In this document: positions 1 through 38,516 of the stretch, piece after piece | Numbering within the stretch: the stretch's first letter is position 1 | Layout: each line of letters starts with the position of its first letter | Origin: a virus | DNA: 38,516 bases | IMG/VR virus record: IMGVR_UViG_3300047470_000133 | Coordinates: 1 to 38,516 of that record | Strand: one strand, 5' to 3' | Made by a program: the position numbers and the translations under genes | Notes under the pieces: model-generated | Database searches by the model: none | Told to the model about the DNA's origin: nothing | What the model saw: the letters and a program-made list of their open reading frames with translations, nothing else

Positions 1-56
1 GCGGGCATGACCATGCCGCTGTACTTAACCTTGTCGCCCGTCTTGAACTCCGCCAT
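1..56 (-). CDS. Partial small protein, truncated at window edge
   Basis: Only the first 18 codons are present. The ATG is at 54-56 and is preceded on the minus strand by AAGGAGAGAG, a strong ribosome binding site about 4-5 bases away. The visible peptide begins MAEFKTGDKVKYSG, which resembles the start of many small phage proteins with a single beta-barrel fold, but too little is visible to assign a family. It lies downstream of the Gp3-like gene and is probably the next gene in that transcript. Confidence 0.6.
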   Translation of the reverse strand, partial: MAEFKTGDKVKYSGMVMP

Positions 57-100
57 ATTCTCTCTCCTTGGATCGCATTCGGGACGGAAGATGTACGCCA

Positions 101-286
101 CTAGGAAAACTCCGGATCACCCGACGGCTCAGGGTCGTTCTGAAGTAGATGACGCCGGGAACGCTCGTATAGGACGTGCGGGCGATAGGAGGGGCGGAAG
201 GCCCAAAGGGGCTGGCTAACAAACTCATCAGAGCCGCTAGCCAGCACCTTGCGCACGTTCGCCGCCTGAACACCATTCAGCGGCAT
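101..286 (-). CDS. Hypothetical 61-residue protein
   Basis: This short frame begins at an ATG five bases after the stop codon of the Gp3-like gene. A GAGGAG sequence inside the end of that gene could serve as its ribosome binding site, at a rather long spacing. The protein is basic and aromatic in its second half and has no recognisable motif, membrane segment or cysteine pair. The tight spacing suggests co-transcription with the recombination directionality factor. No function can be assigned. A competing 83-residue frame overlaps it (25-276) and runs into the next gene's ribosome binding site, so the shorter one is preferred. Confidence 0.5.
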   Translation of the reverse strand: MPLNGVQAANVRKVLASGSDEFVSQPLWAFRPSYRPHVLYERSRRHLLQNDPEPSGDPEFS

Positions 287-291
287 GGGGG

Positions 292-1020
292 TTAACGCTC
301 CTCGGCGATCGCATCGTTGTACGAACCGAGCACCACAACGTTCGGCCAGTAGTAATCCACCGGGCCGTGAATCTTGCTGATGTACGAGACGTGCTCGATC
401 TCAAGTCGGCACAGTGCCGGGCCGTCGACAGCGTTAAGGGCATTCTTGATTTCGTGGATCACCTCAGCGAGGGACCACGCGGTAGCGATCAGCTTGCCCT
501 TACCGAGATCCTCACCGACACCAGCGAGCTTGAACTCAATGTTGATGCTCGGCTTAGGGCCACGGTTGTTGGACGCGCGGGCCTTACGCTCCTTGAGGGT
601 CTTCGGGCAACCACACGGCGCGCCCTTATCCTCCGGCAGTAGCGAGAACTCGCCGTCACACTCATGCGAGGGGCCACCAGGCCCACCCCACTGCACCAAC
701 TTGTCTTCAACGGCCTTAGAGCCGTCAATGACAACCTCAATGCTGTTCGTCTCGGTCAGGACGTGCCACGGCATAGCCTTAGCCGGGTCGAATTCCTCAG
801 ACTTACCGCCGAACAGCTCCGCGATTCCGTCCGTGATCTGCTCATCCTCGGCGACAACTCGCCAATTCGGGAGGCTGATTCCCTTCATGCGCTTCGGGTT
901 GCGCTCGTCGGGCACCTGCATGCCGGTACGGAACTGGAAAGCGGCACGCTCATACGTCGTGGTCTGTACCCGCTGAACCGGCTTAGCGTCGGGGTCGGTG
1001 TCAAAGATGCGAAGGGCCAT
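292..1020 (-). CDS. Gp3-like recombination directionality factor (candidate)
   Basis: The 242-residue protein starts at the ATG at 1018-1020, which follows CCGGGAG at 7 bases. A longer frame to 1107 has no ribosome binding site. The N-terminus (ALRIFDTDP, then a TTYERAAFQFRTG segment around residues 21-33) and a cysteine cluster (H119, C121, C136, C138) match my memory of the Gp3-like family. The founder, phiC31 Gp3, is about the same length and switches the large serine integrase from integration to excision. Such proteins usually lie in the early DNA-metabolism cluster, away from the integrase, as here next to a nuclease. The assignment rests on remembered family features, not an alignment. 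The other possibility is a single-strand-binding or annealing protein. Confidence 0.6.
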   Translation of the reverse strand: MALRIFDTDPDAKPVQRVQTTTYERAAFQFRTGMQVPDERNPKRMKGISLPNWRVVAEDEQITDGIAELFGGKSEEFDPAKAMPWHVLTETNSIEVVIDGSKAVEDKLVQWGGPGGPSHECDGEFSLLPEDKGAPCGCPKTLKERKARASNNRGPKPSINIEFKLAGVGEDLGKGKLIATAWSLAEVIHEIKNALNAVDGPALCRLEIEHVSYISKIHGPVDYYWPNVVVLGSYNDAIAEER

Positions 1021-1141
1021 ACGGATACTCCCGGAGTCTGTAATTAGGTCTGAAATGGAGGGAAGCGAGGGGCGGGGATCTCTCGGCCCTTTGGCCGGTC
1101 CAGCCACCCGCCGCCCCCCTCACTGCCACCTAGCGAGTCGG

Positions 1142-1981
1142 TTACCGCGCCGCTCGCCGCTGAGTGCCCGTCACCAGGTCATCGCCAGCGGACCAAATCG
1201 GATCCCCAAGAACAGTCTTGGAAACCTTGCGGTCCCACTCGAACGTTTCCCGCAGGTGAAGGAACTGGGCGAACACGTCCGCCTTATCGATCCGCACCGG
1301 CTTGAACGCGCAGACGTCCGGGGTGATGTGCAGCACCACAGCGCCGTCAAAGTCGGGCATGGGCTCGGCGACGCCGTCCGGGCTAATCACCTTGTCAGCG
1401 TGCGCGTAGGCGCTCATCTGTAGGGCCACGTCCGGGTATGTGTTCTTGCCCGTCTTCCAGTCAGCAATTACCAGGGCCGGTTCCCCGTCCGGCGCAGGCT
1501 TGCCGTTCTCGTCGAGACGCAGACGCAGGATGCCGTCAAACGATCCGGCGTACTGATGGGTGTCAGACCAGGCCACATCCTCGGCGCGGACTAGCTCGGG
1601 CTGGACAGCGTCAAGGAACTCGCCAAAGTGGCGCTTGTACGGGTCCATATCGCGGGACACGTAGCCGACTCGCTCGCCCCTGATCATGCGCTCGAACAGG
1701 TCGTGTGCCTCAGAGCCGATGTCGCTGCGTTCCTTGGTGTACCGGCGGGATGCTCCGCTCACGTACTGAACGGCCCCCGCCCGGCCTCCCCGGTCAACCA
1801 TCTGCTGAATGAATTCGATCGAATCCACAGCGAGTTCCGCAGCCATCTTCGCGGCCCAGAATGTGAGGAACGGCTTAGGGAGCATGCCGACGATGCTGGT
1901 TACGCCGGGCAGCTTCACGGCGGGATTGTCGGTGTCGAAATAGAAGCGCGGGCCCTTGCCCTCGGTCGTCTTGATAGCCAC
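1142..1981 (-). CDS. RecB/Cas4-like PD-(D/E)XK exonuclease
   Basis: This 279-residue protein has the full motif order of the RecB/Cas4 nuclease family: GSEAH with H93, GSFDG with D149, IADWKTGK with D174 and K176, and a QMSAYA motif with Q188 and Y192. The acidic residues and lysine form the metal-dependent cleavage site. In phages such nucleases process double-stranded ends for replication and recombination. The start is GTG, preceded by GAAAGGGG. It lies directly downstream of the 148-bp regulatory region at 2036-2183 and upstream of the Gp3-like gene, so the two probably form one transcript. There is no sign of the iron-sulfur cysteine set of true Cas4. Confidence 0.9.
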   Translation of the reverse strand: MAIKTTEGKGPRFYFDTDNPAVKLPGVTSIVGMLPKPFLTFWAAKMAAELAVDSIEFIQQMVDRGGRAGAVQYVSGASRRYTKERSDIGSEAHDLFERMIRGERVGYVSRDMDPYKRHFGEFLDAVQPELVRAEDVAWSDTHQYAGSFDGILRLRLDENGKPAPDGEPALVIADWKTGKNTYPDVALQMSAYAHADKVISPDGVAEPMPDFDGAVVLHITPDVCAFKPVRIDKADVFAQFLHLRETFEWDRKVSKTVLGDPIWSAGDDLVTGTQRRAAR

Positions 1982-2015
1982 TGGGGCCCCTTTCGTCGGT
2001 GCTTACAGCGACTAG

Positions 2016-2034
2016 GGAGCGCAAGGGTTGCCCG
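2016..2034 (-). promoter_or_regulatory. 19-bp AACCCTTGC motif, copy 1
   Basis: On the minus strand this reads CGGGCAACCCTTGCGCTCC and lies about 35 bases before the exonuclease start. It is the most diverged of the five copies in the window. It directly follows the long inverted-repeat region at 2036-2183, as copy 3 follows the homologous region near 24.5 kb. Whether it is a promoter element or a binding site cannot be told from sequence. Confidence 0.45.
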
Positions 2035-2035
2035 C

Positions 2036-2183
2036 ATGTATTTGTGTACGTGGTGCACCCAATCCCGGTATGCCTTAGGGAGTTCCTTAGAGATGTGTGA
2101 TTCGGGTACACCAAATACACAACTACACAAACAGCAGGTCAGGGGCTTGTTCGCTGATCCTTGGTGCTGGCCCAACTACACGC
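2036..2183 (-). repeat. 148-bp duplicated regulatory region, copy A
   Basis: This noncoding stretch is a diverged copy of 24514-24661. Both contain TGTATTTGTGTAC on the left and the near-inverse GTACACCAAATACA on the right (2037-2049 and 2106-2119 here). They also share ATCCCGGTAT, TTAGAGATG and TGTGATTCGGG between the arms, and CTACACA, CTTG, TCGCTG, TTGGT and CTACACGC to the right. The centre differs more than the arms. It lies upstream of the exonuclease and Gp3-like genes, so a shared control function is likely. It fills most of the space without genes between 1982 and 2268. Confidence 0.7.
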
Positions 2184-2210
2184 GGCCCTGTACGGCCGTC
2201 TGCGGGCATG

Positions 2211-2247
2211 AAAAAACCCCGCCGGGTCACGGGGACCTAGCGGGGTT
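2211..2247 (-). terminator. Rho-independent terminator
   Basis: The arms AACCCCGC and GCGGGGTT form an 8-bp stem, followed on the minus strand by a run of six T residues. It lies 22 bases after the zinc-finger gene that ends at 2269 and insulates it from the regulatory region of the exonuclease. Confidence 0.85.
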
Positions 2248-2268
2248 GAGAGGGGCTGAGAGGGCCTA

Positions 2269-2529
2269 TCAGGGGCGTGCGTGCCGCAAGCAGTAGGCGG
2301 CGCCATGCTGAGGGCCACTGTCACACTCAGGGGCAGCGCACGTAACAGTGTCCACGTACGCAGCCTCGGTCTGGCAGTACGCACACCACTTGCGCGTCAC
2401 GGGGTCTTGTTGCCCCTCGGTCCACCAGGACGTTAGACGCGCGCCGCAGAGTGCCTTGTGCTTGTTGGTCCCGCTGGTCACGTGGTCTAGCTCATCGTCC
2501 GGGCCGATACCGAACTGGTAGGTGTTCAC
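2269..2529 (-). CDS. Hypothetical cysteine-rich (zinc-binding?) protein
   Basis: The 86-residue protein starts at a GTG that overlaps the stop of the preceding gene as GTGA, a usual sign of translational coupling. An in-frame ATG 18 bases upstream is the alternative. It carries an ALCGAR cysteine, a WCAYC pair and a C-terminal CAAPEC-x-YCLRH cluster, which suggests one or two structural zinc sites. Small zinc-knuckle proteins of this type are common in actinophages and have no known role. It is the last gene before the terminator at 2211-2247. Confidence 0.7.
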   Translation of the reverse strand: MNTYQFGIGPDDELDHVTSGTNKHKALCGARLTSWWTEGQQDPVTRKWCAYCQTEAAYVDTVTCAAPECDSGPQHGAAYCLRHARP

Positions 2530-2708
2530 TGCTGCTTCAACTCCCATGCGCGGGTCTCGTGCTTGCAGCCGGAACACGTCGGATCACCGGAACCGCCGAC
2601 GGGGTACGTGGGGCGCTGTCCGCAGTAGGTGTCTCCGCCAGACTTGGGCGCCGCGTGAATGAAACCATCGTCGGCTGTCTCGAACAGCATCCAGGGACGA
2701 TCCGTCAT
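2526..2708 (-). CDS. Small zinc-ribbon-like protein
   Basis: The 60-residue protein starts with an ATG overlapping the previous stop (ATGA) and ends overlapping the next start (GTGA), so three genes are chained by coupling. YCGQRP followed by CSGCKHE gives a C-x16-C-x2-C-x-H pattern, suitable for one zinc ion. It has no transmembrane segment or known domain. The two neighbouring cysteine-rich proteins may work together, but that is inference from position only. Confidence 0.65.
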   Translation of the reverse strand: MTDRPWMLFETADDGFIHAAPKSGGDTYCGQRPTYPVGGSGDPTCSGCKHETRAWELKQQ

Positions 2709-2989
2709 GACTGGCTCTCTCCTAGCTTGTTGAGTTCATCTTTGAACGCTGACACCACGGACGGGGGCACCACCCGGTAGGACAGCCCCTTGAAGTCTTC
2801 CGGGGTCCCGTCCGCCAAACGCCGGGCCGTAGCTTCCCGGTCGCCCTTCCATCCGTGCATGGTCAGCAGCACCAGCAGATGCGCCGCCGCCGTCTCTGCA
2901 CTGTCCAACTCGCGCTGCCCGATAACAGCCCCGCTCTGAAGACTGACCACCCGGGCTGACCACGTGTCCACAACTAGTGCGCCTTTCAT
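2705..2989 (-). CDS. Hypothetical 94-residue protein
   Basis: The frame begins at ATG 2987-2989 just after a perfect 12-bp hairpin and has only a weak ribosome binding site. A GTG a few codons in, after AAAGG, is a possible alternative start. The protein is mixed alpha/beta, with a helical middle (SAETAAAHLLVLLTMHG) and no cysteines. No family is recognised. Its stop overlaps the ATG of the small zinc-ribbon gene, so the two are coupled. Confidence 0.6.
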   Translation of the reverse strand: MKGALVVDTWSARVVSLQSGAVIGQRELDSAETAAAHLLVLLTMHGWKGDREATARRLADGTPEDFKGLSYRVVPPSVVSAFKDELNKLGESQS

Positions 2990-2995
2990 GGGAAG

Positions 2996-3024
2996 GGCCC
3001 CGGGTTCGCGATGAACCCGGGGCC
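2996..3024 (-). terminator. Strong intergenic hairpin
   Basis: GGCCCCGGGTTC and GAACCCGGGGCC form a perfect 12-bp stem with a 5-base loop. It sits between the 421-residue orphan (stop at 3036) and the next start at 2989. There is no T run on either side, so it may attenuate transcription or act as an RNA processing or stabilising element rather than a simple terminator. Confidence 0.6.
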
Positions 3025-3035
3025 TAGCGGTAGTC

Positions 3036-4301
3036 CTACAGACCGGCCTTAAGGGTGGCCAGCTCAGCGATCATGGCGTCAATCTGGGCCTTGAAGCTGT
3101 CACGCGCCGCGTCGTCATCCTTGGCCTTAGCAACGACCTTCTTAGCGCGCTCGATGTTGCTTTCCGCCTTAGCGAAGAACGCGCCGACCTGGTCTGCCGG
3201 GGTGGCCGCCTCGCTGGCGCCTTCACCCTCCGCGTCCGACTCGTCACTGTCGGTGTCGCCGTCCGTGTCCGCGTTCCGAGACTTTTCCAGCTCGTACCGG
3301 CTCATCAGCGGCACGCCGTAGTGCTCGGCCACGGCCTCGGAGACCGTCTGACCCTTGGACTTTTCCGAGCCCGTGATCAGCTCGAACCGCGCCGCCTCCG
3401 TCTCGTTGCTGTCCAGCTCGGCGAGGTACTCAGCGCGGACCGTCGGCATGGCGTTCTGCACGCTCTTCTGAAGCTTGGCAACGTGCTGCTTGGCCTCATC
3501 CTCGCTCAGCTCGCTGTCAGCAAGGAACAGCTTCCCGGCCTCCGCGTACATGTCCTGGCTCGCCTGCCGGGCACCCTTGGACGTGGCCTTGATGTCGGGC
3601 ACGCCGGTCTTATCGGTCATCCGGACACGCATGCCCAGCAGGATTCGGGCGATGTCGGTTGCCATGTTCGAGAACTTGATGTGCGTACGCACACCCTCCG
3701 CGAACAGCTTTGCACCCTGCGTAACCAGGTCCTGGACACCCTCGGCGGCGTGGTAGTCCTCGGTCGAGAGCTTGACTACCTCCGCCTTGACCGGCTTGGG
3801 CTCCGGCTTCTCCACGGCCTTAGCGGCAGCGCGGTACGCGTCGCGAGAGTCCTGCTTGTACTTCGCCCACGTCTTCTTAGGCTCGACCGGCGCGTTACCC
3901 CGGGACGGGAGGCCGGAAATCAGCGCCTCGGTCTCGTCCACCAGTTCCTTCGCACCGTCCTCGTTGTCAGCCTCAACGAGCGAGGGCAGGCGCTCGATGT
4001 TCGCCGCGATCTGCTCAATCGTTGCGCTGTGGTCCGTAGCCATGTCGCTGCTCCCCTTGCTAGCGGCCCCCCGGGCGGTGGCCTTGAGGCGGCTCACAAT
4101 ACCGGCGGCGTCAACCCGGGTCAAGTCAGAATCGCCGATCTTCTCAGCCTCCTTGCGGATGACCAGGCACAGCGCGCAGAGGGTTGCAACCGTGACACCC
4201 TCGGCCGGAACAGCTTCCGCAACCTTGGGGCCGCAGATCGAAACGCCGGGCGTAGCCGGGGCGATGATGTGGATCATCTTCTTGTTGCGGCCGTACTCCA
4301 T
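3036..4301 (-). CDS. Hypothetical 421-residue protein with N-terminal cysteine motif
   Basis: The ATG at 4299-4301 follows AGGGGAGTCACC, a good ribosome binding site. The longer frame to 4448 would run back through the promoter at 4342-4392 and is rejected. Residues about 9-45 carry HIIAPATPG, a single CGPK cysteine and a CALC pair, possibly a small metal-binding unit. The rest is mostly helical and charged, with likely coiled-coil stretches and an acidic, low-complexity part (repeated D/S/E) around residue 360. No enzyme motif is seen. It has its own promoter-operator and a terminator upstream, so it is controlled as a separate unit. Its size makes it one of the largest orphan genes here. 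Confidence 0.75.
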   Translation of the reverse strand: MEYGRNKKMIHIIAPATPGVSICGPKVAEAVPAEGVTVATLCALCLVIRKEAEKIGDSDLTRVDAAGIVSRLKATARGAASKGSSDMATDHSATIEQIAANIERLPSLVEADNEDGAKELVDETEALISGLPSRGNAPVEPKKTWAKYKQDSRDAYRAAAKAVEKPEPKPVKAEVVKLSTEDYHAAEGVQDLVTQGAKLFAEGVRTHIKFSNMATDIARILLGMRVRMTDKTGVPDIKATSKGARQASQDMYAEAGKLFLADSELSEDEAKQHVAKLQKSVQNAMPTVRAEYLAELDSNETEAARFELITGSEKSKGQTVSEAVAEHYGVPLMSRYELEKSRNADTDGDTDSDESDAEGEGASEAATPADQVGAFFAKAESNIERAKKVVAKAKDDDAARDSFKAQIDAMIAELATLKAGL

Positions 4302-4341
4302 GGTGACTCCCCTTGTTGCTGCCGTTGTGCTGACAGGTGGA

Positions 4342-4392
4342 ACGCTAAGGCACCGGAGGGGCCCGCACAACCCACATACTGAAAAGAGTAGG
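4342..4392 (-). promoter_or_regulatory. Promoter with abutting dyad operator (gene at 4301)
   Basis: On the minus strand the dyad CATACT-GAAAAG-AGTAGG (plus sense, 4375-4392) is followed by a -35 box TTGTGC (4365-4370), 17 bases, and a -10 box TAGCGT (4342-4347). The layout matches the five cassettes between 28.6 and 30.8 kb, though the downstream leader is more diverged. The outer arms pair imperfectly in this copy. Confidence 0.65.
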
Positions 4393-4417
4393 TACCCGGC
4401 CCGCCCCCGGAACGCAG

Positions 4418-4460
4418 AAAACCCCCCTTGACCTGCGCAGATGCACAAGCCAAGAGGGGT
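4418..4460 (-). terminator. Rho-independent terminator
   Basis: On the minus strand ACCCCTCTTG pairs with CAAGGGGGGT, with one G-T pair, and is followed by TTTTC. It lies just after the stop of the dNMP kinase and before the next promoter, so it ends the late/lysis transcript or the kinase transcript. Confidence 0.8.
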
Positions 4461-4469
4461 GAAAGATTT

Positions 4470-5018
4470 CTAGCGAGAGGTCAGCGCATCGGCACGCAGC
4501 GCTAGGTCTGCGAGGGTTCCGACGTTGTAGATCAGGGAATCAACCGGGTAGTTGTCGAGCGCCGTTTCGCTGTCATGCGCTGAGGCACCGTCGGGAAGGG
4601 GTGCAGTGTCAGGCCGGACGATGCGCACGATCCGGAAACCGCGCACCCTCAGGGCCTCGGCCTCATTGGGGTACCGGACATCCGAGACGACGACCGGCGA
4701 CCAAATGCCAGCGATGACGTCCAGCGCGGCAGTCACCCAAAACCCGGCGTCCATCCCCCGCACGGTTTGCCCAGTGTGCTGCAAGAGACGCCGCACTTCC
4801 GGGTAGTTGTCCTTTGCGTAGTCCCAACCCACGTCAGCGATCAGCGCTTGCAGCCGGACCGTAACCCCGTAGCCCGTGGGCACGTACGGGTTCATGTCCA
4901 GTAGTGCTGCCTTGAGCGGATCGGCGAACGCGACTCGCGTATAGCCCTGTGCGACTAGCCGGGCCGCAACGGTGTCTTTGCCGCTACGTGCCCGGCCAAT
5001 CAGTGCAATGTCCGCCAT
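4470..5018 (-). CDS. Deoxynucleoside monophosphate kinase
   Basis: The 182-residue protein opens with IALIGRARSGKDTVAARL, a P-loop (G8 to T16) of the phage dNMP kinase type. It continues with a FADPLKAAL lid-like segment, an LLQHTGQTVRG segment and VVVSDVRYPNEAEAL. This order is typical of T4 gp1-like kinases, which phosphorylate dNMPs to supply nucleotides for replication. Its ATG follows CAGGGAGAGACC. It sits after the lysis genes, outside the main nucleotide cluster, and is preceded by copy 2 of the 19-bp motif. It ends at a terminator and is probably its own transcription unit. Confidence 0.87.
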   Translation of the reverse strand: MADIALIGRARSGKDTVAARLVAQGYTRVAFADPLKAALLDMNPYVPTGYGVTVRLQALIADVGWDYAKDNYPEVRRLLQHTGQTVRGMDAGFWVTAALDVIAGIWSPVVVSDVRYPNEAEALRVRGFRIVRIVRPDTAPLPDGASAHDSETALDNYPVDSLIYNVGTLADLALRADALTSR

Positions 5019-5060
5019 GGTCTCTCCCTGCGTAGGTGGGGCAGCTACTACACGGGGAGA

Positions 5061-5086
5061 GCAAGGGTTTCCTAGGCGCCTAGGAA
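5061..5086 (-). promoter_or_regulatory. 19-bp motif copy 2 joined to an 18-bp palindrome
   Basis: GGAAACCCTTGCTCTCC (minus sense) lies about 40 bases before the dNMP kinase ATG. It overlaps a perfect palindrome, TTCCTAGGCGCCTAGGAA (5069-5086), which also contains the stop codon of the preceding membrane protein. The palindrome could fold into a terminator-like stem for the upstream gene. The motif probably serves the kinase. Confidence 0.5.
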
Positions 5087-5260
5087 GAGCCGGACCACCT
5101 TCACGACGTCGTCAACGGGGAATCCCGGGAAGTAGCGGGACAGCAGCGGAAGCGCCACCAGGACACCCGCCGCAATCTTCCTGCGGTTGCGCCAGACATA
5201 CGCCCCGGCGTCTAGTGCCATCTGCTTTAGCGGACCGTTCTCGGCGCTGTGGTCGCCCAT
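5072..5260 (-). CDS. Small membrane protein, holin-like
   Basis: The 62-residue protein has one hydrophobic segment (IAAGVLVALPLLSRYF, about residues 29-44) after a basic WRNRRK stretch, so the N-terminus probably stays inside. It starts at an ATG after AAGGAACAAC. Its place two genes after the endolysin suggests it helps form or regulate the membrane pore at lysis. The alternative is an unrelated small membrane protein, since only one membrane segment is visible. Confidence 0.65.
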   Translation of the reverse strand: MGDHSAENGPLKQMALDAGAYVWRNRRKIAAGVLVALPLLSRYFPGFPVDDVVKVVRLFLGA

Positions 5261-5355
5261 GTTGTTCCTTACGTAGAGTAAAAATTTGGGTTTCGGCCGG
5301 CATCGGGTGAACTATGCGAAATAGGACACGGCGGACACCGGCCACTTACAGAGCG

Positions 5356-5595
5356 CTACGCCCCTAGGGCCTTAGCGATGGTGATTCCGGCGCTGACAAT
5401 GGCGCCAACTGTCGCGGTCGGTACCGCGTACTTCCAACGTTCTACGGAACGGATGCGAGTCTCGTGATCGTCGAGCGTGGTTTGTACTGCCGCATTCGAC
5501 TGAACCAGCGAACGCACGTCATCCCGCAGACCTACGATTTGGTCATAGATTTCGCGCGCGCTGATGTTGACTCCTAGCGGGTCTTGCTCTGGCAT
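5356..5595 (-). CDS. Holin-like protein with coiled coil and C-terminal membrane segment
   Basis: The 79-residue protein has a heptad-like charged region (residues about 14-55, IYDQIVGLRDDVRSLV onward). One hydrophobic segment follows at the C-terminus (YAVPTATVGAIVSAGITIAKAL). This layout is common in actinophage lysis cassettes, where the protein is annotated as a holin or as a partner of one. It starts 13 bases after the endolysin stop, after GGGGGACTGGC. Two putative membrane proteins in a row could be a holin and its antagonist, but the sequence does not say which is which. Confidence 0.7.
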   Translation of the reverse strand: MPEQDPLGVNISAREIYDQIVGLRDDVRSLVQSNAAVQTTLDDHETRIRSVERWKYAVPTATVGAIVSAGITIAKALGA

Positions 5596-5607
5596 GCCAG
5601 TCCCCCG

Positions 5608-6432
5608 TTATGCGACGACAGAAAAGCCGTACTTAGCGCCTAGAGCCGTCAGCGTGGACTTACCGGGAATGCCGTCAGCATCCTTACCGCTGTAGCCGAG
5701 ACGCTTTTGCCACGCGGCGTAAGCCTTGACCGTGACAGTCCCGTAAGCACCGTCCGATGCGTAGGCCGCAGCGAGTAGGCCAGCGGACCGGAGTGCAGCC
5801 TCAACAATCTTGGTGTCAGACTCGTGCACACCCTTGCCCTGCGCCGCCTTAGGGTCAGCCTTAGCAGCGGCAACGATGTTCTTTAGCGACACCTTGCGCG
5901 TGGGAGCGGCAGGCTTAGGGGTCGTGGTCGAGCCACCAGCTAGAGCCTTAGCGCGCTTGAGGATCTCCGGAAGCTGAGCCACGATCTTGGAACCGGGGCA
6001 GGAAGTATGACCACCCCACGCAGCGCCACCCATCGCGTGATAACCCAGACCCGTACCGGAGGGGCCGGAAGCTAGCTGTAGCGGCACGCCGTGAACCTTG
6101 TGAGCCCACGCCAGCACTTCGGCGCAACGGTCCATCTGGGCGGACGTCAGCGAGTCGCCGCCCTGTCCCTCGTTCTCGACGCTGAGCCACGTCCGGTTGC
6201 CGCCAGCCTGCGCCCAAGCACGGTCCTTAGTGTCAACCCACTGGTACAGCGCGCCAGCCTTGCCGGTACCGAAGTGCGAGGATGCCTGAGCCTTAGGGTT
6301 GCGGAACCAAGAGTCCGTGCCAGCCAGCGAGCCAGCCATGATGTGAATCACGACGCCGCGAACGGAGTCCTGACCCCCGGCCGTGAAGTTGGCGGGAATG
6401 GGGCGCCAAGTAGCGCCAGTCATGCGAGACAT
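5608..6432 (-). CDS. Endolysin: N-acetylmuramoyl-L-alanine amidase with peptidoglycan-binding domain
   Basis: The start is the ATG at 6430-6432 after AAAGGACACTC, giving 274 residues. The first half is an Amidase_2/PGRP domain: VVIHIMAG supplies the first zinc histidine, SVENEG the conserved glutamate, and GYHAMGG with GHTSCPG the remaining zinc ligands. It cuts the amide bond between N-acetylmuramic acid and the stem peptide. A Thr/Pro-rich linker (about residues 165-180) leads to a C-terminal repeat with DGAYGTVTVKAYAAWQ and DGIPGKSTLTAL, the usual peptidoglycan-binding pattern. It has no signal peptide, so release through a holin is expected, consistent with the two small membrane proteins that follow. 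Confidence 0.93.
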   Translation of the reverse strand: MSRMTGATWRPIPANFTAGGQDSVRGVVIHIMAGSLAGTDSWFRNPKAQASSHFGTGKAGALYQWVDTKDRAWAQAGGNRTWLSVENEGQGGDSLTSAQMDRCAEVLAWAHKVHGVPLQLASGPSGTGLGYHAMGGAAWGGHTSCPGSKIVAQLPEILKRAKALAGGSTTTPKPAAPTRKVSLKNIVAAAKADPKAAQGKGVHESDTKIVEAALRSAGLLAAAYASDGAYGTVTVKAYAAWQKRLGYSGKDADGIPGKSTLTALGAKYGFSVVA

Positions 6433-6452
6433 GAGTGTCCTTTCATGATGGA

Positions 6453-6496
6453 GCCCCGCCGGGCACCTACTCATTTCAGTAGGTCACCCGACGGGG
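6453..6496 (-). repeat. Dispersed dyad, copy 2, within a large hairpin
   Basis: The core CCTACT-CATTTC-AGTAGG (6466-6483) is nested in a longer stem in which GCCCCG.CCGG pairs with CCGG-type sequence on the far side (6453-6458 with 6491-6496). It lies between the tail-spike stop and the endolysin start. No promoter boxes follow it, and no T run, so it is either a roadblock-type operator or an RNA element. Confidence 0.65.
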
Positions 6497-6508
6497 CCGG
6501 GAAGGTGA

Positions 6509-8137
6509 TTAGGTCGTGATGTCGGTAGCTACCGTTTGCACGTTGCCCGCTGTTTCCTGAATAGCGCCCGCCGCCCATGTACCCGAACCGGGCCGGAAGT
6601 CGTTGCCGTAGCGGCTCAGCGCTGTAGACGTAGACGAGGCGTTGTACGCACTCTCAGCGTTGGTACCGGTCGGGTTGCGCCGAACCTTGTTGCCGCTGGT
6701 TACCAGGTTGCTGTTAGTGCCGAAATATCGGATACCCGAGTAGGTTCCGCCGAGGAACGCAGCGCCCTGAATGAAGTTCCCGCGCACCTGAATATCCGAG
6801 GCGGTCTCGGCGTAGACGCCGCCCTTTCCAGGGTCGCGAATCTGGTTATTCAGCACGTTGGAGTTGTCGCTAGAGTTCATCGTCACGCCGTAGCTGGCTG
6901 CGCGCCAAATCACGTTTCCGTCAACGTTCACGTTGTTCAGGTTGGTGCCGCTGACCCCGGTCCCGTCGACGTTCGCAATGACGTTGTCGCCGACCGTTGC
7001 CCGCGACACGTACACCATCTGAATTCCAGCCTGCCCGGCCGTGGTGGTGTCCATCGCATTGCCGACGATCGTCACGTTTAGCACCGTGCCGGTGTTGACC
7101 TCCCCGCGCACAATGATCGCAGCGTCATAGCCGAGACCCTCGCGCATGGTGTTGCCCGTCACCGTGATGTTGCGCATCACCTGAGACTCGTTCGTCTGCG
7201 TGCCATCCGGCAACTTGGTGTCTTCCGTATCAGTCTTGATGACCGACCGGCAACGGACAGCGCTACCGCACGAGTTGAACGTGTTGCCCGTCACCGTGAG
7301 ATCCTCCCAGTTGTAGGCGCTGACGCCGTACTGTAGGACACCTTCAAAGGCGCAATCGCTGATTCGGATACGCCGGTGATACTTGGTGATCGTCGCCGAG
7401 TGAGACCCAACTCCGCGCGGCCATGCGGTAGTTCCAGCCGTTCCGCTGCCACCGAAGTAGCACCCGGTAACCGTGATGTCCTCGCACGGGGTGTGGTCGT
7501 ACGGGCCGAAACCGCCGAACTCCCCCGCCCCCTTGGCTAGGTCGAGCTGGACAGCCTCGGAAAAGTCGCGGCCCCCGGGGTCAATGTAGCCACGGAAGCG
7601 ACAGTCAGCGATGGTGCCGTGAATCGTCGAGTTCAGCTCAATGCCGTGGTAGCCGGGTAGGTCCCGGATTTCCAGATCGCGAATCGTGATGTTCTCAGCG
7701 TGACCGATCGATATGCACATGGCCGAGCCCGTCATACCCGGCGTGGTGCCGCGCATGTTCCATAGGCCGCCCTCAATGGTGATGTCGCCATTACCCGTGT
7801 ATCCGCCGAAAGCCTGCCCGGCGTCACCGTTCAGCATCATGGTTCCGCCATGGTTGCGCCGGAACTCCGCACCCTGCATGAGTGTCAGCCGCGTGTTGTT
7901 GTAGATACGCAGCGTGGCACCAATCAGGTACGTGCCCGGCGGAACCAGGACCCATGCCCCGCCGGTATCACGTGCGTCGTTAAGCGCAAGCTGGATTGCA
8001 GCATCCGCGTTGACAGCGCCGGAAGCGTCCGCCCCGTAGTTGGTCACCATTAGCCACGAGCGCTGATTCATGGATTCCAGCCGACCGGCCGTAATGTCCA
8101 TGCCCGGTAGCCATTCATTAACCGGAGTTGCAACCAA
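6509..8137 (-). CDS. Tail spike with pectate-lyase-like beta helix
   Basis: The 542-residue protein starts at TTG, with AGGAGGATCTCTC just before it. Residues about 33-90 (VTNYGADASGAVNADAAIQLAL, VPPGTYLIGATL) match the N-terminal part of the pectate lyase 3 superfamily. The rest has many short turns with N-x-I/V-x-G-N spacing (ITVTGNTM, VTIVGNAM, VNVDGNVI), the ladder of a right-handed parallel beta helix. Such proteins bind and often cut capsule or cell-wall polysaccharides. Catalytic residues cannot be placed from sequence alone. It directly follows the large minor tail protein, consistent with a receptor-binding role at the tail tip. Confidence 0.82.
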   Translation of the reverse strand: MVATPVNEWLPGMDITAGRLESMNQRSWLMVTNYGADASGAVNADAAIQLALNDARDTGGAWVLVPPGTYLIGATLRIYNNTRLTLMQGAEFRRNHGGTMMLNGDAGQAFGGYTGNGDITIEGGLWNMRGTTPGMTGSAMCISIGHAENITIRDLEIRDLPGYHGIELNSTIHGTIADCRFRGYIDPGGRDFSEAVQLDLAKGAGEFGGFGPYDHTPCEDITVTGCYFGGSGTAGTTAWPRGVGSHSATITKYHRRIRISDCAFEGVLQYGVSAYNWEDLTVTGNTFNSCGSAVRCRSVIKTDTEDTKLPDGTQTNESQVMRNITVTGNTMREGLGYDAAIIVRGEVNTGTVLNVTIVGNAMDTTTAGQAGIQMVYVSRATVGDNVIANVDGTGVSGTNLNNVNVDGNVIWRAASYGVTMNSSDNSNVLNNQIRDPGKGGVYAETASDIQVRGNFIQGAAFLGGTYSGIRYFGTNSNLVTSGNKVRRNPTGTNAESAYNASSTSTALSRYGNDFRPGSGTWAAGAIQETAGNVQTVATDITT

Positions 8138-8148
8138 GAGAGATCCTC

Positions 8149-11100
8149 CTAAAGGGACGCGATAGCGGGGCGGGAAAGGGCCACGGATTCACCGGCCGAA
8201 TGGGCCTTAGTGACGCCGTTCATCGCCCGCGTGACGCTGAACCGCTGTGAATTGTTGATGGTGAAGTTGTCGAATGAGGCCGTTAGCGGAAGCGTCTGCG
8301 TGGACGCCGAGCCCACCAGCGAGCGACAGCCGACCGACCCAACGGCCGTCAGATCAGTGTCAGTTGTGACGATCTGCCACGCGTCCGGTTCCTTGGTCCC
8401 TCGCTGCCAGCACTTAGCGCTAAGCGTCGAGCCGATGACCGACAGACGCAGCGTGTAGTACGTGCCTGCCGTGTAGGTGCCTAGGGCGAATGAACCGCCC
8501 ACCTGAACCTCGGCACCGTTGCGCTTCCGGATAGTCAGCGTCATCGCCTGCGTACCGCCCACCACCTGAACACGCGCGAAATACAAGTGCGTCGTATCCG
8601 TGTAACGGGCCATTAGGAACGCGTAGTTGGAGTCAGCTACCGCCGTCTTGTCTATCGCCCAATCGGTCGACACATCCACGTCAGCGCTAGGCGATGGGGC
8701 GGTTGTGTACCGGAGCGTGTTGCGCGTGTTCATGACGTGCTGACCGACCGTGCCGTTAGTGGCGTAGTCGGCTGCCACACCGCCCGTGAACGACCACACC
8801 TGCCCCGTGTCCGCCGTCCCCCAACCGTTGGCCACCGTGCGACTGAAGCTGTCGGATACCGACCGGCCACCACCCGGGCCTAGCAGACGGAGCCCCCACG
8901 CATAGAACACCTGACTAACTGGGGGTGTCCCACCCTGACGGGCCCGCATCTTCGCGCGGCCAGCCGTTGCAGGGGCGGTCGCCGTCGCTTCCAAGTAGGT
9001 CCACTTCCCCGCCGGGACGGCAGGCTGAGCAATGCCGGACGTGCTGATAAAAACCCCAGCGTCCGTGTACCAGTGGACAGACGGCCGGATATCCGGCGAG
9101 CCCGTGGGCGAATAGAACCAACCGCAGAGCTTGTGCAGTACGCCAGGGGTGACGCTTCCGACCGGGGACAGATCAGCGTCAGCGGAGTGCGACTCGGCGG
9201 AACCGCCGGGCGTAAGCAGCATGGAACCCGAACCCTTTGGGTGAACGATTGCCTGAGACCAAGCAACCGAACCAGCGGCGGCAGTCCAGCCGGAAACCGA
9301 CGAGTCAAGCCACGGGTTGCCGTTTAGCATCGCGCCCACAGCGTCAACGCGCATGCGCTCCCCCGTGATGTCGACCTCCCACGGGCTCTCGCTGGCGTCC
9401 TCCGTCCACATCGGCCCGGCCGTGACCTGCGTAACCACCCTGGTATCCGTAGCGCCCACAGGGACCGTCAGGAGCGTTCCATCCGTGTCGGCCTTAATGG
9501 CGTGCGTCGGGTTGTCGGCCTGCGCCACGTTCCAGGGACCGCCCGGGGAACAGTTCAGCGTGACTTCCCAGCGGTAAGGCTCAAGCACTTCGGAGTAGCC
9601 CTCAACAATCAGGTCTACGTCCTCATGCGAAAGCCACGGTGGGAGATCAGTAAGCCGAATCAAGTCCCCCTCGCGCAGACGCAGTACGCCCGGGATGAGG
9701 GTTTCCGCACCCGGCTTGTGCAACATCAGCGTGACCGACGGATAACGCGCCCCGTCGTAAGTCCCCAGATGCAGCAGCCAGTTGGCCATGGGCTCGGGCT
9801 GCGTGTCGTCGCTGAGGCTCAGCGTGACTTGCTCGTCGTACAGGCCGATGCCTAGGGGCGGAGCCTGAACAGACAGCGTGCCCGTAGGCAGGTACGCGCG
9901 TGCAGCGCTGCCACCCTCGCGAGACACCGTGACGTCGTTCCGCACCGCCGTGTCATCGTCGACCGGATCCAAGTCAGCCTGTAGGCCAGCCTTGTTGTAG
10001 GACAGCGTCAGTGCGGGATCCTGCGTGTACAGCGACGACCGGTCACGGAACACCAGGCCCGTGCGGTCGCGCGATTCGAGGAACATTCCTCCGTCCGCCT
10101 CGCTCGCCTCCTGGAGCAACTCCACTAGCGGGGAAGGCTTTTGCGGGCCCACACGCGCGGGAGTCAGATGGCCCGGCATGCGCGACACAGGAATCTGTTC
10201 CTCCTGGCCGAGACGCAGCACACGGGCCCACGCATTCTCGCCGGTGAACGCCTTATCCGATCCGTCTAGCAGCGTGGAGTCGGAGACAGGCAGCACCGTC
10301 ATGTGGCCAAGGGCCCAACCCTCGTGCACCGCCTGCCAGTTGGCCGTTACCGCGCTGAGCCGCCCGGCCGTACCCGCGTACGTCTTAGTGATAACCCCGC
10401 GACTACCGCCTACATCCTGCCAACCAACCTGCCACGTAACCGTGCCCGCATCCTCGCGGACCCAAAACCGCAGCCGTTGCCACCCGTGGTACACGTCAGC
10501 ACCGATGCCGATGCCCTCATCTACCACCATGTTTGTTCCGCCGTCATAGCCGCGAACAATGGCCAGATCATCCATCATGATGATTGCCCAGCGGCGAACC
10601 GTGCCATTCGGCGACGAGAACGAAATGAACTCAGGGCCCGGGGTGACAACCGGCGGCGCCTTATCGTCAGCGTTGTAGACGAACTCAACTTGCCATTCGC
10701 CACTCGGCATTGACGCCGGAATCGGGGCCGACAGCGTGCCACCGGCCTTAATCTTCGGGAGCGGGCTGGACGAATCCAGGTCAGACGCCGAGGCCCATTC
10801 GACGTTTGCCATTGCCGCCGAGTCCACGCCGGGAATCGGCGAGTAGGCACGGGTCGCGCTGCCCGCATCTTCCATCGGCCAATAGGCCACGGGGTTACCG
10901 GTAGGGATCCTGCGCCGCAGCGTCGAGTCAAGCGCCTTTTGCCCCTGGCCCATGCGCCGCAGAATGCCCGACGCGTCGAGCGGGACGTAGATGTCAGACT
11001 CATCCGCCGTCCACTTCGCAGGCCACGTCGACACTTCACCGACGAACCTGTCTTCCCGGTTACGAACCTCAGCGCCACCGACCCGCGACCACGCCCGACC

Positions 11101-11952
11101 GGCGCTGTCCGTGAAAGCCGTAGATCCCGCTGTAAGGGCCGTGAAGTCTGGCGAGGCAACCAGGGTCCCATTGATGCCTGAACGGACCTCATAGCGGTAG
11201 CCACGCCCCACCATGGGCACACGCACGGGGCTGGACGCTAGGTCAGTGCCACCGACCCTCAGCGGGGCAGTGCTCGCGTAGGTCGACAGCGCACCGGCCA
11301 TCCAATACTCAGCGCCTAGCGGCACCCACGGACCGGCGATCGAGTCAGCCGTATAGAACTGGAAATAGCGCCTACCGGCCGTGGCGTCGAGCCGCACCGT
11401 CAGACGCACCGCAGCACGATCCTTAAGGACCGGTAGGTAACGCTGAAAGAACCAATGCGTGTTCAGCGTGCCGTCAATGGTCTGATTGAAGATGATCAGG
11501 CCCGAGCTAATGCGGAGCTGCCAAGAGCGCTGATCTCCCGCGCGATCCCACTTCGAAAGGATCGTCTGGTTTACGGGGCCGTACCAGTTGGCAGCGACCT
11601 CGGCCCGAATATCAATGTCCCCCGTGATGTCCAGCGCGGCCGTGTCCGGCGTACTGAATTCATCACCGGCGACACCCTCAAGATTGAGGTAAGTCTCATT
11701 GCCCGGGACGGAAACCCGGATAGGGGTGTTACGGCCAATCTGCCCGTACAGCGGCGACATGGCATTGCGGGGCGAATACGTGCCCGACTTGTTATTGAGG
11801 GTCAGCGACAGGTGGGCGGGATCCGTGGCCGAACCCTGGTCACGTCGACCGCGCGAAATCTGCTTAGCGTCACGCACATAGACGTCACCGCTAATGTCCG
11901 ACCACGCGCCGTTAAGCCTTAGCTCAGTACGAATGTCCAGCGGAAAGGCCAC
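8149..11952 (-). CDS. Large minor tail protein with LamG-like domains
   Basis: I place the start at the GTG at 11950-11952, 9 bases after AGAGAGG, which gives 1267 residues. Another GTG three codons earlier has no spacing to the same site. The N-terminal part (DIRTELRLNGAW onward, with VYVRD and SLTLNNKSG) resembles minor tail proteins of actinophages that form the baseplate hub. Residues about 100-270 and 1070-1240 look like jelly-roll, laminin-G-type carbohydrate-binding modules (DIDIRAEVAA, then DSFSRTVANGWG). A third module near residue 890-1020 resembles a carbohydrate-binding sandwich. It is much longer than the tape measure. Its position after the tape measure fits a tail-tip or host-recognition protein. 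Confidence 0.82.
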   Translation of the reverse strand: MAFPLDIRTELRLNGAWSDISGDVYVRDAKQISRGRRDQGSATDPAHLSLTLNNKSGTYSPRNAMSPLYGQIGRNTPIRVSVPGNETYLNLEGVAGDEFSTPDTAALDITGDIDIRAEVAANWYGPVNQTILSKWDRAGDQRSWQLRISSGLIIFNQTIDGTLNTHWFFQRYLPVLKDRAAVRLTVRLDATAGRRYFQFYTADSIAGPWVPLGAEYWMAGALSTYASTAPLRVGGTDLASSPVRVPMVGRGYRYEVRSGINGTLVASPDFTALTAGSTAFTDSAGRAWSRVGGAEVRNREDRFVGEVSTWPAKWTADESDIYVPLDASGILRRMGQGQKALDSTLRRRIPTGNPVAYWPMEDAGSATRAYSPIPGVDSAAMANVEWASASDLDSSSPLPKIKAGGTLSAPIPASMPSGEWQVEFVYNADDKAPPVVTPGPEFISFSSPNGTVRRWAIIMMDDLAIVRGYDGGTNMVVDEGIGIGADVYHGWQRLRFWVREDAGTVTWQVGWQDVGGSRGVITKTYAGTAGRLSAVTANWQAVHEGWALGHMTVLPVSDSTLLDGSDKAFTGENAWARVLRLGQEEQIPVSRMPGHLTPARVGPQKPSPLVELLQEASEADGGMFLESRDRTGLVFRDRSSLYTQDPALTLSYNKAGLQADLDPVDDDTAVRNDVTVSREGGSAARAYLPTGTLSVQAPPLGIGLYDEQVTLSLSDDTQPEPMANWLLHLGTYDGARYPSVTLMLHKPGAETLIPGVLRLREGDLIRLTDLPPWLSHEDVDLIVEGYSEVLEPYRWEVTLNCSPGGPWNVAQADNPTHAIKADTDGTLLTVPVGATDTRVVTQVTAGPMWTEDASESPWEVDITGERMRVDAVGAMLNGNPWLDSSVSGWTAAAGSVAWSQAIVHPKGSGSMLLTPGGSAESHSADADLSPVGSVTPGVLHKLCGWFYSPTGSPDIRPSVHWYTDAGVFISTSGIAQPAVPAGKWTYLEATATAPATAGRAKMRARQGGTPPVSQVFYAWGLRLLGPGGGRSVSDSFSRTVANGWGTADTGQVWSFTGGVAADYATNGTVGQHVMNTRNTLRYTTAPSPSADVDVSTDWAIDKTAVADSNYAFLMARYTDTTHLYFARVQVVGGTQAMTLTIRKRNGAEVQVGGSFALGTYTAGTYYTLRLSVIGSTLSAKCWQRGTKEPDAWQIVTTDTDLTAVGSVGCRSLVGSASTQTLPLTASFDNFTINNSQRFSVTRAMNGVTKAHSAGESVALSRPAIASL

Positions 11953-11970
11953 GGGCCCCACCCTCTCTGT

Positions 11971-13737
11971 TTAACCGAATGCAGTTTGAACGTTTCCACG
12001 TCCCTGCGTCTTTACGATGCGACGGATTAGCCGCTTCATGTCCTCATCCGAGCCGGTGACGTCGACCACCATTCGCTGATCCATGCGCGTAGCCGAGCGA
12101 AATACACCACTCGGGTTGACGTTCATGGCCATGCCGGGGATATCGCTGGTAAGCCCCTGTAGCTGCGAGCGCAGGCCCGGGGTTGCCCGGTCGATACCCT
12201 TCATGAATCCGTCAATGACCATCTGCCCGTTAGGCGTAAGGATCTTCTTATCCAGAGACTCCGGACCCTTCCAACTGGTCAGCTTGGACGTGATGTCACC
12301 AAGGGTTGACTTGACGTTTCCAATCATCGACGTGATACCGCGAATGAAACCGCGTAGCAGTTCCTTACCGGCATTCAGCAGCGTGGATCCGATACCCGAT
12401 ACAGCGTCACGTGCACGCTGCGGGATCTGCTTGACCTTCGCCACCAGGTCGTTAATGCCGTGCTGAATGGCAAGCAGCATCTTGACCGACGCCGCCTGCA
12501 TTGCATCCCACAGCATTCCGGCCAGGGGCCCGATTGCCTGAATGATCTTCCCGGGGAATTCAGTGAACATGCTCACCAGGAAGTCAAGGGCACCGCTTAG
12601 CGCCTGCTTGGCGTACTCGAAAGCCTGCGAGAAATCGCCACGCAGTAGCGCAGCAACCATCTTCATTGCGGGCACAATGACCGTAGTCAGGAACGCCGCA
12701 AGCTGATTCGCCAGAATTCCGGCTAGCTGACCGACGAGAGCAATGATCGGCGTGAGGATCGGCACAAGTGCGTTCACGATCTCGCCGAATGCACCGAACA
12801 CCGGGATCAGCGCCGCCAGGATCGGCATAAGCGCGGGCAGTAGCGCCACAACAAGCTGCATGATCGGCGGAACGAGCGGCATTACGGCCTGAACGAGGGC
12901 TAGAAACGCGGTCACTAGGCCGTCAAGTACGGGACCTAGCGCGGTGATGATCGGCCCGAGCGCCTGGCCCAGCATCTCGATTACCGGGGAGAGCCCGTCA
13001 AGTAGCTTGGCGAGGATCGGCCCGGCAACCTTGAGCATCTGCCCCATAAGCTGGCCCAATACAGGCAAGATCGTCTTAACCACGCCGCCCAGCGCGTCAA
13101 ACACTCCCCCGGCCTCGGCCATACCGCTAGAAAGACCCTGAATGAAACCGCCCAGGCCCGCGCCTAGGTCGCCGAGTAGGCCACCAATCGACTCGATTAG
13201 GGGCTGCATAGACTTCATTGCGGGGACTACGCCGGATAGCAGGCCCTTAGCGAACTCGCCGAACCCGGCAACCAGCGGCTGAATCATGGGACCGACGGTC
13301 TTGAAGATCTCACCTAGCTGTGGGGCCAGCGAATCGAAGATGCCCGTCAGTTGCTTTGCAGCATCCTTGAGCGGGGCAACGATCGGCTTAGCGAGATCCT
13401 GCATGGTCGACGTGACGTGATCCTTTAGGCCCGTGAACGCGTCTTGCACACCCTTGTTCTGCGCTGCAATCTTCACGCCGATACCGGCGAACGCCAGACC
13501 CACACCCGCGAGCGCGCCAGCAGCACCCACAGCGCCCGCAGACATGACACCTAGAGCCTTAGCCCCCGTGGTGCCCACAATCGCCATTGACTTACCGGCG
13601 TTACGGGCGCCCGTGGCCACACCGTTCTGAATTGATGCGCCCATACGCTGGGCTGTTTGCGCCGCCCGCCGAGCCCCAGCAGCTAGCGCCGAAGTGTCGA
13701 TACCGAGCCGCACCGTCATTGTTGCCAGTGTGGCCAT
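11971..13737 (-). CDS. Tape measure protein
   Basis: The 588-residue protein starts at an ATG after GAGAGGGGGTGTCC; a GTG two codons upstream is too close to that site. It begins with TVRLGIDTSALAAGARRAAQTAQRMG, typical of tape measures. The centre is a long run of hydrophobic helices with repeated PI/PVL patterns (residues about 190-350), which is the membrane-active part. Its length sets the tail length; at about 0.15 nm per residue it predicts a tail near 90 nm, a siphovirus value. It follows the two tail chaperone frames, the conserved order for such phages. Confidence 0.93.
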   Translation of the reverse strand: MATLATMTVRLGIDTSALAAGARRAAQTAQRMGASIQNGVATGARNAGKSMAIVGTTGAKALGVMSAGAVGAAGALAGVGLAFAGIGVKIAAQNKGVQDAFTGLKDHVTSTMQDLAKPIVAPLKDAAKQLTGIFDSLAPQLGEIFKTVGPMIQPLVAGFGEFAKGLLSGVVPAMKSMQPLIESIGGLLGDLGAGLGGFIQGLSSGMAEAGGVFDALGGVVKTILPVLGQLMGQMLKVAGPILAKLLDGLSPVIEMLGQALGPIITALGPVLDGLVTAFLALVQAVMPLVPPIMQLVVALLPALMPILAALIPVFGAFGEIVNALVPILTPIIALVGQLAGILANQLAAFLTTVIVPAMKMVAALLRGDFSQAFEYAKQALSGALDFLVSMFTEFPGKIIQAIGPLAGMLWDAMQAASVKMLLAIQHGINDLVAKVKQIPQRARDAVSGIGSTLLNAGKELLRGFIRGITSMIGNVKSTLGDITSKLTSWKGPESLDKKILTPNGQMVIDGFMKGIDRATPGLRSQLQGLTSDIPGMAMNVNPSGVFRSATRMDQRMVVDVTGSDEDMKRLIRRIVKTQGRGNVQTAFG

Positions 13738-13751
13738 GGACACCCCCTCTC

Positions 13752-14087
13752 TTACTCCTTGTTGGCTACGCTGCCTCCCAGCGCAGCATTTGCCTTCATG
13801 ACGTCGTCCCAGATTTCGCGCACAGACTTCTTACGCTTAAACCATGTAGGGATGAAGTCACCCGGCTTGAGCTTGTTTTTCGCACCCTGGGAATTCGCCA
13901 CCGTTGCAGCGACAATGCCCGCGCTGATATCCCCGCGTAGGCGCATATCAAGGGGGCCCGTTAGCCGCTCGTACGCCATCCACTCAGTGAGTTCATAGGA
14001 CGACGTACGAGCCAGCAACTCGCGCACGGGCATACCGAGGAAACCGGCCAGACGGAAGTAAAACTGCCGCTCTGGCCGGTCAATCAG
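13752..14087 (-). CDS. Tail assembly chaperone, frameshifted extension (gpT-like)
   Basis: This reading frame is reached by a -1 ribosomal frameshift from the upstream chaperone and has no ribosome binding site of its own. The first internal ATG is at 14033. From the slip site it reads LIDRPERQFYFRLAGFLG and then MPVRELL. The SSYELTEWMAYERL segment that follows is the typical second-chaperone signature. With the shift, the complete fusion is about 232 residues. The fusion binds the tape measure and recruits tail-tube subunits during assembly and is not in the virion. Confidence 0.85.
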   Translation of the reverse strand: MIDRPERQFYFRLAGFLGMPVRELLARTSSYELTEWMAYERLTGPLDMRLRGDISAGIVAATVANSQGAKNKLKPGDFIPTWFKRKKSVREIWDDVMKANAALGGSVANKE

Positions 14088-14449
14088 TTTCCCGTCAGTT
14101 CCTCGACATCGCTAGCCGAAAGGCCGGAAAGCCGAGTAGCAACATCAGCGACACGGGACAGCGCATCGGCCGACTTCTCACCTAGGCGCCTCACCTCCGC
14201 CTCGCTGCGAAAGAGCCGCTTGCCCTCTCCGTTGACCAGACAGAATGCCGCTAGTCGAGCGCGGTAATTGTCAAGCGCCTTATCCTTGGACACGCCGTCC
14301 ATGCCGTCATTCAGCATGGAAGACTCGAACTTATCGCGGGAGGCGCCGGACATTCCCTGCACCCGGACAACGCCACCCCACTCGGGAACCTCAACATCCT
14401 CGCCACGGAGGTCATCGGCGCCGAGAATCTGATCAGCGGAAAGGTACAT
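14084..14449 (-). CDS. Tail assembly chaperone (gpG-like)
   Basis: The 121-residue protein sits between the tail-tube protein and the tape measure, the invariant place for this chaperone. It is helical and acidic, with no other domain. It starts at an ATG two bases after the tube-protein stop. Its last codons contain a perfect slippery heptamer, GGGAAAC, just before the stop, which makes the longer fusion product. The ratio of short to long product is normally important for tail assembly. Confidence 0.88.
   Translation of the reverse strand: MYLSADQILGADDLRGEDVEVPEWGGVVRVQGMSGASRDKFESSMLNDGMDGVSKDKALDNYRARLAAFCLVNGEGKRLFRSEAEVRRLGEKSADALSRVADVATRLSGLSASDVEELTGN
14087..14093 (-). other. Programmed -1 frameshift slippery site
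   Basis: The minus-strand heptamer GGGAAAC lies with GGA and AAC as zero-frame codons and is followed immediately by TGA. Slipping back one base gives GGG, AAA, CTG and opens the downstream frame without a stop until 13752. This X-XXY-YYZ arrangement is the standard signal in tail chaperone genes. Confidence 0.9.
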
Positions 14450-14451
14450 GG

Positions 14452-14874
14452 TTAAACCCCTGCGGTAATGGTCGGCTTACCCGACATCTTGAGAGTTAGC
14501 GAAGCGGAGAGCTTGTCATCCACCGGCGATTCCTGCGAGAACCCGGTGAGTAGGGCGGCGAACTGCCACGAGCCCAGGGTGCCGGGAAACACCATCCGGT
14601 AGTTGCGCGGCGCCGGGTCGTCGAAATCCGAAACCAGCGGGTCATGCAGCCGGGGGTCATAGTTGACGTCCACGGAAACCTCTCCGCCGTCCTTCAGACC
14701 ACCGATGAACTCGCGCCACCCGTTCGGCGAATCGTGCGCAGTGACGTCATACGCCTCGCGCGAAATCTCCGGACCCTTGACGCTGGTCACGCTTGCGAGA
14801 GTCGTGAAAGTCTCGGTAGGCGTAAGCCCGTCACCACGCTTTAGGGCGATACCGAACGCATCTAGTCCAGCCAT
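14452..14874 (-). CDS. Major tail (tube) protein
   Basis: The 140-residue protein starts at an ATG after AGGAAGGTGTCCGC. Its beta-rich sequence, with SVTSVKGPEISREAYDVT, NGWREFIGGLKDGGEVSVDVNY and a C-terminal SLTLKMSG strand, follows the gpV-type tube fold. It forms the hexameric rings of the tail tube. It lies between the tail terminator and the chaperones as expected. Copy 3 of the dispersed dyad lies about 25 bases upstream of its start. Confidence 0.92.
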   Translation of the reverse strand: MAGLDAFGIALKRGDGLTPTETFTTLASVTSVKGPEISREAYDVTAHDSPNGWREFIGGLKDGGEVSVDVNYDPRLHDPLVSDFDDPAPRNYRMVFPGTLGSWQFAALLTGFSQESPVDDKLSASLTLKMSGKPTITAGV

Positions 14875-14898
14875 GCGGACACCTTCCTATCTTGGATC

Positions 14899-14922
14899 GC
14901 ACCTACTGAAATGAGTAGGTGT
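14899..14922 (-). repeat. Dispersed dyad, copy 3
   Basis: The core CCTACT-GAAATG-AGTAGG (14902-14919) has 8 perfect pairs plus one G-T pair. It lies between the tail terminator stop and the tail-tube start. No promoter is visible beside it. Confidence 0.65.
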
Positions 14923-15326
14923 CAGTTTGTCTTGGTGAGCCACACCCGATACTGGGAATTGACGTGCCGAATGCGGGGATCGGGGTCCTTCACGAACTGG
15001 TGTTGCTCGTGCTTGATTGACACGTCCTTGAAACCGGCCACGGTCAGCGGCATACGGTCAAGGGCAGCGTCTACCGCAGCGAAGATGTCCGCCGCTTGAG
15101 CGTTGCCCGGGTAGTCGGACCACACGTGAATAACGATCACCGCGTCTAGCCCCTGGTGATCGTGCGCATCGGAAGCTGTCTCCGTGATAGAGCCCAGCGA
15201 CACATACGGCAGGCTCACACCCTCCGGCACTTCGTCATAGACGCCAGTCACCAGGGCAGACAGCGCGGCCGACCCCTTTAGCTGGCCGATCACCGCTGTC
15301 TGTAGGGGCCGTACAGCCGTAGCCAT
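14922..15326 (-). CDS. Tail terminator protein
   Basis: The 134-residue protein begins with an ATG overlapping the preceding stop as TGATG; a GTG one codon earlier is less likely. It has the pattern of the phage tail completion or terminator family (DUF3168-like): an N-terminal helix, GVYDEVPEGVSLPYVSLG, a DAVIVIHVWSDYPG strand and a closing KDPDPRIRHVNSQYRVWL strand. It caps the tail tube and joins it to the head. Neighbours on both sides support the role. Confidence 0.85.
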   Translation of the reverse strand: MATAVRPLQTAVIGQLKGSAALSALVTGVYDEVPEGVSLPYVSLGSITETASDAHDHQGLDAVIVIHVWSDYPGNAQAADIFAAVDAALDRMPLTVAGFKDVSIKHEQHQFVKDPDPRIRHVNSQYRVWLTKTN

Positions 15327-15709
15327 CACTCACCCCCTAGGTGTCGGCGTAGCTCAGCGCGATAAGCGGGGACAACCTGTGCACGGGCAGCCTCGAACGC
15401 CGGGACTAGGTACGGCTCTTCACGGATGGAAGACGTACCCTTTTCGATGTACTCGGCGTACTCCAGCTCATCGGGGTTGTACACACCGACGTAGGCCACG
15501 CCCTGAGTTTCGTACACGCGCTTATCAATCGCGTCGTGTAGGTTTCCGGTTCGCTGTGGGACACGCCTTTTGGCGCCGTCCTGTACATCCTCGGCCCAAT
15601 CCCGCAGGATCTCAGCGCGCGATTCCTTCATATTGCCGGGCAGTGCGAGGATGCGGGCAATTGCGTGCCCCGTCCCCGTTACCCGTGCACTCACACCACC
15701 CCGTGCCAT
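15326..15709 (-). CDS. HK97 gp10-like neck protein
   Basis: The 127-residue protein has the family signature: a WAEDVQDGAKRRVPQRTGNLHDAI segment followed by VGVYNPDELEYAEYIEKGTSSIREEPYLVPAF. Proteins of this type act at the head-tail neck and are always found beside the tail terminator. Its ATG overlaps the stop of the gene before it as TAATG, and it ends by overlapping the next start, so translation is coupled on both sides. Confidence 0.87.
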   Translation of the reverse strand: MARGGVSARVTGTGHAIARILALPGNMKESRAEILRDWAEDVQDGAKRRVPQRTGNLHDAIDKRVYETQGVAYVGVYNPDELEYAEYIEKGTSSIREEPYLVPAFEAARAQVVPAYRAELRRHLGGE

Positions 15710-16035
15710 TAGGCCGCCTGTAGCACGCCCACGGTGACCGAGGTAACCGCGCTGTACGTGATATCGGCGCGACCGGTCGACGGGTTGCGGTAGACGCTGT
15801 CCAGCGGAATGAGGCCACTACCTGCGGCCGGGACGACTAGTGCAGTGTCGGCGATAGCCAGACCCTTGTAATTGCCAGGCGTTACGACAGTGACAGTGAT
15901 CGAAGCGCCGCCACCATTACGGACTTCTAGGAAAAGGCCGGTACCGATCGGTGCCTGATCACCACCCGCAGAGGCGGAAACATAGGAAGGCGCGAGGCCA
16001 CTAACGGGAACGGGCTGAACGGCGATTAGTGCCAT
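15709..16035 (-). CDS. Hypothetical beta-rich head-tail region protein
   Basis: The 108-residue protein is rich in Gly, Ala, Ser, Thr and Val. It reads as a small beta sandwich (LFLEVRNGGGASITVTVVTPG, ALVVPAAGSGLIPLDSVYRNP, ITYSAVTSVTVGVLQA). Its place between the head-closure and gp10-like genes suggests a virion component, such as a neck or decoration protein. Beyond context I recognise no family. It starts with ATG after GGATTACACCC and is coupled to the next gene. Confidence 0.75.
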   Translation of the reverse strand: MALIAVQPVPVSGLAPSYVSASAGGDQAPIGTGLFLEVRNGGGASITVTVVTPGNYKGLAIADTALVVPAAGSGLIPLDSVYRNPSTGRADITYSAVTSVTVGVLQAA

Positions 16036-16046
16036 GGGTGTAATCC

Positions 16047-16379
16047 TCAGTGCTCGATTTGATGCGCGTAGCAGTCAGCGCGGAGATAGGTGCCGGGCAT
16101 TGACGGCTCGAACACAGCGAGCACATCGAATGTACGGCCAGGCATACGTAGCTCATCACCCCGCCGAACATCAGCGGTAGTGTCCAGATAAACCACATGC
16201 GTAAGTCTCGATTCGGATTGATCAGCGGCAACACGCTCGGTGGCCGTGGGTTGCGAGTAGCGGGCACGAACCGTCGCGATCTGTGCCCACTGCTCGCTGT
16301 ATCCGCCCATGCCGTCATCCGTGCGCGTGAATCGCCAGACATTCGCCGACGCATTCAGCATGCGGTTGATTCGGCTCAC
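16047..16379 (-). CDS. Head closure / head-tail connector protein
   Basis: The 110-residue protein starts at a GTG that overlaps the previous stop (GTGA). The longer frame to 16577 is an overlap artefact in the upstream gene. The sequence has NVWRFTRTDDGMGGYSEQW, a repeated beta pattern and a LRMPGRTFDVLAV turn, typical of SPP1 gp16-like head-closure proteins. It seals the portal after packaging and docks the tail. The neighbouring adaptor gene supports this. Confidence 0.83.
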   Translation of the reverse strand: MSRINRMLNASANVWRFTRTDDGMGGYSEQWAQIATVRARYSQPTATERVAADQSESRLTHVVYLDTTADVRRGDELRMPGRTFDVLAVFEPSMPGTYLRADCYAHQIEH

Positions 16380-16957
16380 CGGAACTTCACCACCGAAACC
16401 CCGCCATTGCCGAACCGGGCAGCGAGCTTGTTGGCCTGGTGATTGGTCAGCGACATGACGCCAGACTCGGTGTCCGCGTAGGTAACCGAGTAGTCGCCGA
16501 TACGCTCGCTCGTCACCTGACGCGGGGCAGGATCGCCACCCCTGAACGCCAAGAGCGCCTGAGCTGCCATCCGGCACACCATGTCGACGATGTCAGCGGG
16601 AACCGGGTCAAGGCCGTGCGTCATCGTCAGCGTCACCGCCGCAGGCTCGCATAGCCCCGTCCAGCCCTGAGAGCGCCACAGAGCGCCGTTCGTGAGCCGG
16701 TAGTCCGTGACTGCCACCCCGTCGATTTTGACGTCTGAGACGGCCGTTACGGGCTGTCCCGGCAGGAAGATGCGAGTAACCGCCACGCCCTCAAGCGTCA
16801 CGGTGCTAACCACTTCGCTGACAGGACAACCAGCAGCGTCACGAACGATGGTGGACGCAACATCTAGGTACGTCCCGACGATCGTGGTTTCCGACGGGTC
16901 AACGGTCACACCGCGCGCCGTCAGATCAGCGACCGTGGCAAGGGGAGCAAGAGCCAT
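16376..16957 (-). CDS. Head-tail adaptor (gp6/gp15-like)
   Basis: The 193-residue protein follows the capsid region and precedes the closure protein, the usual place of the ring that sits under the portal. The N-terminal LATVADLTARGV helix, central beta segment with VTAVSDVKIDGVAV and long C-terminal helix (VDMVCRMAAQALL) fit the family. A conserved late GDYSVTYAD segment and short tail end it. It starts with ATG after AAGGGGATGACGGACG-like sequence. Confidence 0.82.
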   Translation of the reverse strand: MALAPLATVADLTARGVTVDPSETTIVGTYLDVASTIVRDAAGCPVSEVVSTVTLEGVAVTRIFLPGQPVTAVSDVKIDGVAVTDYRLTNGALWRSQGWTGLCEPAAVTLTMTHGLDPVPADIVDMVCRMAAQALLAFRGGDPAPRQVTSERIGDYSVTYADTESGVMSLTNHQANKLAARFGNGGVSVVKFR

Positions 16958-16971
16958 CGTCCGTCATCCCC

Positions 16972-17142
16972 TTACTTGGAAGTCGTCCGGCGCGGGGCGC
17001 GCTTAGGCGCAGACGCAGACGCAGACGCAGGGGCAGGCTCGGGCGCGTACGCGTACCCACGCTGTCCGTCGCCGACTAGACACGCGGCTACCTCATCCGG
17101 GATTTCGTTGGGTAGTCCGTTGGGACCAATGACGACTGCCAA
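16972..17142 (-). CDS. Small 56-residue protein with Ala/Ser repeat tail
   Basis: A short frame begins at a TTG with AGGAGGTTGACC directly before it, the strongest ribosome binding site in the area, and ends at TAA. The first 32 residues (VVIGPNGLPNEIPDEVAACLVG) look like the small post-capsid proteins seen in many actinophages. The rest is an A-S/A-P repeat with a basic end (KRAPRR). The A-S part is encoded by a triplicated hexamer. Its position between capsid and adaptor genes suggests a small head protein, but this is context only. Confidence 0.7.
   Translation of the reverse strand: MAVVIGPNGLPNEIPDEVAACLVGDGQRGYAYAPEPAPASASASAPKRAPRRTTSK
17009..17030 (-). repeat. Short tandem repeat, GCAGAC x3.7
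   Basis: Three full copies of GCAGAC (plus sense) and a partial fourth encode the Ala-Ser repeat of the small post-capsid protein. Such repeats change length by slippage, so the linker may vary among related phages. Confidence 0.85.
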
Positions 17143-17178
17143 TGGTCAACCTCCTATGTTCAGTTGGGGCGGGGGCCA

Positions 17179-17196
17179 CCCACTCATTCCAGTAGG
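17179..17196 (-). repeat. Dispersed dyad, copy 4 (diverged)
   Basis: The core is CCCACT-CATTCC-AGTAGG, with changes in the left arm and the loop. The wider dyad, GGGCCACCCACT against AGTAGGTGACCC, keeps 10 of 12 pairs. It lies between the capsid stop and the small post-capsid gene. Confidence 0.55.
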
Positions 17197-17216
17197 TGAC
17201 CCACCGCAGCGAGCGA

Positions 17217-18035
17217 TTAAATGGACGTCCAGCTAACGACGGCAGTCGGGCGAACAACCTTCGCGCCGTAGACGTGCAGACCACGCAGACGGTCAGCGAA
17301 CTTGTCCGTAGCGCGGAGAGCCTCGGTCTTCTCAATCTGAGAGACATACGCGACGGCCGGACGGTAGAACCCGAGCACCTGAGGCTTAGCGGTAACCGGC
17401 AGGTTCTCCGAAGTGAAGATGTCGAACCCGAGCAGACGGCCTAGCGAAGCCTCGCGCAGACCCTGAGTGTCACCGGACACGTCAACGTTGGTCAGCTTGG
17501 ACGTAGCGCTAAGTAGCAGCGCCTCAAACTCAGCGTTGACAACTAGGACCCGGCTCGCACCAGGCACCTTGTTCTTCTGCATCGTCTTGCGAACGGAGCG
17601 GATTAGGTCAAACGCAGCGTTGCCATCGGCCAGCGTCGACGCAGTCAGCGCAGTACCGGCACCGGTCAGCGCCGTGGACAGGATGAACTTGTCTGCATCC
17701 TCGGCGAGACCCTCACCAGCGGAACGGGTGTAAGCGTCCATCGAGCCCGCAGCCTGCGCCCGGTCGATGTCATCAACATAGAAGTCAAACGACTTCTCCT
17801 GATCAATGAGCAGATCCTGAGACGTGGTCGAGACGGCAGACGCAGCGGTGACGCGGGACGCCGCCTTATAGTCCGTGATGGTGACAGCAGTAGCGGTATT
17901 GATCTTGACCGTGTTGCCAGCGGTCGCGTTGCCCTCGTACTCACGGTTAGTGAGGGAGGCAGCCACGGCCTGCTGTCGGAAGTCGGTTAGTAGAGACGCA
18001 TTCCAGATGGCCGGAATGAAAGAGGTAACTGCCAC
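17217..18035 (-). CDS. Major capsid protein
   Basis: The 272-residue protein starts at a GTG with GGAG 8 bases upstream. Its opening (TSFIPAIWNASLLTDFRQQAV), the NTVKINTATAVTITDY strand, the SFDFYVDDIDRAQA spine and the C-terminal AYVSQIEKTEALR/FADRLRGLHVYGAKVV are typical of HK97-fold, P22-gp5-like coats in actinophages. It follows the scaffold gene. It builds the icosahedral head. No separate N-terminal delta domain is seen, consistent with a separate scaffold. Confidence 0.93.
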   Translation of the reverse strand: MAVTSFIPAIWNASLLTDFRQQAVAASLTNREYEGNATAGNTVKINTATAVTITDYKAASRVTAASAVSTTSQDLLIDQEKSFDFYVDDIDRAQAAGSMDAYTRSAGEGLAEDADKFILSTALTGAGTALTASTLADGNAAFDLIRSVRKTMQKNKVPGASRVLVVNAEFEALLLSATSKLTNVDVSGDTQGLREASLGRLLGFDIFTSENLPVTAKPQVLGFYRPAVAYVSQIEKTEALRATDKFADRLRGLHVYGAKVVRPTAVVSWTSI

Positions 18036-18103
18036 GTTGGCACTCCATTTCTGTGCGGGTTGTACCGGTCACCAGGATTGGGACCGGCGCGTAAAGGGGT
18101 TGG

Positions 18104-18748
18104 CTACTTGCCAGATAGGAGGTTGGACAGTCGACCTTCGCGCTTCGCCTTGACGATCGCCTCGGGGCTCATCTTGTCCAGATCCTCGCGGGTTAGCTGA
18201 GTAGGGCCAGACGCCTTGCGCGCCGCGCCACCATCACCGGTGCCCTGAAACCTCTTAGCCGTTGCGGCCGCTAGGTGGGGCTTTCGGGTTAGAACTTCCT
18301 GGATCGCATCCGCAATCTCGTCAGCGTCAACGTCGCCGTTTTCGTCAACCTCAAAAGCGGTGAGATCCAGATTTAGAAGCGCGTCGGAAACGTCAGCAAA
18401 CTTGCCAGTGGCAGCAGCCCTAATCTCCGAACGCAGAATGCGGGCATTGGCCTTAACCGTTGCCTCGCGTGCAGCCTGAGACTTGACAGCCTCAAGGTCT
18501 GGGGTTTCGTCAGTGGACGCGGGCGCCGCAGATTCGGCTAGCTTTCGCTCAAGCTCTCGCCGCTGGTCACGCTCGGTCTTCCACTTAGCCTTCATCGAAT
18601 CAAGAGCACGCTTACCGGCATCCCCCAGGGAGTCGGCGCCCTCCGGAGTGGCGTCGGTGTCTGTGGTGTCGGTGTTCGCGTTCTCGTCAACCGTGATCGT
18701 CTCGTCAGCGTGGCTGTCAACCGTGGTCACGTCGATGTTTTCGGGCAT
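18104..18748 (-). CDS. Scaffolding protein
   Basis: The 214-residue protein is acidic at the N-terminus (residues 1-45, rich in D, E and T). A helical coiled-coil centre follows (SMKAKWKTERDQRRELERKLAE). A conserved C-terminal LTREDLDKMSPEAIVKAKREGRL segment, the common capsid-binding tail of these scaffolds, ends the protein. It guides procapsid assembly and then leaves. It lies directly before the capsid gene, as expected. Confidence 0.9.
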   Translation of the reverse strand: MPENIDVTTVDSHADETITVDENANTDTTDTDATPEGADSLGDAGKRALDSMKAKWKTERDQRRELERKLAESAAPASTDETPDLEAVKSQAAREATVKANARILRSEIRAAATGKFADVSDALLNLDLTAFEVDENGDVDADEIADAIQEVLTRKPHLAAATAKRFQGTGDGGAARKASGPTQLTREDLDKMSPEAIVKAKREGRLSNLLSGK

Positions 18749-18794
18749 GCTAAAGCGCCTCCGTTGCGGGGGTTAGAAGTCCGGGCGTTGCGCC

Positions 18795-19754
18795 TCAGAC
18801 GATGTATCCGTGCTTTTTCAGCAACCGGAGCTGTAGCTCTCGGTCGTTCTCGGCTAGCTTCATGATTTCCTCGGGCATAAGCCGAGGCGTGCGTGAAATC
18901 GCGTAACGCTTCCCTGGAACCTTTTCGAAATTCCGTAGGCGCTTACCCGCAAAGCCACGCCGGGTAATGCCCTCAGTCGTGGCCTGAACCTTGTGCCCGT
19001 ACGCCGTGGCCGTGCCCATGCCGCGTCGAGCGTTGACTACCTGGCCCATGTCGGCGCCGCTGGCAATAGCCTCCGCCCCGGCCTCTCCGAACGTCTTCAC
19101 CTGTTCCTCGGTGGACATGTCAGCGAACATCGCCTCTGGAGACGCAGGCTTAGGCCGGTGAAACTTGGTTACCGGCTCCATCGTGCAATCACAGCGCGGG
19201 TGCCGCTGAAAGGCTTCACTGATGCCGTACTCAACACCCGCCAGGATGATGCACCGCGAACACGCGGGAGCCTCAACAACGCGAATGTAGGACGTGACAG
19301 CGGGACGCGCGATCATCCCCGTAAGGTCCGCCTGACGGCCGATGTCGGCAATCTGAGTGCGGACCAAGAGATCCAAGAACGCCTGCCCCGACGCCAGCGC
19401 GTAGACCAGCGACATACCACGGGTCAGCGCATTCACGGCATTCCACGCCGGGTACATCAACAGGTTCGGTAGCGGGCGACCGTCAGCGGCAATACCGGCC
19501 AGCGCCTCGGGAACGATGCTCCCCTCGCTGTCGATGCCGCCGAGGATCTGAGCTAGGAACGGGTCGGCTGCACTCGCAGCCTCGTACTGCCCATCTGCGA
19601 TCAACTCAGCGACTACCGGAACCATCCGGGCCCACGAGTCCACAATGTTGTTCTCGTCAACCCGGGACCAAAACCGTGCAGTCAGCCGTGCCACCCGACT
19701 AGCCAGCGCACCACGGGCGACCTGGTGAGCAACTGCTAGCGGGGTGGCTGACAT
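18795..19754 (-). CDS. MuF-like head morphogenesis protein
   Basis: The 319-residue protein begins at an ATG that lies one codon after a GTG at the portal stop. The N-terminal half is helical. Near residues 165-200 the CSRCIILAGVEYG...HPRCDCTMEP segment is the classic MuF/VG15-type cysteine-histidine motif. The C-terminus is basic (TRRGFAGKRLRNFEKVPGKRYAISRTPRL). Proteins of this family are minor head components linked to portal function and DNA release. It starts inside a copy of the dispersed dyad, which replaces a normal ribosome binding site. Confidence 0.83.
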   Translation of the reverse strand: MSATPLAVAHQVARGALASRVARLTARFWSRVDENNIVDSWARMVPVVAELIADGQYEAASAADPFLAQILGGIDSEGSIVPEALAGIAADGRPLPNLLMYPAWNAVNALTRGMSLVYALASGQAFLDLLVRTQIADIGRQADLTGMIARPAVTSYIRVVEAPACSRCIILAGVEYGISEAFQRHPRCDCTMEPVTKFHRPKPASPEAMFADMSTEEQVKTFGEAGAEAIASGADMGQVVNARRGMGTATAYGHKVQATTEGITRRGFAGKRLRNFEKVPGKRYAISRTPRLMPEEIMKLAENDRELQLRLLKKHGYIV

Positions 19755-21223
19755 CACATACTCATTTCAGTAGGTGCCTGCGGGGCGTGGGACATCAGCG
19801 CAGTAGCGGCTGCAATGGGATCTAGCTGCGCCTCCCGCTCCCGCATCTTGAGCATGTCGACGATCTCAGTAGGCGTTAGTCCGTACTTGAGCGCGATCCA
19901 CTCGAAGGGGAATCCGATTTGCTTGAGCTTGAGCAGCGCATCGGATAGCTGCGAATGGCTGCGCGACTCGGCGTCGGCCCAGAGAACGCGACCGCCAGCG
20001 ATAGCGTCCGCCTTAGCAGTGTCGCCCTGCGCAAGCGCAACCAGTCGGAACATCTCGCGTAGTGCCTGGCCGAACCAAATTTGCTTTTCTTCAACTCGCT
20101 TGACGAGACCCGTTTCGGCGGCCAGCAGCGCATCACCGCTGATGTTCGTCATTTTGCCGGAAAGGTAGTGCTGAGGCGTGCGCGTCTGTGCGGCAATGTG
20201 CCCCACCGCAACCTCAATGACGTTGCTGTATGCCTCAAGGTTCGCCGCTGTCCACTCGGTCACCTTCACGTCGTCACCGGTGAAGAACATCACTCGGTCA
20301 ACGGCAAAGCGCTCAAGGTCGACCGGGCGCGAACCAACAATCTGACCGTCGTTGCCGAGAATCGGAACTTCCGGAACCTCAGCGCCCAGCACGATTCGCT
20401 GCGGGAACGACGCGTAATCAGACGCAGTGAATAGCTGCGCCCACAAGAGGTTTACCGCATCCTGCATGGCGACCACACCGGACACATCCGAAATCGGATC
20501 CTCGGCGAGCATGGGCCGGTTGGGTAGCTCCACCATCGGCACCACGCCCATGGGGTTCTCCTGCGGGTTGGGCTCACCGCCTGTGTCGCGCAGGTCCCAA
20601 ACCTTCATCTCTTCATCAACCGCGCGCATTTCCGCCGTACGGTCGCCCGCCAGGCTGATAGTCGCCCGCCGGAACTTCCAAACCTCATGCGGGAGATACA
20701 GCGTCGCGTACGTCTCGTTACCGTCATCCCACAGCTTCAGTGCCGCACGCCTACGCCTACGGCTACCAGGCTCGTACGCAATGACGCACTGCGAAGCATC
20801 CTCAAAGGTGACTTCCGGCGTTGCCTCATCGTCCGGGTTACCCCACACGAGAACGAAGCTACGACCCGCATTCACGGCCCCAAGAAAGCCGAGCTGAGAG
20901 TCAGCGTCAAGGCCGTTCATCTGCCAGACACGCCACGACTCGTCATCCGCCTGGGTTGCGCCCGTAGGCTGAATGCCGTTTACCGTCAGGCGTTCAACCG
21001 GCGAATCTGACGTGACCTGTACCCAATTGTCGGCGAAGTCTCGGTAGCGGTCCCCGTGGAACTTGCGAAACTGTTCGGACGCGAACGCTAGCGTCTGCTC
21101 GCCCCGGTAATAGTCCGTGTTCCGCTGAATGGTCGGTCGCCGGTTCATCAACTCGCTTTCCAGCGCGCCGACTAGCGATAGAGCCTGCTCAAGGGTGGCC
21201 AAGGGTTCCTCTTCCCTGGCCAC
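19754..21223 (-). CDS. Portal protein
   Basis: The 489-residue protein has the SPP1-gp6-like order: LEQALSLVGALESELMNRRPTIQRNTDYYRGEQTL at the start, DNWVQVTSDSPVERL, a wing with PMVELPNRP, and the tunnel region with TPQHYLSGKMTN and AETGLVKRVEEKQ. The dodecameric ring is the DNA gate and nucleates head assembly. A GTG at 21221-21223 is chosen. A TTG two codons earlier overlaps the terminase stop and is nearly as likely. Its last codons are written by the dyad at 19757. Confidence 0.92.
   Translation of the reverse strand: MAREEEPLATLEQALSLVGALESELMNRRPTIQRNTDYYRGEQTLAFASEQFRKFHGDRYRDFADNWVQVTSDSPVERLTVNGIQPTGATQADDESWRVWQMNGLDADSQLGFLGAVNAGRSFVLVWGNPDDEATPEVTFEDASQCVIAYEPGSRRRRRAALKLWDDGNETYATLYLPHEVWKFRRATISLAGDRTAEMRAVDEEMKVWDLRDTGGEPNPQENPMGVVPMVELPNRPMLAEDPISDVSGVVAMQDAVNLLWAQLFTASDYASFPQRIVLGAEVPEVPILGNDGQIVGSRPVDLERFAVDRVMFFTGDDVKVTEWTAANLEAYSNVIEVAVGHIAAQTRTPQHYLSGKMTNISGDALLAAETGLVKRVEEKQIWFGQALREMFRLVALAQGDTAKADAIAGGRVLWADAESRSHSQLSDALLKLKQIGFPFEWIALKYGLTPTEIVDMLKMREREAQLDPIAAATALMSHAPQAPTEMSM
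19757..19774 (-). repeat. Dispersed dyad, copy 5, in the end of the portal gene
   Basis: CATACT-CATTTC-AGTAGG overlaps the last portal codons (Pro-Thr-Glu-Met-Ser-Met) and the start region of the MuF gene. It is the only one of the fourteen copies that lies in coding sequence. Its left arm has one change. Confidence 0.6.
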
Positions 21224-21225
21224 AC

Positions 21226-22848
21226 TCAAGCAGCCATATACAACGGTTTCTTTTTCAGGAGCCCAGCGGCGACCGCATCCGAACGTGCTTCATGCGCGAG
21301 GACGCTGACCACTGCTAGGTCAATCTTTCGGCGGTGCTCGGGCTTAGTGAGCACGTAGCGATCGGACGGCCGGGCAGCCATGCGCGCGTTGAACATGTGG
21401 CGCTCGGTCTGCTTACAGCCGTCGTGCGTAAAGTTGGAATCCTTCTTAATGACGTCCGTCTTGAGTCGCTCCGCCGCAGCGTGCATCTGAACCGGTCGGC
21501 GCGTGTGCCAACGGATAATCCGACGCTCGCCGTACCGTTCCGCCCACTGGTCAACCTCGGTTTCCCAATACGGCGGATCGCAGTACATGAGCTTTACGTC
21601 GTACTTGGCGAACAGCTCGCTAACCGCTGCGTCGACTTCTAGGCGAGGAACCTGCCCTCCCCACTCCGCCGGATCCCAGACCGTTAGACGGGCACTGGGG
21701 CCGTATGAAGGGGTGAACTGGAAACCTTCTAGGGTCTCAGCGCGAATGCCCGTCCAGTCATCGGAGTCGGATCCATCGAACCCGAGCACGATCGGAATTC
21801 TCATCAGCTTGTACGCGGACGGTTTCGGCAACTCGCGATCATCGACGCGAGACAGCCAATGTGATGCCTCAATCCAGGAACCATGACCAGCGACCACCCG
21901 GTTACCGAAGAACCGCTCAGCCTGCCCGGGGTCCGTCTCTAGTAGCTCGGCTGCCTCGGCCTCAATAGCATCTAGGTCGATGTGTTCACACCCGGCGTAC
22001 ACAGCGCGGTGGATCTTCCGGCGTTCCGCCTTGTTGCGGTAGCTCAGGGTCGGGGGTGCCTGCGGGAAGAACTTGTAAACGTCCTCCGCCTTGCCCTCGT
22101 ACGTGCGCTGTGCCGTGGAGACTTCATCCGGCGCCCATGCGTTCGTCGTTTCCATCGATCGGCCGGACATACCAGCGAGACCGCGACGCATCGTCTCAGC
22201 AACTTTGATCATTTTGTTTGTTACTGAATACGTGCCGGTCTCATCCTGAATGGCGAACGTAATGGGGTTACCGAGGCGCGATTGCGCGGACGATGTGACT
22301 ACGTCTATTCGCCCCTCTTCGCCGACCTTGACGAATCCCTCGCGGACGTTCATGACAGCGCCTAGCGAGCCATGTCGGATCATTGCCTTAAGCGGCCGGT
22401 AGACGTTCGCAACCTGGTCTTCCGAGGTAGCGAGTAGCTGAATCAGCGGCGTCGGTTGCGGCAATGCCATGGGCTCATCTGGGGCGTAGTCATAGCGCCA
22501 GCCACACGGACACCCGTGCTCGGCACAGCGGTAATACTCGCCACCCTCAGCGAACCCGGCGAACACCGTAGGCCCGGCAGCTTCCGCCAGCACGATGGAC
22601 GCGGCGAACGGGCCCTTGCCGCTCTTCTGGGGCATGACCACCTGGCCACGCCGGTAGATGTACGCGGCGGAGCGTTGGCCCAGTTCCGCAGTAGGGCGAA
22701 CCGTGTAGAAGTTGGCCGCTACCTCAACCTGCCAATCGAGCAACTCGAAAGGCTCACCCTGGCGAAAACCATCGGGGATAACGGCGTGCTGCTGAATCCA
22801 TTCCAGCGTTACGAGCATGACGCGCTCGGCGTCCACCAGGTTAACCAC
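21226..22848 (-). CDS. Terminase, large subunit
   Basis: The 540-residue protein begins at a GTG after GAGGGTGTCCC. It has the ATPase P-loop VVMPQKSGKG (about residues 71-79), followed by a Walker B type ITFAIQDETG near residue 195. The C-terminal nuclease is marked by LGFDGSDSDD and a later LMYCDPPYW segment. It packages DNA into the procapsid and cuts it. An unusual CAEHGCPCGWRYD insert (about residue 109) after the P-loop could hold a metal and may be lineage-specific. Confidence 0.94.
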   Translation of the reverse strand: MVNLVDAERVMLVTLEWIQQHAVIPDGFRQGEPFELLDWQVEVAANFYTVRPTAELGQRSAAYIYRRGQVVMPQKSGKGPFAASIVLAEAAGPTVFAGFAEGGEYYRCAEHGCPCGWRYDYAPDEPMALPQPTPLIQLLATSEDQVANVYRPLKAMIRHGSLGAVMNVREGFVKVGEEGRIDVVTSSAQSRLGNPITFAIQDETGTYSVTNKMIKVAETMRRGLAGMSGRSMETTNAWAPDEVSTAQRTYEGKAEDVYKFFPQAPPTLSYRNKAERRKIHRAVYAGCEHIDLDAIEAEAAELLETDPGQAERFFGNRVVAGHGSWIEASHWLSRVDDRELPKPSAYKLMRIPIVLGFDGSDSDDWTGIRAETLEGFQFTPSYGPSARLTVWDPAEWGGQVPRLEVDAAVSELFAKYDVKLMYCDPPYWETEVDQWAERYGERRIIRWHTRRPVQMHAAAERLKTDVIKKDSNFTHDGCKQTERHMFNARMAARPSDRYVLTKPEHRRKIDLAVVSVLAHEARSDAVAAGLLKKKPLYMAA

Positions 22849-23302
22849 GGGACACCCTCAACCGGTCAGCGATTGAGGTAATACCGGCAACCGGGGCAGC
22901 GTCATCCCCAGCGGCATCTAGCCCGCCGGAACCAACCACCCACTTGTTACGCAGCATCCCGTTAGCGGTGAGGCCCAGCGACTCGCCGTGCATCTTCACC
23001 TGAGACCAGATCAGCGAGGACGACTTGGGAAGCTCCGCGCGCGCGAGCAGACGCACATACGCGGCGACCTCAAACTCAAGGCCCATGACTTCCCACTGCA
23101 CGGCCTGCGGTGTCTCCCACAGACGCTCCCAAACGTCGTACTCACGCTCGCTGGGATCGATCAGCGGGAACGCGGGTAGTGCGCCGTCCCGGCCCTCAGC
23201 GGGAAGGGTGACCCAATCAGCGCGATCCGGCTTGCCCTTATGGCTCCGGTCCTTACTCGTGGGCACTGGCCCGGAGTTGGGGCGTGCTCCGCCTCTCGAC
23301 AC
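22841..23302 (-). CDS. Terminase, small subunit
   Basis: The 153-residue protein precedes the large subunit and overlaps it by 8 bases. It begins at a GTG with GGAGGTGACC nearby. The basic N-terminus (SRGGARPNSGPVPTSKDRSHKGK) and helical centre (VWERLWETPQAVQW, VAAYVRLLARAEL) match the small subunits of HK97-type phages, which recognise the packaging site. The DNA just upstream (23303-23440) is therefore a candidate region for that site. Confidence 0.83.
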   Translation of the reverse strand: MSRGGARPNSGPVPTSKDRSHKGKPDRADWVTLPAEGRDGALPAFPLIDPSEREYDVWERLWETPQAVQWEVMGLEFEVAAYVRLLARAELPKSSSLIWSQVKMHGESLGLTANGMLRNKWVVGSGGLDAAGDDAAPVAGITSIADRLRVSRG

Positions 23303-23440
23303 GCTAGGTCACCTCCGCCGTCACTTTGAGTGAGTTGATCAAGGTCTTTGAACCGGGCGGACTTTTGAGCGCCCTCCCCCGCGTTCCGTACCCCCGGGTT
23401 CGAATTAACCCATCCCCACCCAAAACGGACATAGAGGACG

Positions 23441-23812
23441 TCACGCATTGCGATCGTTCCAACCGCCTGGTTGCTCACGCGCAGTGATGCGAGAGTGATG
23501 CGCCTTAGTCATTGACTGAAGGTTCGTCCAGTCGTGACCACGTGGACCGAGAGGCCCGAGCCCATCCATATGGTTGACCTCAGTAGCCAATGGTCTAAGC
23601 AGCGATGACAGCGCCATGCACTCATCACATTCGCAGTATGGGTTGGCTCTCAGGTAGGCGAGCCTGGTACGTCGCCATGCACTGTCATAGGGGTTACGCC
23701 TAGACGCGCGCCTGAGTACCTGGGCACGCTCCTGACAGCCCCTACAGCGCCCACCCTCGGTGAGTTCAGGGCATCCAGGGGTAGGGCATACGCTCATAGC
23801 ACGTCTCGCCAT
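23441..23812 (-). CDS. HNH endonuclease beside terminase
   Basis: The 123-residue protein starts at the ATG at 23810-23812 after AGGAGCATCGCC. The longer frame starts inside the dyad. It has a four-cysteine zinc frame (CPTPGC, CRGC, CECDEC) and the HNH core EVNHMDGLGPLGPRGHDWTNLQSMTKAHHSRIT with the H-N-H residues. HNH proteins adjacent to the terminase are known to help cut cos ends in HK97-like phages, so a packaging role is more likely than a homing one. Confidence 0.87.
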   Translation of the reverse strand: MARRAMSVCPTPGCPELTEGGRCRGCQERAQVLRRASRRNPYDSAWRRTRLAYLRANPYCECDECMALSSLLRPLATEVNHMDGLGPLGPRGHDWTNLQSMTKAHHSRITAREQPGGWNDRNA

Positions 23813-23821
23813 GGCGATGCT

Positions 23822-23839
23822 CCTACTCATTTCAGTATG
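23822..23839 (-). repeat. Dispersed dyad, copy 6
   Basis: CCTACT-CATTTC-AGTATG lies directly between the 3' end of tRNA-Pro and the HNH gene, and its minus-strand AGTAGGAG provides the HNH ribosome binding site. Pairing does not extend beyond the core. It might also help end or process the tRNA transcript. Confidence 0.65.
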
Positions 23840-23915
23840 TGCGGATAGCAGGATTCGAACCTGCGGCCTCTCCGTCCCAAACGGAGCGCTCTAGTCACAG
23901 CTGAGCTATATCCAC
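23840..23915 (-). tRNA. tRNA-Pro (UGG)
   Basis: A full cloverleaf: acceptor stem GTGGATA with TATCCGC (one G-T pair), D stem GCTC with GAGC, anticodon stem CTCCG with CGGAG and loop TTTGGGA, and T arm GCAGG-TTCGAAT-CCTGC. The loop gives anticodon UGG. CCA is not encoded. It reads CCA, a rare codon in a high-GC host. Confidence 0.95.
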
Positions 23916-23976
23916 TTGCACGAGAACCGGATCACCGGCCAGGGAGTGTTATGCCCCGCTTACGTCTCGCGCTCCG

Positions 23977-24057
23977 TCCGCTGAGAGGGATTCGAACCCC
24001 CACGCCGTAAGGCACTGCGTTCTAAGCGCAGCGTGTCTTCCGTTCCACCATCAGCGG
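23977..24057 (-). tRNA. tRNA-Leu (UAG)
   Basis: A class II tRNA: acceptor CCGCTGA with TCAGCGG, anticodon stem CTGCG with CGCAG and loop CTTAGAA (anticodon UAG), a variable arm GCC-TTAC-GGC, and a T arm with one G-T pair. CCA is not encoded. It reads CUA, which is very rare in Streptomyces. Confidence 0.92.
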
Positions 24058-24169
24058 TTGAGGGCTACTTGGGGCTCCGCTGCATGCATGACTAGTGCAC
24101 CAGTTGGGAGCCGCTTTCGCCCAAGGTGCTTGGCGGGGTGGCCGGTCAAGGCTTCCGTCGTTGCACCAG

Positions 24170-24241
24170 TGACAAGTGAGGGATTCGAACCCCCGTCCTC
24201 CGGGTCATGAGCCCGGCGCTCTACCGCTGAGCTACCCTGTC
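24170..24241 (-). tRNA. tRNA-Met or Ile2 (CAU)
   Basis: Acceptor GACAGGG with ACTTGTC (one mismatch at the inner end), D arm GCTC-AGCGGTA-GAGC, anticodon stem CCGGG with CCCGG and loop CTCATGA (anticodon CAU), and T arm GGGGG-TTCGAAT-CCCTC. The G1-C72 pair excludes the initiator. G at position 37 is unusual for a CAU tRNA. Whether it is charged with Met or, after modification, Ile cannot be told from sequence. Confidence 0.9.
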
Positions 24242-24243
24242 GC

Positions 24244-24342
24244 GCTTCGCATGATCCGGAATCGAACCGGCACCCATTTCGGGGTTGGGGCGCTTTGAGT
24301 CCCCGATGACCACGCCAGTAGTCACCACACTGCACGCGAAGC
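24244..24342 (-). tRNA. tRNA-like element with class II shape
   Basis: The sequence folds like a long-variable-arm tRNA. A 10-bp outer helix (GCTTCGCGTG with CATGCGAAGC) encloses a D-like arm, a 4-bp stem with an ACTCAAAGCG loop, an ACCC-GGGT arm and a 4-bp T arm CCGG-TTCGATT-CCGG. The anticodon stem is not standard and the acceptor is too long, so a normal tRNA-Leu (CAA) call is doubtful. It may be a decayed tRNA or an unusual one. It lies directly before tRNA-Met/Ile. Confidence 0.4.
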
Positions 24343-24398
24343 ATTGCCCCAGTGCTCGACCATGGGAGAGAGCATGGGAGCGACTGAGGCAAGTTAAC

Positions 24399-24454
24399 GG
24401 GGTTAGTCCACGGACCGCCGGAACGTTAGTTGTGTATGCGCGGGAACTAACCCC
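24399..24454 (-). repeat. 9-bp inverted repeat upstream of the tRNAs
   Basis: GGGGTTAGT (24399-24407) and ACTAACCCC (24446-24454) are perfect inverse copies 38 bases apart, between the tRNA-like element and copy 3 of the 19-bp motif. The role is unknown; it could be an operator pair or a leader stem. Confidence 0.5.
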
Positions 24455-24464
24455 TACCTATATA

Positions 24465-24483
24465 GGATCGCAAGGGTTTCCCG
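24465..24483 (-). promoter_or_regulatory. 19-bp AAACCCTTGC motif, copy 3
   Basis: CGGGAAACCCTTGCGATCC (minus sense) lies 123 bases before the tRNA-like element and just downstream of the 148-bp region. It is identical to copy 4 and differs from copy 5 by one base. A TATATAGG follows it directly, but no ideally spaced -35/-10 pair is present. Confidence 0.5.
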
Positions 24484-24513
24484 CCGGTACAGCGCAAGGG
24501 GCGCGACGGCCCG

Positions 24514-24661
24514 ATGTATTTGTGTACCTGGTGCATGCGATCCCGGTATCTCTTAGAGATGTCTATAGAGATATGTGATTCGGGTACACCAAATACACTC
24601 CTACACAATGCCCTGGTCAGAGCCTTGCTCGCTGTTCTTTGGTCTTGAGGCAGCTACACGC
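24514..24661 (-). repeat. 148-bp duplicated regulatory region, copy B
   Basis: This is the partner of 2036-2183 and has the same length. Outer arms are TGTATTTGTGTAC (24515-24527) and GTACACCAAATACA (24584-24597). The centre has its own palindromes, ATCTCTTAGAGAT and TCTATAGA, not found in copy A. It lies upstream of the tRNA, packaging and structural genes. Confidence 0.7.
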
Positions 24662-24681
24662 CCCCGGGCCGCTGCAACACA

Positions 24682-24735
24682 AAGGGCCCCGGGATATCCA
24701 CAGGCGTTACCATCCTGTGATATATCGGAGCCCTT
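24682..24735 (-). terminator. Long hairpin ending the integrase operon
   Basis: The left arm (24682-24704) and right arm (24714-24735) both read AAGGGC-x-CCG-x-ATAT-x-CACAGG in inverse, giving about 20 pairs with small bulges. On the minus strand it ends GGGCCCTTTGTGTT, a weak T-rich tail. It lies 27 bases after the stop of the zinc-finger gene that is coupled to the integrase. A separate 14-bp palindrome, GTGACCTAGGTCAC (24752-24765), overlaps that stop. Confidence 0.7.
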
Positions 24736-24761
24736 AGCGTTACCGCCTAGCGTGACCTAGG

Positions 24762-25091
24762 TCACTCGTTCAGGTACTTCACCGTGCGCACTGCCTGTTT
24801 CAACCCGTCCAGCCCGCCGAGCACTTCCACAGCGTCCGCGCAGCGATCACAGATGCCGTGCCCCTCGATCGGGCCCGAGCAGAGTGCACACCGGTCCTTC
24901 CGCATGCCTGCCCGGTACGCGCGCTGAGCCTCGGCCTTGTCCTCGGCGGGAATGTTCTTGCGCCGGGCCTTTGCCGCTGCTGCCTTGCACGCCTTGCAGT
25001 GGTAGCCGTAGCCGTCCGGGGTGTGCGGGTCCAGCGGGAACGCGTCCATCGGCTTATCGGTCTTGCAGTCCCAGCACGTTCGGTTGCTCAC
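24762..25091 (-). CDS. Endonuclease VII-like zinc-finger protein coupled to integrase
   Basis: The 109-residue protein starts at a GTG overlapping the integrase stop (GTGA). Residues 5-35 (TCWDCKTDKPMDAFP...GYHCKACKAAA) are the zinc-binding opening typical of phage endonuclease VII-like proteins. The C-terminal RCALCSGPIEGHGICDRCADAVEVLGGLDGLKQAVRTVKYL resembles the second half of that family. The central DH-type catalytic histidines are missing, so cleavage is unlikely. It is basic in the middle and probably binds DNA. Coupling to the integrase suggests a linked function, but that is inference. Confidence 0.7.
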   Translation of the reverse strand: MSNRTCWDCKTDKPMDAFPLDPHTPDGYGYHCKACKAAAAKARRKNIPAEDKAEAQRAYRAGMRKDRCALCSGPIEGHGICDRCADAVEVLGGLDGLKQAVRTVKYLNE

Positions 25092-26509
25092 TTCGCTGCC
25101 TCCAGCTCGCTCAGCTCATCAATCAGTTCCTGATCATCGCCGCCCGATGCCCATTGGATGTCGAGCCGCTCGCTTCGCTGCCTGGGGTACAGCGTCACCG
25201 CTAGGCCCACGTCGGCTAGAAGCCTAGGACGGGCCGCAGGATCCTCCCACGCTTCGCCCAGCGTCCTCCCAGTGGGCTCAAGCACTTCCCTTACGTCCGG
25301 GTCGTGAGCGTCCCTCAGAGCCTCGTACGCGGCTTCTAGCTCAGCGGCACGGCTCATGAGTGCGGACATCACCAGCGGCCCGGCGGTGGCCATGTTCTCA
25401 ACGAGACGTTCGGCTTTCTCCTGTGCCTCAATCATTTCGCTGCTGAGGTCATTGCCACCCTCGAACCTGACCATGTACTCAGCCATGCCGCCCCAGCGCG
25501 TGAGGAACGAGTCCTGCACTGCGTTGTCTAGGGTCTCGGCGTAGATGGTGACGTGTCCGGCATGGCACTTGTACAGGCGCACACCCTTGCCGCTCGCCCC
25601 GCCGCTCAGTGGGCACCCTTGGTAGCAGAACGCCATCCCATGGGCCATGGGGGACGCTCCGCGCGGTGCCCGCTCTAGACCTGCGCCCAGTGCATCCAAG
25701 CGAGCGTGAATGGCTTTGTGCTCGGCGGCGCTGATGATGGGCTCGGCGAACTGCACGGGCGTAATGCCGTCCTCGGCGAGCACCAGGTTGCCCTTATAGG
25801 TGCGCTGACCACGCAGGGTGGGCGACCGGAGCAACAGGCGCCACCGCTGGTGACCGAGACCCACCATGGGGGCCGTGCTGGTGGCTGACCCGCCGTCAAG
25901 GAACTTCCGAATGGCAGCGCGTACGTTCGCGGCCTGGTCGTCGTCGATCTCCAGATAGGCAGCACCATCCCGCCGGACAACCTTGTACCCGTACGGGGCC
26001 GTCCCAGATGCCCAACGGCCCTGCGTGCGTCGGGTGGCGTGGCCGTCAGAGATGCGGCCCTTAATCATGTCGCGTTCCCACTCGTACAGCGCAGCGAGGA
26101 CGGTGGCGACCATGCGCCCATTGGATGTGCCGGTGTTCAGTTGGTTGTCCGACGTGGCAAGCAGGATCTTGTGTGCCTCACCCCATGCGACTAGGCGGAG
26201 GAACTCAGACACGTTACGGGCGTAGCGATCTTGCTTCCATGCAACGACGACTTCCGGCCGGTCGAGCATGAGTTCCCGCATGCCCTTACGCTTCTCCAAC
26301 GGCTTCGCGCCGCTCACGCCAGCGTCTATGTACTCGATCATGTCGTCTGGGTTGTGGCCGTTCTGCTCGGCCCATCGGCGGCATGCGGTGCGCTGGGTCT
26401 CAATGCTGGACGAGTCGTCTGTGTCCACGCTGAGGCGGTAGTAGGCGCCGATTGTGGGGCGCCCCTGGCCATTGGCTACAGCGACCGCGCTGCGAAGATT
26501 CTGTGTCAT
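25088..26509 (-). CDS. int: Large serine integrase
   Basis: The 473-residue protein starts at the ATG at 26507-26509. A longer GTG start at 26545 crosses a palindrome and is less likely. Catalytic Ser27 lies in IGAYYRLSVD. ETQR, then QDRYARNVSEFLRL with the active-site arginines, and GRMVATVLAALYEWERDMIKGRISDG complete the resolvase domain. The middle is a recombinase domain. A zinc ribbon (CYQGCPLSGG...YKCHAGH, about residues 290-320) and a coiled-coil-like stretch (SSEMIEAQEKAERLVENM) follow. It joins attP and attB without host factors. The partner for excision is probably the Gp3-like protein at 292-1020. Confidence 0.95.
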   Translation of the reverse strand: MTQNLRSAVAVANGQGRPTIGAYYRLSVDTDDSSSIETQRTACRRWAEQNGHNPDDMIEYIDAGVSGAKPLEKRKGMRELMLDRPEVVVAWKQDRYARNVSEFLRLVAWGEAHKILLATSDNQLNTGTSNGRMVATVLAALYEWERDMIKGRISDGHATRRTQGRWASGTAPYGYKVVRRDGAAYLEIDDDQAANVRAAIRKFLDGGSATSTAPMVGLGHQRWRLLLRSPTLRGQRTYKGNLVLAEDGITPVQFAEPIISAAEHKAIHARLDALGAGLERAPRGASPMAHGMAFCYQGCPLSGGASGKGVRLYKCHAGHVTIYAETLDNAVQDSFLTRWGGMAEYMVRFEGGNDLSSEMIEAQEKAERLVENMATAGPLVMSALMSRAAELEAAYEALRDAHDPDVREVLEPTGRTLGEAWEDPAARPRLLADVGLAVTLYPRQRSERLDIQWASGGDDQELIDELSELEAAK

Positions 26510-26525
26510 GTACCCAAGGCTACAG

Positions 26526-26541
26526 GCGTTTGAGCAAACGC
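26526..26541 (-). promoter_or_regulatory. Perfect 16-bp dyad upstream of integrase
   Basis: GCGTTTG-AG-CAAACGC is a perfect inverse repeat with a 2-base centre, 17 bases before the integrase ATG. Serine integrase att sites are imperfect dyads about a 2-base crossover, so it could belong to attP. It could equally be an operator. TTCAGTACATA (26551-26560) beside it resembles half of the dispersed dyad. Confidence 0.4.
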
Positions 26542-26563
26542 ACACACCCTTCAGTACATAACC

Positions 26564-26821
26564 TCAGCGGTTGTAGTACGCGGCGTCAAACGGGTTTGGT
26601 TCCGGCTTGAACGCCTGCCAGTCCTGCGGCGCGGGCACCAGGCCCTTACCCCATGCAACGCGGCACTTGTACAGCCACGCCTCGGCCCCCTCGCGGGATC
26701 CCCACTCAAGGGGTAGGAAGTTGCCGTTCCCGTCCGGCAGCGTGCAGTACCCGTACCAGTGGAGATCCAGAATTCCCCACATGCGCCGATCAGGTGTCGT
26801 CGTCACTACGTATCGCCTCAT
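26564..26821 (-). CDS. Hypothetical 85-residue protein
   Basis: The protein has many aromatic residues (MWGILDLHWYGYCTLPDGNGNFLPLEWG) and a C-terminal PAPQDWQAFKPEPNPFD stretch. It has no membrane segment and resembles no family I know. The ATG at 26819-26821 has no clear ribosome binding site; a GTG at 26806 after GAGGCGATACGTA is possible. It lies between the secreted protein's hairpin and the integrase and could be transcribed with the integrase. Confidence 0.65.
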   Translation of the reverse strand: MRRYVVTTTPDRRMWGILDLHWYGYCTLPDGNGNFLPLEWGSREGAEAWLYKCRVAWGKGLVPAPQDWQAFKPEPNPFDAAYYNR

Positions 26822-26868
26822 ACGGCCATGGTAGAGATCAGCTACAGGCCGTGGCTACCACTACACAG

Positions 26869-26911
26869 AACAGCCCCGCAGCGACCCAACCAGGGCCATT
26901 GCGGGGCTGTT
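26869..26911 (-). terminator. 12-bp hairpin after the secreted protein gene
   Basis: AACAGCCCCGCA and TGCGGGGCTGTT pair perfectly over 12 bases. It begins four bases after the secreted-protein stop. There is no long T run, so it may work as a terminator on either strand or only partly. Confidence 0.7.
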
Positions 26912-26914
26912 TGA

Positions 26915-27646
26915 TCAGACGGTCGCCGGGGCTACTGCGGTGGCGTCCTCAATCGTTTCGGTAACCGTCTCGGCGGCGTCCTCGGGTGCGGTGACTTCCG
27001 CTGTTGCGGTGCTCTTTTCGTCGGTCACGGGGTCGGTGGCCGTGACGGTAATGGTGGTGGGGGTTTCCTCGGTCGCCTCGGTGGGATCCTCAACGACGAT
27101 GCGCACCCAAACGGTGTCATCAATGGCGGGCGCACGCTGGAATCCGATACCCAGGAGTCCTATGCCCGTGGTCTCCAACCTGGCCTTGATTACTAGATCT
27201 CCGTGCTTGTCAATGTGCACGTCAATGTTGGTACCGGGCGCCTTGCTCTTCTCAGCGTCCGACACGATGGGCAGTGCCCAATCAGGGATCTTGTCTAGGC
27301 CGGGGACGACTAGCTCAAGCCCCTCGCGCAACTTGGATTTCTTGGGCGACTCCTTGGCCGTAGGCGGCGTCTTGGACGGTTTGGCGGACGGGGTGCCTGA
27401 GGGGGTCTCAGACGGTCTCTCAGACGTTGTGGGCGCCGGTGCGGGGGAACCGGGGCGGTGAGTCGGGGTTGGGCTCTCTGCGGGGCTCTCAGCGCGTTGT
27501 GTGGCTACCGAGGCCGGTTCAGGGGTGGCGGAGACCACGGCATCCGGGGTGCGGGGTGCGTGGTCCGGGGATGAGAACGCAACGGCGCTCATGAGCGCGA
27601 ACGCTCCGGCCGTGACCACAGCGGGCACGGCTATACGTCTGAACAT
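26915..27646 (-). CDS. Secreted or membrane-anchored Pro/Thr-rich protein
   Basis: The 243-residue protein starts at ATG 27644-27646. It has a basic N-terminus (FRRIAVPAVV) and one hydrophobic segment up to about residue 25 that could be a signal peptide or an anchor. Residues about 30-105 are a linker dominated by P, T, S and A with basic ends (PPTAKESPKKSK). A folded domain follows (VVPGLDKIPDWALPIVSDAEKSK, then HIDKHGDLVIKARLETTGIGLLG and beta strands). The end is again T/A/E-rich. It has no lipobox. Actinophages carry similar secreted proteins as lysogeny genes that change the host surface. That role is inference. Confidence 0.7.
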   Translation of the reverse strand: MFRRIAVPAVVTAGAFALMSAVAFSSPDHAPRTPDAVVSATPEPASVATQRAESPAESPTPTHRPGSPAPAPTTSERPSETPSGTPSAKPSKTPPTAKESPKKSKLREGLELVVPGLDKIPDWALPIVSDAEKSKAPGTNIDVHIDKHGDLVIKARLETTGIGLLGIGFQRAPAIDDTVWVRIVVEDPTEATEETPTTITVTATDPVTDEKSTATAEVTAPEDAAETVTETIEDATAVAPATV

Positions 27647-27712
27647 TGGTGGGGGACCCAACTAGAGCGGAATGGCAGATTCCGGAATCTTTGCACGACG
27701 TTCACATGGTGC

Positions 27713-28132
27713 CTACAGCGGGTGGGGTCCCCGTCGGCGCGGCTCTACGTGACTGAGACCCGTGAGCGGAGCAATCGGCCCTGCGCCCCAAGGGTTCAGC
27801 GGGAACAGCCCCTCAGCGGTCCACAGCATCACGGCGGCGTACCGGCCAGTCTCGGCGGACCGACACCACTCCGAGACTCCCAACAGGCGCTGAGACAGCA
27901 CTCCCCTGACGCTGAGGCGGAATCCCCGGGGCTGCCGGGTGCTGTTACGGATGATCTCTGCAACGGCCCCTGCGTGTGCCTTGATGAGGGTTGGCACGTC
28001 GGCCCACTTGTCTATGTAGTCGACCGCTGACAGCCCATCCAAGAGCGGGCAGGAACGATATTCGGGGCGCCCGTCCATGGTGGGAACGGGCACCGTGACG
28101 GTGATCTCTACTGCGTACGGTGCGGTTGGCAT
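27713..28132 (-). CDS. Hypothetical 139-residue protein
   Basis: I prefer the ATG at 28130-28132 because the codons before it (to a TTG at 28204) lack the GC-rich third positions of the rest. Neither start has a strong ribosome binding site. The protein begins PTAPYAVEITVTVPVP, has a helical centre (DYIDKWADVPTLIKAHAGAVAEIIRN) and ends in a basic, Pro/Gly-rich tail (HVEPRRRGPHPL). No family is recognised. It lies upstream of the secreted protein and may share its transcript. One copy of the 27-bp ATAGATGTA repeat lies about 150 bases upstream. Confidence 0.6.
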   Translation of the reverse strand: MPTAPYAVEITVTVPVPTMDGRPEYRSCPLLDGLSAVDYIDKWADVPTLIKAHAGAVAEIIRNSTRQPRGFRLSVRGVLSQRLLGVSEWCRSAETGRYAAVMLWTAEGLFPLNPWGAGPIAPLTGLSHVEPRRRGPHPL

Positions 28133-28282
28133 GACGAAAGTCTCGCAACCGGAAGCGCACGTTCCATCAACCGTGGGGATTGTGTGGAGAGCTTTAACTC
28201 TCAACCGTTGGGCCTACAACGATAGGGCCCCTCATCCCCCAGGGTGACCCACACCACACCAATACGGACATTGGCCTCGTAA

Positions 28283-28309
28283 CCAAAGATAGATGTAACG
28301 CCCATGCAT
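28283..28309. repeat. ATAGATGTA repeat, copy 1
   Basis: CCAAAGATAGATGTAACG followed by CCCATGCAT recurs at 28722-28748 and, with two changes, at 28760-28786. This copy stands alone before the 139-residue gene, in the 239-base intergenic space 28133-28371. Its minus strand could read M-H-G-R-Y-I-Y-L-W, as could the others, but no credible gene follows. Confidence 0.7.
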
Positions 28310-28321
28310 CTTCCCTGAGAC

Positions 28322-28351
28322 ACAAAGATGCCCCCAGCTTTCGCCAGGGGC
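28322..28351 (-). terminator. Hairpin terminator after the 82-residue gene
   Basis: On the minus strand GCCCCTGG-CGAAAG-CTGGGGGC forms an 8-bp stem with two G-T pairs and is followed by ATCTTTGTG. It ends the transcript of the gene at 28372-28620. Confidence 0.65.
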
Positions 28352-28371
28352 TAGGTACGGGGCCGAACGGC

Positions 28372-28620
28372 TCAGGCGGCGTCTGCGGCCCTTGCGCACG
28401 TCTTGCACAGCTTCCGTCCACCGGTGATGCGAGCAGCCGCTACAGCCTCGGCCAGGGTCTCGAAGGACGCCCCGGTAGCCAGGCGGGACCGAGTCAGCGA
28501 GCCGCACACGTTCTGGGCCCAGTTGCTGACCACGGCGCCCGACTCATTGCCCCCGCCCGTGGTGCGCGCTTCCATGCCCGCGATGTGGTTCGTGGTCCGG
28601 TTGTACTTGATGGTGAACAT
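28372..28620 (-). CDS. Hypothetical 82-residue protein
   Basis: The protein opens FTIKYNRTTNHIAGMEART, has a SLTRSRLATGASFETLAEAVAAA helix and closes with LCKTCARA. The CKTC pair and a single earlier cysteine (NVCGSL) suggest a possible metal site. It starts at ATG after CAGGGGAGACACCAG. It has its own promoter-operator (28660-28710) and terminator, so it is a single-gene unit. No function is known. Confidence 0.65.
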   Translation of the reverse strand: MFTIKYNRTTNHIAGMEARTTGGGNESGAVVSNWAQNVCGSLTRSRLATGASFETLAEAVAAARITGGRKLCKTCARAADAA

Positions 28621-28659
28621 CTGGTGTCTCCCCTGGCTCGCTGCGTCCTTACGAGTGGA

Positions 28660-28710
28660 ACTCTACACACGGATCCGGGGCGCGCACAACCACCTACTGA
28701 AAAGAGTATG
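28660..28710 (-). promoter_or_regulatory. Promoter with abutting dyad operator (gene at 28620)
   Basis: -35 TTGTGC (28684-28689), 18 bases, -10 TAGAGT (28660-28665). The dyad core CCTACT-GAAAAG-AGTATG (28693-28710) ends three bases before the -35 box and pairs over 8 of 9 positions. The leader TCCACTCGTAAG follows as in the neighbouring cassettes. Confidence 0.8.
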
Positions 28711-28721
28711 TGGATCCGGGA

Positions 28722-28786
28722 CCAAAGATAGATGTAACGCCCATGCATTGAGCCCGAGACCAAAGATAGATGTATCGCCCACGCAT
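28722..28786. repeat. ATAGATGTA repeat, copies 2 and 3 in tandem
   Basis: Two copies (28722-28748 and 28760-28786) lie head to tail upstream of the dyad at 28693. Copy 3 differs from copy 2 by an A/T and a G/A change. They are 11 bases apart. Diverged copies also occur at 29174-29199 and 29815-29840 in the opposite orientation, each upstream of a promoter-operator cassette. Confidence 0.75.
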
Positions 28787-28810
28787 GGAACTAGTTCACA
28801 AGCCAGGGCA

Positions 28811-28837
28811 AAGGGAAAGGGCCCCCGGAGGGGCCCC
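28811..28837 (-). terminator. Rho-independent-type terminator
   Basis: On the minus strand GGGCCCC and GGGGCCC pair over 7 bases and are followed by TTTCCCTTT. It lies just after the stop of the 68-residue gene at 28849. Confidence 0.75.
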
Positions 28838-28848
28838 GTCCTTCCTGC

Positions 28849-29055
28849 TTACATCCCGGCCCAGTAGCCGGTACCCATCGCGCCCCATCCCCAGTTACGT
28901 CCGGTCTTGGTGTTCGCCGAGACGAGCATGTCCTCGTTGCTGCGGACCTTGTGGGTGCGGATCTCAGCGCCCGTGGCGTCGAACTCGCGAACCAGGGCCC
29001 ATCCCCCGGCACCCTGGGTCTTGACGGTGACTCGGGCGGTGGCGGTGGCGTTCAT
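28849..29055 (-). CDS. Hypothetical 68-residue protein
   Basis: The protein is a compact beta-rich sequence (TATARVTVKTQGAGGWALVREFDATGAEIRTHKVRSN) ending in an aromatic NWGWGAMGTGYWAGM tail. It has no cysteine or membrane segment. ATG follows CAGGGGAGAACGAA. It has its own promoter, operator and terminator. No family is recognised. Confidence 0.65.
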   Translation of the reverse strand: MNATATARVTVKTQGAGGWALVREFDATGAEIRTHKVRSNEDMLVSANTKTGRNWGWGAMGTGYWAGM

Positions 29056-29094
29056 TTCGTTCTCCCCTGCGTCGTTGTCGTGCTTACGAGTGGA

Positions 29095-29148
29095 ACTCTA
29101 CACACGGATCCAGGGTGCGCGCAACCACATACTGAAAAGAGTATGTGG
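29095..29148 (-). promoter_or_regulatory. Promoter with abutting dyad operator (gene at 29055)
   Basis: -35 TTGCGC (29119-29124), 18 bases, -10 TAGAGT (29095-29100). The dyad CCACATACT-GAAAAG-AGTATGTGG (29125-29148) is a perfect 9-bp inverse repeat and touches the -35 box directly. This is the cleanest cassette in the window. Confidence 0.85.
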
Positions 29149-29173
29149 GCTGGCTCACATCGCAGCGCGTGAC

Positions 29174-29199
29174 GTGCAGGGAACGTACATCTATCTTTA
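29174..29199. repeat. ATAGATGTA repeat, diverged copy 4
   Basis: GTACATCTATCTTTA on the plus strand matches the core of the repeat in opposite orientation to copies 1-3. It lies about 25 bases beyond the dyad of the 29055 gene. Confidence 0.55.
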
Positions 29200-29300
29200 C
29201 CCCTACCCGGAAGCTCTGTACGGCCGACTGAGAGCCTGCCAGCACTCCCCCGGGGTTGCCCGGCCAAGGCTCCCGCGTGAGGCTCTCAGACGGGCACCTA

Positions 29301-29328
29301 GGGGCCCCAGGGTCTCCCCCAGGGCCCC
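29301..29328 (-). terminator. GC-rich terminator hairpin
   Basis: GGGGCCC and GGGCCCC pair at the outer end, with inner GGG-CCC. The middle CCCCAGGGTCTCCCCC is shared exactly with the terminator at 30008-30031. It lies directly after the stop of the 122-residue gene. Confidence 0.65.
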
Positions 29329-29335
29329 CGACCGC

Positions 29336-29704
29336 CTAGCTCGCGGCGTAGAAGTACCGGCCGTAGGACGATCCGCCGATGTGAATGTTGATGTACTTCC
29401 GGCCCCCCTCGCCGGTCATCACGCTGACCGAAACCCCGTGCTTCTCAGCGTTCGCGATGGTGGCGCGCATCTGCTGAGCACTGCTGATCACGACCCGGTG
29501 ATCCGCCTTGCCGCGAGACTCGAACGTGTCCGTGTCCTGAACGATGTCCATGATGCCCTCTCCGTGAAAGGCGGTCCAGCACTTCGCCGCCGCCAGCGCC
29601 ATTGCCTCGGTCAGGTAGCCGGGGGTGCGGAACGCCTCGCGACCGTCCTGGAAAACGATGCCGTAGTGGTTGCCGTTCTTCGCGGTGATCGCGATGTTCG
29701 TCAT
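29336..29704 (-). CDS. Hypothetical 122-residue protein
   Basis: The sequence (NIAITAKNGNHYGIVFQDGREAFRTPGYLTEAMALAAAKCW, later HRVVISSAQQMRATIANAEKHGVSVSVM) suggests a small alpha/beta fold with a DUF-like phage pattern. The end is INIHIGGSSYGRYFYAAS. ATG follows GGGGAGCGGAC. It has its own promoter-operator and a terminator, so it is a separate unit. Function unknown. Confidence 0.7.
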   Translation of the reverse strand: MTNIAITAKNGNHYGIVFQDGREAFRTPGYLTEAMALAAAKCWTAFHGEGIMDIVQDTDTFESRGKADHRVVISSAQQMRATIANAEKHGVSVSVMTGEGGRKYINIHIGGSSYGRYFYAAS

Positions 29705-29741
29705 GTCCGCTCCCCTGCTTGCCGTTGTGCTTACGAGTGGA

Positions 29742-29792
29742 ACTCTATGCGCATCCGCACGCCCCGCGCAACCACCTACTGAAAAGAGTATG
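29742..29792 (-). promoter_or_regulatory. Promoter with abutting dyad operator (gene at 29704)
   Basis: -35 TTGCGC (29766-29771), 18 bases, -10 TAGAGT (29742-29747), then TCCACTCGTAAGCAC. The dyad core CCTACT-GAAAAG-AGTATG lies at 29775-29792, within a 9-position arm with one mismatch. Confidence 0.82.
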
Positions 29793-29814
29793 TGGACGAG
29801 ACTTCGGCGCGTAT

Positions 29815-29840
29815 ATGCATGGCCGTTACACCTTTATTTA
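29815..29840. repeat. ATAGATGTA repeat, diverged copy 5
   Basis: ATGCATGGCCGTTACACC followed by TTTATTTA on the plus strand is a diverged copy of the repeat, in the same orientation as copy 4. About 20 of 26 positions match. Confidence 0.5.
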
Positions 29841-29849
29841 CGCAAAGTA

Positions 29850-29895
29850 GCGGCCGGCATAACCCAGCGTCATAACACCAGGTCATACCGGCCGC
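29850..29895. repeat. Long inverted repeat
   Basis: GCGGCCGGCATAACC (29850-29864) and GGTCATACCGGCCGC (29881-29895) pair at 13 of 15 positions around a 16-base centre. There is no T run. It might be a weak terminator or a binding site. Confidence 0.55.
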
Positions 29896-30007
29896 GAGTC
29901 GGCACAGTGAGGGATGCAGGGAGGCGAAGAAACGCAGTTAACGGGAGAGCGAAGCCCCTGCGCGCCGCCTATCTGAGGCGAACCACCCTGCACCCTTCAC
30001 CGCGCCG

Positions 30008-30031
30008 GGCCCCAGGGTCTCCCCCGGGGCC
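30008..30031 (-). terminator. GC-rich terminator hairpin
   Basis: GGCCCC and GGGGCC form the outer stem. The inner sequence CCCCAGGGTCTCCCCC is the same as in the terminator at 29301-29328. It lies 12 bases after the stop of the 62-residue gene. Confidence 0.65.
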
Positions 30032-30042
30032 GTTGCGGTGCC

Positions 30043-30231
30043 CTACAGACCCTTTAGCGCGGCGTCGAGCCGGTCCCGCAGCTTCCGGGCGGTCTCTAGC
30101 GTCATGGACGCCAGATCACCATATTCGCCGCTGGTGTGAGTCGGGGCAGCCAGCCATACGAGGAATTTCTCATCTTCGAGCGGGGCAGGCTCGACGACAA
30201 CTGCCACGTCTTCCCAGAACTGCGCGATCAT
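30043..30231 (-). CDS. Hypothetical 62-residue protein
   Basis: ATG 30229-30231 follows AAGGGAAACGAA; the longer frame to 30294 would cross the promoter. The protein starts IAQFWEDVAVVVEPAPLEDEKFLVWLAAP and ends in a helix, ARKLRDRLDAALKGL. It has no recognised motif. It is a single-gene unit with its own promoter-operator and terminator. Confidence 0.65.
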   Translation of the reverse strand: MIAQFWEDVAVVVEPAPLEDEKFLVWLAAPTHTSGEYGDLASMTLETARKLRDRLDAALKGL

Positions 30232-30265
30232 TTCGTTTCCCTTCGCTGCGGTGCTTACGAGTGAG

Positions 30266-30324
30266 ACTCTATGGGCTGCGCCACCCACGCGCAAGCTACC
30301 TACTCATTTCAGTAGGTAGCTTGC
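30266..30324 (-). promoter_or_regulatory. Promoter overlapped by a perfect 14-bp dyad (gene at 30231)
   Basis: -35 TTGCGC (30289-30294), 17 bases, -10 TAGAGT (30266-30271). The dyad GCAAGCTACCTACT-CATTTC-AGTAGGTAGCTTGC (30291-30324) is perfect over 14 bp, and its outer arm covers part of the -35 box. A protein on the dyad would block the promoter. Confidence 0.85.
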
Positions 30325-30338
30325 GGCTCATGTCCGGC

Positions 30339-30677
30339 TCAGATTCCCCGGCGGGGCCGGTAGGCAATGTCAATGCTCCAACCCCGACCGAGCCACTCAA
30401 CCGTGAAGTTGGCGCCAACGTGCTTGTGTACCAGAGACTCAGCGACATCATCCGGCACCCAACGACCCTTAGGCACGTCCACGTACTCAACGATGCGAGT
30501 CGGGAACACGATGCCAGCCATGCGAACCGGCATGTACTTGCCCTTGGGGAGATCCTGGGGCTTCAGATCAGGGGTGATGGTGTGGCGCAGGCTCACGCGC
30601 TCCGTACCGTCCCCGTTGTCCGCGAGGGAGACCCGCAGCGTACCCATGATGCCGTCAATTTCCTCGTAAAACTGCAT
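30339..30677 (-). CDS. Hypothetical 112-residue protein
   Basis: ATG follows GAGGGGCAGCGAA. The beta-rich protein (GTLRVSLADNGDGTERVSLRHTITPD, GKYMPVRMAGIVFPTRIVEYVDVPKGRWVPDDVAE) ends in a basic RPRRGI. I recognise no family. It has its own promoter-operator and begins the series of small early genes after the dCMP deaminase. Confidence 0.7.
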   Translation of the reverse strand: MQFYEEIDGIMGTLRVSLADNGDGTERVSLRHTITPDLKPQDLPKGKYMPVRMAGIVFPTRIVEYVDVPKGRWVPDDVAESLVHKHVGANFTVEWLGRGWSIDIAYRPRRGI

Positions 30678-30718
30678 TTCGCTGCCCCTCGCTCCGCCGT
30701 GTCGTGCTTACGAGTCAG

Positions 30719-30774
30719 ACACTATGCGAGCGCCGGGCGCGGAAGCAACCCACCTACTCATTTCAGTATGTGGG
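30719..30774 (-). promoter_or_regulatory. Promoter with abutting dyad operator (gene at 30677)
   Basis: -35 TTGCTT (30743-30748), 18 bases, -10 TAGTGT (30719-30724), then CTGACTCGTAAGCAC. The dyad CCCACCTACT-CATTTC-AGTATGTGGG (30749-30774) pairs at 9 of 10 positions and touches the -35 box. Confidence 0.8.
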
Positions 30775-31161
30775 CTAGGCCACAACTACCCGCTTGATGC
30801 CTGCCGCAGTGATCAGCGTCGAGCACGCCGGGCAAGGCTTGCGGGTTACGTACAGCGTCGCCCCCGGCAGCTCCGCAGGGTCCGCATGCTCAATCGCGTT
30901 GCGTTCAGCGTGAGTTGCCGCGCAGTTGGCGTAGTCGCTGTCTCGCGCGCACTCGGCTACGTCCAGCCTTCCCCGTGGACAGTTACCGGCGGTAGCGCAA
31001 CCGGGGATCCCGGGTAGCAGGCCGTTGTAACCGACGCTGCGTACCCGGTTCCGGTCGTTCACGAGCACTGCCCCAACCTGTGCCCGTGTGCAGTCGGCAC
31101 GAGTGGCAACCACAGCGGCTAGCGCGAGTCCCCACTCATCCCAGCTAGGGCGATCGCTCAC
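30775..31161 (-). CDS. dCMP deaminase
   Basis: The 128-residue protein has the zinc-dependent deaminase signature: HAERNAI with H84 and catalytic E86, and PCPAC with C110 and C113. Earlier cysteines (C55, C61 and nearby) may hold a second, structural zinc as in phage enzymes of this family. It converts dCMP to dUMP, the substrate of ThyX, encoded just upstream in the same operon. It begins at a GTG overlapping the thioredoxin stop (GTGA). Confidence 0.93.
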   Translation of the reverse strand: MSDRPSWDEWGLALAAVVATRADCTRAQVGAVLVNDRNRVRSVGYNGLLPGIPGCATAGNCPRGRLDVAECARDSDYANCAATHAERNAIEHADPAELPGATLYVTRKPCPACSTLITAAGIKRVVVA

Positions 31162-31394
31162 GCACCCACCAGGGCCCGTATCTGCGCCTCAGTGGCCCCG
31201 CCCCGATGCTCGCGCACCACCTGCCCGTACTCGTCGTACACGCGGATTGTGGGAACCGCCCGGATGTCGAGCGCGCGGCTATCGCCAGTCTCTACGTCGA
31301 CGTACTCGCCAGCCTCCCCGGTCACGCGCTGAAAGTGCGGGTAAGTCGTCTTGCAGGGGGCACACCAGGACGCCCCAAAGAACACCGGCTTCAC
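31158..31394 (-). CDS. Thioredoxin/glutaredoxin-like protein
   Basis: The 78-residue protein has the redox site WCAPC (residues 10-14), the helix after it, and a cis-proline loop AVPTIRVYDEYG. It is shorter than host thioredoxin, as usual for phage forms. It probably supplies electrons for a reductase, or helps a polymerase, but no ribonucleotide reductase is in this window. It begins at a GTG overlapping the stop of the tiny gene before it. Confidence 0.88.
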   Translation of the reverse strand: MKPVFFGASWCAPCKTTYPHFQRVTGEAGEYVDVETGDSRALDIRAVPTIRVYDEYGQVVREHRGGATEAQIRALVGA

Positions 31395-31474
31395 TCGTCA
31401 TCCTCGCTGTCGTTGATGCATCGTCCGCCCCCGCAGTACAGGCACGCGTCGTCGTCCTCAGTCCAGCCGATCAA
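31391..31474 (-). CDS. Tiny 27-residue zinc-knuckle peptide
   Basis: This frame starts at a TTG overlapping the lipoprotein stop as TTGA and ends overlapping the thioredoxin start as GTGA. AGGGAGGG lies 4 bases before it. It encodes a single CLYCGGGRC knuckle between acidic ends (WTEDDD and DSEDDE). Chaining by overlap on both sides is good evidence that it is translated. Function unknown; it may be a metal-binding accessory to the redox protein next to it. Confidence 0.65.
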   Translation of the reverse strand: MIGWTEDDDACLYCGGGRCINDSEDDE

Positions 31475-31668
31475 CTGCCCTCCCTCTCCGCGTACTTGAC
31501 GCAGGTCGTAACGATGGACGTTCCGGAAACCAACTTGCCGTTAACGATGGTGGTGTGCGGGATAACCTGCGTCGTGTAGTCCAGACACTCCGGGCCTGAC
31601 TCGCATGCGCTGAGGCCAAGAACGACGGCCCCGGTTAGGACCATGGCGCCGAGGATTCGGCCGGTCAC
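31471..31668 (-). CDS. Small lipoprotein
   Basis: The 65-residue protein has a short hydrophobic signal ([15 protein letters not shown]) ending in the lipobox LSAC at about residue 19-22, so Cys22 is probably lipidated and the rest faces outward. A second cysteine pair follows (C28, C56). It begins at a GTG overlapping the ThyX stop. Phage lipoproteins of this size can block a second infection, though nothing shows that here. Confidence 0.8.
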
Positions 31669-32366
31669 TTGTCATCACTTCCATACGGCGTAGCCGGAAC
31701 ATCCTGGAAAGAGTTGGGGGCAAGGATCCTCAGGTAGTCGAGCGTCAGCCCCGCATACTCGCGAATCTCGGCGTCAGCGGCGACGTGCCAGCGCTTGCCG
31801 AGGACGTCTCGCCATGCCCGCAGGTTGCCGGTAACCACCATGTCGACCGGGGCAGCATTCGGCAGCACGCTTCGCGCAGCTTCGCGAGCCTGCTTGCGCT
31901 TGAGGCCACGGGCCGTCAGATCCTCAACGAGTGATTCATAGATGCGCACGCTGCCCGCGTAGGCGTTGACGATGGCAGTTTCCGCCGGGGTGCCTTCAGC
32001 GGCAGGCGGTATGACCGGGGCCGTGTCGGCGTATGACACGTAGCGCTGGCTCACTACCGAGAAACTCAGGTGTCGGTGCCGCGAGAGTTCAGCGAGCAGC
32101 GCCCGGGACACCCCCTGCACTAGGAAGCTCACGGACGCATGCTCAAGCACGCTGTAGTGACCCTGGGCGAGGATGTTGGCCATGTACCCGGCGTTCTCCG
32201 CCGTGGCCGGATTGGGGCGAGCGAAACTCTTGTAACAGAGCCGACCGGCCGACTCCCCCAGCGCATCCGAGTCGCGAACCTCCTGATCTCCGATCGCGTC
32301 GTACCCGTAAGCGTCGATCATCACGTGTTCACGCATGATGGTGTGTGCCAGAACATCAACCCGCAT
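31665..32366 (-). CDS. thyX: Flavin-dependent thymidylate synthase ThyX
   Basis: The 233-residue protein starts at the ATG at 32364-32366 after AGGAGAGAGCCC, the AGTAGGAG being part of the dyad. The ThyX signature RHR-x7-S lies at residues 96-106 ([14 protein letters not shown]). [13 protein letters not shown] is the usual segment before it. It makes dTMP from dUMP with folate and FAD. Its substrate comes from the dCMP deaminase downstream. The operon continues with the lipoprotein, tiny peptide and thioredoxin by overlapping stop-start pairs. Confidence 0.94.
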
Positions 32367-32375
32367 GGGCTCTCT

Positions 32376-32393
32376 CCTACTGAAATGAGTACG
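32376..32393 (-). repeat. Dispersed dyad, copy 12
   Basis: CCTACT-GAAATG-AGTACG lies between the 64-residue gene and thyX, and its left arm supplies part of the thyX ribosome binding site. No promoter is possible in the few bases between it and the start. Confidence 0.65.
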
Positions 32394-32397
32394 TGGG

Positions 32398-32592
32398 CTA
32401 GACGTAGGTTTCGCCAGCCAGGAAGCTAGCGAGTTGCAGAACATCGAACGGCTCGGCGTTCCACTCGTTCTCGTCGTCGTCGAGCAGCTTCCGAGCAACC
32501 TTCCATGCATCCACGCGGTCGGCCATGTCCTCGGCCTTTCGCTGGGCAACGCCGGTCAGCGTCGGTGGCTTGAATGCGGGCTCAGCGGCCAC
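32398..32592 (-). CDS. Hypothetical 64-residue protein
   Basis: It starts at a GTG that overlaps the end of the previous gene by 11 bases, with GGGGGG-TAACT before it. The protein is helical and acidic ([26 protein letters not shown]), ending [16 protein letters not shown]. It has no known family. Position in the thyX operon is the only clue to its role. Confidence 0.65.
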
Positions 32593-32752
32593 AGTTACCC
32601 CCCAGGGTGCGGAGCAGCGGAACGGCCTCGGTGAACGAGTGGGTCACGCTGCTGATGACTTCACCGGCGGCATTCGCGGTGACGAACTCAATGTTGTTGC
32701 CGACGCGCCGAGTGGTGACGATGTGGCCGGTGCGAAGCTGGAACGTGTTCAC
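32582..32752 (-). CDS. Hypothetical 56-residue protein
   Basis: GTG 32750-32752 follows GGGGAGACACC; an upstream ATG frame runs into copy 4 of the 19-bp motif. The sequence (NTFQLRTGHIVTTRRVGNNIEFVTANAAGEVISSVTHSF) is beta-rich and resembles small phage proteins of the same kind as that at 28849. No domain is recognised. It is the first gene of the thyX operon downstream of the HNH gene. Confidence 0.65.
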   Translation of the reverse strand: MNTFQLRTGHIVTTRRVGNNIEFVTANAAGEVISSVTHSFTEAVPLLRTLGGNCGR

Positions 32753-32791
32753 GGTGTCTCCCCGGGGGTTCGTGCTGCTCTTGGTGACAGT

Positions 32792-32810
32792 GGATCGCAA
32801 GGGTTTCCCG
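32792..32810 (-). promoter_or_regulatory. 19-bp motif, copy 4
   Basis: CGGGAAACCCTTGCGATCC (minus sense) directly abuts the stop codon of the HNH gene (32811) and lies about 40 bases before the 56-residue gene. It is identical to copy 3 and one base different from copy 5 on the other side of the HNH gene. Confidence 0.55.
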
Positions 32811-33092
32811 CTAGAAGGTTGCGGCCCACTCAGCGAGGCTCTTAGCGCCCTTGCTCAGGTTGCAGGGAGCGCAGGCAGGCAACAGGTTGTGCGCTGCGTC
32901 CGCTCCCCCACGGCTAATGGGCACCACGTGGTCTAGATGCTCGGCCGGGTCTCCGCAGTAGGCGCAGGATCCGCCGTAGGCAGCGAAGATGTCTGCGCGC
33001 CGGTAGGTCACCCGGGCCCGTCTGCGTCCCCTGCACCGCATGCAGTAGCCGCGTACTGCCTTGACTCGTCCGCAGGCACCGCATGTCTTCAT
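32811..33092 (-). CDS. HNH endonuclease, bracketed by the 19-bp motif
   Basis: The ATG at 33090-33092 gives 93 residues; an earlier start would translate the 19-bp motif and is rejected. The N-terminal half is a zinc ribbon (CGACGRVKAVRGYCMRC) and the second an HNH core with CAYCG, HLDHVVPISRGG and NLLPACAPCNLSK, holding all catalytic histidines and the asparagine. It has no strong ribosome binding site. It interrupts the line between the sigma-like gene and the thyX operon and has the motif on both sides, which suggests it could be a mobile, homing-type gene. Confidence 0.87.
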   Translation of the reverse strand: MKTCGACGRVKAVRGYCMRCRGRRRARVTYRRADIFAAYGGSCAYCGDPAEHLDHVVPISRGGADAAHNLLPACAPCNLSKGAKSLAEWAATF

Positions 33093-33101
33093 ACCGGGGC
33101 T

Positions 33102-33120
33102 GGATAGCAAGGGTTTCCCG
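33102..33120 (-). promoter_or_regulatory. 19-bp motif, copy 5
   Basis: CGGGAAACCCTTGCTATCC (minus sense) lies 9 bases before the HNH start. It is the upstream partner of copy 4. Confidence 0.55.
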
Positions 33121-33127
33121 GCACGCG

Positions 33128-33158
33128 AAAGGGCCCCCAGGATCATCCCTAGGGGCCC
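33128..33158 (-). terminator. Terminator after the sigma-like gene
   Basis: GGGCCCC and GGGGGCCC pair around an AGGGATGATCCT centre that also pairs partly, and the minus strand continues TTTCGCG. It ends the sigma-like transcript 20 bases after its stop. Confidence 0.7.
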
Positions 33159-33177
33159 AACTCACCGCAGACGCAGG

Positions 33178-34002
33178 CTAGATCGCGTACGCCTCGCTGT
33201 AGAGCGCCGCAAAGCGCGTCTTGCCCTTGCTCCGCACCACCTTCACGCGGTCGCGCTGGATGCCGTAGTCAGCCGACAGTTCATCATCAAAATCAATGCC
33301 GTACTCGGCAACCGGCTCGATACCGGTCAGCGCCATAAGCACCGTGCGCTGCTGCTCGCCCATCTTGTTGAGGGTGGCGTGAACCTGCGCCGTGGTCTGC
33401 TTGCGCGCGGCCTGGTTGTAGTCCGCAGGGGTCAGCATGTCTTCCGGGACTCCGATGGTGCTGGCGATGTTCGCGCCGACCGTGGTGGGCTCGCTGTCGT
33501 CGCTGCCACCGGCCGGTGCGTCCAAGTAGTCAAGGCCCTGGTACGAGAGCCGGGCGGCGTAGGCCAGATCAGCGGACAGGGTGCGGAACTTCCCGCCCAT
33601 GACGTCGGCATCCTGCACGATCTGCTCAGCGATGTAGGCATCACCCTTGGCGATGGACACGGCAGCCTCAAAACGCTGGGCGGTTGCCAGTGCCACACCC
33701 GGGCGAGTCTCGACCTTACGGGCGCTGGAAATGACCCCCGTCACCGTGGTGTCAACGAACGTGAAGAACTGGGCCACGCTGTCCCCCTTGAAGTTGGGGA
33801 GAGAGGTCCAGATCGCCGTGCGCCCTTCCTGCGCCAGATCCTCGGCAAGCGTGTGGTTGACGCGTCCGCTGGACGTTGCAGCACGCCGGGCAAGGTAGAC
33901 AACGCGCTCATCAAACTCGGTCAGGATGTGGGCGAGAGCCGAGGCCGACTCGATGTCGCTGCCCATGGCCGTACGAATCTGCTCGATGGTGACGTTGATC
34001 AT
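33178..34002 (-). CDS. Sigma-factor-like protein
   Basis: The ATG at 34000-34002 follows GGAGGGGAACCCC. Residues about 30-80 (FDERVVYLARRAA...AEDLAQEGRTAIWTSLPNFKGDSVAQFFTFVDTTVTGVI) resemble sigma-70 region 2.1-2.2, which binds the core polymerase. The C-terminal third (MGEQQRTVLMALTGIE, then DDELSADYGIQRDRVKVVRSKGKTRFAALY) has the shape of region 4, a helix-turn-helix that reads -35 DNA. A clear region 2.4 is not visible. It may direct transcription of later genes, perhaps from the 148-bp regions or 19-bp motifs. It could instead be an anti-sigma or other polymerase-binding protein. Confidence 0.6.
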   Translation of the reverse strand: MINVTIEQIRTAMGSDIESASALAHILTEFDERVVYLARRAATSSGRVNHTLAEDLAQEGRTAIWTSLPNFKGDSVAQFFTFVDTTVTGVISSARKVETRPGVALATAQRFEAAVSIAKGDAYIAEQIVQDADVMGGKFRTLSADLAYAARLSYQGLDYLDAPAGGSDDSEPTTVGANIASTIGVPEDMLTPADYNQAARKQTTAQVHATLNKMGEQQRTVLMALTGIEPVAEYGIDFDDELSADYGIQRDRVKVVRSKGKTRFAALYSEAYAI

Positions 34003-34041
34003 TTTGGGGTTCCCCTCCGGTTTGCTGCGGTGATGTGCTGG

Positions 34042-34070
34042 AACGTATGCGGGGCCACTGGCATATGCAA
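34042..34070 (-). promoter_or_regulatory. Promoter for the sigma-like gene
   Basis: -35 TTGCAT (34065-34070), 17 bases, -10 TACGTT (34042-34047), followed by CCAGCACATCACC. It is like the cassette promoters, but no dyad touches it; the nearest (34271-34288) is 200 bases upstream. Confidence 0.55.
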
Positions 34071-34270
34071 CTGGCGTTTCGCTGGGAGAGACCCAGGCCA
34101 CGGGGACAAGGTTGTGACGATTTCGAAGGCGTAACGGGGTCTCATCCCTAGGATTGATAGGTAAGACCATTCGGTAACGGCGGGGTAACCAGGCATTTGC
34201 AAGGCGCAACGCTGGTCACCCCGTCAGGTACTAATCGGCATAGGACTTGCCACGTGTGACCCACCCGACA

Positions 34271-34288
34271 CCTACTCTTTTCAGTAGG
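34271..34288 (-). repeat. Dispersed dyad, copy 13
   Basis: CCTACT-CTTTTC-AGTAGG pairs over 8 bases and lies 12 bases after the DNA polymerase stop (34300). It is upstream of the sigma-like gene's promoter but separated from it. Between 34071 and 34270 I see no gene. Confidence 0.65.
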
Positions 34289-34299
34289 TGAACGCAGAG

Positions 34300-36150
34300 T
34301 TAGACGTCAGCTCCGTAGAGTGAGCCCCACGAGCGCTTACCAATCTCCGCCTCGGCCTCAATGGGCACGCCGAAAAGATCGAACGTCATGCATCGCTCAA
34401 TCTCGCGTGCGTAGTCCTCCGCCTCAGCGGCCGGGACACTGGCAAGCACCTCGTCATGGATCGGCAGGCGCATCGTGTCGAGCAATCCAGCCTCTTCGAT
34501 GTTGAGCAGCGATTGCCCCAGCACGTCACGCGCGGCACTCTGCACGGCGTAGTTGATGACGGCATACGTGCGCGAGCGATCCAGGGGCAGACGCCGACCC
34601 GTGACCGACACGTGAACCATGCCGGTCTCGTACGCCTCGCGCTGCCAACGGTTGGACATGCGCTTGATTTCCGGGTAGGCCCGGTGGAACGCCCCTAGCG
34701 CCGCCTCAAGCTCCGCCCGGGGTGCACCGGTCTGCCGCTCAAGCGCTGCCAGTCCCCCGCCGTAGACGGTTCCGAATGCCATCTTCTTAGCGTTCTCACG
34801 CTGGTTTTTCGTGAAGTTGGGCCCGTAGACCATGGACGCCGTGAACGCGTGTAGGTCGGCGCCCTGTGCGATCGCCTTTTTCATGTTCTTCACGTCGCCA
34901 AGGGCAGCGAGCACGCGCAACTCGACGGCCTTAAAGTCGGTCGACACCATGACGTGACCGGGTTCGGCCAAGAGTGCCCGGCGGATCATCTGATCACGGC
35001 TCGGGAGCGTCTGAAGCGCAGGCCGCGTGATGGACATGCGTCCCGTCCGCGCACGCATTGAGTTGATGAAGCAGTGCACCCGGCCGTCAGCGTCGACCGT
35101 CTCAAGGAACGTGTCAGCGTACGAGGAACGCCACTTACCGGCGCGCTTGCTCTTGAGGATCGCCTCGGCAAGCGGGTTAGGCGTGCGGGATCCCAGGGGC
35201 TCGCCCGATGCAAAGTCCAGATCGGCGAGCCGGTGAAGCACTGCCTTATCGACCTTGACGTTACCGCTGGCCGTGGTCTCGCTGAGGGTCTCCCCCATAC
35301 CGGCCAGTGCCTCAGCGATCTGCCGGGGCGCGTTCACGTTGGCCACCCCGTACCGAGCGGCTACGCCGGTGAACTCAAGCTCATCATGCATGAGTTGGGA
35401 CTGAAGCTGCCGCGTGTAGTCGACATCGAGCACCAGGCCGCGACGCTGCATGATCGCGCAGATACGGGCTATCTCGTGCTCGTACTGCACCAGCTTGTTA
35501 GACACGCTGAGCATGTCCAGCTCTCGGCGGAGTGCCGGTTCCAGCCGGGCAGTCAGGATGACGTCAAGACCCGCGTACAGGTTGTAGGTGGGGTGGTCGA
35601 GCGGGATCCCGGCCCACCCGGTTTCCTTGGTCAGTTTGAGGGACCGGAACACCGCTGTCAGGTCCCCTTGGGTGTCCGGCGCGGACGGGTCCACGTACCA
35701 GGCACACAGAGGCTTGAGGGCGGTCCCCCGTCCACCTTCCTGCGGCTGCCGGGGATCGATCAGGCCAGCGAGTAGGCGCGTGTCCGTAGTGCGCGGGGCA
35801 AGGCTCTCGATGCTCTCCCGCGTGTGCCGGTCGAGCACGCACCAATCGAACGGGGCGTTGTGAATCAGGAACCGGTTCACGTAGTCCAGCGCGCGTTCCC
35901 CGTAGTGGACGAACTCGCCGCCCCGCTCCCAGTGGATTACCCACCCGGTCCGTGCGTCGCCGAACTGCACCGTGCGCAGACGGTAGGTGTCGCTGTAGAT
36001 GTCGAGACCAGTTGTCTCCGTGTCCAGCGCGATCGGGCCCCGGTTGTTCGCGTCGACAATCCAGCGCTTGAACTCGTTGAGATCCTCGCGAGTCTCCGGA
36101 ACCTTCACGGTGACGTCTTGTCCGGCAACCTGGTACGGGTAGATGCGCAC
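34300..36150 (-). CDS. Family A DNA polymerase with 3'-5' exonuclease
   Basis: I place the start at the GTG at 36148-36150, five bases after AGAGGGG; an ATG at 36165 would bury that site. The 616-residue protein has exonuclease motifs ALDTETTGL (about 41-49), LIHNAPFDW and YAGLDVILTARL, so proofreading looks intact. Polymerase motif A is STDFKAVELRVLA, B is KKMAFGTVYGGG and C is LPIHDEV with the metal-binding Asp. Motif A has FKAV in place of the usual YSQI. It copies the phage genome, next to the primase/helicase. Confidence 0.95.
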   Translation of the reverse strand: MRIYPYQVAGQDVTVKVPETREDLNEFKRWIVDANNRGPIALDTETTGLDIYSDTYRLRTVQFGDARTGWVIHWERGGEFVHYGERALDYVNRFLIHNAPFDWCVLDRHTRESIESLAPRTTDTRLLAGLIDPRQPQEGGRGTALKPLCAWYVDPSAPDTQGDLTAVFRSLKLTKETGWAGIPLDHPTYNLYAGLDVILTARLEPALRRELDMLSVSNKLVQYEHEIARICAIMQRRGLVLDVDYTRQLQSQLMHDELEFTGVAARYGVANVNAPRQIAEALAGMGETLSETTASGNVKVDKAVLHRLADLDFASGEPLGSRTPNPLAEAILKSKRAGKWRSSYADTFLETVDADGRVHCFINSMRARTGRMSITRPALQTLPSRDQMIRRALLAEPGHVMVSTDFKAVELRVLAALGDVKNMKKAIAQGADLHAFTASMVYGPNFTKNQRENAKKMAFGTVYGGGLAALERQTGAPRAELEAALGAFHRAYPEIKRMSNRWQREAYETGMVHVSVTGRRLPLDRSRTYAVINYAVQSAARDVLGQSLLNIEEAGLLDTMRLPIHDEVLASVPAAEAEDYAREIERCMTFDLFGVPIEAEAEIGKRSWGSLYGADV

Positions 36151-36169
36151 GTGCGCCCCTCTCATGCGA

Positions 36170-36203
36170 ACGGGTCACCTACTCATTTCAGTAGGCGACC
36201 CGT
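36170..36203 (-). repeat. Dispersed dyad, copy 14, with 14-bp arms
   Basis: ACGGGTCACCTACT-CATTTC-AGTAGGCGACCCGT pairs at 13 of 14 positions. It lies between the primase/helicase stop and the polymerase start, with no promoter. The outer arm differs from that at 30291 but is equally complementary. Confidence 0.7.
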
Positions 36204-36232
36204 GCTCCGGTATGTGCGCTTGCACGCTTGTG

Positions 36233-38516
36233 TCAGTCCTGGGCGAAGATGCCCGGACCCGTTGCCTTCACTTCGGTACCAGCGACTCGAACGCCCACCA
36301 GGGCCATGCCCTTAGCGACCCGCACGCGCTGAATGCCGCGCTCTTCCATCGCGGAATAGAACAGCTTTCGCGACCACACTTCTTTGGTCTGTAGCCCCTC
36401 GGCCTCGCACCATTCGCGGTAAGCGTTGTATGCGTCAGCGCCGTTGATGCGCGCCGTGTCGTCCGCCTCAAGCACGCCCGGGAAGAAACCGGCCAGCGTG
36501 TCCGACGTGGCTTTGTATTCGTCCGTGGCAGCGCTGATGTACTCCGGATCCTGCAAGCCGTTGGCGAACCAGGCCACCGCACCGCGAACACACCAGGCCG
36601 CAATGCCCTCCGCCTCGCCGAGTAGCTTTCGGTCAAGGTTGTGATCTCGCTCGCCGGGGGCAAAGAACCGCTTGAACGGCACCATCTTGACGCGGCGCCA
36701 AAGGCCGTCATCCTGGCCGCGAAACTTGGGCTTGTGGTTGGTCGCCAGCATGAGAAGGAACGTCGGGCGGAACGTGAAGAACTCTTGACGCAAGAATCGG
36801 GCCGCAATCTCATCCTTGCCGGTGACCCGTTTCAGTACGGCCTCAGACATCGGGCGCCCCGACTCCCCCTCAGACGCCATGACGAGACGAGAACCGCGCA
36901 GCGCTGCAAGGTCGTTGGGGATGCCGCCGCTGGCCTTATCCTCGAACGTCGCAAAGGGGGTCGTGGTGCTGATCGTCCGGAACACCGCCGTCAGCGTGTC
37001 TGTCAGGACTGATTTGCCGTTCGCGCCCTTGCCCCACAGCACGCAGAAACACTGTTCGTCCGTGTAGCCGGTGATTCCGTAACCAAGCATGCGTTGCATG
37101 TACGGGACCATCTCGGGCATGTCCGGGAAGATCTCGACCATGAACGATTCCCAGCGAGGCGCGGGGGCATCGGCCCGGAAGTTGATGTCCAGCGCGTACG
37201 TCATCATGTCCCGCTTGTCATGCGGGCGGAGCTTGCCGGTTCGGAGTTCCACCGTGCCGTTACGGAAGCTCAGCAGGTCCGGTGCGGCATCAAACTTGGC
37301 AGCTTCCACATAGACGCTCGGGACGGAGCGCAGTTCAGTCATCAGCGCGTCAATGCGCGTCGTCATGAGGAACGGCTTTGCCTGGTCGAGCTTCCCGGCG
37401 AGGGTCAGCGCGGCGCCCATGCGGTGGATCTCTTGGCGTACCAGGGTGCCCGACCCGTCGCGCTGCCAGACACGGCCGTCCCACACGTAGTAGCCGAGCC
37501 CGGGGGCAAACTTGATACGGCCGTCGGTCCACGCCACCAGGGCATGCGCGTTCATCGCGTCAGACTCGCCGTAGCGCTCGATAAGGCCAGCGATCACGCG
37601 GGCAGCCTCGGTGCCCTGGTCACGGCTCACCACATCGGCGCCGGTTGCCTCGCTGAGTTCCGCCGATACGGTGGCTGCCTCGGCCTCGGCATGCATCTTG
37701 ACGGGCATAGCTGCCTTGACAGCGCGGTGAAGAGCAGCGGCAAACTCGGACGGGTCACGCTCGCGCCAGTCCGTAAGGTCATCCCCGGCGTTCGGAATGG
37801 CCAGCGTGTATACGTCGATTCCGTGCTCTGCCAGACCCTCAGCGAGCCGACGGCTGAACGTCTGCCCCGCCGTGTCGTTGTCGCCAGCCACGATTACCTG
37901 AGTGCCCCGCAGGCCGTCGGCAAGCTCCGCGATCAACTCCGGGGAGGACGCCAGCGAGGCACCCCGGACAGCGACAGCGTCATATCCGACCGCAACCGCT
38001 GTGAGGCCGTCTCCGGGCCCCTCAGTTATGAGCGTGACTCCGTATCCGGCCTCTCCCCGAAACACGCCGTAGGGGGTCCAGCGCTGCCCCTGGGGGTTGC
38101 TCAGCGACAGCCACCGTCCGGGGCACTGCCCGGAAAGGTCGCGACCCTGGGCACCACGGGTGACGCCGTCGAATCCGTTCAGCGGCACCACCATGCGCGG
38201 GAACCGGCCGAATGACGACGAGATAAACGAGGGTCCATCGGCGGACGGTGCGGCCCATCGCAGGCCGATTCGCTCGGCGGCATCCTTGGTGATCCCAAAC
38301 CGTTCCTCGGCGTACGACCCGTCCCCCACCGGAAGCGAGTCCAGCCACATGCGCAGGGTTGCTATCGCCCCGATGCTGACAAGCTGCGGACGTTCCTTGG
38401 GCACGGTTACGGCGTCGCCTTCCACGTTGAACAGATCAGGCCAGCGGAGCCCCGCAGCCTTAACGATGTCGTCGTTCTTGCACATGGCCCGGCAGGCAAG
38501 CCGAACCTTGTGGTCA
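36233..38516 (-). CDS. TOPRIM primase / SF3 (D5-like) helicase, 5' end cut by the window
   Basis: The frame is open to the edge, and the residues before the first ATG (HKVRLACRAMCKNDDIVKAAGLRWPDLFN) are the end of a primase zinc ribbon, so the true start lies outside. The TOPRIM domain has ITEGPGDGLTA and VAGDNDTAGQ, which carry the catalytic Glu and Asp-x-Asp. The C-terminal half has WGKGANGKSVL (Walker A), LVMASEGESG (Walker B) and LLMLATNHKP (sensor), the SF3/D5 helicase set. It primes and unwinds DNA at the replication fork. It ends 83 bases before the polymerase. Confidence 0.95.
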   Translation of the reverse strand, partial: DHKVRLACRAMCKNDDIVKAAGLRWPDLFNVEGDAVTVPKERPQLVSIGAIATLRMWLDSLPVGDGSYAEERFGITKDAAERIGLRWAAPSADGPSFISSSFGRFPRMVVPLNGFDGVTRGAQGRDLSGQCPGRWLSLSNPQGQRWTPYGVFRGEAGYGVTLITEGPGDGLTAVAVGYDAVAVRGASLASSPELIAELADGLRGTQVIVAGDNDTAGQTFSRRLAEGLAEHGIDVYTLAIPNAGDDLTDWRERDPSEFAAALHRAVKAAMPVKMHAEAEAATVSAELSEATGADVVSRDQGTEAARVIAGLIERYGESDAMNAHALVAWTDGRIKFAPGLGYYVWDGRVWQRDGSGTLVRQEIHRMGAALTLAGKLDQAKPFLMTTRIDALMTELRSVPSVYVEAAKFDAAPDLLSFRNGTVELRTGKLRPHDKRDMMTYALDINFRADAPAPRWESFMVEIFPDMPEMVPYMQRMLGYGITGYTDEQCFCVLWGKGANGKSVLTDTLTAVFRTISTTTPFATFEDKASGGIPNDLAALRGSRLVMASEGESGRPMSEAVLKRVTGKDEIAARFLRQEFFTFRPTFLLMLATNHKPKFRGQDDGLWRRVKMVPFKRFFAPGERDHNLDRKLLGEAEGIAAWCVRGAVAWFANGLQDPEYISAATDEYKATSDTLAGFFPGVLEADDTARINGADAYNAYREWCEAEGLQTKEVWSRKLFYSAMEERGIQRVRVAKGMALVGVRVAGTEVKATGPGIFAQD

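Follow-up and report, generated by a model that had tools for sequence, protein, structure and literature searches.

Genomic context of the repeat pair

The window analyzed here, a stretch of DNA of 38,516 bases, is a whole virus record with all its major genes encoded on the minus strand. It represents a phiC31-like phage and, read circularly, has the gene order of phiC31, the classic Streptomyces phage; its exonuclease (1142-1981) shows 62% identity to gp1 of phiC31 and 64% identity to the proteins of Streptomyces phages such as Shawty. The window also encodes a serine integrase, ThyX, DNA polymerase A, a sigma-like protein (33178-34002), portal, terminase and a D5-type primase-helicase (36233-38485, minus strand), the homolog of phiC31 gp9a. 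The record probably ends inside the primase-helicase gene (38485-38516), the start of which would then be cut off, and the window protein is shorter by about 50 N-terminal residues found in its relatives.

Two similar 148-bp sequences, both on the minus strand, are present in this genome: copy A (2036-2183), upstream of the exonuclease gene, and copy B (24514-24661), between the integrase gene and the tRNA/late genes. As reported in an earlier note on this DNA, the two are of the same length and closely similar, being identical at 118 of the 148 positions without gaps; the best other 148-mer in the window reached 59 matches on the plus strand and 63 on the reverse strand (mean 37, sd 5.2). A search of the whole record for further copies, with copy A as the query, returned A and B only, the latter with an E value of 4e-35. 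The facing arms described in the note were recovered (2036-2049 and 2106-2119 in copy A), as were the additional internal palindromes of copy B (ATCTCTATAGAcAT and ATCTCTAAGAGAT), and, read in gene direction (minus strand), a 19-bp motif indeed comes after each copy, adjoining A at 2016-2035 and lying 29 bp past B at 24465-24484. The placement of the copies ahead of gene blocks also holds, with A preceding the exonuclease gene and B preceding three tRNAs, an HNH gene and the terminase gene.

Copy B is located downstream of the serine integrase, about 0.4 kb past the end of the integrase gene, a proximity that would suit attP or another recombination site of the integrase. However, attP of phiBT1 is annotated just upstream of int, that of phiJoe is described as lying 18 bp upstream of int and spanning 50 bp or less (PMC5311408), and copy A is about 22 kb away from the integrase-side copy B. 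An attP would be one site of about 50 bp immediately ahead of int, whereas the two copies measure 148 bp each and neither is upstream of int; this candidate was rejected as hardly credible.

The window contains other repeated or noncoding elements. Fourteen 18-bp palindromes of the type CCTACTGAAATGAGTAGG (at 4375, 6466, 14902, 17179, 19757, 23822, 28693, 29128, 29775, 30299, 30753, 32376, 34271 and 36178) are probably repressor operators; phiC31 and phiBT1 have 16 palindromes each, of the type CCTACTCACGTGAGTAGG, and the repressor sites of phiC31 resemble these sequences. Blocks of 40 nt (28282-28321, 28721-28798) and 70 nt (28644-28713, 29079-29148, 29726-29795) are repeated near small early genes. 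In the window and six phages, a noncoding gap of about 300-530 bp separates the polymerase gene from the gene for the sigma-like protein (34003-34299 in the window, 29484-29957 in L016, and the equivalent regions); pieces such as TTACGCCTTCGA and GCATATGCC are common to several of them, and the gap of the window produced no match in Rfam.

Inverted octamer arrays at two conserved loci

A search of a phage collection with copy A or B detected no DNA similarity to known phages, and the comparison was therefore based on position and architecture instead. In IMG/VR, close relatives with such copies were found, one contig carrying both. We fetched 15 phiC31-like phages and compared the region before the exonuclease gene with the region after the integrase gene in each. 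All 15 phages carry a repeat pair comparable to that of the window at matching loci, one member ahead of the exonuclease gene and the other between the integrase and late genes; the pair is split in RemusLoopin, and in Sebastisaurus it is weak. The copies are separated by about 18-22 kb in these relatives.

The arm sequences vary among the phages but the architecture is constant: two to three octamers face two to three inverted octamers around a core of lower GC content. The arms are of the GTGAYGnn type in phiC31, phiBT1, Shawty, TG1, Lilbooboo, Samora and AbbeyMikolon, of the GTGCA type in Heather, RemusLoopin and Sebastisaurus, and of the GTGTA type in Rowa and the window, where the consensus is GTGTAnnn (GTGAYGnn in phiC31 itself). 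Shaeky, Attoomi, phiSASD1 and Dubu possess the pair with other arms that lack a GTGxyG octamer. By inspection, two elements are shared across differing arms: a short CTGACC[AT]G stretch that precedes the arms, and a core resembling ATAAGA..TCTATAGG.

In the window, the conserved unit is a 93-bp inverted octamer array (2036-2128 in A, 24514-24606 in B) accompanied by one outlying octamer in each copy. The octamer scan placed ATGTATTT, GTGTACGT and GGTGCACC on the plus strand at 2036-2059 of copy A, and the inverted octamers GTGTAGTT, GTGTATTT and GGTGTACC on the minus strand at 2105-2128, with GTGTAGTT recurring as the outlying octamer at 2174-2181 (minus strand). Copy B contains ATGTATTT, GTGTACCT and GGTGCATG at 24514-24537 (plus strand), GTGTAGGA, GTGTATTT and GGTGTACC at 24583-24606 (minus strand), and the outlying GTGTAGCT at 24652-24659 (minus strand). 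The intervening cores, candidate melting regions, have a GC content of 49% in A (2060-2104) and 42% in B (24538-24582), compared with 62% for the record. Across the family, the mean GC content is 44% for the DNA between the arms and 38% for its central 30 bp, compared with 62-64% for the genomes; the reduction in core A of the window is moderate, weaker than the family mean.

Palindrome scoring was dropped because the best palindrome fell off-site in several regions (phiSASD1, AbbeyMikolon), and the octamer scan took its place, controlled by 200 shuffles that reached a maximum score of 19. At a score of at least 20, 9 of the 11 phages whose whole genomes were scanned (from the 15 fetched) have exactly two arrays, as does the window; the exceptions are TG1, with one extra, non-matching CC hit, and AbbeyMikolon, in which both sites score 19. 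Five shuffles of the phiC31 genome yielded no arrays. Of the 65 loci scored, 60 have arms spaced 77-79 bp apart, start to start. Both arrays of a genome share the variable dinucleotide of the octamers (xy in GTGxyG) in all 11 phages and in the window, so that, by sequence, each genome has two equivalent sites.

Long inverted arms at the points where two transcription blocks begin could also form a structure in the transcribed RNA, acting in antitermination or as a regulatory RNA. Among 44 distinct arm pairs, however, the octamer cores are 89% complementary and the linker dinucleotides only 43%, and this poor complementarity of the linkers favors protein-binding sites over an RNA stem. Moreover, the Rfam search of the window matched the three tRNAs and nothing else. 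We regard an RNA structure as very improbable.

A separate promoter-like motif

The earlier note had proposed that a common activator or sigma factor acts on both copies, and sites of this kind, which would switch on the early exonuclease/RDF genes and the late genes, would be consistent with the position of both copies where a transcription block begins and with the promoter-like motif after each. The motif is separate from the array at both sites (2016-2035 and 24465-24484, minus strand) and is followed, beside B, by TATATAGGTAGGGG in gene direction; the B-side motif copies of the phiC31 group carry TATAGGTAG. It also occurs elsewhere without an array, at 32792-32811 and 33102-33121, for a total of four hits in the window. 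A motif of 18-20 bp, different for each phage, precedes many early genes. When both strands were scanned with relaxed patterns, Attoomi gave 3 hits (one inside a structural gene), AbbeyMikolon 6, and phiBT1, Shawty, Lilbooboo, Heather, RemusLoopin, Dubu and phiSASD1 12-19 each, a range that phiC31 exceeded under the loosest pattern; some of all these hits are due to chance. Given that the arrays occupy just two places and that most of the scanned phages have 12-19 motif hits, promoters in general can do without an array. The early promoters of phiC31 are phage-specific, and the adjacent 19-bp motif fits a separate phage-specific promoter; by inspection, it appears to suit the sigma idea better than the arrays do. 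Across the window and L016-L030, the 18-20 bp motif varies by phage group, seemingly in parallel with the sigma-like protein gp12.

The octamers covary with the wing of the primase-helicase

We collected 126 primase loci (80 viral, 46 genomic), of which 115 included the region upstream of the exonuclease gene; this region contains an array at a score of at least 20 in 65 loci and none at that score in the other 50. Fifty representatives, including the known phages, were selected (primase identity under 90%, or differing class), and column and window statistics were computed on the 48 with AC, TA or CA as the dinucleotide, leaving out those with GC and GT. Across 2,245 alignment columns from five proteins (primase, exonuclease, polymerase, sigma-like protein and RDF), the strongest links to the dinucleotide are those of residues 727 and 722 of the primase, which in the window are M727 (at about 36305-36307) and R722 (at about 36320-36322).

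In the 50 representatives, the combination K722/I727 accompanies AC in 29 cases and GC in one, R/M accompanies TA in 11 of 11, and R/N accompanies CA in two of two. The remaining combinations are R/T with TA (one), K/V with AC (two) or GT (one), and the exceptions, namely R/I with AC (two), in which AC occurs with R722, and K/M with AC (one), in which AC occurs with M727. The best 9 of 2,219 ten-residue windows all fall in the primase wing, with an AUC of 0.90, compared with 0.754 for the best window elsewhere. When 23 query families, not all of them independent, were tested, the primase came first (0.902 vs 0.741). Among sixteen loci below the threshold (score 18-19), 8 of 11 with a KT..GI/V wing have AC, both loci with an R..GM wing have TA, and the other three have different wings for which there is no prediction.

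The sigma-like protein gp12 seemed a promising octamer binder at first, from the comparison of Heather with phiC31, but was rejected on the covariation statistics, since it does not track the octamer dinucleotide (AUC of 0.52 for the whole protein and 0.70 for its best ten-residue window). Sigma or activator sites are accordingly an unlikely reading of the arrays, the octamer variation of which follows the primase wing rather than this protein. Thus, the idea of one trans-acting protein shared by both copies stands, but not its identification as an activator or sigma factor; the factor is very probably the primase-helicase.

A tree of the primase with its end removed implies six changes of the dinucleotide. 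The independent contrasts on supported branches number five, and every one of them agrees with residue 722 (sign test, p 0.0625, the minimum for five contrasts). One sister pair, L036 and L088, reads as a natural exchange: the exonucleases are 93% and the RDFs 92% identical, as is most of the primase at 90-98% (64% in the first 60 columns), whereas the primase ends are only 56-70% identical and the octamers are unrelated. Because the sigma-like proteins of this pair also differ (52%), it cannot on its own separate the primase from the sigma-like protein. AbbeyMikolon does separate them. This phage has the GTGAY octamers and the KKT..GI wing of phiC31, although its primase is nearer to that of Heather (68%) than to that of phiC31 (63%) and its sigma-like protein is about 28% identical to that of phiC31, which argues against the sigma-like protein as the common factor. 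Collectively, these patterns show a strong coevolution of the variable dinucleotide with the C-terminal winged helix of gp9a, the putative binder of the octamers.

The fold of the primase end is compatible with such a role. The window protein matches the P4-family primase profile TIGR01613 with 247.4 bits (cut-off 108.7), compared with 265.0 for phiC31 gp9a and 108.7 for P4 alpha, and its end is predicted to form a winged helix with wing strands at residues 719-723 and 726-734 (pLDDT mostly 81-92 in the domain; mean of the whole model 63.2). A second-look structural alignment of model residues 101-178 with the P4 origin-binding domain 1ka8 gave a Z score of 8.3 and an rmsd of 2.4 over 74 aligned residues; Foldseek returned no match at E <= 0.001, and 1ka8 was not among the matches of the sequence-profile search. 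The top fold matches are RFX domains (1dp7 and RFX5 8zjr; Z 9.2 and 9.5), which have the fold alone in common with the primase end, RFX being a eukaryotic transcription factor. RFX reads DNA mainly through its wing, and this mode of recognition would fit the covarying wing residues of the primase.

Two putative replication origins

Taken together with the TIGR01613 match and the fold, the coevolution makes gp9a the proposed initiator, and we consider it likely that A and B represent a pair of replication sites of the P4/PICI origin type, with octamers bound by its C-terminal winged helix. The winged helix would bind tandem GTGxyGnn-like octamers in two inverted sets about 78 bp apart, the wing being the part that contacts them; two helicase rings may then load face to face at the array, the lower-GC core would melt, and copying would presumably start with the phage polymerase. 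The earlier note had set its regulatory reading against an origin or an att-like site; the evidence now favors the origin, and the att-like site has fallen away. GC and AT skew have no consistent turning point at A. The AT skew peaks near B in several phages and has its minimum about 1.5-3 kb before A in most phages of the phiC31 group; with the minimum away from A, the skew follows the gene blocks. A search of the open-licence literature found no report of a phiC31 replication origin (subscription literature was mostly outside the search).

The closest likeness is to ori and crr of P4 with the alpha protein: both systems have a P4-family primase-helicase with a C-terminal winged helix of the origin-binding type (1ka8) and octamers at separate places, in inverted sets. 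The annotated type 1 sites of P4 are the octamers GGTGAACA, and crr has two forward and two inverted octamers per 120-bp repeat, plus one more. In P4, however, the crr repeats are in tandem with ori about 5 kb off, whereas the window has two 148-bp copies about 22 kb apart, and the P4 octamer differs from GTGTAnnn of the window and from GTGAY, GTGTA or GTGCA of the phiC31-like family. The PICI/SaPI origin is single and directly 3' of rep; here, in autonomous phages, there are two copies kilobases from the primase gene, A preceding the exonuclease gene and B following the integrase gene, neither of them adjoining the primase gene. SPP1 offers a parallel for the duplication: it has two origins, oriL and oriR, composed of repeats and an AT-rich element and recognized by one phage binding protein (PMC6316719), and the phiC31-like genomes likewise have two sites, putatively for one binding protein. 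SPP1 differs in using gp38, a separate loader and a DnaB-type helicase, whereas phiC31-like phages have a fused primase-helicase.

These precedents also raise the prospect that a single copy is the true origin, the other being an accessory element required in cis, as crr is in P4, or a late origin or fork barrier, as for oriR of SPP1, served by the same primase-helicase. The use of the same octamers at the separate ori and crr of P4 and of one binding protein at the two SPP1 origins would agree with this division of labor, as would the location of B, which adjoins the late genes and, in phiC31, lies about 1 kb short of the record end; against it, the A and B arrays are equally complete. We rate it somewhat below an even chance; being a variant of the main origin reading, it overlaps with the latter in probability.

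Returning to two equivalent origins, we see about equal grounds for accepting and for doubting a more specific joint proposal: that they are distant P4/PICI-type origins with a specificity set by a few wing residues of the primase (K..T..GI for GTGAC, R....GM for GTGTA and R....GN for GTGCA), that origin and initiator are exchanged together, and that the second origin, located at the late promoter, couples replication, late transcription and packaging. If correct, these findings would supply the whole phage group with an origin, an initiator and a code by which protein-DNA specificity can be read, and an origin type so far described as particular to PICI satellites would extend, in duplicate, to autonomous temperate phages.

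Follow-up and report, generated by a model that had tools for sequence, protein, structure and literature searches.

The window, the 38,516 nucleotides of IMG/VR virus record IMGVR_UViG_3300047470_000133, is a nearly complete, circularly permuted temperate phage genome of the Streptomyces phiC31 type. Scattered over it are 14 copies of the dyad CCTACT-N6-AGTAGG which, as judged from sequence comparison, are very probably operators of the phage's own phiC31-type repressor c; they would block promoters at some positions and may serve as transcriptional roadblocks elsewhere. The element is a predicted new, asymmetric version of the phiC31-type operator. Roughly 1.4 kb of the genome is absent from the window, and one relative carries one additional dyad in that part. 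The window genes are all on one strand and include:

292 to 1107, minus strand: recombination directionality factor (RDF) homologue (phiC31 gp3)
3036 to 4301, minus strand: repressor gene c, 421 aa, with its ATG at 4301
25088 to 26545, minus strand: serine integrase
33178 to 34209, minus strand: sigma-factor-like protein (phiC31 gp12 homologue)

On rescanning, all 14 dyads were recovered at the coordinates given by an earlier, sequence-only reading of this DNA. With up to two arm mismatches allowed, the window contains 17 matches compared with 0.57 expected, a number reached in none of 100 shuffles. The three extra matches (13163, 17150 and 17969) have centres unrelated to those of the 14 dyads and were dismissed as chance occurrences rather than further operators. 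Symmetric 6-bp arms are present in every dyad, with no mismatch in five, one in eight and two in one (29128). Read on the G-rich strand, the centre is GAAATG in eight copies, GAAAAG in five and GGAATG in one, which bears out the earlier description of a restricted set of six-base centres in both orientations; eight copies point one way and six the opposite way. Neighbouring dyads are 0.4–8.4 kb apart and cover the whole genome. Scored against a curated gene set, 13 of the 14 are non-coding at 17 or more of their 18 bases, compared with 10% of random 18-mers having at least 16 non-coding bases (p ~2e-12), in agreement with the proposal that thirteen copies lie between genes or at gene starts; the exception is 19757. 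The shuffles and the non-coding bias rule out chance repeats as the origin of the dyads. Abundance within genes or in the host had been named as evidence against a repressor system; a single copy is genic, and the pattern occurs in 19 scattered GTDB stretches, one apiece, fewer than the ~60 estimated by chance, which also dismisses host repeats as the source. The predicted operators are as follows:

4375 to 4392, plus strand: GAAAAG centre; promoter-operator of gene c, at the same junction as phiC31 dyad 19200
6466 to 6483, minus strand: GAAATG centre; minor tail gene/endolysin junction, as phiC31 17009; within a long predicted hairpin (fold z -5.9)
14902 to 14919, plus strand: GAAATG centre; upstream of the major tail gene
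17179 to 17196, minus strand: GGAATG centre; past the major capsid gene, at the tip of a covarying hairpin
19757 to 19774, minus strand: GAAATG centre; overlaps the final codons of the portal gene; sole genic copy
23822 to 23839, minus strand: GAAATG centre; tRNA-Pro/HNH-like gene junction, as Rowa 42089
28693 to 28710, plus strand: GAAAAG centre; early promoter unit
29128 to 29145, plus strand: GAAAAG centre; early promoter unit
29775 to 29792, plus strand: GAAAAG centre; early promoter unit
30299 to 30316, minus strand: GAAATG centre; early promoter unit, flanks paired at 9 of 10 positions (z -8.3)
30753 to 30770, minus strand: GAAATG centre; early promoter unit past dCMP deaminase, as phiC31 34431
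32376 to 32393, plus strand: GAAATG centre; upstream of thyX, junction as phiC31 32543
34271 to 34288, minus strand: GAAAAG centre; DNA polymerase/sigma-factor-like gene junction, as phiC31 29547/29741
36178 to 36195, minus strand: GAAATG centre; primase/DNA polymerase junction, at the tip of a covarying hairpin

Six copies (4375, 28693, 29128, 29775, 30299 and 30753) touch a promoter and the other eight do not, the same division as was originally noticed. At these six sites the operator is part of a rigid unit, in which it is followed after 3–4 bp by TTGNNN (the -35 box), N17/18 and TAGNGT. Every occurrence of ACTCGTAAG in the window falls within such an operator-promoter unit. The promoters are:

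4339 to 4369, minus strand: promoter of c, TTGTGC-N17-TAGCGT, downstream of operator 4375 and leading to the ATG at 4301
28644 to 30750, minus strand: five early promoters, TTGNNN-N17/18-TAGNGT followed by ACTCGTAAG

The repressor gene had been expected outside the window and was instead found inside it. Its product belongs to PF25746, 'Streptomyces phage repressor protein c' (E 2.3e-57, score 195 against a cut-off of 27 bits, obtained with the longer reading frame from TTG 4448), the only Pfam family that it matched. As in phiC31, gene c follows the dNMP kinase gene and precedes the homologues of gp1 and RDF, and it runs in the same direction as the flanking late/dNMP-kinase and early genes. 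A second ATG at residue 87 has its own ribosome-binding site, predicting a 335-aa isoform, and both are kept in seven phages; phiC31 is stated to make three repressor isoforms (PMC4557955). The window repressor is only 24–31% identical to phiC31 repressors; a four-sequence alignment was usable, and a wider one contained no usable block. Comparison of an AlphaFold model (pTM 0.40) with the PDB returned no similar solved structure, and therefore no DNA-binding fold was identified; a single-protein search of viral contigs gave no match.

The exact operator CCTACTCACGTGAGTAGG (CCTACT-CACGTG-AGTAGG) is present in 15–17 copies in phiC31, phiBT1 and Lilbooboo, and each remaining relative has its own dyad in 10–24 copies. 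CCTACTCACGTGAGTAGG is lacking in the window as well as in TG1, Heather and others, and was not treated as defining the phiC31-type family. The phiC31 and phiBT1 dyads, which we take to be the repressor operators called 'conserved inverted repeats' (CIRs), are a known counterpart, with the same arms and spacing, of an element for which the sequence-only reading knew of no description. Both systems have CCTACT/AGTAGG arms, a 6-bp centre, 14–17 copies at gene junctions, a copy upstream of c, and a homologous repressor with the conserved internal start. They differ in the centre, which is CACGTG in phiC31 and phiBT1 and GAAAWG in the window, and the window gene c has no internal dyad copy, unlike that of the other two phages. 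Because GAAAWG replaces the palindromic CACGTG, the two half-sites are unequal in every copy, each window site consisting of one CCTACTGAA and one CCTACTCWT half-site. Eight window sites lie at junctions that are also occupied by a dyad in both phiC31 and TG1, that of TG1 having a different sequence, and the phiC31 dyad upstream of c falls within the depositors' inverted repeat B/B'. Since arms, spacing and many junctions match those of phiC31, the window element is best read as a conserved inverted repeat (operator) of the phiC31 system, not as an L5-type stoperator. The window-type operator word is CCTACTGAAATGAGTAGG, and symmetrised versions of its half-sites are CCTACTGAATTCAGTAGG and CCTACTCATATGAGTAGG.

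The window operator is kept in at least three relatives and occurs in about 40 IMG/VR contigs, with a PF25746 repressor on three long ones and one partial contig; one such contig is only 71% identical to the window in the alignable DNA. Operators with an asymmetric A-tract are associated with a single repressor clade; Rowa and one IMG/VR phage also have this type of A-tract, in operators of other sequence. The Rowa sites, CACCTNCG-AAAATC-CGNAGGTG, have the asymmetric centre in 17 of 17 copies and in both orientations; Rowa shares the window's repressor clade and promoter geometry but has other arms and a longer, 22-bp dyad. In IMG/VR phage 3300047320_000062, whose repressor is also of the window's clade, the operator CAGCTACTGAATTCAGTAGCTG has the half-site CTACTGAA, identical to the derived half-site of the window; unlike in the window, the centre, GAATTC, is symmetric and the outer arms are mostly imperfect.

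In a lysogen, repressor c would be bound at the 14 dyads. At the six promoter sites it would lie over the -35 region and block initiation at early promoters; the c promoter would be covered likewise, resulting in autoregulation. At the other eight sites, located between co-transcribed genes, bound repressor may form a roadblock to RNA polymerase leaking into lytic operons. When repressor is absent, a hairpin probably forms in the transcript of several non-promoter sites and would terminate or trim transcription.

At two junctions, 97.6% and 91.5% of the hairpin alignment cells are paired (15 and 11 distinct sequences, respectively; 0 of 500 shuffles). Flank pairing exceeds permutation in the window and most relatives, with little or no such signal in Rowa, Nesbitt, AbbeyMikolon and Shady. 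The stem is clearly extended at only ~4–5 window sites, and no U-run follows the hairpin at window sites. Several sites are probably hairpins or terminators too, because their flanking stems vary in sequence yet stay paired across phages; located at conserved hairpin tips, they may have a second role as transcription stop signals. A tentative extension is that each non-promoter copy works at two levels: as DNA it would be an asymmetric repressor site, with orientation separating promoter-operators from elongation blocks, and as RNA it would cap a terminator hairpin. In the window group loop orientation was linked to hairpins; this link failed in Rowa and is not claimed.

Rather than roadblocks, the non-promoter copies could be sites for repressor parking, DNA looping or prophage condensation, a somewhat doubtful reading. 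The 0.4–8.4 kb spacing throughout the genome is what such a role would suggest, but looping alone needs neither the exact placement at gene junctions nor the many hairpin stems.

A further alternative is an L5-type operator/stoperator system, in which elongation is halted by a monomeric repressor at short, asymmetric sites that follow the direction of transcription. L5 and the window both have repressor sites dispersed over promoters and intergenic spaces, and phiC31 and L5 are stated to have 18–30 dispersed sites (PMC4557955). The window sites are likewise many and mostly away from promoters, with an asymmetric centre, and in the asymmetric clade the centre is mostly in minus orientation at promoter-type sites (9 minus, 2 plus) and mostly in plus orientation elsewhere (10 minus, 30 plus; p 0.0015 by within-phage permutation, a post hoc contrast to which held-out loci added only one promoter-type site). 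However, L5 sites are 13-bp, asymmetric and strictly oriented with transcription (PMC9283540), whereas those of the window are 18-bp dyads with symmetric arms and an 8:6 orientation despite all genes being on one strand. The L5 repressor is a monomer of roughly 183 residues (PMC9283540) with two domains, an HTH and a stoperator domain, from a family other than PF25746, and the 421-aa window repressor is not an L5 homologue. Site form, orientation and repressor family thus argue against L5 stoperator identity, which we consider improbable. The core of the sequence-only reading, a repressor with operators and dispersed non-promoter sites, is well supported; its choice of L5 as the model is not.

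It is very unlikely that the dyads are purely RNA elements, terminators or processing hairpins with no protein reading the DNA. Several sites do fold stably and their stems covary, but at 4375 and 29775 folding is at most slightly better than in shuffles, the core, unlike its flanks, is near-invariant within a phage, six sites precede a -35 box and hence lie outside the controlled transcript, and the core sequence tracks the repressor clade. Replication, packaging or recombination signals, for which only the genome-wide presence speaks, are hardly credible given the rigid coupling to promoters and the c start, the gene-junction positions, a dyad sequence that tracks the repressor and not terminase or primase, and no clustering at cos or an origin.

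In Streptomyces genetics phiC31 is a workhorse, and its repressor has many sites away from promoters. Among about ten phage groups the operator word varies, with positions, promoter geometry and hairpin context largely kept, and such variation allows direct tests of repressor specificity, of superinfection immunity and of what the non-promoter sites do. If the dual role is true, one 18-bp word would set the limits of transcription during lytic growth as well as in lysogeny, and the fast-changing operator words of the family would have been re-installed in both roles jointly. The comparison suggests a simple rule, that immunity groups may be predictable from genome sequence.

The 14 positions that the sequence-only reading gave for the dyad CCTACT-N6-AGTAGG are all correct, and the centres are those described, in either orientation: GAAATG in eight sites, GAAAAG in five and GGAATG in one. 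A window scan allowing two or fewer arm mismatches returned 17 matches against 0.57 expected, a count reached by no shuffle; the three matches beyond the 14 have unrelated centres. Thirteen of the 14 sites are non-coding, as had been claimed, compared with ∼10% of random placements, and only 19757 is genic, overlapping the portal gene at its end.

The repressor had been presumed to lie outside the window. It is encoded within: the ORF at 3036–4448 (−) matches PF25746, ‘Streptomyces phage repressor protein c’ (E 2.3e-57). The start of c is likely ATG 4301, preceded by GGGGAG, giving 421 aa. A second, internal start with a ribosome-binding site of its own lies at residue 87, and such a start is also found in phiC31 (384 aa, ∼42 kDa) and five other relatives. 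This arrangement fits the three nested isoforms known for the phiC31 repressor (PMC4557955). In a tree of 23 repressors, the window group (the window and related contigs sharing its operator), Rowa and the IMG/VR phages 2862178590_000002 and 3300047320_000062 form one clade (100/100), within which the phages with asymmetric operators are grouped (80/84). An 82-aa protein (28372–28620), which shares 67% identity over 75 aa with the N-terminal end of the phage Shawty repressor (L006:18065-18289), is a predicted N-terminal repressor module encoded as a separate gene.

The window is a 38,516-base viral contig from IMG/VR. Its genes lie on the minus strand and encode, among others, a serine integrase, RDF homologue, primase, DNA polymerase, ThyX, sigma-factor-like protein, dNMP kinase and the repressor. 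Its early genes are similar to those of phiC31, phiBT1, TG1 and Lilbooboo, and its head and tail genes to those of Dubu and phiSASD1. The relative IMGVR_UViG_3300046810_000071 joins both window ends over ∼1.4 kb, a segment with one further dyad (L080:9171); the window is therefore a nearly complete, circularly permuted genome. A second IMG/VR contig, 3300046518_000286, is 99.98% identical to 23359–38491. Other features are as follows.

33178–34209: sigma-factor-like protein (TIGR02937, E 1.2e-8), phiC31 gp12 homologue, directly downstream of operator 34271; candidate reader of late promoters
2036–2183 and 24514–24661: 148-nt repeat, 80% identical, ∼22 kb apart; related copies in relatives
2016, 24465, 32792, 33102: GGATCGCAAGGGTTTCCCGC
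28282, 28721, 28759: ACCAAAGATAGATGTAACGCCCATGCAT
29336–29704: 122-aa protein, weakly similar to phiC31 gp32 (‘transcribed in lysogens’) and to the product of the gene adjoining the Rowa repressor

The sequence-only reading knew of no description of the element; its counterpart is the phiC31 dyads, the binding sites of the phiC31 repressor that are known as conserved inverted repeats (CIRs). With five or fewer mismatches, CCTACTCACGTGAGTAGG occurs 16 times in phiC31 (AJ006589.3); phiBT1 has 16 copies, and Lilbooboo and Samora 15 each. Further relatives each have their own dyad word, including:

TG1: GGCACTCACGTGAGTGCC
Nesbitt, AbbeyMikolon: CCACCTCACGTGAGGTGG
Heather, Sebastisaurus, RemusLoopin: CCTACTCTTAAGAGTAGG
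Shady: CACCTAGTAACGTTACTAGGTG
phiSASD1 (L019; repressor absent from annotation): candidate dispersed dyads GGGGACGTCCTCCCC
Dubu (L013): candidate dispersed dyads GGAGAGGTTCTCTCC

Eight window sites (36178, 34271, 32376, 30753, 23822, 17179, 6466 and 4375) lie at junctions shared with the phiC31 and TG1 dyads, and the dyad upstream of phiC31 c lies inside inverted repeat B/B', annotated by the X12865 depositors. PMC4557955 describes the phiC31 repressor sites as many and dispersed.

The centre of the window group operator is GAAAWG, and its half-sites are therefore unequal, CCTACTGAA versus CCTACTCWT. The window plus nine loci of related contigs gave 69 matches to the arms alone, centre free, of which 35 have the centre GAAATG and 22 GAAAAG; the partly symmetric GAAATC occurs just twice among real sites. 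Rowa keeps AAAATC in 17/17 real sites and 2862178590_000002 keeps GAAA in 10/10; 3300047320_000062 has CTACTGAATTCAGTAG, the derived half in symmetric form. The operator CMTACTGAAAWGAGTAKG was found in 54 IMG/VR stretches and is retained in phage 3300028589_000029 at 71% DNA identity (alignable parts only); GTDB genomes gave just 19 scattered single matches.

The proposed division into six promoter sites and eight others was borne out. The six share a rigid unit, absent from the eight: operator, 3–4 bp, TTGNNN, 17–18 bp, TAGNGT, ACTCGTAAG (in five of them), a ribosome-binding site and a start codon. This geometry is retained in relatives with other operator words. Three 70-bp operator-promoter units at 28644–29795 (79–93% identical), ahead of small early genes, are a recent duplication. 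Read in the sense direction, the centre strand is pyrimidine in 9/11 promoter-class sites and purine in 30/40 others (within-phage permutation p 0.0015; 0.0019 with tandem copies collapsed; post hoc). The one extra promoter-type site in held-out loci agrees but is homologous to 4375, and we regard this difference as a lead rather than a claim.

An L5-type layout had been suggested. Each L5 site is an asymmetric 13-bp sequence that is aligned with transcription and bound by a monomer (PMC9283540), whereas the window sites are dyads in mixed orientation with a repressor of another family, and membership of the L5 system was rejected. The non-promoter sites may still act as L5 sites do, blocking elongation.

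Many non-promoter sites, in the window and relatives, cap a longer inverted repeat. Flank pairing (positions 3–10, 2000 within-phage permutations) was above permutation in the window (26/2000), phiC31 (1/2000), TG1 (0/2000) and most other relatives, whereas Rowa, Nesbitt, AbbeyMikolon and Shady showed no such excess. Standard pairs fill 97.6% of pair cells across 15 distinct sequences at the primase-polymerase junction, with both sides changing in 11/14 stem pairs; the junction after the capsid gene gives 91.5% across 11 sequences. No shuffle matched the pairing at either junction. Predicted folds of 36178, 30299, 17179 and 6466 were much more stable than those of shuffles (z −4.2 to −8.3); that of 4375 was not. 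The repressor cannot read the flanks as a word because they vary among sites of one phage, and selection on the hairpin is the simplest reading of their pairing. The array is thus of a known kind: the predicted operators of a phiC31-type repressor. Its operator word is new, its paired half-sites are unequal, and the hairpin context of its operators is conserved across much of the family.

Follow-up and report, generated by a model that had tools for sequence, protein, structure and literature searches.

The window, that is, the whole stretch of DNA analysed here, is a virus record of 38,516 bases whose main genes all lie on the minus strand. Because its DNA polymerase shares 60% identity with phiC31 gp11 and about 70% with the Rowa protein, the window is, judged from these matches, a contig of a phiC31-family Streptomyces phage. 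The recognisable genes are those for primase, a sigma factor, ThyX, dCMP deaminase, the major capsid protein, a protease, a tail spike, an endolysin and a serine integrase. The sigma factor is a phage-encoded RNA polymerase subunit (33178-34209; PHROG 15865) that is annotated in Rowa too, and late or middle promoters could be set by this protein. A search of the window against Rfam returned three tRNAs only and none of the operator hairpins described below. The features on which the analysis turns are collected in Table 1.

Table 1. Genes, operator cores and predicted RNA hairpins of the window
Feature	Coordinates	Strand	Remarks
c-type immunity repressor gene	3036-4301	-	ORF 3036-4448, likely ATG 4301; PF25746 Phage_Repressor_c, E=2.3e-57
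Operator core TACTCTTTTCAGTA	4377-4390	-	just upstream of repressor promoter TTGTGC-N17-TAGCGT
RNA hairpin, core 6468-6481	6452-6498	-	one bulged base; -39.9 kcal/mol, z -6.85
Tail spike gene	6509-8137	-	
Operator core, no outer stem	14904-14917	-	4 nt past tail terminator gene stop
RNA hairpin, imperfect core TACTGGAATGAGTG 17181-17194	17169-17207	-	-31.1 kcal/mol, z -4.76
Major capsid gene	17217-18035	-	PHROG 267
Operator core, no outer stem	19759-19772	-	overlaps portal gene 3' end / protease start
Operator core, no outer stem	23824-23837	-	between tRNA-Pro and HNH endonuclease gene
tRNA-Pro gene	23839-23915		one of three phage tRNA genes
Operator core	28695-28708	-	abuts -35 of early promoter TTGTGC ... 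TAGAGT
Operator core	29130-29143	-	abuts -35 of early promoter TTGCGC ... TAGAGT (29095-29100)
Operator core	29777-29790	-	abuts -35 of early promoter TTGCGC ... TAGAGT (29742-29747)
RNA hairpin, core 30301-30314	30290-30325	-	-32.7 kcal/mol, z -8.27
Operator core	30755-30768	-	abuts -35 of early promoter TTGCTT ... TAGTGT
Operator core, no outer stem	32378-32391	-	between short ORF (stop 32398) and ThyX gene
Operator core, weak stem only	34273-34286	-	13 nt past DNA polymerase stop
DNA polymerase gene	34300-36165	-	60% identity to phiC31 gp11
RNA hairpin, apex core 36180-36193	36166-36205	-	-28.4 kcal/mol, z -6.55; orthologous in 24 phages

The window contains 14 copies of an asymmetric 14-bp core, TACTGAAWWGAGTA, 13 of them exact and one, at 17181, imperfect (TACTGGAATGAGTG). 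The exact copies fit TACTGAA[A/T][A/T]GAGTA in either orientation and lie almost all in intergenic gaps. The register of the core is the same as that of TACTCACGTGAGTA, which is present 15 times in phiC31 and whose copies are the published CIR repressor sites. The repressor gene was matched by tblastn to phiC31 c and to the Rowa repressor, and its product is 76, 59 and 44% identical to the repressors of phages carrying the window core and 38-40% identical to those of phages carrying TACTGAATTCAGTA, the next class; repressor similarity, in other words, ranks with operator class. The window thus holds a multicopy intergenic inverted repeat, a c-type repressor gene and a copy of the repeat at the repressor's own promoter, the core at 4377 standing about 75 nt from the ATG at 4301. 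Six operators, the one at the repressor gene included, abut the -35 element of promoters of the form TTGnnn-N17/18-TAGnGT. The dyads are, by prediction, CIR-type operators bound by the phage's own c repressor. The core is best read as a predicted protein site because the cores match CIRs, a matching repressor gene is present and promoters adjoin operators, and also because a C-C or G-G mismatch invariably occupies the pair position immediately inside the dyad arms, and stem selection alone would not conserve such a pair. The flanks are mostly the palindromic consensus CACC-core-GGTG.

The core differs from one group of relatives to the next, mostly as variants of a common TAC...GTA plan. About 12 operator sequences were found across the family (G004-G030, phiC31, TG1, Heather etc.), each in about 10-18 copies per genome and tracking repressor similarity; entire regulons seem to have been repeatedly rewritten within this phage family. 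Perfect palindromes make up most of the family's other operator classes. The window class (all 13 exact sites, e.g. 30301-30314, and relatives L081-L091) joins two unlike half-sites, TACTGAA and TACTC[AT][AT], each of which resembles a half-site of another class (TACTGAATTCAGTA, TACTCAATTGAGTA), an odd arrangement for a homodimeric repressor.

Several details of the sites are worth recording in their own right. The operator at 19759-19772, unlike the others, falls inside coding sequence; another abuts the 3' end of tRNA-Pro (23824-23915), and that at 30755-30768 stands 6 nt past the dCMP deaminase stop. The early promoters at 29080-29100, 29727-29747 and 30251-30271, together with those near 28695 and 30755, carry a conserved ACTCGTAAGCAC at about the transcript start, and the related GTAAGCACGAAC was found in the distant relative L119. 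Upstream of early promoters stand copies of GACCAAAGATAGATGTA[AT]CGCCCA[TC]GCAT, two direct and one inverted (TACATCTATCTTTA), in 28724-28790 and 29180-29205; such repeats are possibly sites for another regulator or for the phage sigma factor. At about 4425-4461, directly before the repressor operator and promoter, lies an 18-pair hairpin without an operator and with a TTTTCTGCG tail, which by its appearance is an ordinary terminator and offers a useful comparison.

An earlier note on this DNA had proposed that the dyads are under selection for a stem as well as for a protein site, since their outer arms differ from site to site and remain complementary. When 53-nt sense segments were folded and scored as z against dinucleotide shuffles, this held at four of the 14 dyads and not for dyads generally, the other ten giving z of +0.1 to -3.7 and no long outer stem. 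The arms GCAAGCTA/TAGCTTGC at 30291 are present and form 11 uninterrupted Watson-Crick pairs outside the 14-bp core, as are the arms ACGGGTC/GACCCGT at 36170, where one mismatch between arms and core is A-C on the plus strand and G-U on the transcribed minus strand. Of the five arms cited, three are not evidence in the way that was claimed: CCA/TGG at 29125 and CCC/GGG at 30749 are both the operator consensus CACC/GGTG rather than compensation, and the arm at 17171 does belong to a longer stem (z -4.8) that takes a different route, GGG-U-CACC / GGTG-G-CCC on the sense strand. At both 36180 and 17181, the one mismatch that adjoins the core reads G-U on the transcribed strand. The fourth stem, at 6452-6498, lay outside the range considered in that note and was overlooked there; it contains a one-base bulge and is therefore missed by an ungapped search, is the most stable of the window dyads, and is kept in the relatives G002, G030 and G031 with a U-G/U-A exchange. 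It follows the tail spike gene, while the hairpin at 17169-17207 follows the major capsid gene, that at 30290-30325 lies 24 nt past the stop of the ORF 30339-30677, and that at 36166-36205 is placed between the primase stop codon (36233) and the DNA polymerase gene.

Taken alone, the window gave a modest signal. Between 1 and 4 positions from the core, complementarity was 44 against 42.9 under a flank-swap null (p=0.37), and compensation was rejected at these distances, CCA/TGG and CCC/GGG included; at distances 5-8 it was 25 against 16.6 expected under the same null (p=0.012), and summed runs gave p=0.16. Compensation cannot be demonstrated by comparing different sites of one genome; orthologous sites are required.

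In 36 phages with 374 sites between them, Watson-Crick pairing 6-11 positions outside the core exceeded flank shuffles with z of 3.3-5.2, the excess being significant singly in phiC31, TG1, G014, G024 and Euratis, which represent independent operator classes, and at one cut-off a long stem was found at 104 of 381 sites against 48 expected; these sites share ancestry, and the shuffle counts here and below are not equivalent to probabilities. At the primase-polymerase junction, a stem occupies the corresponding position in almost all relatives, and the operator at its tip is the one belonging to each phage. When 24 distinct junction sequences with many operator cores were aligned without gaps, the outermost six pairs were 99.3% paired, all six showed two-sided changes, and such changes occupied 38 cells against 7.8 in shuffles, a value that none of 500 shuffles matched. 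In every slid register, pairing fell to 34-68%. The arms seen there include CGGGTC/GACCCG, GGGGTC/GGCCCC, TGAGCC/GGCTCA, CGGGCC/GGCCCG and GGAAGG/CCTTCC. The stem centres were chosen by maximum pairing and were unchanged under strand-symmetric scoring in all informative phages. BT1, Euratis, Shawty, Samora, Lilbooboo and Dubu are omitted from this comparison, since a search of the 150 nt preceding their polymerase gene found no operator stem. The post-capsid junction behaves alike: 17 sequences were 94.1% paired and again none of 500 shuffles matched. In G002 and G031 the post-capsid stem has no operator in it, and the stem therefore has a role of its own; the capsid allele of these two phages is divergent (about 31% identity), which makes their case one of synteny rather than strict orthology. 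Covariation beyond the core among orthologous sites, whose absence the earlier note had named as refuting its idea, is thus strong at two junctions, so that the idea survives, and the alignments argue that the outer stem is under selection at both.

Whether the stem acts as RNA or as a DNA cruciform had been left open, and the mismatches bear on the choice. Symmetry in DNA would give equal numbers of A-C and G-T mismatches on the sense strand. The outer junction pairs contain 14 G-U and one A-C, and deduplicated single-mismatch contexts gave 36 G-U and no A-C, while random pairing at the composition of the sites would give roughly 48:38 G-U:A-C per position. An initial count of 100 G-U to 9 A-C was set aside since its selection favoured G-U. 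Flank shuffles within a phage also favour G-U (18.4 against 3.7 A-C); they form a weak null because the U-G positions are themselves conserved. Sense folds were better than antisense folds at 255 sites and worse at 125 (p=1e-11). Because mismatches on the transcribed strand are G-U and almost never A-C, the selected stem is RNA, and a cruciform is disfavoured. Whether hairpin sites favor one orientation of the asymmetric core was also considered; a link seemed plausible on inspection and was not significant with the outer-pair cut-off (13:12 against 7:6, p=1).

The positions and tails of the stems resemble those of terminators. Among strong-stem sites, 81% lie at most 60 nt downstream of an ORF stop, against 51% of other sites (p=1e-7), and the median distance from the stop is 24 nt, which leaves room for an arm, against 7 nt. 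The 8-nt tail contains on average 3.06 T after operator stems, 3.20 after operator-free gene-end hairpins and 2.05 after other stems, and the enrichment is directional, with at least four T after the stem in a fraction of 0.38 and at least four A before it in 0.09. Of the orthologous or paralogous stems that relatives carry, a minority have a U tract directly 3' of the stem. In the window, a stable GC-rich sense hairpin stands just past a stop codon at 6468, 17181, 30301 and 36180, as in an intrinsic terminator; as the earlier note had observed, no T run follows any window dyad on the sense strand, and a U tract is absent from the tails of all four stems (UCGCAUGA, CGUGGGUG, CCGCCCCA, CCAUCAUG). 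A simple terminator scan of 28500-38516 picked up no dyad, and a simple sigma-70 scan recovered none of these elements. Terminators without U tracts are on record for Streptomyces and phiC31, according to work cited in PMC8355165.

The same hairpins might instead serve mRNA processing or 3'-end stability in polycistronic messages, with the operator nested in them and no terminator involved. The window stems do come after stop codons and without a U tract, and that at 36180 stands between two genes that both need expression, with no promoter visible between the stem and the polymerase gene, so that a strong terminator would silence the latter. We nevertheless regard this explanation, a form of which had been raised before, as unlikely: the tails across the family equal those of operator-free gene-end hairpins and show their T enrichment chiefly 3' of the stem, clear T5-T7 tracts occur at phiC31 34783 (GGGGCTTTTT) and G015 13725 (CCCCTCTTTTTTT), and gene-end position together with terminator-like tails fits termination better.

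That the outer arms merely extend a DNA operator, through extra half-site contacts or a cruciform and with no role in RNA, is improbable. The core is a predicted repressor site and the inner CACC/GGTG is a palindromic consensus at most sites, but at orthologous sites the outer arms vary freely and yet stay paired, DNA symmetry cannot explain the excess of G-U over A-C on the transcribed strand, and 10 of the 14 operators have no such arms. There is likewise very little likelihood that the hairpins control translation by hiding the ribosome-binding site of the downstream gene, as the suggestion of blocked ribosome access would have it. The arrangement at 6452-6498, where the 3' arm carries GGCGGGG about 10 nt before an AUG, would suit it, but the fit is poor at most sites: at 36180 and its orthologues a Shine-Dalgarno-like AGGGGAG-type stretch lies 3' of the stem, and at 30301 the next gene is predicted to be transcribed from a start downstream of the stem, which its own mRNA would therefore lack. 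Chance complementarity in GC-rich flanks, to which the modest p values of the window alone might point, can practically be dismissed in view of the family-wide and orthologous tests and z-scores of -4.8 to -8.3 against dinucleotide shuffles, and is refuted at 36180 and 17181.

We therefore favor, as the probable explanation, that CIR operators are nested in U-poor intrinsic terminators. The sequence analysis shows the operators as a family, the presence of the repressor gene, RNA-level selection on the stem, gene-end position and the terminator-like tails of the family, while repressor binding, termination and the alternation of the two readings are what we infer. The operator would, at 36180, 30301, 17181 and 6468, top a longer hairpin of the sense transcript a short way past a stop codon, with the outer arms forming the lower stem. 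The hairpin would most likely be a U-poor intrinsic terminator giving a weak transcription stop, probably a partial one at 36180, where the polymerase gene still needs transcription. At 30301, the 3' arm includes TTGC of the next promoter's -35 element, as placed by promoter alignment, so a putative terminator, an operator and a promoter share one 60-bp segment. In a lysogen, repressor on the core would halt RNA polymerase before it has transcribed the 3' arm, like the roadblock of a stoperator; in lytic growth, free DNA would be transcribed and the hairpin might act instead, weakening or ending transcription. Roadblock and hairpin would then be alternatives rather than partners, because bound repressor would stop the polymerase before the 3' arm. 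It is possible, and we put it forward only tentatively, that one palindrome has two readers in this way, the repressor reading it as DNA and RNA polymerase as the tip of a terminator hairpin, with occupancy switching which of them acts.

If this is true, keeping the hairpin would constrain how the operator can change when a phage gains a new repressor specificity. The family offers a natural experiment in which the operator of one junction has been rewritten many times while the surrounding hairpin was kept. The phiC31-family phages are the source of core tools of Streptomyces genetics; both the fusion of a repressor site with a terminator and termination without a U tract are directly testable in this family.

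The closest known system is that of the CIRs and c repressor of phiC31 (Lomovskayavirus C31, AJ006589), with which the window shares the TACT..AGTA half-site framework in the same register, about 15 mostly intergenic copies, a homologous repressor and an operator by the repressor's own promoter. In contrast to TACTCACGTGAGTA, from which it differs in sequence, the window core TACTGAAWWGAGTA is asymmetric, and the aligned part of the two repressors shows only about 31% identity. The terminators described in the phiC31 family (1995, NAR 23:370, as cited in PMC8355165) are likewise U-poor hairpins at gene ends, while a subset of those in the window has a repressor operator at the apex. In the stoperator systems of mycobacteriophage cluster A (PMC9283540) and Streptomyces phage R4 (PMC10276819), many repressor sites are also distributed over the genome, most of them outside promoters in intergenic gaps. 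The cluster A repressors, according to PMC9283540, recognise an asymmetric sequence, and cluster A stoperators are asymmetric sites in one orientation; the sites of the window differ from those of the stoperator systems in being inverted repeats with a near-palindromic core, in occurring in both orientations relative to transcription, and in lying, in some cases, within predicted RNA hairpins.
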